From Closterium sp. NIES-65 (lineage: Eukaryota > Streptophyta > Zygnematophyceae > Desmidiales > Closteriaceae), in the NCBI GenBank assembly GCA_948144175.1, contig CANXME010002129.1, positions 1-64,000 on the forward strand: a stretch of 64,000 nt of DNA, read 5' to 3'. Position numbers and translations under genes: made by a program. The stretch's first letter is position 1. The number at the start of each line of letters is the position of its first letter. The notes below the pieces were generated by a model. It saw only the letters and a list, made by a program, of their open reading frames with translations. It did not search any database and was not told where the DNA came from. Shown here piece by piece: positions 1 through 64,000 of this stretch.

Positions 1-1
1 T

Positions 2-3000
2 CTACGGACTCATCCGAAGGCAGAGCTGAGAGCGAGTGGCGAGTAGGCAGAGGAGTGGCCTGAGGCGAGGAGTACGTGAAGCCGAAGGCTGAAGGACCTG
101 CTGCACCATGTGTGACTGAGTCAGGGTAATGGTGCGGCGTGCTCTGTCCCGGGTGATCTGCAAGCCAAAGGTAGCTACGCAGTTCACCCAGGTCTGTGCA
201 CGTGTGGTCTCTTCTGCAGGCGGACTTCACGTAGGCGAGTCCAGCAGTGTAAGCTGTGGAAAAGACCAAGTCGTCGACGTACACGAGGATTTAGAACGGC
301 GGCAGAGAGGTGTCGATGCGCAGAAGAAGAAACAGCAACGGGTCGGCAGTAGAAGGAGCAAACCCAAGTGCCGCCAGCGTAGTCCTCAGTGTGTCGTGCC
401 ACTCACGTGGCGCCCTGGCGGAGACCGAGACTGGACGTCGGAGACTCCACTGGGTGCCAGGAGGAAAAGACCAGTGAAGCCAGGTGGGCAACGCAGCTAG
501 ATCTCCTCGTGCAGGCTCCCCTACAAGAAAGCAGTGCTGAATTCAAGAGAGTGCAGCTCGTAGTCACCGTGAGCAGCTATGTGCAGCAGTACCGAAGAGT
601 GGTCATCTTCGGGGTGGGAGAGAAGGTCTGAAAGTAGTCAACTCCCTGCCGCTGACTGAAGCCACGAGCCACGTAACGCGCCTTGAAGACAGGCGGAGAA
701 CCCGGCGGCCGCTTCACCCTGAAAATCCACATGCCACTGACGATGTGCGCCCCACGCGGGGGAACCTCGTCAACGTAGGTGCCTGTGGACTTCCAGGAAG
801 CCATCTCTGTGTCCATAGCTGCCTACCACTAAGAGGAGTAGGGACCCTCTATCGCCTCTGCGTAAGAGCGCGGAGTCGGGATGTCAAGTGCATACGGGTC
901 TCCCTCAGGGGTAAGCAGTACGGACACGAGATGAGGTGAAGCAGCAGCCAAACACTGGAACTCCTCCTGTCTGTCCTCAAGACGTCCGTGCCAAGGGCAC
1001 ACTCACACCCGACGGACGGAGGACAGACAGACTCAGACTCAGCGACAAGACTAGGAGCGTAGTCGAGACGACAGCGAGCAGCAAGGTCGACGAGCTCGGC
1101 AACTAGGGCAGACGCAGCAGTGGACTCAAAGGAAGGGTCAGTGACGACAGAAGCAAGGAGACGCGTGACAGTAGGACTGGCAGCACAAAGAGAGTCCGAC
1201 TCCGGGTCGGCAAGAGCAGGAAGAGAGGAAGCAGGAGGAGAAGGCAAAGGGGCACGCAGAGGAGCAGTGGACGGACGCAGAGACATCCGGTGCATGCTGG
1301 GGACAGGAGGAGGACGCTGACGCGAACCACGACCACTAGCGCGAGCAGCACGGACAGGCGACGCAGGGCGAGACGGAGGCTCACGACGCTCAGCAAGACC
1401 TCCAGTAGGACCGGTGTAGGGAGAAGGAGCAGGCAGAGGGGAGGCCGGCTGTAACTGTAACTATGGCGGGACAGGCTGTGGACACTCTAAGAAGGCGGAA
1501 GACAAGAACCTGCTGAAGGAGCGGAACGAAGTACGGTCGAGGCCGCGCAGTGACTCCAGACACAGCAAGGACAGCACCAGTACCCCCAGTGGTAGCATCA
1601 GCGTCAGCAGCACCTCCAGCTCCAGTACCCCCAGCAGCTCCAGTAGCACCCCCAGCAGGACCGCCTCCAGGACCGACAGCAGTAGCCTCAGCGCCAACAC
1701 CCTCAGCAGCTCCAGCTCCAGACGTACCTGCAGGCCTAGCAGCTCCTGTACTCCCAGTACGAGCACCTCCGGGACACGCGACACCAGCACCCTTAGTAGC
1801 CGAAGAACCTCCAGCTCCAGCAGCAGGCCTCCAGCGCCGGCCAAACCACTCGCGCAACTCCTGTGGAGAGAGGGGCTCCCGCCGAGACGAAAGCAGCTGG
1901 AGAACCTCCAGGCACAAGTACCGCCAGACGTGACACGAGCAGGCCCCAGCTCCCTTCAGGCCTCCGCACCCCTAGGCGTAGCACCCCCGAGCTTAGCACC
2001 CCCAATCGAAGCACCCTCAGACTCAGCACCCCCAGTCGTAGCACCCCCAGGCGCAGCACCCCCAGGCGTAGCACCCCATGGCTCAGCACCCCCAGGCCTA
2101 GCACCCCCAGTAGTTGCACCCTCAGGCTCAGCACCCCCCAGGCATAGTACCCACACGCTCAGCACCCCCAGAGTCAGCACCCCCCAGGCTCAGCACTCCT
2201 CAGTAGCACCAAAGTCACCAGCAACCTTGACAGGCTCGACTGCGTTCTACATGGGACACACCTGAAGGGGCAGGACCCTGAGGGGGGAGGGGGTCTACCG
2301 GGGGGGGACCTGGCACAAGGAAGAGCGGTGGCGGGGGGAGGGACGGAGTGCGGTAGGGGAAGAGGCGGTATTAGGGGACCGACTCGTCAACGTGACGTCC
2401 TGGGAGGACAGAACACGGCGACAGGTGGGGTGGTAGAACTGCCACCCTAGCGCGTCAGGGGGGAAGCCAAGGAAGACGCAAGGAGCAGCACAAGGGGACA
2501 GCTTGTCCGCAGACAAGTCGCGGACAAACTCCCGATATCCTCAGACCCGGAACGCAGACGCATCGCCAACCTTCCCGGTCCACAGCAAAGCTGGGGAGGT
2601 CTCCGGCATGGAGACCCTGTGGTGAAGGCTGATCTGATGCGCCGCGTACCGAACCGCAAACGACCACAGAAAATGGGGGGGCAGCCGCATGCATCATGGA
2701 CGTACGGGCGACGTCCATGACCATGCCAATGCGGCGCTCAGCAATCCCATTTTGCTGTGGAGAGTCTGGAAGCGTGAAGGTCTGGCGGATGCCTCGTGCA
2801 CGACATTAGGCTCGCAGAAGGCCAGAGGAGAACTCTCCGCCTCTGTCAGAGTGCAGACGCAGAACAGGAAAGTCCGAGCCGAAGCTCCGCCTGAGCTGGA
2901 GACGAGCTGCGCGGATCAGTCGATCAACACCTCAGTGACATCACCCTTGCTGCACAAGGGGAAGACTGTGGTGTAACGCAAGTAGTCGTCAACCACCAGC

Positions 3001-3900
3001 AGGAAGTAGCGCTCATGACCCTGTCCACGGACGCGGGCCGGGCCCCACACGTCCATGTGAAGCGTCTGCAGCGGGGCCTCTGTCGGAGGAAAATGGGAGG
3101 AGTGAGGGGCAGCACGCTGCCGCCCCTCGACGCAGGGGACCCAGGCAGGGGCAGGCCCCGGGGGGAAGGGGAGGGAGGGACCGGGGAAGACCAGAGACAA
3201 GGACACGGGACGCCATGCCTCGGAGACGAGGCAGGGAGGGGTGACGAAGGAGGTGGTGCCAAAGGAGAGTCTCGTGAGACAGGAGGCGATACGAGTAGGG
3301 GGCAGACTCAGGACCAGACCTGGGACGCTACAGCAAACACCTGACCCGACGCAGCTACCCGACCAGACGCAGTGACTGGAGGAAACTCAGTGGTCAGTGT
3401 GTACAGGCTCGACCCTGGTCGACGTGTAAACGTGGCCAAGTGTCGGCCCGTCCGAGCGTCCGTGCAGTGGGTCACCCTTTGGCTCGCAGGAGTGCACTGG
3501 TGAACTCCTCCATCCTGTAGGTCAGCACCACTCACCAAGTTCGTAGAGAACAAGGGGAGGTAAAGACCAGACAGGGTGCCAGAGGGAGCCGCTGGACACG
3601 GGAGGACAGTGGAGAAGTGAGCAAGGACAGGACCCCCAGAGGGGTCTGCCAGAGAGACTGCAACCGGCCGACCAAGCGGCGTGAGTGTGGCGCGGTCTCA
3701 AAAGAAGGAGCGAGAAGCCCCCGAGTCAAGGGTGAAGATGAGGGAGGCCGAAGCTGACGCAGTACCTGAAAGAGCAGACTCACCAGCACCTGAGGAAGTA
3801 GACCGCACTAGCACCTAGAGCAGTAGCATCGCTAGCACATAGAGCAGCAGCCTCACCAGTACCTAGAGCAGCCGTCTCAATGCCCGGGTCGGGCGGGAAA
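2..3900 (-). pseudogene. Element A pol (protease-integrase-RT), degraded
   Basis: Broken copia polyprotein parallel to those of elements B and C. Visible pieces: a protease/pre-integrase part near 3308-3790; the integrase core with the second catalytic Asp near 2850 and the start of the DDE Glu helix near 2700; a Pro/Gly-rich linker near 1390-2250; and RT fragments at 577-816, 291-491 and 2-290. Frames change many times. An in-frame TAA at 291-293 sits four codons before the RT catalytic motif YVDD. The same stop is present in element B at 5980-5982. RNase H is not reached. Confidence 0.85.
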
Positions 3901-4637
3901 CCACGGTAACAGACACCCTCATAACTAATAGTCACCGCATACATGGCAGCAAGAATAGCATCAAAGTCAAGGTCAAAGATAGCTACTCCCGCCCTAGACA
4001 GCTCGCCCCAGCGAGGGATCTCAATGGCCTCAGGGAAACTGGTGACGCCAAGCGTCCATAAGGCGGCCAAAGCAGCGCTGGGTGGAGGTGCGCACCTCCG
4101 CACTGCTCACCCGTGCGGTCGCCGGTGCGTATGACGTAGGTGCACGGACCTGTACCCCCACCCCGCTGGCGTGCAGCGTACCATTCACGGAGCTGCTGAG
4201 GGGGGGGGATGTCACGAGTGCGCTGCTGCTGCTTCTACTGCTGGCGCTGACCATCACCGGAGCCGACCCTCTGCGCAACGCCACCCCGACCAGCTCCGCC
4301 TCCTCCGCCGCCGCCTCCTCCTCCGCCGCCACCTCTGCCACCTCCGCTCCCACCGTCACCGCCGCCGCCGCCTCCGCCTCCACTGCCGCCACCGACACCT
4401 CCATCCCCGCCACCACTCCCACAACCACCCCCACCCCCTCCACTACCTACACCGCCACCTCTGCCACCCCCTGCCAGCCCCTCCAGCGCCCTTGCCCCCC
4501 TTGCCCTTGCCGGTGCGGCGTCTCCCGCTCGGGGCAGACGTAGTGGCCGACCGACTCGAAACCAACGAGGTCGGCCGCAGCAGCAGAGGCAACAGAGGGC
4601 AAAAGAGGGGAGGGGGAACACCCCTCAAAGACGGGGG
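3780..4637 (-). pseudogene. Element A gag, 3' part (Gly-rich region and zinc-like motif)
   Basis: Continuation of the gag begun at 12385, after the element B insertion. It contains a Gly-rich run (about 4235-4500 on the minus strand) followed by a Cys/His segment equivalent to that seen in B and C. Frames 4030-4443, 4443-4628 and 3780-4103 each hold part of the homology, so at least two frameshifts are present. On the plus strand the Gly codons appear as a CCNCCN-rich tract, which gives long spurious Pro/Ser/Thr-rich reading frames. Confidence 0.75.
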
Positions 4638-4642
4638 TGCGA

Positions 4643-4775
4643 TGTGAAGAAAGGAACGTGAATGGATGAACTATGAAATGAAGTGAGTACAAATATGAAA
4701 CCCTAATTGGATTGTACCCTCTATGGGATACCCCACTATAGCCTACAGAAATGAGTAAGCTATAATGTTCTGACA
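4643..4775 (-). repeat. 3' LTR of element B
   Basis: 133 bp. On the plus strand it begins TGTGAAG and ends TTCTGACA, so both strands show TG..CA ends. It differs from 11604-11736 at two positions (A/G near the middle of GGATTG/GGGTTG, and T/C in CCCTCT/CCCCCT). A short G-rich purine tract (TATGGGGGTG on the minus strand, just above 4775) is the likely polypurine primer site. Confidence 0.95.
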
Positions 4776-4986
4776 CACCCCCATAGGCAAAGTGGGGAGA
4801 ACAAGGGGTCACAAGACCAGTCAAGCAAAGCAAAGCAAAGCTCAGGGTGGATCACAAAGTCACCACACATTCCGAGCACAAGTTCAAGGGCCACAAGGCC
4901 AGTTCACATGCAAGATCATATATAAAGATATACAAGAGTCAAGCAAGCAAGAGCAAGAGTATATATAGGTGAAGGTACAAGCAAAG

Positions 4987-7900
4987 TCAAGAAGTGAGCA
5001 AGTGAGGCAAGACAAGCACAAGACCCAGCTGCGTGCAACAACGCTGATGATCACAAGGCGCAAGTGCCTTGGTGAAGACATCAGCAGTGTTGGCCTCAGA
5101 GGCCACGTACGCAAGTCGCAACTGTCCACGCTGTTGTAGCTCACGAGCAAGAAAGTAGCGGAGAGCAATGTGCTTTGTCCTGTGCTCCAGTCGCTGCTCT
5201 CGACACAATGCCAGCATGGCCTTGTTGTCTACGTACAGGACTGGAGGAGAACGAGGCGGCTCTCCAAGGTCGGTCAGCAGGTAGGTGAGCCAGCGTAACT
5301 CCTGTGCAGCCATAGCCCCGGCGTAGATCTCAGCCTCACAACTGGAGCCGAGAACAGAAGACGAGCGGGTAGCCCGCCACGAAACAGAGCCGGAACCAAG
5401 GCTGAAGGTGTAACCTTGTGACAACCGCTGCGTAGCCTGGTCGTCAGCCCAAGAAGCGTCCGCGTGCCCAGTGAGGACCACTGGACTGCGCCCTCCAAGC
5501 ACTAGCCCCATGCCCAACGTACTACACAAGTAGCGCAACACCCTCTTTGCTGCAGCCATGTGCTCTGGTCGGTGTCTCCCAGGAGCAACATAGCGTGCGA
5601 GAATGCTAAGAGGGTATGCAAGGTCAGGTCGTGTGCAGGTCATCAGGTACATGAGGCAGCCAACAAGCTCTGCATACGGGCCACTCGACTCTACGGACTC
5701 ATCCGAAGGCAGAGCTGAGAGCGAGTGGCGAGTAGGCAGAGGAGTGGCCTGAGGCGAGGAGTACGTGAAGCCGAAGCGCTGAAGGACCTGCTGCACCATG
5801 TGTGACTGAGTCAGGGTAATGGTGCGGCGTGCTCTGTCCCGGGTGATCTGCAAGCCAAGGTAGCTGCGCAGTTCACCCAGGTCAGTGCACGTGTGTCTCT
5901 TCTGCAGCTCGGACTTCACGTAGGCGAGTCCAGCAGTGTCAGCTGTGGAAAAGACCAAGTCGTCGACGTACACGAGGATTTAGAACGGCGGCAGAGAGGT
6001 GTCGGTGCGCAGAAACAGCGACGGGTTGGCAGTAGAAGGAGCAAACCCAAGTGCCGCCAGCGTAGTCCTCAGTGTGTCGTGCCACTCACGTGGCGCCTGG
6101 CGGAGACCGTAGACTGGACGCCGGAGACTCCACTGGGTACCAGGAGGGAAAGACCCAGTGAAGCCAGGTGGGCGACGCAGCCAGATCTCCTCGTGCAAGC
6201 TGCCCTACAAGAAAGCTGTGCTGAAGTCGAGAAAGTGCAGCTCGTAGTCACGGTGAGCAGCAACGTGCAGCAGTACCCGAAGAGTGGTCATCTTCGGGGT
6301 GGGGGAGAAGGTCTGAAAGTAGTCAACCCCCTGCCGGTGACTGAAGCCACGAGCCACGTAACGCGCCTTGAAGACAGGCGGAGAACCCGGTGGCCGCTTC
6401 ACCCTGAAGATCCACATGCCACTGACTATGTTCGCCCCAGGAGGGGGAACAGCGTCAACGTAGGTGCCTGTGGACTTCATGGAAGCCATCTCTGCATCCA
6501 TAGCTGCCTGCCACTGAGAGGAGTAGGGACCCTCTATCGCCTCCGCGTAAGAGCGCGGAGTCGGGATGTCAAGTGCATCCGGGTCTCCCTCAGGGGCTAG
6601 CAGTACAGACGCGAGATGAGGTGAAGCGGCGGCCAGACACTGGAACTCCTCCTGCGTGTCCTCAAGGACGTCCGTGCCAAGGGCACACTCACCCCGACGG
6701 ACGGAGGACAGGCCGACTCAGACTCAGCGACAAGACTAACAGCGTAGTCTAGACGACAGCGCGCAGCAAAGTCGACGAGCTCAGTGACAAGGGCAGACGC
6801 AGCAGAAGACTCGAAAGCAGGGTCAGAGACAGCAGTAGCAAGGAGACGCGTGACAGTAGGACTGGCAGCACGAAGAGAGTCCGACTCCGGGTCGGCAAGA
6901 GCAGGAAGAGAGGAAGCAGGAGAAGGCAAAGGGGCACGCAGAGGAGCAGTGGACGGACGCAGAGACATCCGGTGCGTGCTAGGGATAGGAGGAGGACGCT
7001 GGCGCGAACCGCGACCACTAGTGCGCGCAGGATGAACAGGCGACGCAGGACGAGACGCAGGCTCACGACGCTCAGTAAGACCTCCAGTCGGACCAGCGTA
7101 GGGAGAAGGAGCAGGCAAAGGGGAGGCAGGCTGTAGCTGTGACTGTGACGAGACAGGCTGAGGACCCTCTACGGGAGGAGGAGGAGGACCAGGAGAAGGT
7201 GTAAGACCAAGAACCTGCTGCAGGAGCGGAACGAAATACGGTCGGGGCCGCGTGGCGACGCCAGAAACAGCAGGGACAGCACTAGTACCCCCAGCAGGAG
7301 TACCCGCTCCAGCAGCACCTCCAGCAGCTCCAGAACCTCCAGCAGCACCCCAAGGAGCACTGCCAGCCGGACCGCCAGCGGTACTCTCAGCGCCAACTCC
7401 CTCAGCAGCACCAGCTCCAGGAGAACCCTCAGACCCAGCAGCTCCAGCACCCACAGTACGAGCACCTCCGGGACGCTCGGCAGCAGCACCCTCTGCAGCC
7501 GAAGAAACTCCAGCACCAGCAGCACGCCTCCAGCGCCGGGCAAACCACTCACGCAGCTCCTGTGGGGAGAGTGGCTCTCGGCGAGACGAAGCACCTCCAG
7601 GCGGAGCACCCCCAGTCTCAGCACCCCCAGGCTCAGCACCCCCAGGCCCACCACCCCCAGGCTCAGCACCCCCAGACTCAGTACCCCCAGGCTCAGCACC
7701 CCCAGGCCCAGCACCCCCAGGCTCAGCACCCCCAGACGCAGTACCCCCAAGCTCAGCACCCCCAGACTCAACACCCCCAGGCTTAGGACCTCCACACTCC
7801 GCACCCCCAGGCTCAGCACCCCCAAGTGTAGCACCTCCAGGCTCAGCACCCCCAGGCTCAGCTCCTGCAGCAGCACTAGAGTCACCAGTGACCTCGACAG

Positions 7901-9452
7901 GCTCGACCGCGTCTACCTGGGACACACCTGAAGGGGCAGGACCCTGAGGGGGGAGGGGCGGAGTGCGGTAGGGGAAGAGGCGGTAGTAGGGTACCGACTC
8001 GTCGAACGTGACGTCCTGGGAGGACAGAACACGTCGAGAGGTGGGGTGGTAGAACTGCCACCCAGGGGCGTCGGGGGGGAACCCCAGGAAGACGCAGGGA
8101 GCAGCGCGAGGGGACAGCTTGTCCGCAGACAAGTCGCGGACAAACGCCCGAGATCCCCAGACCCGGAACGCCGACGCATCGCCAACCTTCCCTGTCCACA
8201 GCAGGGCTGGGGAGGTCTCCGGCCTGGAGACCCTGGGGTAGAGGTTGATCTGATGCGTCGCGTACCTGACCGCAAACGGCCACAGAAAATGGGGGGCAGC
8301 CGCATGCATCATAGACGTACGAGCGACGTCCATGACCATGCCAATGCGGCGCTCTGCAATCCCATTTTGCTGCGGGGAGTCCGGAAGCGTGAAGGTCTGG
8401 CAGATGCCTCGCGCACGACAGTAGGCACGCAGAAGGCCAGAGGAGAACTCTCCGCCTCTGTCCGAGTGCAGACGGAACACAGGAAAGTTCGAGCCAAAGC
8501 TCTGAATGAGCTGGAGACGAGCTGCGCGGATCCAGTCGATCAGCACCTCAGTGACATCACCCTTGCTGCGCAAGGGGAAGACTGTGGTGTAACGCGAGTA
8601 GTCGTCAACCACCAACAGGAAGTAGCGCTCGTGACCGAGTCCACAGACGCGGGCAGGGCCCCACACGTCCATGTGAAGCGTCTGCAACGGAGCCTCTGTC
8701 GGAGGAAACTGGGAGGAGTGAGGGGCAGCACGCTGGCGCCCCTCGACACAGGGGACACAGGCAGGGCCAGGGCCCTGAGGAAGGGGAGGGAGGGACCGGG
8801 GGAGACCAGACACAAGAAGACGGGAGGCCATGCCTCTGAGCCGAAGCAGAGAGGGGTGGCCAAGGCGGTGGTGCCAGAGGAGGGTCTCGTGAGACAGACG
8901 GCGACACGAACAGGGGGCAGACTCAGGACCAGACCTGGACGCTGCAGCAAACACCTGACCAGACGAAGGGACTCTACCTAACTCAGCACCTGGAGGAGAA
9001 GCAGTGGTCAGTGTGTACAGGCTCGACCCTGGCTGACGTGTAAACGTAGCCAGGTGACGACCCGTGCTAGCCTCTGTGCAGTGCGTCACTCGCTGACGAG
9101 CAGGGGTGAACTGGTGGACTCCTGCATCCTGTAGGTCAGCACCACTCACCAAGTTCGTAGAGAACGAGGGGAGGTAGAGACCAGACAGGGTGCCAGAGGG
9201 AGCCGCCGGACACGGGAGGACTGTGGAGAAGCGAAACAGGACAGGACCCCCAGAGGGGTCAGCCAGGGAAACCGCAACCGGCTGACTAAGCGGCGTGAGT
9301 GTGGTGCGGTCCCGAAAGAAAGAGCGAGACGCTCCAGAGTCAAGAGTGAAGGTGTGGGAGGCCGAAGCCGACGCAAGTACCTGAGAGCGCAGACGCACTA
9401 GTACCTTAGAGAGCAGCCTCACCAGCACCTGAGAGCACAGACGCACTGGCAC
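4987..9452 (-). pseudogene. Element B pol polyprotein (protease-integrase-RT-RNase H)
   Basis: Minus-strand copia polyprotein. A long frame, 9452 to 6597, holds the aspartic protease motif LDSGAS, the HHCC-type pre-integrase stretch (LLWHHRLGHPS), and the DDE integrase core (MDVWGP; HSDRGGEF; QQNGIAERR). It is followed by a linker of Gly-Gly-Ala-Glu-Pro-like repeats and the motif PLSPQELREWFARRW. RT continues in other frames (6501-6205, 6198-5980) and RT/RNase H in 5973-4987, with YVDD at the catalytic site and the RNase H motifs HADASW and SCEAE. Disruptions: a frameshift near 6690, a frameshift near 6200, and TAA at 5980-5982 just before ILVYVDD. Confidence 0.9.
7600..7870 (-). repeat. 15-bp coding repeat in the integrase-RT linker of B
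   Basis: About 17 tandem copies of a 15-bp unit (plus strand: GCACCCCCAGGCTCA and variants) encode Gly-Gly-Ala-Glu-Pro-like pentads on the minus strand. The unit is a multiple of three, so the frame survives expansion. Element A (about 1960-2200) and element C (about 18250-18720) carry diverged versions at the same place in the polyprotein. Confidence 0.9.
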
Positions 9453-10920
9453 CTAGAGCAGAAGCCTCACCGGCACCTGGAGCAGCAGTACCAATGCCCG
9501 GGTCGGGCGGGAAACACCGGTAACAGTCACCCTCATCACTAATGGTCACAGCATACATGGCAGCAAGGATAGCATCAAAGTCAAGATCAAAGATAGCTAC
9601 ACCAGCCCTAGACAGCTCTCCCCAGCGGGGGATCTCCGCGGCCTCCGGGAACTGCTGGCGCCAAGCGTCCGTCAGGCGGCCAAAGCAGCGCTGGGCGGTG
9701 TGGGTGCCCCCACACTGCTCTCCCGCGCGGTCGCCAGTGCGAAGAACGTAGGTGCAGGGACCAAAACCCCCACCGCGCTGACGCTGCGTGTACCACTCAC
9801 GGAGCTGCTGAGGGGTGGGGACGTCGCGAGAACGCTGCTGCTGCTGCTGCTAATGCTGGCGCTGACCTCCCCCAGTGCTGCTCCGCTGCGAAGCTCCACT
9901 CCGACCACCTCCACCACCGCCACCCCCGCCTCCGCCTCCACCGCCCCCGCCTCCGCCTCCACCGCCGCCACCTCCGCCACCTCCGCTACCACCGCCACCG
10001 CCGCCGCCACCCCCGCCTCCACTGCCGCCACTAGCACCCCCACCCCCGCTACCACCTCCACCGCCACCCCCACTCCCTCCGCCGCCTCCACCTCCACCTC
10101 CACCGCCCCCACTGGCCCCACCCGCTCCCTTGCCCCCCTTGCCCTTGCCAGAGCGGCGTCTCCCGCTAGGGGCAGACGCCGCACCGACCGACTCGAGACC
10201 AACGAGGTCGGCCGCAGCGGCAGAGGCGACAGAGGGCAGGAGAGGGGAAGGAGAACACCCCTCAAAGATGGGGGCGCGGGGGTCACCTCGAGAGGCTCCT
10301 ACAGCGACTATGCTCTTCTCTGCTGCAAGGAGGGCCTTCTCTAGGCTCTCGACTGTGAGGGTGGTGGGACAGACCGCGAGGAAGTGGTCCCGGACTACAC
10401 AAAGGGAGTCAGGGAGGCGAGTGACTAAGAAGTAGAGAGTGATGTACATGGGGGGGGGTTCTTGGCGCAGAAGTCAGCAGGAAGCGCAGCGCGGTAGCGA
10501 GTGTCACTAGTGCGGAGGTGCGTGATGAGATCAGCGACAGTGGGAAAGGCGGCAAGGTCAGGGAAGAGGAAGGGGAGCATGAGGCGGCTCAGTGCAGCAG
10601 TGGCAGGGGAGGAGTAGCGCGCAACTACAGTGTCGTACAAGGTCTGAGCACTCTTGTACTGGCTAAAGTGCGCTGCGCTCAGCGGTAGGCAGGTGGCGAC
10701 GCACAGCAAGACGTGCAGCAGCATCGCGCGTGGCCCACTGAGAGCGAACAGTGGCGTCAGCATCAGCAGCAGGGGCAGGGACGGCGCCAGAGGTGAGGTC
10801 AAAGAGAGACAGACCGTCCGTCCTATCGCACTGTAAAAACAGCTGCATGTCGTCGAGCCAGACCTCAAAGTCAATGGCTCGACCCTCAGCGTCAAAAGCG
10901 AGGACACTGGGTGTAGCCAT
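9453..10920 (-). pseudogene. Element B gag (Gly-rich, frameshifted)
   Basis: Gag begins with ATG at 10918-10920 (MATPSVLAFDAEGRAIDF...). The N-terminal part resembles the UBN2/retrotran_gag-like region of copia gags. The frame breaks near 10670, and again at a C-run near 10450 where B has 9 G on the plus strand and A has 13. A long Gly-rich stretch lies at about 9880-10140. Downstream are a PQQLREWY motif and a Cys/His segment (C-x-Y...G-x2-C...H-x4-C) in place of a classic CCHC knuckle. It then leads into the protease frame. Confidence 0.8.
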
Positions 10921-10989
10921 GACGACGACAGCGCAGCAGTGCAAGCAGTAGGGGAAGGGTACGTAGTGACAGCGGTGCAGTGCTCACCG

Positions 10990-11560
10990 GGCAAAGCAGG
11001 TCGGGCGGCTCGGGAGGAAGGTCGCCTGGCGACTCGGCGGCTAGGCTCCTGGGCGGCTCGGCTCCCGGGCGGCTCGACTGCTGCTGGGCGGCTCGGCTGC
11101 TGCTGGGCGGCTCGGCGGCTGCAGGGCGGCTCGGCTGCTCCTGGGCGGCTCGGCTGCTGGTGGGCGGCTCGGCTGCTGCTGGGCGGCTCGGCGGCTCCTG
11201 GGTGGCTCGGCGGCTCCTGGGCGGCGCGGCGGCTCGGCTGCTGCTGGGCGGCTTGGCTGCCGCTGGGCCGCGAAGGTAGGGCGGCCGGGCCGCGAAGGTA
11301 GGGCGGCGGACGGCCGCAGGTAGGGCGGCGGGTGGGCCGCAGGTAGGGCGGCGGGTGGGCCGCAGATAGGGCGGCGGGTGGGCCGCAGGTAGGGCGGCGG
11401 GACGGCCGCAGGTAGGGCGGCGGACGGCCGCAGGTGGGGCGGCGGTGCCGCGACTAAGAAGCGGCGGGGCCGCGAGGAGGAGGCGGCGGGGCCGCGAAGG
11501 AAAAGGGCGACTCGGAGGGTCGCTAAAGAAAAGGCGCGCGCCTCGGGCGCGCTTAGGTGG
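10990..11560 (-). repeat. GC-rich repeat leader of element B
   Basis: Between the primer binding site and gag lies a non-coding, very GC-rich leader made of short repeats (GGGCGGCTCGGCTGCTG-like on the plus strand, then GTAGGGCGGCGG-like). No conserved frame is visible. Leaders of the same style occur in A, C and E at the same position. Confidence 0.8.
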
Positions 11561-11603
11561 GCCCTAAAGAACAGTCCCTAGGATGGGACCTGCTCTGATT
11601 CCA

Positions 11604-11736
11604 TGTGAAGAAAGGAACGTGAATGGATGAACTATGAAATGAAGTGAGTACAAATATGAAACCCTAATTGGGTTGTACCCCCTATGGGATACCCCACTAT
11701 AGCCTACAGAAATGAGTAAGCTATAATGTTCTGACA
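11604..11736 (-). repeat. 5' LTR of element B with adjacent primer binding site
   Basis: 133-bp LTR, the partner of 4643-4775. In transcript orientation it ends CACA and is followed at once (11603 downward) by the primer binding site. The tRNA-type site confirms that this is the 5' LTR of a minus-strand element. Confidence 0.95.
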
Positions 11737-11741
11737 TGCGA

Positions 11742-12385
11742 GGGTCACCACGAGAGGCTCCTACAGCGACTATGCTCTTCTCTGCTGCTAGGAGGGACTT
11801 CTCGAGGAGGTCAACGGTGAGAGTGGTGGGGCAAATTGAGAGGAAGTGGTCCCTGACTACGCGGAGAGAGTCAGGGAGCCGGGCAACTACGTAGTAGAGG
11901 GTGATGTACATGGGGGGGGGGGGGTTCTTGGCGCAGAACTCAGCAGGAAGCGCAATGTTGTAGCGAGTGTCACTAGTGCAGAGGTGCGTAATAAGGTCAG
12001 TGACTGTGGGAAAGGCAGCAAGGTCATGAAAGAGGTACGGTAGCATGAGGCGGCTCAGTGCAGCAGTGGCAGGGGAGGAGTAGCATGCAACTATAGCGTC
12101 GTACAAGGTCTGAGCACTCTTGTACTGGTTAAAGTGCGCACGCTCAGAGGTAGGCAGGTGGCGATGCACAGCAAGACGTGCAGCAGCATCGCGTGTGGCC
12201 CACTGTGAGTGAACAGTGGCGTCAGCATCAGCAGCAGGGGCAGGAGAGGCGCCAGAATTGAGGTCAAAGAGGGAGAGATTGTCTGCCCTATCGCACTGTA
12301 GGAAAAGCTGCAGGTCATCTACCCAGACGTCGAAGTCAATGGCCCGACCCTCAGCGTCAAAAGCGATGACAGTAGGGGTAGCCAT
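11742..12385 (-). pseudogene. Element A gag, 5' part (interrupted by B)
   Basis: Starts with ATG at 12383-12385 (MATPTVIAFDAEGR...) and is open for about 215 codons until it meets the LTR of element B at 11736. It is more intact than the gag of B: no frameshift is seen here, and the C-run that is broken in B is in frame. The remainder is at 4637 and below. The interruption falls after a conserved segment reading AVGASRGDPR. Confidence 0.88.
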
Positions 12386-12419
12386 GACAGTAGTAGACTA
12401 GCAGTGCGGACAGTAGGGT

Positions 12420-13310
12420 AAGGGCAGTGCAGTGATAGAGGCGTTGCTCTTGCCGAACAGGGCGGATCGGGCGGCTCGGCGGTGCGGGCGGCTCGGGCGA
12501 TACGGCGGCTTGGCAGCAACTGCGGCTCGTCGATGCGGGCAGCTCGGGCGGCTCGGGCGGTACGGCGGCTTGGCGACTCGGCGGCACTGGCGGCTTGGGC
12601 GGCTCGGCGGTACGGCGGCTCGGCGACCCGGTGGCTCGAGCAGCTCAGGTGGCGCGGCGGCTCGGGCGGCTCGGGTGGCTTGGGCGGCTTGGCAGCAGCT
12701 CGGCGGCGCCGGGGGCTCGGTGGTGACGGTGGGGCTGCGTGGAGCGGCGACGGGGCCAGGTGGAGCGGCGGGGCCGGGTGGAGCGGCGGCGAGGCCGGGA
12801 AGGAGCAGCGACGGGGCCAGCAGAGGCGGCGTTAGGGCCGGGAAGGGCAGCGTCGAGGCCAGGAAGGGCGGCGCCGGGGCCGCCGGGGTAGGCGACGGGG
12901 CCAGCAGAGGCGGCGTCGGGGCCGGGAAGGGCGACGCCAGGGCCGCAGGGGTAGGCGACGGGGCCAGCAGAGGCGGCGCCGGGGCCGGGAAGGGCGGCGC
13001 CGGGCCTGCAGGGGTAGGCGACGGGGCCGCTAGGGCGGCTTGAAGAGGCCGCGAGGGCGGCACGAAAGGGCCGCGAGGGCGGCGCGAAAGGGCCGCGAGG
13101 GCGGCGCGACGCGACGGAGCCACGAGGGCGGCGGATTGGGGCCGCGAAGGCAGCGCGACGCGGACGCAATGGCGGCGCGACGTGACGGGGCCGCGAGGGC
13201 GACGCGACGTGACGGGGCCGCGAGGGCGACGCGACGGGGCCGCAAGCGCGACGCGACGGAGCCGCAAGAGGGGAGCGCGACTCGGGCAGAGTAGAGCGCG
13301 CTCCGGGCAG
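12420..13310 (-). repeat. GC-rich repeat leader of element A
   Basis: About 890 bp of GC-rich short tandem repeats (GGCTCGGGCGGCTCGG-like and GGGGCCGCGAGGGCGGCGCGA-like on the plus strand) between the primer binding site and gag. Long open frames on both strands here (for example 12398-13267 minus) are composition artefacts rich in Ala/Pro/Arg or Gly/Arg. Confidence 0.8.
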
Positions 13311-13368
13311 GAAAAAAAAGGTGGTGGGCCCTAGGAACAGTTCCCACAGGGGAACCTGCTCGATACCA

Positions 13369-13493
13369 TGAGAAAATGAACGAGAATGAAATGACTAAGT
13401 GAAAGTTGGGTACAAGTACAAACCCTAGAAAGCTGTACCCCATATGTGCTACCCCACTATAGCCTACAGTAACTAAGTCATATAAATCTGACA
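13369..13493 (-). repeat. 5' LTR of element A
   Basis: 125-bp LTR. On the plus strand it begins TGAGAAAATG and ends AAATCTGACA. It shares the central ACCCCACTATAGCCTACA block with the LTRs of B, E and, more distantly, C. It is followed on the minus strand by an initiator tRNA-Met-type primer binding site. Confidence 0.92.
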
Positions 13494-13494
13494 C

Positions 13495-13944
13495 CAACCT
13501 TACGACCTATTTTTACTCGACACTCAGAACCTCCAACTGCCCGTGACCCCAAAACTCCGCCCCCGATATTGATGGCCATTTCGCATAAGCCACATGATTA
13601 CGCCCATCACCGCCCACCTCCTCCTCCCCGCTGACTAGTACGTCAGCCCCTCATTCCACGTCAGCCTGCTTCGCCCTTACGACCCGTCCACAAGCCAACT
13701 GCCACGTAATAGCCCAGCCAGCATGACACGACCGCCGACTGAACCAATCATCACACCCGAGAAAATTCTGAGCCACAGAGTTCGTGACCCTCGAGGAGCC
13801 CGAAGGATCGAGTTCCTGATCCGCTGGAAAGACCATACACCCACCAAAGACAACTGGGTTCCCCTGGACAGAATCAAAAACCACCCCGTCCTCATCGAGT
13901 ATCTGCGCAGCCGAAATTTCAGAGATGTACACGCGCTTTCGTAA
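13495..13944 (+). pseudogene. Gypsy integrase C-terminus with chromodomain
   Basis: A single frame from 13495 to the stop at 13942-13944 carries the tail of a Ty3/gypsy integrase. It has a KLRPRY..PF stretch typical of the GPY/F module, then FHVSLLRPYDPS, then a chromodomain (EKILSHRV..., FLIRWKDH, NWVPLD). Two in-frame stops (TGA 13570-13572, TAG 13636-13638) disable it. Chromodomains of this type guide integration to heterochromatin, which fits its place in a transposon-dense block. Confidence 0.85.
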
Positions 13945-13976
13945 GGAGGACCTCCTTAGGGGGGGGGGGGGGGTAG

Positions 13977-14319
13977 TGTAAGGAAAATTCATTTTTCCTT
14001 ACTTCGCGTCCCCGCTCAGCGCGTACACCACTGTAGCACCACAGTAAGCACCGTTACCACTCGCAACCCTCGCATCGACAATCCTCCCGCCACCTTCGCA
14101 CGTCGCACCCCGACCTCACTGCTCGGCGGGTAACCCGCACTCCGATCCACCGCTCCGACACTTTCCCCGACCTCAGTCCCAGGCCCATCGCGTGACAATC
14201 ACAGTCCGTTACCGTTACCACCATAGTTTCGCTATATATTATTCGCCCATGCCTTCGCTCATTGTACTCTTGCTTCGATAGTGCAATTCTCGCTCGCTCA
14301 CTCAATTGCACTCGTAACA
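13977..14319 (+). repeat. Probable 3' LTR of gypsy element F
   Basis: Begins TGTAAGGAAAATTC directly after a polypurine/G tract. The first 27 bases form an imperfect inverted repeat (AAGGAAAA...TTTTCCTT). A TATA-like stretch lies at about 14230-14242. The 3' end is set provisionally at TAACA (14319), because no second copy is available for comparison. Confidence 0.6.
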
Positions 14320-14330
14320 CATATATTTTG

Positions 14331-14772
14331 TGTAGGGCTGAGTGCCCCTTTGGATCTTTGGTAGGATGAAACTCTAGGTAAAGTGATGTAATAGCGGAAG
14401 GGTTTTAAGAGAAGATTCTGAACCACCTTGCGCTGGTATGTGAGGGCAAAGTAAGTTAATTAAAGCATGCAAATACAGACTTTTATATAAGAGTACAAGG
14501 AATACGAAGGGATACGAATGATAACTGTTTTTACTGTTGCGGTTCGATACAGTGCGACTCGGGCAACTGCTCAATATCGAGTCAGTTGTGTGTCCTTGCT
14601 GTCGCGCTGCTTTTGTCAAGTCAAAGGTCGCTGACCTTTGACCTTCGCGTAACCTCCAGCGGTTACTTCAACCTCCGAGGGTTGACTCGCTGGTGCCTCG
14701 ATATGATCTGCTTCGCTTGTGCCTTGGTGTTTCGACACGATAGAAGCGCTTTAAGCCTGATTGTTTCCAACA
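14331..14772 (-). repeat. 3' LTR of element D
   Basis: 442 bp, TG..CA ends (TGTAGGGCTG ... TTTCCAACA on the plus strand). By eye it differs from 26165-26605 by about six substitutions and one 1-bp indel. The purine tract GAAGCGAAGGGGAG lies just above it in element orientation. Confidence 0.95.
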
Positions 14773-15337
14773 CTCCCCTTCGCTTCTGGAGTGTCGCTGA
14801 CGTGGCACTGTCCAGTCAACAACATGCAGTATTCGAACTTCTGCTTCCCGAGCTTCTTGGTCAGGTAATCAGCTGCCATCTTGGACGTGAGGCAGTATGA
14901 CAGCTCGAGCCTTCCCTTTTCAATCTCGTCCTTCACGAAGAAATATCGCAGGGCGATGTGTTTCGTCCTGTTCGCGAAGCCGTTCTTGTTGGTGATGCGA
15001 ATTGCAGATTGGTTGTCGCAGAACAGGGTGAAGTTGGGTAACTCAGCTAACTTAGCTTCTTCTAGCAGTTTGCGAAGGTAGAGTCCTTCCTTGGTGGCTG
15101 AGCAGAGTGCAATATATTCTGCTTTAGCTGACGAATGAGCAATTAGTTCTTGTTTGCTCGATTGCCAGGAGACAGGCCCGATAGGCTCGAAGCGATAGAT
15201 ATAGCCGGTGCGCGATCGTCTGTTGTCGGAGTCGCCCGCGTGATCTGCATCGACGTAACCGATTAGCTTACGCGGTGCAGTTGCGTTCTTATGGTAGGTC
15301 AGGCCGACCGTCGGGGTGCTGTCGAAGTAGTGAAGAG
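14751..15337 (-). pseudogene. Element D RNase H, 3' part of pol
   Basis: Copia RNase H in the minus frame, resuming after the element C insertion. It has DADHAGD, the SSAKAEYIAL segment, CDNQSAIRI and NRTKHIALRYFFVKD, and ends with a stop inside the LTR at 14751. The sequence joins the RT piece at 22476 across the duplicated AAGAG (15333-15337 and 22476-22480). The frame is readable here; the gene is dead because it is split. Confidence 0.85.
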
Positions 15338-15469
15338 TGTGAGAATAAGCGAACAGGAATGAATGAACTAGCTGTGAAATGAGTACAAGTAGGAAACCCT
15401 AGAATTGTGTACCCCCTATAGGCTAACCCACTGTAGCCTACACAAGCAGAACATATATAATGTTTGACA
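15338..15469 (-). repeat. 3' LTR of element C
   Basis: 132 bp, beginning TGTGAGAATAAGC and ending TGTTTGACA on the plus strand. It differs from the 5' LTR at one site only (AGCTGTG here, AGCAGTG at 22344-22475). A G-rich purine tract adjoins it at about 15470-15490. Confidence 0.96.
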
Positions 15470-15675
15470 CACCCCCATAGGCAAAGTGGGGGAGAACAAG
15501 GGGTCACAAGACCAGTCAAGCAAAGCAAAGCAAGCTCAGGGTGGATCACAAAGTCACCACACAGTCCGAGCACAAGAGCAGGGCCAGAGGCCAGTTCACA
15601 TGCAAGAGTACAGACATATATATAAAACTAGACAAGCAAGAGCAGGTATATATATATGTCACAGTACAAGTGAAG

Positions 15676-18600
15676 TCAAGAGGAGAGCAAGTGAGGCAAG
15701 ACAGGCACAAGACCCAGCTGGGTGCAAAAGCGCTGAAGGTCACAAGGCGCGAGTGCCTTGGTGAACACATCAGCACTGTTGGCCTCAGAGGCCACGTACG
15801 CAAGTCGCAACTGACCACGCTGCTGCAGCTCACGAGCAAGGAAGTAGCGGAGAGCAATGTGCTTCGTTCTGTGCTCCAAGCGCTGCTCTCGACACAAGGC
15901 CAGCATGGCCTTGTTGTCTACGTACAGCACTGGAGGAGAACGAGGTGGCTCTCCAAGGTCAGTCAGCAGGTAGGTGAGCCAGCGAAGCTCCTGTGCAGCC
16001 ATGGCCCCGGCGTAGATCTCAGCCTCACAACTGGAGCCGAGAACCGAAGACGAGCGAGTAGACCGCCACGAGACAGAGCCGGAACCAAGGCTGAAGGTGT
16101 AACCCTGTGACGACCGCTGCGTAGCCTGGTCGTCACCCCAAGAAGCGTCCGCGTGGCCGGTAAGGACCACTGGACTCCGCCCTCCAAGCACTAGCCCCAT
16201 GCCCAACGTACTGCACAGGTAGCGCAATACCCTCTTCGCTGCAGCCATGTGCTCTGGTCTGTGTCTCCCAGGAGCAACATAGCGTGCAAGAATGCTCAGA
16301 GGGTATGCAAGGTCAGGTCGTGTGCAGGTCATCAGGTACATGAGGCAGCCAACAAGCTCTGCATACGGACCACTCGACTCTACGGACTCATCCGAAGGCA
16401 GAGCTGAGAGTGAGTGGCGAGTAGGCAGAGGAGTGGCCTGAGGCGAGGAGTACGTGAAGCCAAAGCGCTGAAGGACCTGCTGCACCATGTGTGACTGAGT
16501 CAAGATAATGGTGCGGCGTGCTCTGTCCCGAGTGATCTGCAAGCCAAGGTAGCTGCGCAGTTCACCCAGGTCTGTGCACGTGTGTCTCTTCAGCAGTTCG
16601 GACTTCACGTAGGCGAGTCCAGCAGTGTCCGCTGTGGCAAAGACCAAGTCGTCGACGTACACGAGGATGTAGAACGGCGGCAGTGAAGTGTCGGTGCGCA
16701 GAAACAGCGACGGGTCGGCAGTAGAAGGAGCAAACCCAAGAGTCGCAAGCGTAGTCCTCAGTGTGTCGTGCCACTCACGCGGTGCCTGGCGGAGACCGTA
16801 GACTGGCCGTCGGAGGCTCCACTGGGTGCCAGGAGGGAAAGTCCCAGTGAAGCCAGGTGGACGGCGCAGCCAGATCTCCTCGTGCAGGCTACCCTGCAGG
16901 AACGCAGTGCTGAAGTCGAGAGAGTGAAGCTCGTAGTCGCGCTGAGCGGCTATGTGCAGCAGCACCCGAAGAGTGGTCATCTTCGGGGTGGGAGAGAAGG
17001 TCTGAAAGTAGTCAACTCCCTGCCGCTGACTGAAGCCACGAGCAACGTACCGTGCCTTGAAGACAGGTGGAGAGCCCGGCGGCTGCTTCACCCTGAAGAT
17101 CCACATGCCACTGACGATGTTCGCCCCAGGAGGGGGAACCGCGTCAACGTAGGTGCCTGTGGACTTCCAGGAAGCCATCTCTGCATCCATAGCTGCCTGC
17201 CATTGAGAGGAGTAGGGACCCTCTACGGCCTCCGCGTAAGAACGCGGAGTCGGGATGTCTAGTGCATCCTGGTCTCCCTCAGGGGCAAGCAGTACAGACG
17301 CGAGATGAGGTGAAGCAGTCGCTAGACACTGTAACTCCTCCTGCCTGTCCTCTAGGACGTCCGTGCCAAGAGCACACTCACCCCCGACGGACGGAGGACA
17401 GTCAGACGCTGACTCAGCAACAAGACTAGAAGCGTAGTCGAGACGACAGCGAGCAGCAAAGTCAACGAGCTCAGCGACTAGAGCAGACGCGGCAGTGGAC
17501 TCAAAAGAGGGGTCAGTGACGACAGTAGCAAGCAGACGCGTGACAGTAGGACTGGCAGCACGAAGAGAGTCCGACTCAGGGTCGGCAAGCGCAGGAAGAG
17601 AGGACTCAGGAGGAGAAGGCAAAGGGGCACGCAGAGGAGCAGTGGACGGACGCAGAGACATCCGGTGCGTGCCAGGGACAGGAGGAGGACGCTGACGCGA
17701 ACCGCGACCACTAGCGCGAGCAGCACGAACCGGCGACGCGGGACGAGACGCAGGCTCACAACGCTCAGCAGGACCTCCAGTAGGACCAGTGTAAGGAGAG
17801 GGAGCAGGCAGAGGAGAGGAAGGCTCCAACAGTGACTGCGACTGGACAGGCTGTGGACACTCTACCGAAGGAGAAAGACCAAGAACCTGTTGTAGGAGCG
17901 GAACGAAGAACGGCCGAGGCCGCGCGGCAGCTCCAGACTCAGCAGGGACAGCACCAGCACCCTCAGCGACAGCACCAGCGCCACCAACACCTCCAGCGGC
18001 AGGACCTCCAGCAGCACCAGCAGCAGAACCACCGCCAGGACAGACAGCAGTAGTCTCAGCACCAACACCCTCAGCAGCTCCAGCTCCAGTAGGACCCGCA
18101 GGCCCAGCAGCTCCGGGACCGGCAGCACCAGCACCCTCGACGGTCGACGAAGCTCCAGCTCCAGCAGCACTCCTCCAACGGCGAGCAAACCACTCGCGCA
18201 GCTCCTGTGGAGAGAGGGGCTCCCGGCGAGACGGAGCAGCAGGAGAAACCCCAGGCTCAGCAGCTCCAGACTCAGCACCCCCAGGCACAGCAGCTCCAGA
18301 CGTAGCACCCCCAGGCTCAGCAGCTCCAGACTCAGCACCTCCAGGCTCAGCAGCTCCAGACTCAGCACCCCCAGACTCAGTAGCTCCAGCTCCAGTAGGA
18401 CTCGTAGGCCCAGCAGCTCCGGGACCGGCAGCACCCTCAGCAAGCGAAGAAGCTCAAGCTCCAGCAGCACGCCTCCAGCGGCGAGCAAACCACTCGCGCA
18501 GCTCCTGTGGAGAGAGCGGCTCCCGCCCAGCAGTCGCAGGCTCCGCACCTCCAGGCTCAGCACCCCCAGGCTCAGCAGCTCCTGACGTAGCACCCCTCGG

Positions 18601-20925
18601 CTCAGCACCCCCAGCAGCAGCACCCCCAAGCTCAGCACCCCCCGGCCTCGCACCCCCAGGCTCAGCACCCCCAGCAGCAGCACCCCCAAGCTCAGCACCC
18701 GCAGGCGTAGCACCCCCAGACTCTGCACCCGCAGCAGGACCAGACTCAGCAGCAACCTCGACTGGCTCGACTGTGTCTACCTGGGACACACCTGATGGGG
18801 CAGGAACCTGAGGGGGGAGGGGGTCTACCGGGGGGGGAACTGGCACCAGGAAGTCCGGTGGGGGGGGGAGGGAAGGAGTACGGTAGGGGAAGAGGCGGTA
18901 GAAGGGGACTGACTCGTCGAACGTGACGTCCTGGGAGGACAGAACACGACGAGAGGAGGGGTGGTAGAACTGCCACCCTGGAGCGTCAGGGGGGAAGCCA
19001 AGGAAGACACAGGGAGCAGCACGGGGGGACAGCTTGTCCGCAGACAAGTCGCGGACAAACGCCCGAGATCCCCAGACACGGAACGCAGACGCATCGCCGA
19101 CCTTCCCCGTCCACAGTAACACTGGGGACATCGCGGGCCGAGAGACCCTGGGGTGAAGGTTGAGCTGATGCGCCGCGTACCGAACCGCAAACGGCCACAG
19201 AAAATGGGGGGCAGCCGCATGCATCATGGACGTACGAGCGACATCCATGACCATGCCAATGCGGCGCTCAGCAATCCCATTTTGCTGTGGAGAGTCCGGA
19301 AGCGTAAAGGTCTGGCGGATCCCCTGTGCACGACAGTAGTCTCGCAGAAGGCGAGAGGAGAACTCCCCACCTCGGTCAGAGTGCAGACGCAGAACAGGAA
19401 AGTCCGAGCCGAAGCTCCTCCTGAGCTGGAGACGAGCCTCGCGGATCCAGTCGATCAGCACCTCAGTGACAGCACCCTTGCTGCGCAAGGGGAAGACTGA
19501 GGTGTAACGCGAGTAGTCGTCAACCACCAACAGGAAGTAGCGCTCGTGACCCTGCCCACGGACGGGGGCCGGGCCCCACACGTCCATGTGAAGCGTCTGC
19601 AGAGGAGCCTCTGTCGGGGGAAACTGGGAGGAGTGAGGAGCAGCCCTGAGGCGCCCCTCGACACAGGGGACACAGGAAGGTCCTGGTCCCGAAGGAAGGG
19701 GAGGGAGAGACTGGGGAAGACCAGAGACAAGGACACGGGAAGCCATGCCCCGAAGACGGGGCAAGGAGGGGTGGCCTAGACGGTGGTGCCACAGAAGAGT
19801 CTCGTGAGACAGGAGGCGACACGAACAGGGGGCAGACTCAGGACCAGACCTGGACGCAGCAGCAAACACCTGACCCGACGCTGCTACCTGACCGGACGCG
19901 GGGACAGGAGGAGACTCAGTGGTCAGGGTGTAGAGGCTCGACCCCGGCCGATGCGAGAACAAGGCCAGGTGCCGGCCTGTGCGTGCGTCCGTGCAGTGGG
20001 TCACCCGCTGACTCGCAGGAGTGAACTGGTGAACCCCCGCATCCTGTAGGTCTGCACCACTCACCAAGTTTGTCGAGAACGAGGGGAGGTACAGGCCAGA
20101 CAGGGTGCCTGAGGGGGCAGCCGGACACGGGAGGACAGTGGAGAAGTGAGCGAGGACAGGACCCCCAGAGGGGTCAGCCAGGGAGACAGCAACCGGCCGA
20201 CCAAGCGGCGTGAGTGTGGTGCGGTCCCGAAAGAAGGAGCGAGAAGCCCCAGAGTCAAGTGTAAAGGTGAGGGAGGCCGAAGCCAACGCGGTACCTGAGA
20301 GCGCAGCCTCACCCGCACCTGAGGAAGCAGACTCACTAGCACCTAGAGCAGCAGCCGCACCGGTACCTGGAGCAGGAGACTCACTAGCACCCAGAGCAGC
20401 AGCCTCACCAGTAGCTAGAGCAGCAGGTCCTATACCTGGGTCAGGCGGGACACACAGGTGACCGGCATGGTCAGCACTAGTAGGCAATGCATACATGGCA
20501 GTGAGAATAGCATCATAGTCAAGAGCATATATATCTACCCTCTGCCTAAGCAACTCCACCCAGTCGGGAAGCTCAGTCTCGTCGCCAAACACGGTACGCC
20601 AGGCGTCGCTCAGACGGGCGAAGCAGCGGGACTGTGTATGACTACGTGTCCCACAAGGCTGACCAGTCCGAGTACCAGTGCGAATCACGTAAGAGCAGCG
20701 AACAGCACTGAGAGACCCTCCACTCTGAGCGTACCACTCACGAAGCTGGCGAGGCGTGAGAGACACGCGAGAGGGTCGCGGGAGCTGCATCTGGCCGCCA
20801 CCACGAGTAGAAGCAGCAGGAGTGGAAGTAGGAGTAGCGTCGCCACCCCTACAGCCCCAACCAGCGTACCACTCACGCAGCTGCTGGGGCGTGAGGGACT
20901 CACGCAGGCGTCGCTGGGGCTGCAT
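15676..20925 (-). pseudogene. Element C gag-pol polyprotein, one in-frame stop
   Basis: One minus-strand frame from about 20925 to 15676 codes in order for: two PQQLREWY/PRQLREWY motifs; a Cys/His segment (CSYVIRTG..GQPCG...H....C); protease (LDSGAS); pre-integrase HHCC; integrase (MDVWGP, HSDRGGEF, QQNGIAERR); a Gly/Ala/Glu/Pro linker with two PLSPQELREWFARRW motifs; RT with YVDD; and RNase H (HADASW, SCEAE, NTKHIAL-like). A TGA at 18454-18456 in the linker is the only stop in frame. It replaces a Gly codon seen at the same place in B. An intact Tyr codon lies at the site where A and B have TAA before the RT catalytic motif. Confidence 0.88.
18250..18740 (-). repeat. Linker coding repeats in element C
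   Basis: Tandem 15-bp-type units (GCACCCCCAGGCTCA, GCAGCTCCAGACTCA and variants on the plus strand) encode Gly-Ala-Glu-Pro pentads. They are interrupted by a second copy of the PLSPQELREWF block (near 18190-18230 and 18480-18530). The larger repeat shows that a whole linker segment was duplicated in C relative to B. Confidence 0.8.
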
Positions 20926-20989
20926 CTGGCTCCGCAAGTAGAAGCAGGAGCAGGACTAGCAGCAGGAAGGCAGGCACCCAGGCAAGCCA

Positions 20990-22240
20990 AAAGGCAGGCA
21001 GGCAGGCAAGCAGGCGACGCGCAGCGTGCTAGCAGGGCAAGAGCTCACCAGTGGTGGGAAGAGTAGGCTCGGCGACTCAGCGGCTCGGCAGCTCGGCGGC
21101 TCGGCGGCTCGGGCGACTCGGGCGGCTCGGCGGCAAGGCGGCTCGGCAGCAACTGCAACTCAGCAGCTCGGTGACTCGGCGGCTCGGCGGCAGGGCGGCT
21201 CGGCAGCAACTGCAGCTCAGCAACTCAGCGACCCGGCGGCTCGGCGGCAGGGCGGCTCGGCTGCTGGGCGGCTCGGGTGCAGGGCGGCTCGGCGGTGGGG
21301 CGGCTCGGCTGCTGCAGGTGAGCGATGAAGGAGGAGGAGAAGCAGGGGAGGCCACACACCTGCCACCCCTCTGCTGGCCTCTCCCGTCGCCTGTCGAGGC
21401 GACCTGAGGGGGGCCGCTTGCGGCCCCCGAAGGAGCCGCGACGGGCGACGGGAAAAGGGGGGGTGGGTGGTGGGGGCCGGTAGGTGCAGCGGCGGGGCCA
21501 GCAGGTGCAGTTGCGGGGCCGGTAGAAGGGGACGGCAGCCTGGGCGGTCGTGGGCGGCTCACGCTGGGCGGGTGCACGGGCGGCTCGGCGGGCGGCGGAC
21601 AGGCAGCTCACGGGCGGCTGCGACGGGCGGCTCGCGGGCGTCCAGCGCTAGGGCGCTGGGGCGACGACGGCGTCAGGGCGGGCGGCCGTCAGGGCGCTAG
21701 GGCGGGCGGCGCTCAGGCGTCAGGGCGAGCGGCCGTCAGGGCGCTAGAGCGGGCGGCGCTCAGGCGTCAGGGCGGGCGGCCGTCAGGGCGCAAGGGCGGG
21801 CGGCGCTCGGGCGCTAGGGCGAGCGGCGCACGGGCGCTAGGGCGGGCGGCCGTCAGGGCGCTAGGGCGGGCTGCGCTCGGGCGCTAGGGCGGGCGGCGCT
21901 CGGGTGCTAGGGCGGGCGGCCGACAGGGCGCTAGGGCGGGCGGCCGTCAGGGCGCTAGGGCGAGCGGCGCACGGGCGCTAGGGCGGGCGGCCGTCAGGGC
22001 GCTAGGGCGGGCGGCGCTCGGGCGCTAGGGCGGGCGGCGCTCGGGCGCTAGGGCGGGCGGCCGTCAGGGCGCTAGGGCGGGCGGCCGTCAGGGCGCTAGG
22101 GCGGGCGGCGTTCGGGCGCTAGAGCGGGCGGCCGTCAGGGCACTAGGGCGGGCGGCCGTCAGGGCGCAAGGGCGGCGGCGCTCGGGCGCTAGGGCGGGCG
22201 GCCTTCAGAGCACTAGGGCAGATCGAAAAAAAAAAAAAAA
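20990..22240 (-). repeat. GC-rich tandem-repeat leader of element C
   Basis: The longest leader of the family, about 1.25 kb. From about 21640 to 22210 it is built from units close to GGGCGCTAGGGCGGGCGGC and GGGCGGCCGTCAGGGCGCTA, alternating about 25 times. No gag start is present between this leader and the coding frame at 20925. A 17-base A-run lies near 22226-22242. Confidence 0.85.
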
Positions 22241-22343
22241 AGTACTAGGGCCCGGAGCGCGCTCCGGGCAGGAAAAAAAAGGTTAAGAGGTAGCGGTGGT
22301 GGGCCCTACGAACAGTTCCCACAGGGGAACCTGCTCGATACCA

Positions 22344-22475
22344 TGTGAGAATAAGCGAACAGGAATGAATGAACTAGCAGTGAAATGAGTACAAGTAGGA
22401 AACCCTAGAATTGTGTACCCCCTATAGGCTAACCCACTGTAGCCTACACAAGCAGAACATATATAATGTTTGACA
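22344..22475 (-). repeat. 5' LTR of element C with primer binding site
   Basis: 132-bp partner of 15338-15469. The primer binding site runs from 22343 downward on the minus strand. AAGAG at 22476-22480 is the target duplicate. Confidence 0.96.
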
Positions 22476-23324
22476 AAGAGCGCGGTCGAGTTCCGCCAGA
22501 TGTTCTGCTTCAGGCCTTTTGAGATGGGTAGTGAGCTGGCTTGCGGAGTATGAGAGGTCGGGACGACAGGTGACGGCTGCGAAGAGTAGACATCCCAGCT
22601 TCTTCTGGTAGTCTCGTATGCCGGCGGGTTTGAGTAGGGCGGAGCCTCCTTTGTCGTTCCCTACTGTGTAGCGGTATGGCGTGGAGATGGCTGCTGGTGT
22701 GATCGTAAAACGTTTGGCGATAGTGTCGGCGTATTTTTCGGCGCTGAGATAGATCGCACTCTCTTCTTCGCAGATGTTGAGGCCGAGGTACTGAGTGACG
22801 GTAGATGAGACTGTGAGCGTGAGATCTCGCTGCAGCTCCCCTTCAAACCAGGTGGTGATGCCATCAGTCGAGCCGATGTAGAGAAGATCATCCACGTAGA
22901 CGATTAGCAGAATGTAGTCTTCGTCTTTAGTGAGCCGGTACATGCCTTGATCGTGCGGTAGTTGCTTGAAGCCGATGCGGATGAGGCACGCGTGCAGGTG
23001 CTGTTGCCACACTCGCGGGGCCTGCTTGATGCCGTAGAGTGACTTGAGTAGCTGGCAAACTTGGTTGGTTTCTCCGTGGGAGCTGTGTGGTAACTCAACA
23101 AAGATTTCGGCATCAACAGGTGCGTATAGGAATGCGTTGGCGACGTCGATTTGCCGTAGCTTCTTTTTCTTCATGGCGGCGATCGCGAGGAGGATTCGAA
23201 GTGAGGTATGTCGGCTAACCGGGGCGAATGTCTCGGTGAAGTCCCGTCCGTGCTCCTGATCGAATCCACACACGACCCAGCGTGCTTTGAACTTCTCAAT
23301 TGTGCCATCTGCTTTTGTTTTAAC
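22476..23324 (-). pseudogene. Element D reverse transcriptase, truncated both ends
   Basis: Copia RT in one open minus frame, from VKTKADG at 23324 to the element C junction. Recognisable parts are KARWVVCGF, TFAPV, the IDVANAFL segment, LYGIKQAPR and the catalytic YVDDLLYIG. It then continues toward RNase H with CLLFAAVTCRPDLSY. Upstream RT and all integrase sequence are absent, because the frame is abutted by the gag stub of element E. The identity of the domain is firm. Confidence 0.88.
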
Positions 23325-23413
23325 TGTAAGAACAGCTGCAGGTCATCTACCCAGACCTCAAAGTCAATGGCCCTACCCTCAGCGTCATAGGCGAGGACAC
23401 TAGGGGTAGTCGT
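23325..23413 (-). pseudogene. Element E gag stub, start codon lost
   Basis: About 30 codons clearly matching the gag start of A and B (TPSVL, DAEGRAIDFEVWVDDLQLFLQ). The ATG-GCT of the relatives reads ACG-ACT here (23413-23408), so the start is mutated. It is cut off at the junction with element D. Confidence 0.75.
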
Positions 23414-23479
23414 GACCCTAGACGACTAGCAGTGCAAACAGTAGGGTGAGGGCAGTGCAGTGACAAAGGGGCTGTGCTC

Positions 23480-24310
23480 ACCAGACTGGGCAGGTCGGGC
23501 GGCCCGTAAGTAGGGCGGCTCGGCTGCTCGGCGGCTCGGTTGCTGGGCGGCTCGGCGGCTCGGCAGCTCTGCTGCTGTGCGGCTCGGCTGCTGGGCGGCT
23601 CGGCTGCTGGGCGGTTCGGCTGCTGGGCGGCTCGGCTGCTGGGCGGCTCGGCTGCTCTGCCGCCGGGCGGCTCGGATGTGCTGCTGTAGGGCGGCGCGGC
23701 GGTGGGCTGCTCGGCCAGGCGAGACGGCTCGGGCGGCTCGGGTGGTGGGCGGCGCTGTAGTAGGTGACGGGGCTGAGAGTGAGGCGGCGGGGCCGCAGGT
23801 AAGGTGGCGGGGCCGCCGAGTGAGGCGGCGAGGCCGCTGAGTAGGGCGGCGGGGCCGCAGGTAGGGTAGGGCGGCGGGGCCGCAGGTAGGGTAGGGCGGC
23901 GGAACCGCAGGTAGGGCGGCAGGGCCGCAGGTAGGGTAGGGCGGCGGAGCTGCAGGTAGGGCGGCAGGGCCGCAGGTAGGGCGGCGGAGCCGCGGGTAGG
24001 GGCGGTACGCGACGCCGCGAAGGGCGGCGATGGGCCGGTACGGGCGGCGTACGGGCGGCAACGAGCCGGTAAAGCGGCACGGGGCCGGTACGGGCGGCGC
24101 ACGGACGGCGACGAACCGAGGCGGGCGGCGACGGGCTGGGGTGGGCAGCGCACGGGCGACGACGGGCCGGGAAAGCGGCGCGGGGCCGGGACGGGCGGCG
24201 CACAGGCGTCGACGGACCGGGACGCGCGGCGAAGGGGCGGCTCCGGGCTACGTAGGGTGGCGACGGGCCGCTAGGGGCAGCGGAAGGGAGGTCGCTAGGT
24301 GCGACGCGAC
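23480..24310 (-). repeat. GC-rich repeat leader of element E
   Basis: Short GC-rich repeats (GCTGGGCGGCTCGG-like, then GGTAGGGCGGCGGGGCCGCA-like on the plus strand) between the primer binding site and the gag stub, as in A, B and C. Open frames across it are low-complexity and not supported as genes. Confidence 0.8.
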
Positions 24311-24413
24311 GGGGCCGAAGGAGGCCTAAGCAAGGCGCGCTCCGGGCAGGAAAAAAAAAATGATTGTGGTTGGCCCTAAGAACAGTTCCCACGAGGGAAC
24401 CTGCTCGATACCA

Positions 24414-24544
24414 TGTGAAAATAGAAACGAGAATGAATGAACTATGAATGAAGTGGGTAGAAGTACTAACCCTAATTGGGTTGTACCCCTTGTGGGATAC
24501 CCCACTACAGCCTACACAAAAGTATAAGCTATAATGTTCTGACA
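24414..24544 (-). repeat. 5' LTR of element E
   Basis: 131 bp, beginning TGTGAAAATAG and ending AATGTTCTGACA on the plus strand. It is closest to the LTRs of B. No 3' partner exists in the window. Confidence 0.88.
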
Positions 24545-26107
24545 GACTGTGATGACGACCTCTCGTTGAAGTCGATGCTCACGTTGAACGAAGCGTCCCG
24601 AGGAGCACATGTGCTGTCCGCAGCAACTGTCCAAGAACCACGTATCTTTCCCGGACGGCTCGCTTTGAGCGATGGCGGCGTACGTCGGGTTCGGTTGAAG
24701 TGACTCGCGACGAGGCGTGCTGTTGTCGAGTTGTTCTTCTGGTGAGTAATGTGGTGGTGACTCAGTTACGCAGGAGTCGCTTAGCCTTGCCATGCAGCTG
24801 ACGATGTTTCTTGCTTCTTTTGCAGGTTGTCTTGTCGATGTTGTTGACACTTGTACCGAGGTTGTCGGACTTGCTTGTGTTGAGGCAACTTGACCGCTTG
24901 AAGGACGAAGTTGGCGTTGCGGCGACGTTGACTGTTGTCGATTTGGGCAGTGTGTACGAGGATAGCCTGAAGTCTTGCAGATGTGGCAGAACGGAGGTAC
25001 TGGCTTCGGTTGTTGCTGCCGGTTGTTGTTGTTGTAGTTGTAGCGTCGCTGAGTGTGGAACGCGAATTCGGGTACTGATGCCTTTTTCTTGTGTCGTTCT
25101 TCTTGCAGGTCCATGCCCTGCTGCTCAGCATGGATTTCGACGCAGCGTGCTGCTTCGGAGATTCTCCCGTATGCTCGTAGTATGGCGCGAGTGGAGCGCC
25201 AGTGAGGACCAAGACCGCCGATGACGAACGTGACGAAGGCGTCTTCTGAAATCGATCCTCCACATCGAAGAAGCTTGTCGCGCAGCTCGGGGCAACGACT
25301 GATATACGTCATTCCCTTCTCGCCTGGTTTCATCTCGATTGTTGTCAACTGCGCCATTAACCGACTTTGGTTTACGCTGTCTGTTGCTTGATACAGGTTC
25401 TTCAAGTGATTGTACTCGAGCTCCGCGGAGTTACCATATCCTCGGTAAGTCCTTATGTTCTGCTGTTGAGTCGAAGTGATGTTCCTCAGTAGTATCGTGT
25501 TCACCATCATTGATTGATAAGTGTACTGCTGCTTCTCATACTGTGTGCCGTTTGTTGGGTATGGCAGGGACCCGTCGAAGAAGCCGAGAATTTGCGCTCC
25601 TTCCATCATCAGCTCGAATTCGAATGACCAGGTAAAGAAGTCCTTCTCGTCGAAGGGTTTTGTCGTTTGCAGTTTTAAGACGTGCGTGAACTGCGACTGA
25701 ACTTGTAGTGCGTCCAACGTTCTTTCTTATCCCGGTGCAGGTTGTGGTTGTGGCATGAAGCTGACGGAGCCGCGCTGGGGCTCGTACGTAGCGAAGGTAG
25801 GTTGTTGTTGTTGATTTCCGCGCGCGTAGGATGAGCCATCGAGACTCATGGGCGTCACGTTGTTGTTGCTGTTGTTTGATGTCGCAGGTACTCCTTGCTG
25901 GTGCTGCTCGTAGAAGGACATGAAGGAGAAGAATTTCTCCATCATGCTTGGATCGAAGCCCGCGCCTTGGTTTGCGGGTGTTTCAGTAGACCCAGCGGCC
26001 GGTCTTGTTGTTGTGCCTTCCTCTGTCTGTAGACCAGAGGCAGGAGGTGGAGTAGGAGTGGTACCAGGAGAGCCGTTGGAGGAGCTTCTCTCCTTTCTGG
26101 TAGACAT
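24545..26107 (-). pseudogene. Element D gag and start of protease
   Basis: Starts at ATG 26105-26107 (MSTRKERSSSNGS). A Pro/Gln/Ser-rich head is followed by an in-frame TAA at 25727-25729. The same frame then continues with a copia gag domain (FFTWSFEFELMM...; YNHLKNLYQ; GGLGPHWRSTR). Next comes a knuckle-like motif CHICKTSGYPRTHC, where Tyr takes the place of the usual His. The protease site reads DSCC instead of DSG(A/C). The frame is cut by the LTR of E at 24544. Confidence 0.85.
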
Positions 26108-26164
26108 GTCTCTTGGTGTAGTTGAAGGAGTAATAGAGTTTTACCCTAACCTGCTCTCATACCA

Positions 26165-26605
26165 TGTAGGGCTGAGTGCCCCTTTGGATCTTTGGTAGGA
26201 TGAAACTCTAGGTAAAGTAATGTAATAGCGGAAGCGTTTTAAGAGAAGATTCTGAACCACCTTGCGCTGGTATGTGAGGGCAAAGTAAGTTAATTAAAGC
26301 ATGCAAATACAGACTTTTATATAAGAGTACAAGGAATACGAAGGGATTCGAATGATAACTGTTTTTACTGTTGCGGTTCGATACAGTGCGACTCGGGCAA
26401 CTGCTCAATATCAAGTCAGTTGTGTGTCCTTGCCGTCGCGCTGCTTTTGTCAAGTCAAAGGTCGCTGACCTTTGACCTTCGCGTAACCTCCAGCAGTTAC
26501 TTCAACCTCCGAGGGTTGACTCGCTGGTGCCTCGATATGATCTGCTTCGCTTGTGCCTTGGTGTTTCGACACGATAGAAGCGCTTAAGCCTGATTGTTTC
26601 CAACA
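26165..26605 (-). repeat. 5' LTR of element D with primer binding site
   Basis: 441-bp partner of 14331-14772. The primer binding site (TGGTATGAGAGCAGGTTAGG) starts at 26164 on the minus strand. TTTTG at 26606-26610 is the right target duplicate. Confidence 0.95.
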
Positions 26606-26610
26606 TTTTG

Positions 26611-27464
26611 CTCACGGTACATACATAGTTATTATGGTAACTGGTAGTCTCGATTAGAATTCCATGTGGAAGAAAGCCGTTTTTAGTAATTTACGTCCTG
26701 CCATACAGAGTATATATACATTAACCTCACTTTGTAGAAATATAGTCGTTGCTAAGTGTAGCATATGCAAGGAGAAATGGTTATGTTTGAGCGGCAGGGT
26801 AAAAAAGTCATGCTCGTCATTGTCCCGCCAACGTGGTCTTCTATGCTTGGCGGTTCGTCAGGCTCCGTGATTCTGGGTGCCTTGAAACGAGGAAATGTGC
26901 TGAACGTGGTCGCTGGTAACACATGGATCTTTCGCAAAGAAGGTCGTCATTCTCGCAGATTCTGCTAACGAGGGGTGGGTCAACATGTGCCGCCATTTGC
27001 GATGGCTCGCTCGCACCCCTCACCTCCGACGCGCGGGCGGCTCCGCGGCAATTCCCGAAGCGAACAATTTGAGAGTCGAACATTTCGGGAGCAGTGGCCA
27101 TGAGTTGTGAGCCTTGGGCCGTGGGGTGTGGGAGATTTGACTGTGCCCATTCACCCGTTGATTCCTCGCCTCTCCCTTCACCACTCTTCCCATCCCATCC
27201 CATACCATTGCTTCCACACCACGACCTGCTCTTGTTGTCCCCGCCCAGGCCTGGTTGAATTCGTGAAAGCCAGCAACGAGTATACAAGCGGTTATGATGG
27301 AAGTTTGACCTCTCCCACCAGCAGCAAGGAAGCGCTTGGTAGGCTATGCGGAGGCTCGTTGTTGCAAGTTGTGCTGTTAGCAGGTAGGAAGCATCTTAGA
27401 GGTAAAGCGTGACGAACGATATAGCAGGCGTAAATTCTTCTTCTTTGTGGTATTGGGAGGATCC
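26611..27464. other. Intergenic region before the kelch/MYND gene
   Basis: About 850 bp between the retrotransposon block and the first host gene. No recognisable coding sequence or transposon end was found. Its right part probably contains the promoter and 5' UTR of the gene at 27465. No clear TATA box or other motif could be assigned. Confidence 0.5.
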
Positions 27465-30400
27465 ATGGCGGTAGGTCCAACGAGTCAGCCGCGCAGTAGC
27501 TGCTTCACGCTTCGCCTCTTAGGCAAACAGAAATCGACCAAGAGCAAGAGGCAGTCCACCGTGCATCCCGTGGGTGATCTCGCCGCTCACCCAGCGCCCA
27601 CCGCGGAACATCCACGTAGCGATGGTAGGAATGGCGTCGCGAGAGCTGGAAGTGGACAGGTTGCAGGAGTAGAGATTCATACAGCCACAGGTGCGCCAGC
27701 AGTCGCTGTCCCACATATTCATCGCGCGCAGAATGACCGTCCCGAAACCGACGACGGCCGGCGAGTGCAATACGCGCAGGATCTAGCAGCGGCGCCGCTA
27801 GAGCGATCACTAGAGCACGCCGAGCGAAGTCTTGTGGCAGCAGCCGTAGCTGATGCTGCACCAACTTCGCCATGCGAATCATCGCCAGGAATTTCTGGGC
27901 AGCAGGTAGCGGCTGGAATTCGGCTGAAGCTGCATCGTGTGGAAGAGGAGCCGTCCAGTTCAGATGCGCCTGATGCTGTCCCCAAAGGCTCCTCCGCTGA
28001 ACATTCCAAGTATCTTGTCGCGCGCTCCTCGAGCAGCGACTTCTGCGACGATGCGCGATCCATGCAATCCTCGCGACGGCCGTCGCTCACCGGCGGGCGC
28101 AGCTACGAGAAGGCGCGGCGGGAGGGGCAGGAGCTGTACCGGAGGAAGGAGTACGCGGCGGCGGCGGAGAGCTACGGGGAGGCGATGCTGGCGCTGCTGC
28201 GCGAGGCGGGGCGCGACGACGCGACGAAGCGGTCGCTGCAGGCCGTGCTCCTCGCCAACCGTGCCATGTGCTTCCGCTACCTGGGCAGGTCCGTGCACGT
28301 CGTCGATACCTCGTACATGGGTCCTAGAACCGAAGAGCTGGTTCATCGCGCCGCGACGAGTCAGCGGGTTTCCGCGTAGATGGATCGACAACTCTCTGAA
28401 CTATAACATCTTGCCCCCTTTTGAATCTTTCCTGGTCGACCTCCTAAAGAGGCTGACCGGAGATCAGGCGCCACGACTTGGATAAGATAAACTCAAATCA
28501 CAGCATGGATCGTCACCTCGTGGTGTTGCTACCGCCGCGCTAATCTGCTCCCTTTACGGATCGCAGCCGCATTCCTTGTTTCTCCGTCATACCGCTAAGA
28601 GTGCTTTGATCTGTCGCACAAGGCCTTGTCGTCGACTCTTGGCAGCCCACTTGCGCAGATCGCGCACTTCATCTCTCCCTCAAAATGCCCTTCTTGGCCA
28701 TGTGATTCCCCCCACCCGTCGCGCAGGAACGAGGAGGCGATACGCGACTGCCACGCGGCACTGGCGTCCGACTTTTGCGCGGGCCAGACGCTGCTGCACA
28801 TCGAGGAGGTTCTCGAGGAATGCGGCGACCTTCGCGGCGCGCTCGCGTGCCACGTGGCGTCCGTGCAGCGCGCGCTGGATGAGCGGCCGAGCGGCGAGAT
28901 TCCCACGGAGGAGGCGACGGAGGTGGAGCGCGTGCGACGGCAGCTGATTGGCGAGAGAGAGCTGGCGATTCAGTGGAAGAAAGTTCCCGCCAAGGGCAAA
29001 CCGCCGCTCGGCGCGCAGATGTCGGCGGTGGAGTGGCGCGGGCAGGTGATTCTGTTCGGCGGCACGGACCGCAGCCACAACCTGCTGCCCAACGACCTCC
29101 ACATCTTCGATACGTACAAGTCCGAGTGGCTGCTCGTCCACATCCCCGGCCTGCGCCCCGCCGCGCGCGCCGGCCACCGCGCCGTGGTCCACGGCGACTG
29201 CATGTACGTCTGCGGCGGCGGCCACTCGACGGATTTCGACATGTGGCGGCTCGATCTGGTGACCATGGACTGGGAGCCCGTGCCGGCTGCGCCGGGGCTG
29301 CCGGCCGGGTCGACCGACGACGAATCAGAGCAACGCTCCGACGAGCATCCCGCTAACTTGGCGGGTCAGGAGCTGGCGACGCGGGGCCAGGCGCCGCCGG
29401 GATTGGTGCAGCACAGCGTGTGCGTCGTTGACGGTCGGCTGCTCGTGTGGGGCGGCTTCGTTGTCGGCCGGCCGCCGCTCGAGCGGCACGCTAACCGGCA
29501 GCACCTGTACGAGTTCGACTTCGAGACGGGCGAATGGCGGCGCGACACGTGGCAGGGGGACTACCTCCCGAAGGCGTATCAGGACCGCGGCGTGGGCACG
29601 TGCGCGGGCGTCGCGAGTTGCAGGGAGGGCGGCAGGAGTGAGTTGGTTGAGATCATGTCGTTCTTTGGAAGCCGCAAGACGCTCGTGCCGCGATCCGGGC
29701 TCATCATGGACGAGTCGACCGCCACCGTCGATCGCCTCCTGCTGGGCGAGCGCCGATGGCAGCCCGTGCCGCTGCTCGGGCCGCGCGTGCCCGCGGCGCG
29801 GTCGGAGGCGGCGTTCCTGTCGCTGCCGGATTACGCGGCGACGCTGTGCGTGGGCGGGTACTATGAAGGTAAGGCGCTTCCCCCGTGCTGCGGGCCTCCT
29901 CAATGCTCCTCATCCCGCGCGTCCGCGCCCTTCCCCGCTTCTCGTCAAGCCTTCTGTTTGCCGCCCCACTCACTGACGCTCCCCGCTGCTCGGCACGGCC
30001 CCCGCACTCCCCCCCTCCTCTCCCAGGTGCGATTCACCGCGACGGCTGCCGGTACTACGGCGACGCGTGGCTGTGGCACCACGACCTGGGCATCTGGTCG
30101 CCGCTCGCCGCCAAGGGCGACGACTTCCGCGCCGGCGCGCACTTCTGGCTCGTGCAGCGCAACGACGGCGCCGTCTTCGCGGGCGGCGGCTTCTGCGGCA
30201 CGCCCATGTGAGTGAAGCGCAAGGGGGCATGTGAGTGTTGCGCGAGGGGATTTGGGGAGCTGGGGAGATGCGCTGAGTGCACCACGGTGAATTTGGAAAT
30301 GCTTCTTTCCGCTCACAAACAACCTGGCCCCTTTTTTTCCCTCTCCTTCCCCCACTCCCCGCCGCTCCCCGCAGCACGACCATGTTCGGAGCGGTCTACG

Positions 30401-33400
30401 AGGCCACCATCGTTGCGCCCAAAGTGCGCCGTCCGCCGCCCCCGCGCGCCCCTGCGCGCTCCCTTCCCCTCGCCCACCCCATCCCGCCTGGCTCCCCGCT
30501 CCTAGCTCTCCCCGCGCCCCCTTCCGCCGCGCCCATTCTTGCGCTCCCCTGGGGCTCTTCCCCTTCCCCTGGGCGCGGAACTTCCGCCTCCTCCTCCCCC
30601 TCCCCCCCGCCGCACTCCTCCCCTCGTCCCCTCTCCGCCTGCTCCTCCTCCTCCTCCCTGCGCACGCCCGGCACGCCGCTCATGCCCATCGTGCGCTCCG
30701 CGTCCGCCGCCGCGTTCCGCCAAGGCGCGCGGTCGAGCGCGCACGGGGAAGGGGAGAAGCTGGGCGCGGCGGGGGGAATGGTCGTGATGAGCCGCTGCAA
30801 CACCCTCCCCGCGCAGTACTCTCCGCCAGGCGAGGGAATGGCGGGGGGAGAGGGCGGCGCGGGCGCGGGCGGAGGCTTCAGCGCGTGGGACGAGAGGCAG
30901 CTGGCGCTGGGATCCGCTGACGTCAGTACGGAGCATCACGACGCGAACGTGCGGTTCAAGGCGAAAGAGGAGGCGCCGTTCGAGGCGCCTTTGGGATCAA
31001 TCAACATCAAGATTCTTAAGCTCGAGTTTGAACGACGGGTGAGAGCAACAGGCACCAACTGGAACGACATGTTGTCAATAGGCCTTACTTCCTTGAATAA
31101 TGCCTAGGAAATCCCGTCCTTATCCAACCATTCCTGTTCTCTTCCGCGTCCGCCTCGCCCCCTTGCTCGTTTTTTGCAGCGTGAGAACCGGCTGAAGACG
31201 AAAGCAGAGATGGCGGCGGCGGGCGCTATGGCGGCGATGCGGCGCGTGAGGGCGCAGCAGGGGGAGCAGATGGGCGCAGGGGTGGCGCAGTCACTACTGC
31301 TGCACGTGCGAATGAGACAAATCGACCCGCCCATCTGGAGGTGAGAAGGGGGAGGAGGCAGGTTTGGTGATGGCTGCTTCATTTTTTATAATCACAAGGG
31401 ATGCTGCCGCTCTCTCCTCTTGCTCACACGTGATCTAATCCCATCCATGGCATCCGATGTCATGCCATGCCACGCCATGCACGCATCAGGCGTCAGGGCA
31501 CATGACGCTACATTCCATGTTCGGCCATATCATCCCATCTCACCCCACCCCACCCCACCCCACCCCACCCCACGCCATCCCACCCCAACCCGTGGCACTG
31601 CGCCATCAGGCGCATGGAGGTGTCGGGGCACATGACGCTCCGCCAGTTCCACAAGCACGTGCTGCGCCTCTCCATGGGCTGGGCCAGGTGCGTCCCCAGG
31701 TGTTCAGGTGCATTCTCAGGTGCTCAGATGCGACCTCAGGTGCTCAGGTGCCCATTGTTGCTCAATCCCAGTCCATCCCGCATACTCATTACCAACCCCT
31801 CATGCCCATGCCCATCCCCCGTCCTCCACAGGGACCATCACGCCTACAAGTTCCGGTCCTCCTCAGGCCCGTGCCCCGGCGTGTGGTTCGGGCCGACCCT
31901 GTCTGCCGCACCTGACTTCGCCCTGGCGCGCATGCTGGGGCAGGGCTTGGCGGACGACAACTGTGTGCTGCTGGGGGAGATGCTCGTCAAGGTGAGCAGC
32001 AGAGGGTGGAAGAAGGGGGAACCAATCAGCTTGCATGTCAGGACGGCAATCGACATGCTGGTAGGTGCGTGCAGCATCCACTCCCTATGGAGCTTGCATC
32101 CCAGATTTCCTCTTGCATACCGTGCATGCACCACCCCATGCCTGCACCACCCCATGCCTGCACCACCCCATGCATGCACCACCCCATGCCTGCACCACCC
32201 CATGCCTGCACCACCGCATGCCTGCACCACCGCATGCCTGCACCACCCCATGCCTGCACCACCCCATGCCTGCACCATCCCACGTCTTGCCCCATGGCAC
32301 AGGAGGGCGACCGCATGGCGTATGTGTATGACCTCACAGACCGCTGGGAGCACGAGATTGTGCTGCTGCACGCCACACCCGGCATGCCACACCGCCCTGT
32401 CAGTGCCCTTCTCTTCCCCTCCCCGTTTCCTCTGATTCATTCCCCCCTGGAATTCCTATCATTTCCGGTTGTAATCTGAAACACTTTGACCTGTATCTCA
32501 TTCCCATGTGCTCGAAATTCTGGCCTATGATTATATTGTTTTCCATCTACTCTGTCTGCGACGTTTGTCTGCTCTTGCCACTACTGACCCTCCTCGCCCT
32601 ACCACCCCCCGATCGCCGTCTCCTTGCTCTCCCTGCCTTGCTTCACCCACCCCCCTGTTTGGCGCACACAGCTGAGAGCGGAGGTGGTGGATGGGTGGGG
32701 GGCATGTCCCCCAGAGGACGTGGGGGGAATGGGGGGATACCTGCGGCTGCTGGAGAGAGTGCGCAGCAGCCATGGCAGCAAGCGAGATGCTGCATGCACA
32801 CGGGTGCTCCGGGCCGCTAATAAGAGTCACCTTGACTCGTTTGACCCCACGTGAGTGCCTTGACTCGTTTGACCCCACGCGAGTGCCCTGACTCGTTTGA
32901 CCCCACGTGAGTGCCTTGACTCGTTTGACCCCACGTGAGTGCCTTGACTCGTTTGACCCCACGTGAGACTCGTTTGACCTCACGTGCCTTGACTCGTTTG
33001 ACCCCACGTGAGTGCCTTGACTCGTTTGACCCCACGTGAGTGCCTTTACTTGTTTGACCCCACGTGAGTGCCTATGTTTGCTTGCCTGCTGCATTTTCTC
33101 CAATGACCAGAGCCATGCTCATTTAACATCATTCTCATTGATCCAATGTACCACCATCCCACACCCCCACCCATCAAACTCCTCGCTATCCTCCCCTCCC
33201 CTCCCCACCATGTTCCACCCTGCAGCAATTTCCCTCTCAACGCCTGCAGAGCAGCCTTGGAGAAGCACCTAGCATCAGCGGCTCTCACCCTGCCATCCAA
33301 CCACCTCGACCCCGTCCCAGTTGCCGCCCACCCCGTCCCCGCCCTCGCCTCCCCCTCCCCCCTGGCCCCCCTCCAACGCTCCAAGTCCTTCTCCATCACC

Positions 33401-33838
33401 CGCCCCTCCTCCACCAGCCCCCACCACTCGCACACGCCACATCAGCTGCCACATCAGCAGCACCGGCACCATCAGACCGCCAGGTCACCGCACCGTGGCA
33501 GCAGCCCCCACCGCAGCCCTCGACCAATCACAAGCAGCTCAAGTTTCGGCAGCAGCGTCAGCAGCAGTAGCCGGGGGGGTGGATCCAGGGGAGGAGGAGC
33601 AGGAGGGGGGACACGGGGAGTAGTACCAGGGCCGATACTCGTACAAGCGGTGCCTCCCCTGAATCTACCTCCCCCTGATTTCGCGGGTCGCAAGGCGTGT
33701 CAGGCGTGTGGGTCGAGCAAGGCGGAGGTGGCGTGCGAGCGGTGCCACCGGGCCTTCTACTGCTGTGTGGAGCATCAGCACATGGACTGGAAGCTTGGCC
33801 ACAGGCTCGTGTGCGTGGCCGTGGAAGAGGTGCGGTGA
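27465..33838 (+). CDS. TPR-kelch-pRiA4b-MYND multidomain protein (10 exons)
   Basis: Exons: 27465-28288, 28727-29868, 30027-30207, 30375-31038, 31180-31340, 31610-31687, 31832-31991, 32303-32398, 32672-32850, 33226-33838; GT-AG introns and phases agree, giving about 1365 aa. Residues about 213-325 form TPR-like helices (SYEKARREGQELYRRKEYAAAAESY). About 372-715 are kelch repeats (VILFGGTD, MYVCGGGH, LLVWGGF, TLCVGGYYEG). About 716-937 are Ser/Pro/Gly-rich. About 975-1161 match the plasmid pRiA4b ORF3-like fold (MRQIDPPIW, YVYDLTDRWEHEI, ACPPEDVGG). About 1320-1359 form a MYND zinc finger (CQAC, CERC, YCC, HRLVC). TPR, kelch and MYND are protein-interaction modules; the biochemical role is unknown. 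The N-terminal about 200 residues are low-complexity, and the true start could lie further in. Confidence 0.85.
31535..31595 (+). repeat. CACCC-rich simple repeat in intron 5
   Basis: Run of CACCCCACCCC units in the intron between exons 5 and 6 of the kelch/MYND gene, just ahead of the acceptor at 31608-31609. It may serve as part of the pyrimidine-rich acceptor region. Confidence 0.75.
32121..32285 (+). repeat. 16-bp minisatellite in intron 7
   Basis: About ten tandem copies of a 16-bp unit (CCTGCACCACCCCATG and variants) in the intron between exons 7 and 8 of the kelch/MYND gene, ending about 20 bp before the acceptor. Short open frames rich in His/Pro/Cys here are repeat artefacts. Confidence 0.85.
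32829..33070 (+). repeat. 28-bp minisatellite containing a 5' splice site
   Basis: About nine copies of a 28-bp unit (CTTGACTCGTTTGACCCCAC then GTGAGTGC). The first copy is the end of exon 9 (to 32850) plus its donor GTGAGT (32851). The other copies repeat the exon end and donor inside the intron. One copy has GCGAGT in place of GTGAGT and another is shortened. Because 28 is not a multiple of three, use of a later donor would shift the frame. Confidence 0.92.
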
Positions 33839-34560
33839 CGTGCCGAGCGGTGCGGTGCGTGAGGTGCCTCCAGGTTGGAAGGCTTCTTAACTGCCACGCG
33901 TGGTTAAAATGGTGCTTTATTTGGTGTTGTCGGCGCTAAGCAACACAACAGTAAGGTGTTGGGAGTAGATTAAATATTGGATAGAGGCAAATGCTTAGTA
34001 TCAAAGGGATATGGTAGGGTTGCAAACAATTGAGGCATATACCCTTTTGGCGTATTTGTCTGGATGCATCAAGTCTATGTGTACTCCAATAATATGAATG
34101 GTGGTATTATTATACCACCGGAATAATATTTGTACATCTTTGTTTGCGAGAGCAACTACGCGCTATAGAGGGAAGCCCATACCCCAGTTTACACCCCCGA
34201 GCCAAATTCTAGGTTTCCTGAGGAGGCTGGTGGCGAGGCGAGGGGATGGAGGGAGAGAAAGAAGCCATAAAAACTGCCATAACTGACAAACCGAAGGGAT
34301 TTTGCAGTGAGAAACTCGTGCACGCAGCTTCCAGCGCGACACGGCCGAGGGTAGTGTGATTCTTGAAGCTGCTAGGTTCTCAGCTGCAGCCTTCATCATC
34401 CCGTTCAGTTGTAAAGCTTGGGCGTTGATCGTTTCTACGCGGTTCAGAGATAGGTACACGTTTCTCTCCAGCGCTGCGTAAATTGCGAACGTCATCGCTG
34501 TCGCAAGGGCTTTGTTAAGTCGCAAGCTTCGTGTAAGTCGCGAGCGTCGTACACGTCGCG
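33839..34560. other. Intergenic region between the kelch/MYND gene and CWC15
   Basis: About 720 bp separating two plus-strand genes. It must hold the 3' UTR of the first and the promoter and 5' UTR of CWC15. An AT-rich stretch lies at about 34080-34140 (AATAATAT-like). No coding sequence or transposon was recognised; the reverse-strand frame at 34163-34597 overlaps CWC15 exon 1 and is not supported. Confidence 0.5.
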
Positions 34561-37500
34561 ATGACGACGGCAGCGCGGCCGACATGGGCGCCGGCAAAGG
34601 GAGGCGAGGAGCAGGGCGGGTCGCGCATATTCGGGCCGAGTCAGAAGTACTCCGCTAGAGATGTCGCCAGCCACACGAGCCTCAAACCCAGGTGCGGGGC
34701 TTAGAGGCATCTCTAATTCAAGCTCTAGCGTGCTGAGGCCGCGCCAGATTCATTCCGGTTGAGACGTTGCGACTCTCACGAGTCGCTAACTAGTTGCGCG
34801 TCGGAACCTCAGTAGGCATTTTTATTGCGATATTAGGTACCCTGTAAAAGATACCGTCAGGCAGCTCGCTTCATATCCGCTAATTAACCGTTTGTGTCCA
34901 AACATGGCGTGTGTTCGTGCATGGCACGTGGCCGCATACTCGCGTGCGGTGGAGCAGGAGGGAGGGGCAGGTGACGAAGGAGGAGGTGAAGCGGCGGGAC
35001 CTGCGGGGGGAGCTGGAGGAGCGTGAGAGGCGGCACTTCGCCGCAAAGGACAGGGAGCAGCAGCTGCGCACCGACGACCGCAAACGAACCTCTGGCTTGT
35101 TGTTACCAGGTAACATCCGCGGGCCTGTGCGCAGCAGTGCGGTTTGGTGGCGGGTCGGGCGATCAGTGCTTCTGCGTGTCGCTTCTGTGCATGTGCCGTG
35201 TTTCCCATAGGTGCTGAGAACGCTTTGTGTATGCATGCATGGTCGCGTGATGGATGCGAGGGTACGTGATGCATGGATGGTTACATGGCTGCATGGTGCA
35301 TGGGTGCATGGTTACATGGCATGTGTGCATGCGTGCATGGATGCAGGTGGGGGGGCGTTGGGAGGGCGGAAGGAGGTGGAGGAGCGGTTGATACCCCGAG
35401 CAGCGGATGCAGACGACTCCGATGGGGAGGACAGGCGGGGAGGCGGGGGTGATGACGAGGATGATGACGATGATGACGAGGACGATGACGAGGATGACAC
35501 CATGGAGTTGCTTGCTGAGCTGGAGAGAATCAAGAAGGAGCGAGCCGAGGAGAAGCTGCGCAAGGTATGTGGCGTCCCATGCGGTCCGCCATGTGGTCGC
35601 CTATGTGGTTGTGTGTGCTGTACATGTGTGTCCGCCGCACCTGCATGCCATGCCCTGCCATGAATCATTTTCAGAGTTCACGAAGGGTGCACTTGAATGC
35701 ACACCCATAGGCTTCTTGCGCTTGCATTGAATGTGTCAAGTACCCTGCCCTCTTTATCTCTGGTTCGCCTCTCCTCCCTGCTCTGCTGCCCGCCCTCTGC
35801 GCGCCCATGTGGTGTCATGTGAGCAGGAGAAGGAGCAGGCGGAGCAGGAGGCGAAGGCGAGAGAGAAGGAGATGGCACGCGGCAACCCCATCATGGCTGC
35901 TGGGGGCTCCGCCTTTGCTGTCAAGCGCAGGTGAGGACGGGCCAGGGGTGCGGGCGACAGGGGCAAGGTTCAAAAATACGACCGAATTTTTGAAAAATTT
36001 ACCGTAAAATACGGTATCGTATTTTACGGTCGTATTAAACGTAAAATACGGTCAGACCTTGCATTTTTAGGTTCGTTCAAAAATACGGTCGTTTTTTACG
36101 GCCAAAATTTTGAAACCGAGATTTATGAAAGTATTCCTAGACCTTGGTTATGGCTGTCACGTTCGCATAATACTTAGGGGAGTTTCGGTGGGGCTCAGGA
36201 ACATCCCCACGGAAGCTCTGACAGATTCCGTGGCCATCCATAAGGGCATGGAAGATCCTTACGAACATGTAAGGGGAGTTGGGTCTTGTAGATCTAGGGT
36301 TGGGTTGAGGCCGATGTCGAGATCTGTGAAAGTGTAAGGGGGGTTGGGTCTTGTAGATTCAGAGCGGTGACAAGTGGTAACTGGCGACAAATTGGTTGCG
36401 ACATTTAGTTCCAACAATTTTGACGGGGAGTAAGGCAGTTCCTGGCGAGATCCAATCGACCAGCAGATCGGCGGGCGAAATCGCCGATCCGCGCAGATCG
36501 GAAGGCGAAATCGCCGCACAAGCGGGGTCACTTATAATAGTCTGAGTTTTTGTGGGGAGCGGCTTTTTAGGCCTGACAGTTAGCAATTTTCCTAATGTTC
36601 GCATCCCTAGAGGTGGACGGTTCCAAGTCTGGAAAAAAAATCTCCAACAAAAAAACGGCAGAATTTTTTGGAAATTGGCCATAAAATACGACCGTAAAAA
36701 ACGGCCCGTATAATACGACAACCGTATTTTTTATCCTTGGACAGGGGTGCGGGCGACAGGGGTGCGGGCGACAGGGGTGCGGGCGACAGGGGTGCGGGCG
36801 ACAGGGGTGCGGGCGACAGGGGTGCGGGTGACAGGGGTGCGTGGGTGACAGGGGTGCGTGGGTGACAGGGGTGCGTGGGTGACAGGGGTGCGTGGGTAAC
36901 AGGGGTGCGTGGGTGACAGGGGTGCGTGGGTGACAGGGGTGCGTGGGTGACAGGGGTGCGTGGGTGACAGGGGTGCGTGGGTAACAGGGGTGCGTGGGTG
37001 ACAGGGGTGCGTGGGTGACAGGGGTGCGTGGGTGACAGGGGTGCGTGGGTGACAGGGGTGCGTGGGTGACAGGGGTGCGTGGGTGACAGGGGTGCGTGGG
37101 TGACAGGGGTGCGTGGGTGACAGGGGTGCGTGGGTAACAGGGGTGCGTGGGTGACAGGGGTGCGTGGGTGACAGGGGTGCGTGGGTGACAGGGGTGCGTG
37201 GGTGACAGGGGTGCGTGGGTAACAGGGGTGCGTGGGTGACAGGGGTGCGTGGGTGACAGGGGTGCGTGGGTGACAGGGGTGCGTGGGTAACAGGGGTGCG
37301 TGGGTGACAGGGGTGCGTGGGTGACAGGGGTGCGTGGGTGACAGGGGTGCGTGGGTGACAGGGGTGCGTGGGTGACAGGGGTGCGTGGGTGACAGGGGTG
37401 CGTGGGTAACAGGGGTGCATGGGTGACAAGGGTGCGTGGGTGACAGGGGTGCGTGGGTACAGGGGTGCGTGGGTGACAGGGGTGCGTGGGTGACAGGGGT

Positions 37501-38630
37501 GCGTGGGTGACAGGGGTGCGTGGGTGACAGGGGTGCGTGGGTGACAGGGGTGCGTGGGTGACAGGGGTGCATGGGTGACAGGGGTGCGTGGGTGACAGGG
37601 GTGCGTGGGTGACAGGGGTGCGTGGGTAACAGGGGTGCGTGGGTGACAGGGGTGCGTGGGTGACAGGGGTGCGTGGGTGACAGGGGTGCGTGGGTGACTG
37701 GGGTGCGTGGGTGACAGGGGTGCGTGGGTGACAGGGGTGCATGGGTGACAGGGGTGCGTGGGTGACAGGGGTGCGTGGGTAACAGGGGTGCGTGGGTGAC
37801 AGGGGTGCGTGGGTGACAGGGGTGCGTGGGTGACAGGGGTGCGTGGGTGACAGGGGTGCGTGGGTAACAGGGGTGCGTGGGTGACAGGGGTGCGTGGGTG
37901 ACAGGGGTGCGTGGGTGACAGGGGTGCGTGGGTGACAGGGGTGCGTGGGTGACAGGGGTGCGTGGGTGACAGGGGTGCATGGGTGACGGGTGCGTGGGTG
38001 ACAGGGGTGCGTGGGTAACAGGGGTGCGTGGGTGACAGGGGTGCATGGGTGACAGGGGTGCGTGGGTGACAGGGGTGCGTGGGTAACAGGGGTGCGTGGG
38101 TGACAGGGGTGCGTGGGTGACAGGGGTGCGTGGGTGACAGGGGTGCGTGGGTGACAGGGGTGCGTGGGTGACAGGGGTGCGTGGGTGACAGGGGTGCGTG
38201 GGTAACAGGGGTGCTTGGGTGACAGGGGTGCATGGGTGACAGGGGTGCGTGGGTGACAGGGGTGCGTGGGTAACAGGGGTGCGTGGGTGACAGGGGTGCG
38301 TGGGCGACAGGGGTGCGTGGGTGACAGGGTTGTGGGCGAGGGGGGTGTGGGCGAAGGGGGTGTGAACAAGTGGCAGCATGGCAGCACAGCAACATGGGCC
38401 TTTTCCCTTGCATGCATCCATATTCGCAGCCAATGCCATCCCCTTCCTGGCACCCGTATCACTCGCCTCTCACTGCCCTTGCTTGCCACACACTCCCATG
38501 TACCAGGTGGGACGACGACGTGGTGTTCCGCAACCAGGCCAAGGACGAGCAGAAGCCCACCAAGCGATTCATCAACGACACCATTCGCAGCGACTTCCAC
38601 CGCCGCTTCCTCAACAAGTACATGAAGTAA
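34561..38630 (+). CDS. CWC15: Spliceosome-associated protein CWC15 (Cwf15/Cwc15 family)
   Basis: Exons: 34561-34691, 34958-35109, 35347-35564, 35827-35930, 38507-38630; 242 aa, close to the family's usual 225-245. It starts [15 protein letters not shown] and continues [23 protein letters not shown], the family signature. The middle has [15 protein letters not shown], an Asp/Glu-rich stretch around [10 protein letters not shown], and [19 protein letters not shown]. The end is [13 protein letters not shown] then [19 protein letters not shown]15 is a component of the Prp19/CDC5L-associated spliceosome and acts in the nucleus in pre-mRNA splicing. The last intron is 2.6 kb, far longer than the others, because of a MITE and a minisatellite. 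Confidence 0.97.
35456..35505 (+). repeat. GATGAC-type coding repeat in CWC15
   Basis: Short run of GATGACGAGGATGATGAC-like triplets encoding the Asp/Glu-rich segment of CWC15. It stays in frame. Confidence 0.8.
35964..36739. mobile_element. Non-autonomous hAT-type MITE in CWC15 intron 4
   Basis: 776-bp element with imperfect terminal inverted repeats (left CAAGGTTCAAAAATACGACC; right end reads CAAGGATAAAAAATACGGTT on the other strand). An exact 8-bp TSD GACAGGGG flanks it (35956-35963 and 36740-36747). Subterminal regions are packed with inverted AAAATACGGT motifs. An 8-bp duplication and CA..TG ends fit the hAT superfamily. No transposase frame is visible, so it must be moved in trans. It landed inside the minisatellite sequence, which continues on both sides. 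Confidence 0.85.
36740..38340 (+). repeat. 17-bp minisatellite, about 93 copies, in CWC15 intron 4
   Basis: Unit GGGTGACAGGGGTGCGT (variants GGGTAAC and GCATGGG; the first six units read GGGCGACAGGGGTGC, 15-16 bp). It starts a short distance after the donor of exon 4, with one unit left of the MITE at about 35944-35963. The unit has no stop in any reverse frame and is 17 bp, so all three minus frames stay open for 560-677 codons. These are not genes. Confidence 0.95.
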
Positions 38631-39282
38631 CGTGCTTGCTCACACTGCAGTGTGGTGGCTTCTTGTAAGCAGGAAGTTCAGTGTTACCACCACGCATTCA
38701 TTTTGTATATGTGCTCCATATGTGCAGCTTTGTGTGAAATCTGTTAGCAATGAATTTCGACAAGGTCAATTGGGGAAGGGAGAGGGGGGTAGGGAAGGTA
38801 ACATGCAGGTTGGAACATACGGTAGTAGGAACTTAGGCCCTACTCACAAGAGAGCCACAACAATTTTATACTGGGTATAGACTCTGACCATAAGCACAAA
38901 TGCATAAAGATATCTTTATGCTTACTCTACAACACTACCGGCACACTACAAAACGTTTCCTACCAGGCCTACACACAACGAAGAGAATTGCCTACCTGCC
39001 TGCTACCTGCTGCTCATATGACGGAGCATAAGCTACGTGCACCTGATCTGACCTACACAAGACAGCCCACTCTTGAGTCACAAGCAAAAACAATACCGGC
39101 TCGCAGCTCTGCTGCATGTGCCTTGCGTGGGCCAGAGCACACGTATGGCTATGATCCACACACTGCCGCCTGCTCAGCAGCTGCACTGGGGGACCACTGG
39201 GGCTTCCAATGCCTCCAAGGCATAGCAAGCCTCTCTTATCACGAGAGACTGCAGCCCATCCAACCCTCAGCTCAGAGCCTCT
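38631..39282. other. Convergent 3' region between CWC15 and importin
   Basis: About 650 bp between the stop codons of two converging genes. It must carry both 3' UTRs and polyadenylation sites. An AT-rich stretch at about 38680-38960 is the best place for the CWC15 end. No further gene was recognised. Confidence 0.5.
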
Positions 39283-42200
39283 TTACGTGGCTGCAGCACC
39301 TCCCGCGGCCTTCTCTGCAGCCTCCTTGGCCTTGGAGTCTCGCTGCTGCTGCGCCACCTGTGCCACTGTGTGCGCCATGGCCTGGTGGGCAAAGTCCAGA
39401 GAGCCCATCAGACTGCTGAACCGCGCCGGGTCCGATGCTTGCACCCCTGGTTTATTCACGGAGTGGAGAGGGGTGGCGAAAGTGGGGCAGGAGGGCAGCC
39501 AGGGGCAGAGGAGAAGGTATGGATGGGGGAAAGAGGTTAAGGAGGGAGGGAGGGTCAGGTGCGAGGGGGGAAGCCAGGAGCAACATGAGCCATGCAATCT
39601 GCTTGCTGTCATGGTGGCGCAGAGAATGGAAGGGTCGAGTGGACGAAGGGGAGCTTCAGGCAGTACAACACACTGCTGGCTGTGGCGTGGCCTCTCACTG
39701 GCCACAGCATGGCATCCCATGGTATCGAAGAATGGGATGAAGAAATCGATGTCATCGATGGGTGTGAGCATCTCATCTGCCTTGCTGTGTGTGTGTGTAT
39801 GAGCCACAACATGCACTCCATGAAGTAGATGCTCTCTCACCGGCCATGATGTCCGAGAAGTGGATGAAGGGGTCAACATCATCGATGGGCGTGAGCATCT
39901 CATCCTCGTCCGACCAGAAGCCCTCATCGTCCTCATCCTCCTCCTCATCCCCATCCAACATCTTGTGCGCCTGCCGTGCCATGCCATGCCATGCCATGCC
40001 AAGAAAAAGAGCCGAGCACACAGCGATGAGGAACATAGCAGGGCAGGGCACGGCACATGGCAGGCAAGCACCAGCACATGTGGGGAAGGGAAGGAACATG
40101 CAGCTATGACATGAAAGTGGAAGGTGTCACCCGGCAGCACACTGCAACTCCCCCTTCACATCGCCCATACTAGGAGTAATTCAGGTAAATTGCACAAGTG
40201 AAGGAGGAGGGCGTGGCATGAGAGGAAGCAGCATGGCTGTCAAACTGACCTTCTTAATGGCCTTCTTAAGCTCTGATGACTCCTCCCCTTCCTCCTCCTC
40301 TTCCTCCTCATCCTCATCCTCCTCCCCACCATCTCCCATGCCATCCTCGCCCTCCTCGTCATCATCGTCGTCCTCTGACTCCAACTCCGCTGCTGCTCAC
40401 ACACGCACACAGGGAGAGGGAGAGGGAGGCAGCAACAAATGGGCGGGGGAGGAAGGACTGATTTGGGCAGCTGGTCCGTCGCTGCTTCAAGCCCTTTGTG
40501 ACCCCGACATCGGCAGCACAACCTTGCAGCTTCACACAGAGCACCTACCATCTTGCTTAAGTCACATTCCTTGCTCTCACTCACTCATCCCAAGTGCTCT
40601 GACAGTCACTCACCCTCCTGTTGCTCCTTGTACGCCACGAGCAGCTGCAGCACGGCCTTGGCGAATTCGCCCTGCAGCGGTGCCACGGATGCCGGCAGCG
40701 CAGCCGTGGGCAGGGAGAGCAGCGACACCAGCCCCAGAATGCACACCTTCTTGTCGTGCTGCCTGTGGCCGGGGGACCGGGAGGGAAAGAAGGGAGAGGA
40801 AGGGTAGTTTGGGTCAATGTGGAGGACAGGAGAGACACAAATGGAAAAGAGAACGGAAAGGAAGAAAAAAAAAAACTACTGAATTTACAGGTTCATGTGC
40901 AATTTCTTGCTCTGACCTCTTGAAGTGAAGGCGCTTGCTGGTGGTCTGGCTCTTGGCCTGCAGCATGGTGAGCCACGTCTGAAACACGCCTGCTGTTGCC
41001 CCCATACCCTCCAGCGTCTGCAGTGTGAGCTGCGCGTTGTAGTACAGCCCATTGGCCACCACCTGTGGCAGGGGAGAGACGAATGGAGAGAGAGCAAGAG
41101 TGCGAACGATAGGATTGGATTGATAGTGGAAAAGAATGTAGGAGTACATACCGCAAAATGAAATGATTGCCACCTGTGGAAGTACCACAGGCGGAGATAT
41201 GAGCACCAACAGCAGCAGCAGCGGCAGCAGCAGCAGCAGCAGCAGCGGCAGCGGCAGAAGCACAAACGGACCTGCATGAGGTCTTTGAAGTGGCCAAGGG
41301 AGGCCTTGTTGCGGCGAGAGAGGGCGAGCTGCAGCAGCAGTGGCAGCAGGAGCAGCAGCAGGGGCAGCAGCAGCAAGGGCAAGCACAGACCTGCATGAGG
41401 AGGTCCTTGAGGTGGCGCAGGGAGGCCTTGTTGAGACGCGTGAGGGCGAGCTGCAGGTACAGCGGCAGCCACGCGTCCACCCGCCCACGGCAGTTGAGCA
41501 GCACCACCTCCATCAGCTTGGGTGCTGGCACCACGTCCCGATCGCTGATGTCGTCATCACTCAAAAGCTGCGGGGGCAAGGGAAGAGAAGGCAGAGGGTG
41601 ATACTGCGGTGAGTCTAGGGCAAAGAGAGGGCTGTGTGCGTGTCATGGGCGGCAGTTGAGCAGCAGCACCTCCATCAGCTTGGGTACTGGTACCACGTCC
41701 CGATTGCTGATGTCATCGGCACTCAACAACTGCGGGGGCAAGGGAAGGGAGAGTCAGGATAAAGTGGTGGGTGAGTGAAACTGACCAAAGAATGGGGGAG
41801 CACTGTGAATTTGGGCAGTGCAAGCGCACCAATTTGTGCACTATCGCTCACAGCGTGCTGCATGTGATTGACCTTGTGCCAAATGCCCTCTGCCCTGCCA
41901 CATCCTACTCTCTATGTGCACTGACACACCATGCTCTCTGCATGCCCACGGACCAAAAGAGAGAGGTTTACCTTGGAGAGCAGCTTCCAGAGCGAGTCGG
42001 GGTAGTTGGGGTCGGGGCACGTGAGGAAGTGCTCCGTGCCGCGTGAGATGAAGTTGTCAAGAGGGTCCAACGCGTCTGAAGGGAGGGGACACACGGGGAG
42101 TAGGACGGCACAATGGGGCGTGGCGGGAAAAGGATGAGGGTAGGACATGGGGTGAGGGGGTAGGTTTGATGCAGGAGAAAGGGCGGAAGCAGGGAGCAGG

Positions 42201-45200
42201 GCAAGAGCAGGTCGCATAGAGCAGCTCGCATAGAGCAGGTGGCATAGAGCAGGCGGCATAGAGCAGGTCGCATAGAGCAGGTCGCATAGAGCAGGTCGCA
42301 TAGAGCAGGTGGCATAGAGCAGGGAGCATAGAGCAGGTGGCATAGAGCAGGGAGCAGGGTGGGGCCGTACACTCAAAGAAGTCGATGGCGAATTCGTTGA
42401 GGGAGGAGAGGATGAGCGGCCAGATGGACCAGAGGGCGGGCGAGATGGACGGGCTGTAGTACGTCATGTAGGTGGCTATCTCCAACACCTCCTCGTACAG
42501 GTCTGCCACATGCCATGCCATGCCATGATTGCAATGTGACGCCATAATTGCAATGTGCCCCATGCCATACCACGCCACACAATGAATGGAAGGAGAGGGA
42601 GACAATGAGACGGTGCCCATTGCTGTCACTAAACCCTTCCGAACCCGCCACCATGCCATCTCAGCAACGCACTCTGCGCTGTGCTATGGCAAGGCGCCTC
42701 AAAATGTCACATACCCCCGTTCATGCACAGCAAACGCACTCCCAGCTCCAAAACCAGCCCACCATAGGTAACAACCCTCCCAGACATACCCCCAGCTCAG
42801 CCCACCATAGGTAATCGCACAAGAGCCTCTTCACCCACCTTGGCAATCGCACAAGAGCCTCTTGACGCACCTTGGCAATCGCACAAGGGCCTCTTGACGC
42901 ACCTTGGCAATCGCACAAGAGCCTCTTCACCCACCTTGGCCCTCAGACGTGAGCATCTTGTGCAGGATGGGCAGCAGCGTGGGCTCCAGCTGCGGGAAGA
43001 GGTGCGGCAGCGAGGAGATGGACTCGAGCACCGTGCCCACGGCCCTCAGACACCCCGCTGCCGCCAGCGCACTCATGTCATCCACCGCCTCCTCGCTCTC
43101 TCCTCCCTCTGCTGCCTCTGACGACCGCACACACTTCCAGAACGCCGCCGCCTGCCAGTGGGAGATGGTACGACAAGGAGAGAGAAAGGGAGGAAGGGGA
43201 GTAAGGGATGGGCTCGAGCACCGTGCCCATGGCCCTCAGGCACCCCGCTGCCGCCAGCGCACTCATGTCATCCACTGCCTCCTCGCTCTCCCCGCCATCT
43301 GCTGCCTCTGACGACCGCACACACTTCCAGAACGCCGCCGCCTGCCATGGGGAGAGGGTGGTAGGAGGATGGGACAGGGAAAAGTGTGATGCATGCTTAT
43401 GTGGTGAAGTTCCTTCTCCCTGCAAACCTCCCAGCCCTCTCATGCTGTTTTCGCACACGTGATGGTTTGCTGCATTCTATGAGAGATAGGCTGATTGGCG
43501 TGGACCAATGGGTATGGCCGACAGGCAAGGCAGGCATGGCAGGCAGGCAGGCATGACAGGCAGGCAGGCATGGCAGGCAGGCAGGCTAGGTGGGCAGGGC
43601 GGGAAGGGCGGACAGGGAGAGGCGGGCAGGACGGGAAGAGGACAGGGTAGGAAGGGCGGGTAGTGTGATGTGGCACGTACGAGGTTGTGGATGAGGCCGA
43701 CGGCGAAGGGCGACATCTCCTCGCCAAACTTCTCCACGATGACCTCCAATGTGAACACCAGGTCCTCGTTCTCCACCTCGTGCATCAGCTTGAAGAAATC
43801 TGCAATGGTTGGGGGTGGTGACAAGGGGTGGAGAGCGGTGAGAGTGGTGTTAGGGTGAACACCAGGTCCTCGTTCTCCACCTCGTGCATCAGCTTGAAAA
43901 AGTCTGTTAAAAGTGGTGACAAGGGGTGGAGAGCGGTGAGAGTAGTGCTAGGGTGGGCACACACCGTGTGGCAAAAGGTGGAGTGAGGTTAATGCAGCAG
44001 AGAAAGAACACGGAGATAGCAATGTGAGGGCATGGAAAAGGAGGCAGGATGAGGGGTAGGCATGGACTGGTAGGCAAGGCAGATTGTAAGCACACGCGGT
44101 TAGGTAGGAGCGGCAGTAAATGGGGAAGCATGAGACAAGAATGGTCTTCAGGCATGGTAAAGGGGCATGAGAAGCGAGGGCATACCGTCAAGCAGATTGG
44201 GAATGATGGGGCGCAGCTGGTCCAGGTCTGCACACAGGGAGGCAGGGGTGTGGGAGTATGGGCGGTGGAGAGGTGTTAGCGTGGATCAAGGAGGATGCAT
44301 GGGGGGATGGTGAGGGATAAAGAGGGGCGAAGATGCATGGAGGGAGATGGGATGGAGAGCATGTGGAGGAGGGAAAAGCACGCAAGGCATAATAGCAACA
44401 GGCAATTGTTTCCCATCCTTGCCTGTTACATTCGGCAGAGATTTCACTTGGTTTGCTGCTTTTGAGCCTGCTCCTAGCAGTGCCTGCCTCTCACTCACCT
44501 TCACATGCGTCCACAAAGGAGCGCAGCGCCACGACAGCGTCGACGCGCACGGGCAGCTCCGGGTCGCGCAGCAGCCCCACCACCGCCTGCATGTAGTGCA
44601 CCCCCCCCCCCCCCCCCCAGTGCCCCACTCATTCACACGCGTGCTTCACCTTCTCACCTTCACATGCATCCACGAAGGAGCGCAGAGCCACAACCGCGTC
44701 AACGCGCACGGGCAGCTCAGGGTCGCGCAGCAGCCCCACCACCGCCTGCAGTGCGCCCCCAAAGTGCGCCGGGTTGCTGAAGGGGATGTCCGCGTACTGC
44801 CCCGCCACCCACGCCGCCTGAGGAGCACAGGACGGATGGGGAGGATGGGGAAGATCGGGAGAATGGGGAGGATGGGGAGGATGATGCTTAGGATATACAA
44901 TGACCACCAGACACCCTTGGTTTTTCTTAAAGGCTCCAATGCCCAGCCTCCCTCTACCGCTCCTTCACTTCCACCATGCTCTTCTCACAACCCCCCTTAG
45001 CCATCTCCTCCCCACGACAACCATCCACTCGATTCCTCCAGCCCGTGGTCACCATGCCACAGAGGAATTGAGCAGGTGATTCGGTTGAAAGCACACCTTG
45101 GCGCGGAGGAAGGCGCAGGGGCTGGTGAACTCAGGGAAGACGTGCGTGAGCAGCATGTGCTCCAGCTGCGCCTTGTAGCGCGCCGTGCCCTGCAGCTTCT

Positions 45201-46405
45201 CATGCAGCGCGCCTATTGCCAGCAGCGCCCCGTCCTTCTGCCTCGCCTGCGCCGCCTTCTGCTCCGGTGCCGCCTCGTTGTACCTGCTTCCCCAACGTGG
45301 CATGGGCAATAAGGGCAATCAGGGTGCTGGGTGCCTGAGGTGGTGACTGTTGAAACAGGAACAAGAAGAAGGCTGTCCATGTTGCTTCAGCTCTCAGCGT
45401 GCTGGCACACGATGCACTGCCCAGCACATGAGCCACCACGCCGTGTGCTTGCCCTCATCCCAGCCACCAGCATGCACCATGCAGCAGCACTGACCGGTTG
45501 AGGATGAGGACGAGGGCGGCAATGAAGGGGTCGAGCGTGTCCTTGCTCCTCTTTGTCACCAGCTCCGCCAGGAAGTTGAGTGCCGCTGTGCGCGCACTGT
45601 ACATGTCCTCTATGATGTCTGGGGTTGGGGGGAGTGGAACAAGGGGAAGAAGAAATAAGGTGAAGTTGGTTGGGGAATGGAATGGGTACATGGAGTGAGG
45701 GACAGAATCAGGGAGGTGAATGGCGGGTTAGTTGGTTGGGAGTTGACATGAACAGCTTCATCTGTTTCTTCCTTACCCCTCCAATGCACCACAGTGCTCC
45801 CTCCCGTTCACTCACCACATCCCACCTCCCCTCTCCTCCCACACATGCCGTAACCTTGCGGACGTATTTGAGGGGACTGTTGGCCCACACAATCCCCTCT
45901 TCCCGCCCCTTCACCCACCGTAGCCTTTGCGGACGTATTCGAGGGGGTTATTAGCCCAGAGCAGTGCATCGCACCCCTGCCCCCCCATCCCCTTCCCTCT
46001 TCCCCACACACCGTACTCTCCCCTCCCCTACCCACCATATCCCTTGCGGACGTATTCGAGGGGGTTGTCGGCCCAGAGCAGGGCATCGTGGTCGTTGAAG
46101 CACAGCAGCGGGAACGCCACCTCGAACTGCAGCACCTGCAGATGCGGCTTCAGTGACTCGTACAGCGCCTTCTTTGACAGACTGGTGTCACGCACACATG
46201 CACACATGGGGACAGGCAGACGAGGGATGAGCGAGCTAGGCTGGTTATTGAGTGCGGACAATGGGAAGAACAATTTACGACAGTGGAAAGGCATGGGGCA
46301 ACAAGAATGGGGCAACAAGAATGGGGCAACAAGAATGGGAGACCGTTGCGTGGCATGCTGTTGTTGCCAAATCCATGGCATCATGCAAGTGCACACGCAT
46401 GCACG

Positions 46406-46458
<53 letters not shown>

Positions 46459-49400
46459 CCAACCACACACCCAACCACACCCGCACCCACACACGCACCT
46501 GTAGGTGACGTATTGCATGGCAAGGTTGGTGATGCGGTCGGGCAGGCTGTTGGGGTCGGTGCGCACGGGCGCCAGCAGGTGCAGGTACGAGTTCAGCAGG
46601 CGGCCAGCGCACTTGTCCGCGAACATGGTGGCGAACGCCTTGTCATCGCCCTTGGCGTACTTGGGATTGCCAAACCTGCGGGACAGGGACGAATGGGGGT
46701 GTGGTAACTTGTGAGGCAACCAAAACATGCGGGCAGCGCACTTATTGGCAAACATGGAGACGAACGCCCTGTCCTCGCCCGCCCTTGGCGTACTCGGGAT
46801 TGCCAAACCTCTGGGAGCGTGGGGAATGGGTGAGTGCGGTTAACGACGTGAGAGCGTGTGGAATCGCAACTGATGACACGAGAGCCCCTCGCACATGCGG
46901 TTGATGTGCAACAGCCACTTCTTGACCTTTCCACCATGCCCGTAACCCCCACGCCCTTGCCCAGAACCTTCAACGCCCCCCCAGCATCCCTTGAAGGGCA
47001 TCGCCAACACAGCATCCCACCCACCTGTGGAACATGCGGTTGATGATGTGCAGCAGCCACTTCTTCACCTTCCACCACGCCCACTGCTTGCGCTGCTCGG
47101 GGTCCGACGGCTGCCCTTCAGTGGGCACAGGCCGCTCCAGCAGCGCGTGGAAGCACTCCATCCACGCCAGGAACACCGCCTCCTGCTGCACCATCTCGGG
47201 CACCTTGAGCTGTTATTGGGGGATCGGGGTTGACAGCGGTGGTGGTATGAGGGAGGAACGGAAGCGGAGAGGGGAAGGGTGGGTTTAGCAGCGTGTAGAA
47301 GCATTCCATCCACGCCAGGAGCACGCCCTCCTGCCTCAGCGGCCATCAGGATGAGGGGTGGTGGGTTGGGGGAATGGGGAAATGGGAAGATGAAGAAACG
47401 GAATGATAGGGAGACGGAGAGATGGGGGGATGGGTATGGAAGGGACGTTAGAGGAGAGAGAAGGGGTAGCACCACAAGAGCGCGTACGCTCATCCGTTCA
47501 CGCAGCATTGCTTAGAGTCGCATGCCCATTCACGCGGGTGGAGATGTGGCACTCACGTAGCAGGCGGACCAGAAGATCTTGAGCACGAGCTTGATGTACT
47601 CGGCAATATCGAGGGACGGGTTGGGCACGGCCAGCAGCTGCTGCAGAATGACCAGCAGCTGCGGGAAGGTGCTGGTTACCACCTCGTGCACGGGCACGCG
47701 GTCCTCCTCGTCCTTGAACCTGCACGCGCACGAGGAGCGGGGGGGTGTGGGGGACGGAGAATGAAAGGAGTGGATGGCGGATGGCGGGTGCGAGCACGGA
47801 AGAGAAAGGGCAGGGAAGGTACACGTGCCACGATTGCACGTACTCGTATTTGCGCGCGACCCATCACGCCCCATCACACGTACTCGTATTTCGGCGCGAC
47901 CCATCACGCCCCATCACACGTACTCGTATTTGCGCGCGACCCATCACGCCCCATCACACGTACTCGTATTTGCGCGCGAGCACGCGGACGACGACGAGCG
48001 CGCCGTAGACGCGCGGCTGGTCGGGGCTGTGCAGGTTCGCGAGCGCCTGCTGCAGCAGCGCCGGCATGCGCTCGGGGTAGTCGCTCTGCACCACCGCCTT
48101 GAGCACCTCGATCAGCTGCGACCTGCGGGGGGTGCAGAGTGGGGGGAAGCGGCAGGGGGGAGAGTGGAGGGAGCGTGAATGGGTGTCAGGGGTGTCAGGT
48201 GAACGGGGGTAAAGGGTCCAATAAGCAATTGCAGATTCAAAATGATTACAGAAGGGTAGGGGTGAGAACACGAATCGAAGACGGGAATGCACGGGCAGCA
48301 AGCGATGCATGTGCAGCGCGGGAATGCGAGGGCAGGACGGCAGCGCACCTGATGAGCGGCGGGCAGCAGATGACGGCCTCCACGAGGTTGTCCCGCACCG
48401 CCGCCACGTCACCCTCCGAGAACAGCGGCGAACCTGCCGGGATCGCCGGGGATGGAACGCGCACACTTTTAATGAAACGCTCAGCAGGCTACGAGAATCA
48501 TATCACCCGCCAATGGCATCCTATACCATCCGCCCACCCCGATCCCATCCCTCGCCCTCGTCGAACAAGTATAGCCTCATCCGTTATGGCACTCGAGTAC
48601 CACCTGCTTCGATATAAGACGGTGCGCTTGGTTCCTTCCGCGTGAACTATCCCATCGTCTGCTCATCTCACAGAGCCGCATTCTCAAATTCTTTGTCAGG
48701 CACTGACTAGAACAATTAGCTTATAACGAGGCGACGACTCACCTGAAGAAGCGGCCTCGGTAGCGTCGGATTTGGTTCTCCAGTTGCGCGACACGGTGTT
48801 CTTGAAGTGAATAGCCGCCACCTGGCGGATCGCGAGGTCCACGTCAGCACGCACGACCATCTGCAGCAGCGCCACGAGATGCCCCGGCACGAACTGATTC
48901 TGCCGATTCGGAACGAGGACGGGGGGAGCAAGGAGATGACGAAAGAAGTTAGTTAGGCGTCGCCTGAGATTGCGACAATGCGCGAACGCAGCGGCGGTTT
49001 GAACGGTTTCCGTCGACGGGGCAAATTCCTCGTTGTCGAGCAATGCTCGTGCTCCTCGATCATGCTTGCGTTCGGTCAAGCAAGTGGGATATAATGAAGC
49101 GAAACCCGGAGTTTTGGAACGCAAGAATATACGAATTCAGCTAGCTAAGTTGTGAGAAAGGACAACTATCGATTTGCTAAGAAAGGATGCACAGACGGGA
49201 TGATATACGGACATGATGATCTACGGACAGAATGATTCACCGAAGGGATGATCTACAAACGGGATGATCTACGAAAGGGATGATTTACGGACGGGATGAT
49301 CTACGGACGGGATAAACTACGAGCGGGATAATCTACATAAGAAATGATCTACGAACGGGAAGATTTACAGACGGACCTGCACGAGGTGAGCCTCGCCGGC

Positions 49401-49466
49401 CTTGCGCTCCTCGGGATTGGCGCTGAGGGCCTGCTGCAGCACGCCGGACAGCTGCGCTAAATCCAT
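39283..49466 (-). CDS. Importin-7/8 type nuclear import receptor (SAD2-like), 22 exons
   Basis: Exons in transcript order: 49466-49377, 48899-48743, 48433-48349, 48122-47964, 47719-47557, 47209-47025, 46675-46499, 46181-46036, 45618-45495, 45283-45097, 44817-44658, 44227-44186, 43799-43681, 43151-42935, 42502-42371, 42075-41972, 41567-41391, 41062-40917, 40762-40614, 40392-40250, 39970-39841, 39446-39283. All junctions close in frame (3156 nt, 1051 aa). The N-terminus ([33 protein letters not shown]) is the Ran-binding importin-beta N-terminal domain. HEAT-type helices follow, with conserved blocks such as [12 protein letters not shown] [22 protein letters not shown] and [13 protein letters not shown]. 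An acidic tract (about 907-953) precedes [11 protein letters not shown]. The family carries cargo into the nucleus. Exon 20 has a NAGNAG acceptor (CAGCAG), so one Ala may be optional. Confidence 0.95.
39727..39772 (-). repeat. Diverged copy of exon 21 end in the last importin intron
   Basis: In the intron between exons 21 and 22, the minus strand reads [16 protein letters not shown] in frame, parallel to [16 protein letters not shown] of exon 21. The donor is not conserved in this copy. It is one of the exon-edge duplications of this gene. Confidence 0.8.
41272..41325 (-). repeat. Copy of exon 17 3' end with splice donor
   Basis: Downstream of exon 17, inside the following intron, the minus strand repeats the last about 20 codons ([21 protein letters not shown] with changes) followed by GTCCGT. 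The real donor is GTCTGT after 41391. The two are separated by a CAG-rich simple repeat. Confidence 0.85.
41643..41735 (-). repeat. Copy of exon 17 5' end with acceptor
   Basis: Upstream of exon 17, the minus strand holds CCCCCGCAG followed by a copy of the first about 28 codons ([19 protein letters not shown]), ending in a stop. Together with 41272-41325 this means both edges of exon 17 have been duplicated outward. Confidence 0.85.
42203..42363 (-). repeat. 15-bp minisatellite beside the exon 15 donor
   Basis: About ten copies of GAGCAGGTCGCATA (plus-strand view, 15-bp unit with GTGGCATA and GGAGCATA variants). The array begins within 10 bp of the exon 15 donor (GTACGG at 42370 downward). 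Confidence 0.88.
42813..42940 (-). repeat. 32-bp minisatellite repeating the exon 14 splice donor
   Basis: Four copies with an exact 32-bp period (starts at 42813, 42845, 42877, 42909). The copy nearest exon 14 holds CAAG followed by GTGGGT, the real donor (exon ends at 42935). Each further copy carries CCAAG then GTGCGT or GTGGGT. Thus up to four candidate donors are spaced 32 bp apart; the frame would shift with each step. Confidence 0.9.
43211..43352 (-). repeat. Copy of exon 14 5' half with acceptor
   Basis: Immediately upstream of exon 14 is a second copy of its acceptor and first about 45 codons ([17 protein letters not shown]...RAMGTVLE). It is nearly identical to the real exon. The copy runs out of frame before reaching the real exon 14, so use of the distal acceptor alone would not give a functional protein. 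Confidence 0.9.
43520..43600 (-). repeat. GGCAGGCAGGCAT repeat in the importin intron after exon 13
   Basis: Short repeats of GGCAGGCAGGCATGGCA/GACA type located about 80-160 bp after the exon 13 donor. No coding meaning. Confidence 0.7.
43852..43910 (-). repeat. Copy of exon 13 5' end with acceptor
   Basis: About 105 bp upstream of exon 13, the minus strand repeats an acceptor (AACAG) and the start of exon 13 ([16 protein letters not shown]). The following intronic bases are also duplicated (GGTGACAAGGGGTGGAGAGCGG twice on the plus strand), so the unit spans the intron/exon boundary. Confidence 0.88.
44501..44620 (-). repeat. Copy of exon 11 3' half with donor, next to a C-run
   Basis: Downstream of exon 11 lies a copy of its last about 32 codons ([20 protein letters not shown]...) with an intact GTGAGT donor. 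An upstream ATGCAG could act as acceptor, but it would be in the wrong phase (exon 11 ends in phase 1). A run of about 18 C on the plus strand (44600-44620) separates copy and exon, and may be an assembly weak point. Confidence 0.88.
45847..45971 (-). repeat. Two extra copies of the exon 8 3' end with donor
   Basis: Downstream of exon 8 (which ends at 46036), two further copies of its end ([11 protein letters not shown] then GTGGGT) lie at about 45917-45971 and 45847-45893. The nearer copy keeps the frame of the exon and the donor. The farther one is shorter and changed at the donor. Confidence 0.88.
46402..46456 (-). repeat. (CA)n microsatellite after the exon 7 donor
   Basis: About 25 CA dinucleotides (TG on the minus strand) starting about 40 bp after the donor of importin exon 7, with TG-rich lead-in right from the donor GTGCGT. 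Confidence 0.95.
46731..46812 (-). repeat. Copy of exon 7 5' end upstream of exon 7
   Basis: The minus strand repeats AGGTTTGGCAATCCC and the next about 25 codons of exon 7 ([19 protein letters not shown]) with a frame shift inside. The acceptor reads AGAGG instead of GCAGG, so it may be inactive. Confidence 0.85.
47837..47980 (-). repeat. 40-bp minisatellite repeating the exon 4 splice donor
   Basis: Exact 40-bp period, four copies (TACTCG at 47841, 47881, 47921, 47961 on the plus strand). The last copy contains the end of exon 4 (to 47964) and its donor GTACGT. The other three lie in the intron and repeat CGCGCAAATACGA followed by GTACGTG, so four equivalent donors are present. Confidence 0.93.
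49193..49376 (-). repeat. 16-17-bp repeat beginning at the exon 1 donor
   Basis: About eleven degenerate copies of CGGGATGATCTACGGA (plus strand) fill half of intron 1 of the importin gene. In transcript orientation the array begins with the donor GTCCGT itself, and similar CGTCCGTA sequences recur through the array. Confidence 0.82.
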
Positions 49467-50376
49467 GGCGGCGATATGCACGAAACACGCGGAGCAGACG
49501 AAAGTTGCGGACCCGCGCACGGGCAGACGAGGCTAGAGCGGGCTAGAATCTTGCAGGAGTAGAGATGCAACGCGTGCTGGCCTCGAGCTTGCCAAGGCAA
49601 AGAGAGCGCAACAGCGGAATTCTCGAGGAATTTATTGTGAGGTTGCGGTGGGGGAAGACTCAGAAGTGATGGTTCTTGGGGGATGGACGGGATGGTGTGG
49701 GATGGGATGGGTCACGGATTCACGGGTGTCAGGCATCCATGCTGTGATGTGCTGTGCAACCACCTGTGAGATTCGCCCGAGAAGGGAATGAGTTCCCAAG
49801 AAGAGCCTGACGGGTTCAGGGTTCAGGGTTTATTTCGTGGAAAACTAGTGGCCCATGTGTGTCGCACACAGCGAGGCGGCGTGGGGTTGAGGGTGCCGTG
49901 GCGACAGTCTACGACCGTTGCAACAGATCTCACTAATGCTGCTCCAGTAACGGGGATGGCAAGTTGTTCTCCTGATATGGCTATTTGTGAACTTATACGT
50001 TACATGATGAATACTTAATATCTAACCCCATGTGAACAGGTGTACCGCAGGAAGTGCCAATCCGCCCTACATGCTCAGGATGGGTCACAGGGCAGTTTCC
50101 CTAACAAACACGAGCCCAAAACGTACGGTTATCAGGCCTGGTGGCACATGACCAGGCAAACCCTGGAAGTTAGTACATGCACCAAAATAACACCAGCGGA
50201 TGCCCTCCCAGTCTCAGCTTCGGTGCTGGATTACAGCCAGGCATCAATCCCTCATCCGAGTCTCTACAGGGAAGCGCTGCAATGGGAAGCCGCAACGAGA
50301 AACAACTTCATGCCTCGAGATGCTTCACACCAAGAGCGACACACTGAGAACCACATTCACTTCACGCCTCACTGCT
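49467..50376. other. Region between the importin start and the glutamate synthase stop
   Basis: About 910 bp: 5' flank and promoter of the importin gene (its first codon is at 49466) and 3' flank of the glutamate synthase gene, both on the minus strand. The plus frame at 50040-50582 overlaps the terminal exon and is not supported. No transposon or RNA gene was recognised. Confidence 0.5.
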
Positions 50377-53300
50377 TCATGCAAGAGCAGCGACGGGCTC
50401 CTCAGCAGCAGGCGCCTTGGCTTCTGGCGAGTTGGCTTCGCTGGGCGGCACGAGCTGCCAGAAGAGCGGCAGGAACTTGTCCCAATCCGCCAGGATGGCG
50501 GCCGCCTTGGCACTGCCCGTCAGATCCTGCTCAGCACACAGAGATGGTGGGAGGAGGAGATGCATGTGAGTGGGGAAAGTAGGGATACTTGTTCTAACAC
50601 AATTACACCTTGCATGATGCCTTTGCCCTGCAATAAGGGCGACAGAGAAACAAGGACGAGTGCAGGCACGGTGAGAGAGTCGGTGTGAGTGGGTGCAGAG
50701 AGAGCGTACCGCATGGTCCTGGATGAGCGACTTGAGCTGCTGCTGGCCCCCTGGTGACACCACTCTCTGCATCGCCACAATCTCCCGGTTCACCTGAGGA
50801 ATCACATCGATGTAACCAGCCAGATACAGCAAGGTTAGGAAGATAAATGCAGTAGAAATTCCTGATGTGAAGAGAAGTAAATAGATGTGACGGGGGGACA
50901 GTCGAGACAGAGATATCACCCACATTAAAACAGAAGGGGACGGGAGACGAGGTGGCAATAATAGGTAAGGAAGAGTGGGCAACGGACCTTGGGGGAGAAG
51001 GTGTCGTCCTCATCCAGGAAGTACCCGATGCCTCCCGTCATGCCCGCTGCTACATTGCGCCCCACCCTGTGGAACGCCGAGGGGAAAAAGGGGCCAGGGA
51101 GAGAGAGACAAGCGGTGAGGCCCAAACTCAACCCGTGATTCTCAATCCCCTAACCAAGGTGCCAGCCACCATGCACTCACAGCAGTGGCGAGCGGGTTAA
51201 GATATTTGGTCAATGCCTCATGCCCCCCCATGTCACTGCTCTCCCGTGTCCCAAATCCCTCGATCCCCCAACCCGCCAGCTGGGACTCACTTGCCAAGCG
51301 CCACAACAGTGCCGCCAGTCATGTACTCGCAGCAGTGGTCACCGGCGCCCTCCAGCACGGCATACACTTTGTAGTTGCGCACTGCAAAGCCTTTGAGTCG
51401 TTTCAAAACACTAGCACTCACTTGCCAAGGGCCACGACGGTGCCGCCAGTCATGTACTCGCAGCAGTGGTCACCGGCGCCCTCCAGCACGGCCTGCGCAT
51501 TGGAGTTGCGCACAGCGAAGCGCTCCCCCGCACACCCGCGCACAAACAGCCGCCCGCCCGTGGCGCCGTAGAGACACGTGTTGCCGATGATGGTGGCTGT
51601 CTCTGCCTGGAAGGTCGCTGCCTTGGACGGCACCACCACGATCTGCCCCCCCGCCATGCCCTGTGAGGCATCAGGTGAGGTGTGGGGGGAGGGAGATGGG
51701 ACAAGAAAGGATGTACGGATGAGGAAAAGGGTGATGAACGGCAGAAAGAAAGAGGTTTCTGCCGTAAGTGCTGTGCAGAGAGGTGCTGCAGTTCTGGTGG
51801 CAAGGTGTCTCCGTTGTTTATAGTACCTTGCCCACGTAGTCGTTGGCCTCGCCGATGAGCCGAATGTTCATCCCGCCTGCCAGGAAGCACCCAAACGACT
51901 GCCCTGCGCTGCCCTTGAACCTGCAGAAAGGAATACCATGGGGAAGGGAAAGAAGAGTGTGGAAGAACGTGGGTCTTGATCCGGACAAGGTATATGTGGA
52001 GTGGCAAAATGTGAGCCAAATGTGAGCCCGCACAAACAGAGAATATGAGGGTTGGCCTGCTCCAAAAGGTATATCTAGTGCACCCATATTGCAGGGAGGG
52101 CGAAGAACATCAGAGGCGAAGGATGATGCAGACGGGAGTGGGGGAGCGGGGGAGCAGTGGGAGGCTCACGTGATGTTGACGGCACCAGTGAAGCCCGAGT
52201 CCCCATGGCGCTTGGCAATGGCGCCCGCCACGCGGCCACACGTGGAGCGGTCCGTGTTGACTATGGGCGTGGCCAGCTGCACCACCTTGTTCTGCTCTAT
52301 GGCCGCCATCACCTGCTCGTCGGCACACAGGGGACACACGTTGGGCGCACAGGGGAGCACAAGGGGCAGGGCGGGCAGGAAAGGGAAACAGAGTGAAGGT
52401 CAGTGAGCAGCCTGTGTTGACTATGGGCGTGGCCAGCTGCACCACCTTGTTCTGCTCTATGGCCGCCATTACCTGCACACGGGGAGAAGAGCGAGGGCTT
52501 GCGATTAGCAAAACAATGTTCAGAGCAAGCAATGTCGACAGATACATGATGCATGTATGTCATACGGATGTAGGGAGGGAGGCCAGCGAGTTGCAATCAC
52601 GTGGGGGGTGTATCATGTATGTATAGGAAAGGTGGGCATATGTTGGGGGTGGGGGTGCAACGCACGGTGGGGTTGGCGAGGAGGGTGTCGTCCAGCATGG
52701 GCCCGTTGGAGTGCACCTCCTGTGCCATGCGCTCCGTGCTGCTTGCTGATGACACCCCGGGGTACTGCCATGTGCGCGCAGACGAGAGGAGGAATGGGTA
52801 GACAGTGAGGGGGGGGGGGGGGGGGGGGGGGAGGGGGGGGAAGGGGGGTTTGAGAACACGTGTTGGAGTGCACCTCCTGTGCCATGCACGCTGAGCTGCT
52901 CGCCGATGACACCCCGGGGTACTGGTGGGGCGCCGTGGCATGGGGGAGAGGTGGGGCGAGACGAGGGAGGGCCGGTGTTGATGTTGTTAGTGAGGATGGA
53001 GGAATAATGGATTCTGTAGGCGCATGCAATGTACATGGCGATGTAGCATAGCAGTGAGGACATTGGGAACCAATGGCATGCATGCATGCATGCACAGGTG
53101 GAGGACAGGCCCATGGTGTGAGGGGCAAGGAGCAGCGTGCATGGCTGAGAGGGTGTGCAGGGGTGGCCGATGTGCATGCAGAGGCGAGGGGCAGCTTACG
53201 GTGAGGAGGTAGGAGAGGTCGATGGAGTTGGTCTTAGCGAGTGCCACATCCCTGGCCTTGAGTGCGTTCACTCGCCCCACCAGCTCGTCCAGACTCTTCA

Positions 53301-53667
53301 TGCCCAGTGATGCCAGCCCAACCCGCACCTGCAATGCGCGGGGAGGAGAGAGATGGGTTTCAAAGGGCGGAGGTGGACGAGTGAGGAGGGGAGGCGGCCA
53401 ACTAGCAGGGAACTGATGAGGGAATACCGACGGAAGGGGAAAGGGGGGAGGGATATGTGCAGGGTGGTCCAAACTCATCGTGCTTTTAAAAGGGAGGAGG
53501 AGAGACCAAGCACAAGCAGGAGAGGGAGAAAAAGGGAGAGGGAGAGGGCGAGGGAGAGGGAGAGGGCGAGGGAGTGGAACGGCAATGACCTCCTCTGCAA
53601 CGAAGACAAAGTAGTTGACCAGGTCTGACGGCACCCCTGGGAAGCGCGCCCTCAGCTCCTCCCTCTG

Positions 53668-53717
<50 letters not shown>

Positions 53718-56700
53718 GCACACACACACACACACACACATACACACACACACACATGTGCATGGTTGCAGGGGGAAGAGAGGCACCGGGGCACACACGG
53801 AGAAAGAGGCTAAGTGGAAAAGAGAAGCGAGAGCGGAAACAAGATGAGGGACACACGGAGTTGATAGAAAAGGTATTGGGCGGTTGCTTAGAGCCAACAA
53901 ACAGTATGCCCAGAACCAGCATTTCTAGCAAGAGACGCCAGCTGAAAGTGACGGTGGGTACCTGAGAAGCAACCCCCACAGGGCAGTTGTTGGTGTGGCA
54001 GATGCGAGCCATGATGCACCCCGTGGCGATCATGGCGAGCGACCCAAAGCCAAACTCGTCAGCGCCCATGGCAGCCGCCACGAGCACGTCCGTGCCGCAC
54101 TTGATGCCCCCGTCCACCCTCAGCACCACACGGTCCCTCAGCCCGTTGGCGAGAAGTGTCTGGAAGCGAGGTGAGACGGAAAGAGAGAGAAGTAGAGGGG
54201 GAAAAGAATTGAGGTGAAGAGTAGAGCACGGTGCAAAACGACCGTGTAAAGCGCGACACTCCTAAGACTGGCGTGTTTCACAGAATGCATTCCCTGCCAT
54301 ATGCGTTTCCCACTGCAGTGCCCCATCATCGCACCTGGTGCGTCTCAGTGAGACCCATCTCCCAGGGCCCGCCAGCATGCTTGATGGAGCTGATGGGGCT
54401 GGCGCCCGTGCCGCCATCATGCCCCGAGATCTGGATGATGTCCGCATTCGCCTTGGCCACTCCGCTCGCCACTGTTCCGATGCCCGCCTCCGCCACCAGC
54501 TTCACTGACACCTTCGCCGCTGGGTTCACCTGGGTGGGTGGCAGGGGTTAAAAGGACATGGGGAGGAAATGCAATAAGCTTTGGGTGCAATCAAAGAAAT
54601 GCCCGCCTCCGCCACCAGCTTCACTGACACCTTCGTCACTGGGTTCACCTGGAGTGACAGGGGTTTGGAAGGAGATAAATCAGGCAGCATTAAGGGGAGG
54701 GCAAGTTGGTGGGATCCGCTTCATTCGCATGCATGGCTGATGGTGTCTGTGAACATGACATGCTTTTTGACAGTAATGCGGCGCACACCCACAACCTAAG
54801 AGCACAGTCGAAGCTAGGCTCACCTGGTGGAGGTCGAAGATGAGCTGAGCAAGGTCTTCAATGGAGTAGATGTCATGGTGGGGCGGGGGCGAGATGAGTG
54901 GCACGCCCGGCTTGGAGCTCCGGAGCTGGGCAATGTAGGGCGACACCTTCTTGCCCGGCAGCTGCCCGCCCTCGCCCGGCTTCGCCCCCTGCGCCACCTT
55001 GATCTCCAGCTGCTCCGCATTCGCCAGGAACGTCGGCGTCACGCCAAACCGCCCCGACGCCACCTGCTTGATCGCACTCGTCGCCTTGTCGCCGTTCCTC
55101 AACCCCTTGAGATGGGGGAAGGTGGGCGACCGCCCGTCTGCATCTACATCCTCCAGCTCCACCCATCTCATCGGGTCCTCTCCGCCCTCACCCGAGTTGC
55201 TCTTCCCGCCCAGCCGGTTCATCGCGACCGCGATCACCTCGTGGCACTCCCTGGAAATGGCGCCCAGAGACATGCCTCCGGTGCAGAACCGCGTGGCGAT
55301 CGACGCCGCCGACTCGACCTCCTCCAGGGGAATCGCCGTGCGGCTGGCAGTGTCGAGCTCGAGCAGGTCACGGAGGACGTTGACGGGGCGCGTGGCGAGG
55401 TGGGCCTGGTAGGCGGAGTAGGCGGTCTGCTCCCCCTGGCGCACGGCCTTGTGCAGCAGCTTGCTCATCTCGGGGTTGTTGCTGTGGTACTCGCCGCCCT
55501 GCCTCACCTGCAGGAACCCCATGTTCTCCAGCTTCCCCTTGCCCTCCGCGCCAAACCCCTTCGCCCAGAATGTCAGACTCTCGTTTGCGAGCTGTGGAAA
55601 CCATGGGGACAGGAGGGAGGGAAGACAGGGTGTTATGATGAGTCTTGCTGAACAGCCAGACCTTGTGTCCACAGCATTGCATGGCACAAGGGTGGTATTC
55701 GTGATGTGAAAGCAAGAAATGGAAGGGAGAGGAAGCAACGCCCTGCAGCCCTCACCTCGTCGAGAGTGAGTCCGCCAATGCGGGAGACGGAGCCCTTGAA
55801 GGCGCGGTCCACGACCGGGGCGCCGAGCCCGTAGATCTCAAAGATCTGCGCGCCACAGTAGCTCGACAGCAGCGATATGCCCATCTTGGACAGAATCTTC
55901 ATCAGCCCCTTCTCTATCGCCTGCAGTGATGGGAAGCACAGGGAGATGGGGAATACAGTAAGCTCCAACTCAGCTTGTGGCTGTCAAAGATTCATTCGCC
56001 TGCAAACAGGAATGAGCAATGAGCCCGCCTTGCAGTAACAGAACAAGCAGCAACGGACGCACCTTGCGGTAGTTGAGCTGCGCCTGCTCCGAGGTGACCG
56101 TGGGCAGCTTGCCAAACGTCATGAGCTTCTGCGTCTTCTCACTCGCCCGCCACTGCCGCACCGTCTCCAGGGCGCCGTACGCACACACAGCACTGGCACC
56201 ATACCCCACCAGGCACGCAAAGTGGTGAGTGCTGAAGCACTGCGCCGTCTCCACCACTATCGACGCATTCAGGCGCTTCCCAGTGCGGATCAAATGGTGG
56301 TGCACGGCGCCCACGGCCAATAGCGCCGGGATCGCCGGCCGGGTGGCGTCGAGCTGGTCGGCGTTGTCCGACAGCACTAGCAGCTGCGCTCCAGAGTCAA
56401 CAGCAGCATCAGCAGCAGCACAGAGGGCGTCGAGGCCGCGGGAGAGGGCGCCTTCCACGCCCTGGGAGACGTCGAAGAAGATGGGCAGGCGCGCTGCTGC
56501 GAGCTGCTTGTCGTCCATGAGCTCCTGCATCTCCGCCTCGTTGAGCACTGGCGAGGTGAGACGCACCTGGGGGTAGTAAGGATTGGAAGAGAAGGGGAGG
56601 AAGTGGAAATGCACGGTGAGAGAGAACAGGTTGGAGTGATGATGCTGCTGCTGCTATACGCCTGGAAGGTCCACCTAGTGAGCCCAGCAGCACCACATCA

Positions 56701-59700
56701 ACATCATACCACCATCTCCCAACCTAGTTCACAAGCATGTGGCGAGCCAACAGACATGGTATGTGACAAGACCCCTCACTCCACCGCAACCCAATATCCC
56801 TCCCCTCCACACCCCTAGCAGTGCACGCACCACGTTGGCGTGCTCAGCGCCCACATCCAGGATGTTGTCTCGCCGCCCCAGCGCTATCTCCAGTGACATC
56901 ACCAGGCCCTCTCGCAGAGGGTCGATGGCCGGGTTCGTCACCTGCAGGGACGAGGGGAGTGTGGTGGCGGGGAGTGGCAGCAAGGGACGTGAGTACAAGG
57001 TGCAAATTGGGCCAGCTTGGGAGCCATGCATGCAATCTCCAGCGACATCACCAGACCCTCTCGCAGGGGGTCGATGGCCGGGTTTGTCACCTTCAGGGGC
57101 CATGTCCGAGGGGGATTGGGAGTTGTTAACTTCAGTGCAAGGTGACATGGTGCAATTTCACCCAGGTTGAGAGCCTTCACAGGGTGGTGGGAATGGGGGG
57201 GCATCACTACAACGGATATGGGTGAAACTACAACAGAACTGGCGAAGCCGTGAGAGTGTGGCGTCAGCACAACGGACCTGGGCAAAGCGCTGCTTGAAGT
57301 AGCTGAAGAGCAGGTGGGGGCGCGCGGAGAGCACGGGGAGCGGCGTGTCGTCGCCCATGCAGAAGGTGGGCTCGATGGCCTGCGCTGCCATGCTCTCTAT
57401 CACCATCACCACGTCCTCACTCGAATACCCGTACGCACTGGAGGGGGTTTGCGGTGGTGGGGGATGGTAAAGGATAGCCTGGTGGTTAGTGTAAAGGATT
57501 GATGGGCTTCGGTTGGGAGATGGGAGCGGGATAGGGGGAGGGTAACAGAGACGTGGGAAGACGGCACATGCTGGCGATGAGGCAAGCGGCGTGTTGTCGC
57601 CCGGGAGCTTGGGGGTTGGTGGAGAAGGGCCGATGGGTTTGCATTGGGAGGTGGGAGCGGGATAGGGGGTGGGGAGCAACGGACATGTGGAAAGATGGCC
57701 CAGGGTGGCGAGGCGAGTCATATGAGGGACAACCATCAAAAAGAGAGAGGAGGCATGTTAGAGAACAGGAGGGGGACGGGTGGACAGCAGGGGGGCGTGT
57801 GAATAGCTGGGTGGGGGCATTCGATGTGGGGTGTGCGGGGGAGGGTGGGGAAAGGGAGGAATGGGAAGGGGGGGAAGAGGGGGATGGGCTCACTTTTGCC
57901 TGCGGAGCACTTCGTCAGGGGAGAGGGCTGGCTCAGCAGCGAATGGCATGGGGACGATCTGACGTGACTGGTGGCACACAGAGACCAGCACAGGGGCGAG
58001 CGGGTGGGGGTAAAGGGGGAAACGGGGAAGGGGGGATAATTGCGAGCAGAGAGAAACGGGGAAAGGAAAGGATAGAATAGGGAACAGAGAGAGAAGCTTG
58101 ATGCTCGATGGACACGTGATCCGGGCTGGATATGGTTGTAAACATAACACCATCAACTACCGGGCCAGCTCGGACTCTCTAGCACGCCATCACATGCGCC
58201 CAAACCCCAAACGCACTGACCTCCTTATCGAGCCACTCCTTGAAGGGGTGTGCGTTCGCCACCTGCCGCTTGATGGCCGTGTTGGATAGCACCTGGGAAC
58301 GAAATGGGGAGGGGGGGAAGGAGGTGCAGGGGCAGGGGGAATATTAGAGAAAGAAGGGGGGCCGAGAATGTGAGTCAGGCTGCCACATACCTCTTGCAAG
58401 CAATGCTTGGTTCAGCACACCACACCACAGCACACCACAACACAGCACAGCACAGCAGGTCTCTCACCTCGCCGGTGTGCAGGTCGACGGAGATCATCAT
58501 GCCTGGCCCCAGGCGGCCCTTGCTCACGATGGTCGCCTCGTCCATGTTCAACACTCCCACCTGCCGAGAGGAGGTGAGGGGGCGAAGGGGAGACGGGGAA
58601 GGGGTGGGGAGTGAGCAGAGTGGTAACACATGGTAAGTGTGATGTGCAGGACGCACCCATTCGACTCGTCCATGCTTAGCATGCCCACTCACCACTCATT
58701 CCAGGCAGGGAGGAGGGGAAGGGGAGAAAGAAGGCCAAGGCGGCAACACAGTCAGAAATGCCAAGGGCTTTGGTGTAATGAGGGGCAAGTGAACACGAGG
58801 GTGCAATAGGGAGCTGCAAGGACTCAAGGAGCACACGAGGGTGGGGGCAGGGGACACACCTCAGAGGCGACGTAGAGCATGTCGTCGTTGGTCCTCCAGT
58901 ACCTCGCCGGGCGCAGCCCGTTGCGATCCAGACACGCTCCCACTGTCCTCCCGTTGCTGCAGATCACAAGGAGTGGGTGGACGAGATGGGAGAGAGACAT
59001 AATAGCGCAGTTTGGCATCAGGGTTGGGTACAAACTGGACGCTGATGTGTCGGTGTGAGAAACTATCCGGTTTGGAAACCATGCAGCAGGGGAATGGGGA
59101 GACGCAGGCACACATGAGGCGGGGTTACCTGAAGACGAGCAGGGCAGGTCCATCCCACGCCTCCATCTGCGACTTGTAGTACTCGTAGAAACTCACCACC
59201 TGTTGAAAGAAAGCGTGTGTGGCATACGGGGGAACGGAGTTTAGTGTATTTTTGTTCTCTTCTTGCCTCTATTATGACGAATTATGGCACAGCAACGAGA
59301 AAGCGACCTAGCTTGGCTTGAGGCACTACGCCCATCTGGGTCTGCACGCTCTTCAAACAAAGTACAAGGGGAAATGCGTGTGAGATGACATGACATGAGT
59401 GGAGACACGTACCTCGGGGTACTTGGCGGAGAGCGTGGGGTGGTTCTGGTAGGCCTCAGGCACGAGCATCATCAGCACCTCCTCCGGCCGCCTGCCACTG
59501 TTCAGCAGCAGCTGCGGTCCACGGGAGGCAGGGAGTGGGGGAGGGAGGGAGAGCGGGAGGGAGGGAGGAAAGGGGAAGGCAGAGATAAGGGCATAGCGGA
59601 AGTGGGAGAGGTGGGATGATGGCGTAGGGGAATAGGCTGAGTGACGAATATTGATGGATAAGTGGTAGTGCAATTCTGGTAACTTCTTGCAGTAACACCT

Positions 59701-62217
59701 TCTCAACCATGCGTTTCACCCAAACAAAGACCCCCTGTACCCAGATGTTCTTCTCTCCAGCACCACCACTCCATCCACCCACCATGGCCCCTCACCTCAG
59801 CAACACCGTCCAGATTAGCCGAGTCAGACGCAGCGAGATTAACCACGGGGAAGATATCCGCCTCACGGCCGCGCCACACGGGCGACGTGAGCGTGGGCTC
59901 GCGCGAAACCATCCAATTCAGGTTCCCCTGCAGCGTGTTGATCTCGCCGTTGTGCCCCAGGAACCGCATGGGCTGCGCCAGCAGCCACTTGGGCGTCGTG
60001 TTGGTACTAAACCGCCTGTGGTAGATGGCAAACGGGCTGCGGAACAGCTCGTTCTTCAGGTCCGCGTAAAACGCCCCCACCACCGCCGCGCGCAGCATGC
60101 CCTTGTAGATGATCGTCTTGCTGGACAGCGAGCAGAAGTACAGGTCGTTCAACGGATGCTCTGTTGTTGGCACCCCCGCGGCTGCTGCCTCTGCTGCGAT
60201 GGTGCGTGTGACAGCCTTCTCGATGAGCTTTCGGAGGATGTAGAGCTCGCGCTCCGTGTCGTCCGGGGCGAGGCCTGGCACGGAGAGCACGAGCTGCTGG
60301 ATGGCGGGGAGCGTGACGCGCGCGAAGGGGCCCACCACGGCCTCGTTCACTGGCACCTGGCGCCACCCCACCACCTGCAGCCCGTGCCCCTCCTCCTTGA
60401 TCACTGCCTCCACCACTGGGACGGGCACAAGGGGCGAGACGGGATGCGGGAAGGAGTGTGAAGGATGAGGCTATAAGTGGCAGGAAGTTCGACTAAGCAC
60501 TGTCCCCACGGCCTCGTTGACTGGCACCTGGCGCCACCCCACCACCTCCAGCCCGTGCCCCTCCTCCTTGATCACTGCCTCCACCACTGGGAGGAGGATG
60601 GACGGTGACGGGCGCAAGGGGCGAGACGCGGCGAGAAATGTGAGACGGTACGTCTAGAGTCGGAGAAGAGTGAGGCAATTGGTGGCAGTTCGACTAAACC
60701 CTGAACCCTGGAGTGACTGACCTGTTCACTGCTCACTTCCGCCATTTGTAATCGCGTTCTACTTCATAAAATTTGTACTTTTAACGCTTCTACTACTTTG
60801 CATGTTCATCCCCTTTCGTTCTTCCACTGTCGCCTGAAGTCCTACTCTCCTGCACGCGTCGCAACACTCCGAGCCTTACTTGCTCCCTGGCAGACAGCTT
60901 CGCGACAGCTAATTCCTCCAACGACGCTTCATACAGTAATTCATGCACGGGTCAGTTACTTCGCCTCGCGCATCGACTGGCCTCCAGCATGCACTGAGCC
61001 CGCCGTGGCGTGTTGTATTCCTCCCTATAACACATTCATTTTTTTCATTTTATTTTTCCAAGCCTCTATGCGATTAAAGGCTCACGTTTCTTGGCGGTCT
61101 CGGCGTCGCTCTCCTTCTTCGGCAGGAACACCATGCCCACGCCCGTCGCGGCGCGGTCGAGCGGGCCGCGGCCGTTCTCCTGCTGCCAGCTGTCGAGGAG
61201 ATCCCAAGGCACGGCCGTCATGAGCCCCGCGCCGTCGCCCGAGTCGTTGTCGGCGCTGCACCCGCCGCGATGCTCCATGCACCCCAGCGCCGTCAGGCCC
61301 TGCGCGGGAGCGCGTACGGGAAGGGAAAAAGGGATAACTGTTGAACTAGTGTCGGCGTTACAGCCTACTCATTGCTGACAGAATGCGAGCAGGGAAGCGC
61401 ACGACCATTGTAAAAGTGGATGACGGCGCCGCATGCAGACCCGGACGAGGAGAGGTGGGGACGAGGAGGTAAAAGGAATTCAGAGCTTTTAGTGAAGGGT
61501 GTCGACGGCGAAACAGGCGAGAAACACGGGAAGGTGAACACGGAAACATGAAGAATGAACTTCGCATTACAGAAGGTGATATTTAAAAGCTTGATTGCAA
61601 TAACAGTATTACCTGCTCGATAATCTTATGCGTGGACTCGTTCTTTAGCGATGCGATCAGGCCGACACCGCACGCTCCGTGCTCTTTAAGGAGCTCCTCC
61701 GCGTCCGCCACCTGCGGGTATCCATAACGACGCAAGACATGCATAAATCAACAAAATTGAGATGCCACGCGAGACGGTTCCTCATTCGAAGCTCACAACA
61801 GTAGCGTACAAAACAGCTGCATTTCAAAAAGGTCTTGTGGCCTACTAATATTTACCAAAGATCGACAGAATAAGGTAAAACAATTTGCAAATCGCACAGT
61901 CGCCAACTTAGACGAAGGGGAAAACCTACCTCATAGGCCTTCTCGACGTCATGCGTCGCAACATTTGCCGTCGTGTACGCAGCAGTCGCACGCGACAAGT
62001 TGAAGCGACGGCTTGCGACATTGGCCGTATCGCGGACGGTCACGCGTCTGCAGACAGCAGCACCGGAGAGAAACCTAGACCTTGCGTGCACTGCCACAGA
62101 TGCTCCGAAAAACGACGACGCCTTTCCTCCCTTCTTCCCGCTAGTCGTCTGAAGATCGGCTAGAGACTGAGTACCTCGCGCGAGCAACACTGACTGCTTT
62201 AATACCGCTGTCGCCAT
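50377..62217 (-). CDS. GLU: Ferredoxin-dependent glutamate synthase, plastid (26 exons)
   Basis: Exons in transcript order: 62217-61930, 61711-61613, 61299-61086, 60415-59796, 59511-59413, 59199-59129, 58956-58860, 58560-58468, 58292-58221, 57967-57894, 57437-57278, 56941-56831, 56566-56063, 55920-55756, 55591-54824, 54529-54335, 54159-53962, 53664-53590, 53328-53200, 52764-52666, 52312-52170, 51920-51827, 51660-51422, 51066-50988, 50793-50710, 50526-50377; 4920 nt, 1639 aa, typical of the Fd form. It makes two glutamates from glutamine and 2-oxoglutarate. Residues 1 to about 96 are Ser/Ala/Arg-rich, like a plastid transit peptide. Cys110 (HGACGVG) is the class II amidotransferase nucleophile. 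[14 protein letters not shown] marks the same domain. The 3Fe-4S cysteines are C1258, C1264 and C1269 ([12 protein letters not shown]). A Gly-rich C-terminal beta-helix part follows. No NADH-binding beta domain is fused, so the electron donor should be ferredoxin. Confidence 0.97.
51290..51390 (-). repeat. Copy of exon 23 3' half with donor (glutamate synthase)
   Basis: In the intron after exon 23 the minus strand repeats about 30 codons of its end ([23 protein letters not shown]) followed by the same donor (AAGTGAGT). It lies about 130 bp from the real donor (exon ends at 51422). A possible acceptor, TTTGCAG, stands ahead of it but is out of phase. Confidence 0.9.
52411..52482 (-). repeat. 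Copy of exon 21 5' end with acceptor (glutamate synthase)
   Basis: Upstream of exon 21, the minus strand has GTGCAG then a copy of its first about 20 codons ([20 protein letters not shown]), almost without change. Confidence 0.9.
52808..52850 (+). repeat. Long G-run in a glutamate synthase intron
   Basis: About 40 bases almost entirely G on the plus strand, in the intron between exons 19 and 20. Prone to sequencing error; a G-quadruplex is possible on this strand. Confidence 0.9.
52862..52928 (-). repeat. Copy of exon 20 5' end with acceptor (glutamate synthase)
   Basis: The minus strand repeats CACCAG followed by the start of exon 20 ([17 protein letters not shown]), about 100 bp upstream of the real exon. 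Confidence 0.9.
53669..53757 (-). repeat. (CA)n microsatellite before exon 18 of glutamate synthase
   Basis: About 42 CA dinucleotides with a few CG/TA interruptions, ending only about 5 bp from the acceptor of exon 18 (exon starts at 53664). The minus strand therefore has (TG)n right up to the TGTGCCAG acceptor, with no pyrimidine tract. Confidence 0.95.
54598..54655 (-). repeat. Copy of exon 16 5' end with acceptor (glutamate synthase)
   Basis: The minus strand repeats CTCCAG and the first about 18 codons of exon 16 ([17 protein letters not shown]), about 125 bp upstream of the real exon start at 54529. Confidence 0.9.
57029..57095 (-). repeat. Copy of exon 12 5' end with acceptor (glutamate synthase)
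   Basis: The minus strand repeats [20 protein letters not shown], about 150 bp upstream of exon 12 (start 56941). The acceptor in the copy reads TGAAG instead of TGCAG. Confidence 0.9.
58650..58690 (-). repeat. Diverged copy of exon 8 5' end (glutamate synthase)
   Basis: The minus strand reads VGMLSMDES in place of VGVLNMDEA, about 120 bp upstream of exon 8 (start 58560). Shorter and more diverged than the other copies. Confidence 0.6.
60505..60630 (-). repeat. Copy of exon 4 5' end, acceptor and intron flank (glutamate synthase)
   Basis: The minus strand repeats about 28 codons of exon 4 ([20 protein letters not shown]), the CCCAG acceptor and the adjoining intronic GGGCGCAAGGGGCGAGAC, about 180 bp upstream of the real exon start at 60415. 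The duplication clearly spans the boundary. Confidence 0.9.
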
Positions 62218-64000
62218 GGACGGTGACAGATAAGTGCTCGGTCAGGTTTAGGCGAGCGTCGGTGTTCGTGCAGTGAATTCAGCCGTCAGAGAGAAAGCAG
62301 CCCTGTGGGCCTTGCGGGAGCTTGTGTTACAGCAGAGCAATCTGTAGGCAAGCACGCAGGCTAGAAAAATCGAGTAGAGGAAAGTGTTTGCGCTTTATCT
62401 TGCTGCCAGGAATGAAGGATGCTGATGGTTGATGGGAGCGGAGTGGAATGAGAAGAGGCAGACCTTGGGGATTTGGATTGGCTCGGTTGAGGAAGGGGAA
62501 GCTTGGGATTGGTGGCTTTATTGTTTGGCTTTGAGCCTTGGGATCTGTGTGGTGGTAACGTGCTGCCATCGGGGTTGGTGTGAAAAGCTTCGGGATTGGA
62601 TGAATTTGACGGCGAGGCAGGCAATTGTGACAATGTTCGACTCTCTTGGCAAATTTCAGGAATTGAGGTCAGTTTCAATAGGAGTGTACAGCGCGTACAT
62701 GCACACAGATATGTCCTCTCATTGGTGGTATTAACGCCATCGTGGCGTACCTCGAGTGGTTTGACTGGCCACGAGGAGCTCAGCTACACGCGCCTCCAGT
62801 AATTTTCCAAGCAAGGGGTCATATTGACGTGGCGATGCAGATAAAGGCTCATGATGTATCGGATTCGTTACGCAGGTCGCATTTGGATCATCCAATCTGG
62901 TAGGTTCTGATCCACACGAATGTGAAGACTTGTACTCTCCCCTATAGAATTCCTCACTTTGTGTTACACGCTCAATACTGTCATAAGCTGTGTGTCGACC
63001 AGTGCCTCTCCACCAACCCCCCCAGGATGATTTTATCAGGGTAATTACCCTGATTTCAGGGTGATTTCAGGATTTCCACTTTGCGGAGCCTGAAATTTCA
63101 GAATTACTGAAATCTCAACCCTGTTCAAATCAGAGTAATAGTTTTCCTATCCCTGATTTTCAGTATAGTGTAACAGACTAGCATATTAGTGGACCCTGAA
63201 TTAATAGGGTATCGAATATGTGATCCATGATTTGACCTTATGGAGAGGAAGTTTCTCGGAACTTCTCTTCCGATATCCCCCTTCGAATTGATCGCAGCAC
63301 AGTTAGCGCGTGAGCGACGGACAGCAGCATGTCTGACAGGCGAGTACACTCGATGTTCGTTACTTTCACGTTTTGCGAATAAGTTGTTATATTGTCGTAA
63401 TTGCGTGTGCGTGAGGTTATTAGAACCTTTTTGCGTTTCGCACAGCGATATTGGCGACATTCAGGAACTCCGCAAATTAAAAGCTTGGCACATCTGTGGT
63501 AGCAAATCGAAATGTTTGGTTGACCGAAATCGCTCATCTCTTTCCTGCACTAAAATGTTTGGACAAATACTAGTTCCCTAAAACTAAACGGGTAAAAATT
63601 AGCGCGCTCAAAGTGTGCGCGAAACACAGAGCGCAGACTTTTCGCAGAGTGAGACTTTTTCCTCTCTAACAAAGGGTGCGTTACTACTCTGATCTTCGAT
63701 TTTCGACCCTGAACAATCAAAGTTATATACTTTTCAACCCCAAGAGATCAGGGTAGCATCATTCTGAAAAATGTGCAGTCATAATAGAGGGAAAAAAATC
63801 TCCCCGAAATCAGGGAGGCCTAATATGAAACGTCAGCCCTGCGCAAAAACCATAAGTACCCCGCACGCAATGCCTCTCTTCTCCTTACCCGTGCATGCCC
63901 GTCACTTATCTCCTGTTTGCAGCATGCCTCACCAGGGCCCTAGATATCAGACTTCGGAATCTGATTCAGAGTCCGTTCAGACTTTTTGTTTTGTGAAAGA
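62218..64000. other. 5' flank of glutamate synthase and intergenic region
   Basis: About 1.8 kb with no recognised gene. The first few hundred bases should contain the promoter of the glutamate synthase gene. From about 63000 onward the sequence is less GC-rich and has repeated CCTGATTTC/GAAATCAGG motifs, including a perfect 18-bp palindrome at 63036-63053, perhaps from an unidentified repeat element. Short frames (for example 63240-63581) have no recognisable similarity. Confidence 0.5.

Follow-up and report, generated by a model that had tools for sequence, protein, structure and literature searches.

Short tandem duplication as the probable source of exon-edge copies in the introns of two Closterium genes

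The introns of an importin-7-like gene and of a ferredoxin-type glutamate synthase gene in Closterium sp. NIES-65 contain partial copies of the edges of the exons next to them. These copies are probably fossils of a widespread and ongoing process of short head-to-tail tandem duplication, with units of approximately 60-220 bp, that acts largely regardless of position. The process would thus be a known class of mutation acting at high density, and selection and splicing presumably decide which of the events in genes survive. The window, i.e., the whole stretch of 64,000 nucleotides analysed here, is all of one contig (C1831), and the same region is also found in a second contig of 2.9 Mb (C1894).

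Gene models were built with an iterated splice and codon-use model, followed by hand curation of the exons. The curated importin-7-like gene (39283-49466, - strand) has 22 exons encoding 1050 aa, and its protein aligns with importin 7 in a single alignment over residues 16-1045. The curated glutamate synthase gene (50377-62217, - strand) encodes a plastid-type protein of 1639 aa in 26 exons. Residues 110-1627 align with cyanobacterial Fd-GltS, again in a single alignment, and we take the N-terminus to be a transit peptide. All 46 introns of the two genes have GT-AG borders. The automatic models of both genes initially called copies as exons; in the curated models the copies sit within introns, and the proteins align to their homologues without inserts of copies.

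Each intron was compared with each exon of the same gene by Smith-Waterman alignment, with simple runs masked and a cut-off score of 40. This score was reached on the sense strand by 16 of the 92 flanking intron-exon pairs (10 acceptor-side and 6 donor-side), as opposed to 0 of the 1020 non-flanking pairs in the two genes, and no antisense intron-exon match in either gene reached it. BLAST self-comparison of the two-gene region gave 21 loci, while ten locally shuffled versions of the region gave none with equal criteria. Acceptor copies lie upstream and donor copies downstream of the real exon, and the offset between copy and real edge is 98-190 bp in the 16 pairs. A preliminary description of this DNA had reported recurrent exon-edge copies in both genes, in numbers beyond chance and with this same geometry at distances of about 80-200 bp. 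The search of every intron of the two genes against its flanking exons, with the non-flanking pairs as control, finds the enrichment and agrees with that description on all of these points. If its exon numbering is assumed to be shared with ours, 13 of the 15 exons that it listed have matches scoring at least 40 (importin exons 7, 8, 11, 13, 14, 17, and 21; synthase exons 4, 12, 16, 20, 21, and 23). Of the other two, importin exon 4 has a short array and synthase exon 8 a weak match. The list lacked importin exon 6, both sides of which are copied (Table 1).

The exon part of the 16 matches comprises 48-135 aligned bases. In 13 pairs the match crosses the splice site and takes in 3-60 bp of intron, and in the other three (both sides of importin exon 6, and exon 21) it ends 3-23 bp before the splice site. 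Copies and real exons diverge by 2-22%, and none of the 21 two-gene loci has exon bases in both copies. Introns with copies have a mean length of 402 bp (n = 15) versus 256 bp for introns without (n = 31; P 1e-5), a contrast that is partly true by construction because each copy adds its own length. Read in this way, the numbers support the earlier suggestion of a local duplication process that lengthens introns. A self-test of introns only gave P < 0.02 in 16 of the 46 introns, mostly from short-period arrays or from the intron parts of edge events. An importin exon was also sought in viral contigs, where it had no match.

Table 1. Exon-edge copies, related arrays and an intron-only duplication in the two genes (positions in the window; identity is between copy and real exon edge unless stated otherwise).
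Feature	Position	Strand	Real or partner sequence	Identity	Offset (bp)	Remarks
Importin exon 4 donor edge, 40-bp x 3.6 array	47837..47979	-				16 exon bases included; edge-test score 32
Importin exon 6 acceptor-side copy	47287..47334	-	47139-47186	87.5% over 48 bp	148	
Importin exon 6 donor-side copy	46893..46941	-	47032-47082	86.5%	141	
Importin exon 7 acceptor-edge copy	46726..46836	-	46597-46703	78%	133	exon part with 4 inserted bases
Importin exon 8 donor-edge copy	45884..45971	-	46003-46088	82%	117	additional copy at 45826-45887
Importin exon 11 donor-edge copy	44494..44605	-	44653-44760	89%	155	exon substitutions synonymous, 8/8
Importin exon 13 acceptor-edge copy	43855..43955	-	43751-43857	87% over 49 exon and 58 intron bases		no spacer; complete tandem unit
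Importin exon 14 acceptor-edge copy	43207..43359	-	43017-43169	93.5% over 153 bp	190	
Importin exon 14 donor edge, 32-bp x 4.3 array	42801..42940	-				6 exon bases included
Importin exon 17 acceptor-edge copy	41650..41757	-	41488-41594	89%	163	
Importin exon 17 donor-edge copy	41212..41347	-	41331-41469	81%	122	no spacer; intron part mostly AGC triplet run
Importin exon 21 donor-side copy	39717..39777	-	39844-39904	79%	127	
Glutamate synthase exon 4 acceptor-edge copy	60506..60592	-	60335-60421	97.7%	171	spacer likeness to flank, P 0.003
Glutamate synthase exon 8 acceptor edge, weak match, possibly an old copy	58661..58688	-	58533-58560			28 bp; score 26; permutation P 0.0015, but 14/1020 non-flanking pairs score equal or higher
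Glutamate synthase exon 12 acceptor-edge copy	57032..57098	-	56883-56949	91%	149	exon substitutions synonymous, 5/5; spacer P 0.010
Glutamate synthase exon 16 acceptor-edge copy	54599..54665	-	54480-54549	90%	116	3-bp indel between contigs within copy
Glutamate synthase exon 20 acceptor-edge copy	52862..52924	-	52705-52767	90.5%	157	
Glutamate synthase exon 21 acceptor-edge copy	52405..52476	-	52245-52316	94%	160	
Glutamate synthase exon 23 donor-edge copy	51285..51390	-	51416-51521	90.6%	131	third, less alike copy at 51153-51195
Glutamate synthase gene, intron-only duplication without exon bases	57476..57711	-	57476-57577 / 57606-57711	75% between the two copies	130-134	

Duplications of the same kind are also found outside the two genes. 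With fixed criteria for a locus (direct orientation, offset 60-400 bp, length at least 40 bp, E < 1e-6), they were present in all stretches sampled, at an uneven density of 0.12-1.3 per kb. The two genes hold 21 loci in 22.9 kb (0.92 per kb), C300:50-60 kb holds 13 in 10 kb (1.3 per kb), C1894:1.00-1.02 Mb holds 20 in 20 kb (1.0 per kb), and C1653:102-140 kb holds 15 in 38 kb (0.39 per kb). The retroelement-rich part of the window (1-26 kb) has 8 loci (0.31 per kb), and the MYND/CWC15-like genes next to the importin and synthase genes have one in 8.6 kb (0.12 per kb). The C1894 sample, chosen as neutral intergenic DNA, proved to be part of a dispersed repeat, and little weight can be put on its density. 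From these samples we infer that the duplication process is genome-wide. Among the literature matches listed, none reports a comparable density of exon-edge copies, and the density of duplications appears unusually high, as judged against published work and not against a measured control genome.

When the two genes are taken together with the C300 and C1653 stretches, 52 pairs are direct and none is inverted, zero-offset palindromes being left out. The offsets of the 52 direct pairs are 100-175 bp in 34, 50-200 bp in 44, and below 300 bp in 49. The C1894 sample has one inverted pair of 22 bp, which is below the criteria. In the chaperonin family, overlapping profile matches about 220-270 bp apart occur in 3 of 11 genes, in both twin contigs; this count was made by eye from the match positions of 87 scored candidates out of 166, with contigs grouped into genes by hand.

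C1653:120354 and C2372:120422 carry another glutamate synthase gene, guessed to be of the NADH type, with 57% identity across the query. This gene also has local duplications, one of which (L014 7688/7842) lies close to the start of an exon. At L020:3389-3550 there is a dispersed element, about 120-160 bp long, that occurs in short tandem clusters on many contigs. Within the window, a tandem array of 17 bp x 94 (96% matches) fills 36740-38329, between the CWC15-like and importin genes. Positions 1-26000 hold several open frames that presumably belong to Ty1/copia-like elements, and parts of these elements have further copies in the window and in C1894 that are about 86-88% alike. The coding sequence at 35930-36650, which we take to be CWC15-like, seems to end ahead of AT-rich sequence that contains a local palindrome (35973-36097).

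The two contigs allow the copies themselves to be checked. Stretch by stretch, the C1831 region is 99.3-99.9% identical to C1894, and over 25 kb the two differ at only 48 places (40 single-base differences and 8 indels of 1-34 bp); the copies are therefore present in both. We infer that the C1894 counterpart is another haplotype. All loci looked up have two or three copies each in the assembly, and one locus is present in three near-identical copies (97-99%; C300, C1866, and C39), so that more than two haplotypes are possible. Such retained copies could in principle have been joined in series, as diverged haplotypes or homeologues, into false tandem duplications. Exon-edge copies that differ from their exon only synonymously had suggested this reading, and it was dropped on the evidence of the second contig, which carries the same copies and differs from the first by far less than the 2-22% that separates copies from exons. 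The copies moreover hold nonsynonymous changes and indels, and at none of the two-gene loci are there exon bases in both copies. An assembly artefact, which the preliminary description had allowed for, is therefore extremely unlikely.

One young event was examined, in the C300 stretch, within a TPR gene that we take to be an SRFR1 homologue. A unit of 137 bp is present twice in C300 (L020:4044-4180 and 4181-4317), identical at 137 of 137 positions and without a spacer, and C39 has the unit once; substitutions between C39 and C300 amount to 1.0% and 1.7% in two aligned pieces. The match of C1866 to the query extends from end to end (1989 bp), and by this length only C1866 seems to carry the unit twice as well. 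The unit consists of the final 67 bp of coding sequence read as an exon, the donor site, and 70 bp of intron. The next downstream copy is older: its exon part differs at 2 of 67 positions, both synonymous in an open frame, while 13 of 70 aligned bases are changed and 24 inserted in its intron half. The young unit and the adjacent older copy share 10 bp of homology at the junction, so this event could as well have arisen by slippage or unequal exchange as by end-joining.

A young exact head-to-tail unit is expected from tandem duplication, and it speaks against the alternative that synthesis-dependent strand annealing copied a nearby segment into a break, which would leave direct copies with an unrelated spacer. 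Such repair-mediated capture is known in human, including cases with partial exon/intron donors, as far as the excerpt of that study goes (PMC2671141), and 14 of the 16 edge pairs do have a spacer. We asked how far spacers resemble the flank expected from a tandem unit in pairs with a spacer of 15-200 bp, an offset of at most 260 bp and a start beyond base 300, which left 25 of 48 genome-sample loci and the 14 edge pairs. The resemblance is found in 11 of the 25 genome-sample pairs (Fisher P 3e-9) and in 3 of the 14 edge pairs (Fisher P 0.014), the other 11 edge pairs being without significant residual homology. The pair at importin exon 13 still displays a complete tandem unit. In addition, 49 of the 52 offsets are below 300 bp, compared with a mean of about 1.2 kb given in the excerpted human set (PMC2671141). 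Capture as the general source of the copies is accordingly very unlikely, and decayed tandem duplication remains the preferred reading.

The preliminary description had the process centred on exon/intron boundaries. Break-prone R-loops or nucleosome edges at exons could produce such targeting. An exon is touched by 18 of the 21 two-gene loci, and the offsets are concentrated at 100-175 bp. The genes have short introns, though: if units of the observed lengths are placed at random in the two genes, 55% of placements span exactly one splice site, 27% fall inside an intron, 12% fall inside an exon, and 6% take in two or more sites. We simulated position-blind tandem duplication with removal of damaging events and decay by indels; the simulations reuse the observed offsets together with assumed ages, and their score cut-off is close, not identical, to the BLAST criterion. 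The expected ratio of edge to intron-only loci after decay is 2.3-2.8:1 versus the observed 18:3 (P 0.08-0.15). If short-period arrays are left out on both sides, a mild edge excess appears (16:1, P 0.02-0.04), and dropping arrays from the intron-only side alone gives 18:1 (P 0.01-0.02).

The fraction of the offset covered by the match was simulated as well. Its observed mean is 0.63, versus 0.92 with short simulated indels, and four settings with indel lengths taken from the contig differences gave 0.74, 0.65, 0.55, and 0.77. The contigs differ by 20 indels to 128 substitutions (0.16), a ratio at which the simulated coverage is 0.74 as against 0.63 (P 0.07). The fit improves if a higher indel ratio is assumed (0.3: P 0.40) and deteriorates with younger ages (P 0.03). 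The position-blind model, as simulated, is compatible with both the edge share and the loss of similarity inside introns, and it predicts the upstream and downstream geometry of the copies.

Duplications away from exons point the same way. According to uncurated predicted exons, an exon overlaps a copy at 6 of the 15 C1653 loci, leaving 9 without exon in either copy. Likewise, 10 of the 13 C300 loci have an exon in a copy versus 8.6 expected from random placement, and 3 have none (one exon start, L020:4018, is estimated). The newborn 137-bp unit also reaches almost equally far into exon and intron. Targeting is not needed for the pattern and, as a true property of the process, is quite unlikely, although there may be a mild edge preference.

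The divergence of the copies bears on a further possibility, namely that the duplications are tandem and that the exon-derived copies owe their similarity either to gene conversion with the real exon or to a role as alternative splice sites. Intron parts differ at 36 of 264 aligned sites and exon parts at 107 of 1150, and the ratio of 1.46 is close to what we expect, by our own arithmetic, for an unconstrained copy of a constrained exon (approximately 1.5-1.6), that is, without conversion. The 107 exon-part substitutions fall on codon positions one to three as 26, 17, and 64, and 59 are synonymous and 48 nonsynonymous. Synonymous changes are more frequent than neutrality predicts (P about 0.005-0.02 at transition weight 4), most clearly at importin exon 11 and glutamate synthase exon 12, and this excess would favour conversion or splice use. 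So would the exon halves that are kept far better than their intron halves, as at synthase exon 4 (2 of 81 differences) and in the older SRFR1-like copy. On the other hand, the copies hold indels and nonsynonymous changes, and indel decay can account for part of the exon/intron contrast. We regard conservation by conversion or splicing as quite improbable. The mild edge excess and the synonymous excess remain unexplained by the position-blind model. The duplication machinery of this lineage might combine unit lengths governed by chromatin or replication (the peak at 100-175 bp) with a preference for exon edges; introns would then grow mainly by repeatedly recopying their own exon borders, and conversion would partly keep the exon-derived copies alike. 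This combination is unlikely.

Under the preferred reading of largely position-blind tandem duplication, a unit lying inside an exon or including two splice sites would usually be removed by selection. A unit that spans a single splice site can leave the mRNA as it was: with the upstream donor or the downstream acceptor still in use, the surplus edge and its splice site would become part of the intron, donor copies lying downstream and acceptor copies upstream of the real edge. Both edge copies and intron-only duplications would make introns longer. The intron-derived half of a unit would then erode by indels in both copies, whereas the exon-derived half keeps a conserved partner, and because of this unequal erosion the similarity would seem to end near the splice site. 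The most likely molecular cause, as has been suggested in rice, is end-joining with gap filling at adjacent nicks or at staggered breaks, and unequal exchange or slippage between existing copies may add further ones.

If the density seen here holds genome-wide, short tandem duplication would be a main source of intron length in this organism. Introns would then hold a graded series of newborn, approximately 90% identical and older copies in which birth, tolerance and decay can be measured, and the two or three near-identical contigs found per looked-up locus would make rate estimates possible. A practical warning is that gene finders can take such copies for extra exons, as our initial automatic models did.

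Vaughn and Bennetzen, in 2014, reportedly described short tandem duplications in rice that arise by patch repair of adjacent nicks. The comparisons that follow draw on excerpts of the papers cited. Although the preliminary description knew of no described mechanism for such a pattern, both the short tandem duplications of rice (PMC7971508) and a boundary-crossing duplication in potato (PMC4974935) are on record. More insertions in rice come from tandem duplications than from any other source; these duplications are enriched among mutations of 50-200 bp and have been attributed to the repair of adjacent nicks (PMC7971508). The Closterium duplications resemble them in the enrichment at 50-200 bp, in their within-species variation and in the genome-wide spread described there. 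The sizes in rice are mostly 50-200 bp, with fewer above about 125 bp (PMC7971508), which compares with 44 of 52 offsets at 50-200 bp here, most of them 100-175 bp. Further rice-type features are the exclusively direct orientation (52 versus 0 inverted) and the one young exact unit without filler (137/137). Unlike in rice, where insertions were counted between varieties (PMC7971508), the duplications here have accumulated until three of the six stretches compared show about one detectable locus per kb.

A candidate biochemical route to exact short tandem units, by analogy, is the fill-in by CST and Pol alpha-primase at breaks with complementary 3' overhangs, which makes tandem duplications in mouse cells treated with Cas9 nickases (PMC8355091). 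The excerpt on the human repair-mediated proximal duplications gives 824 events genome-wide, four of them with partial exon/intron donors, at a mean separation of about 1.2 kb and with pairs of up to 50 bp left out (PMC2671141). These are like the present copies in being nearby and in sometimes including partial exons and introns with splice sites, and differ in their separation, 49 of 52 offsets here being below 300 bp. In the potato RdRp gene, a tandem duplication crosses an intron-exon boundary, and its unit holds the 3' side of the intron and the 5' side of the exon, i.e., the anatomy of the acceptor-edge copies in Closterium (PMC4974935). That event made a new intron, according to the excerpt, while the copies described here lie inside the introns of otherwise ordinary genes.
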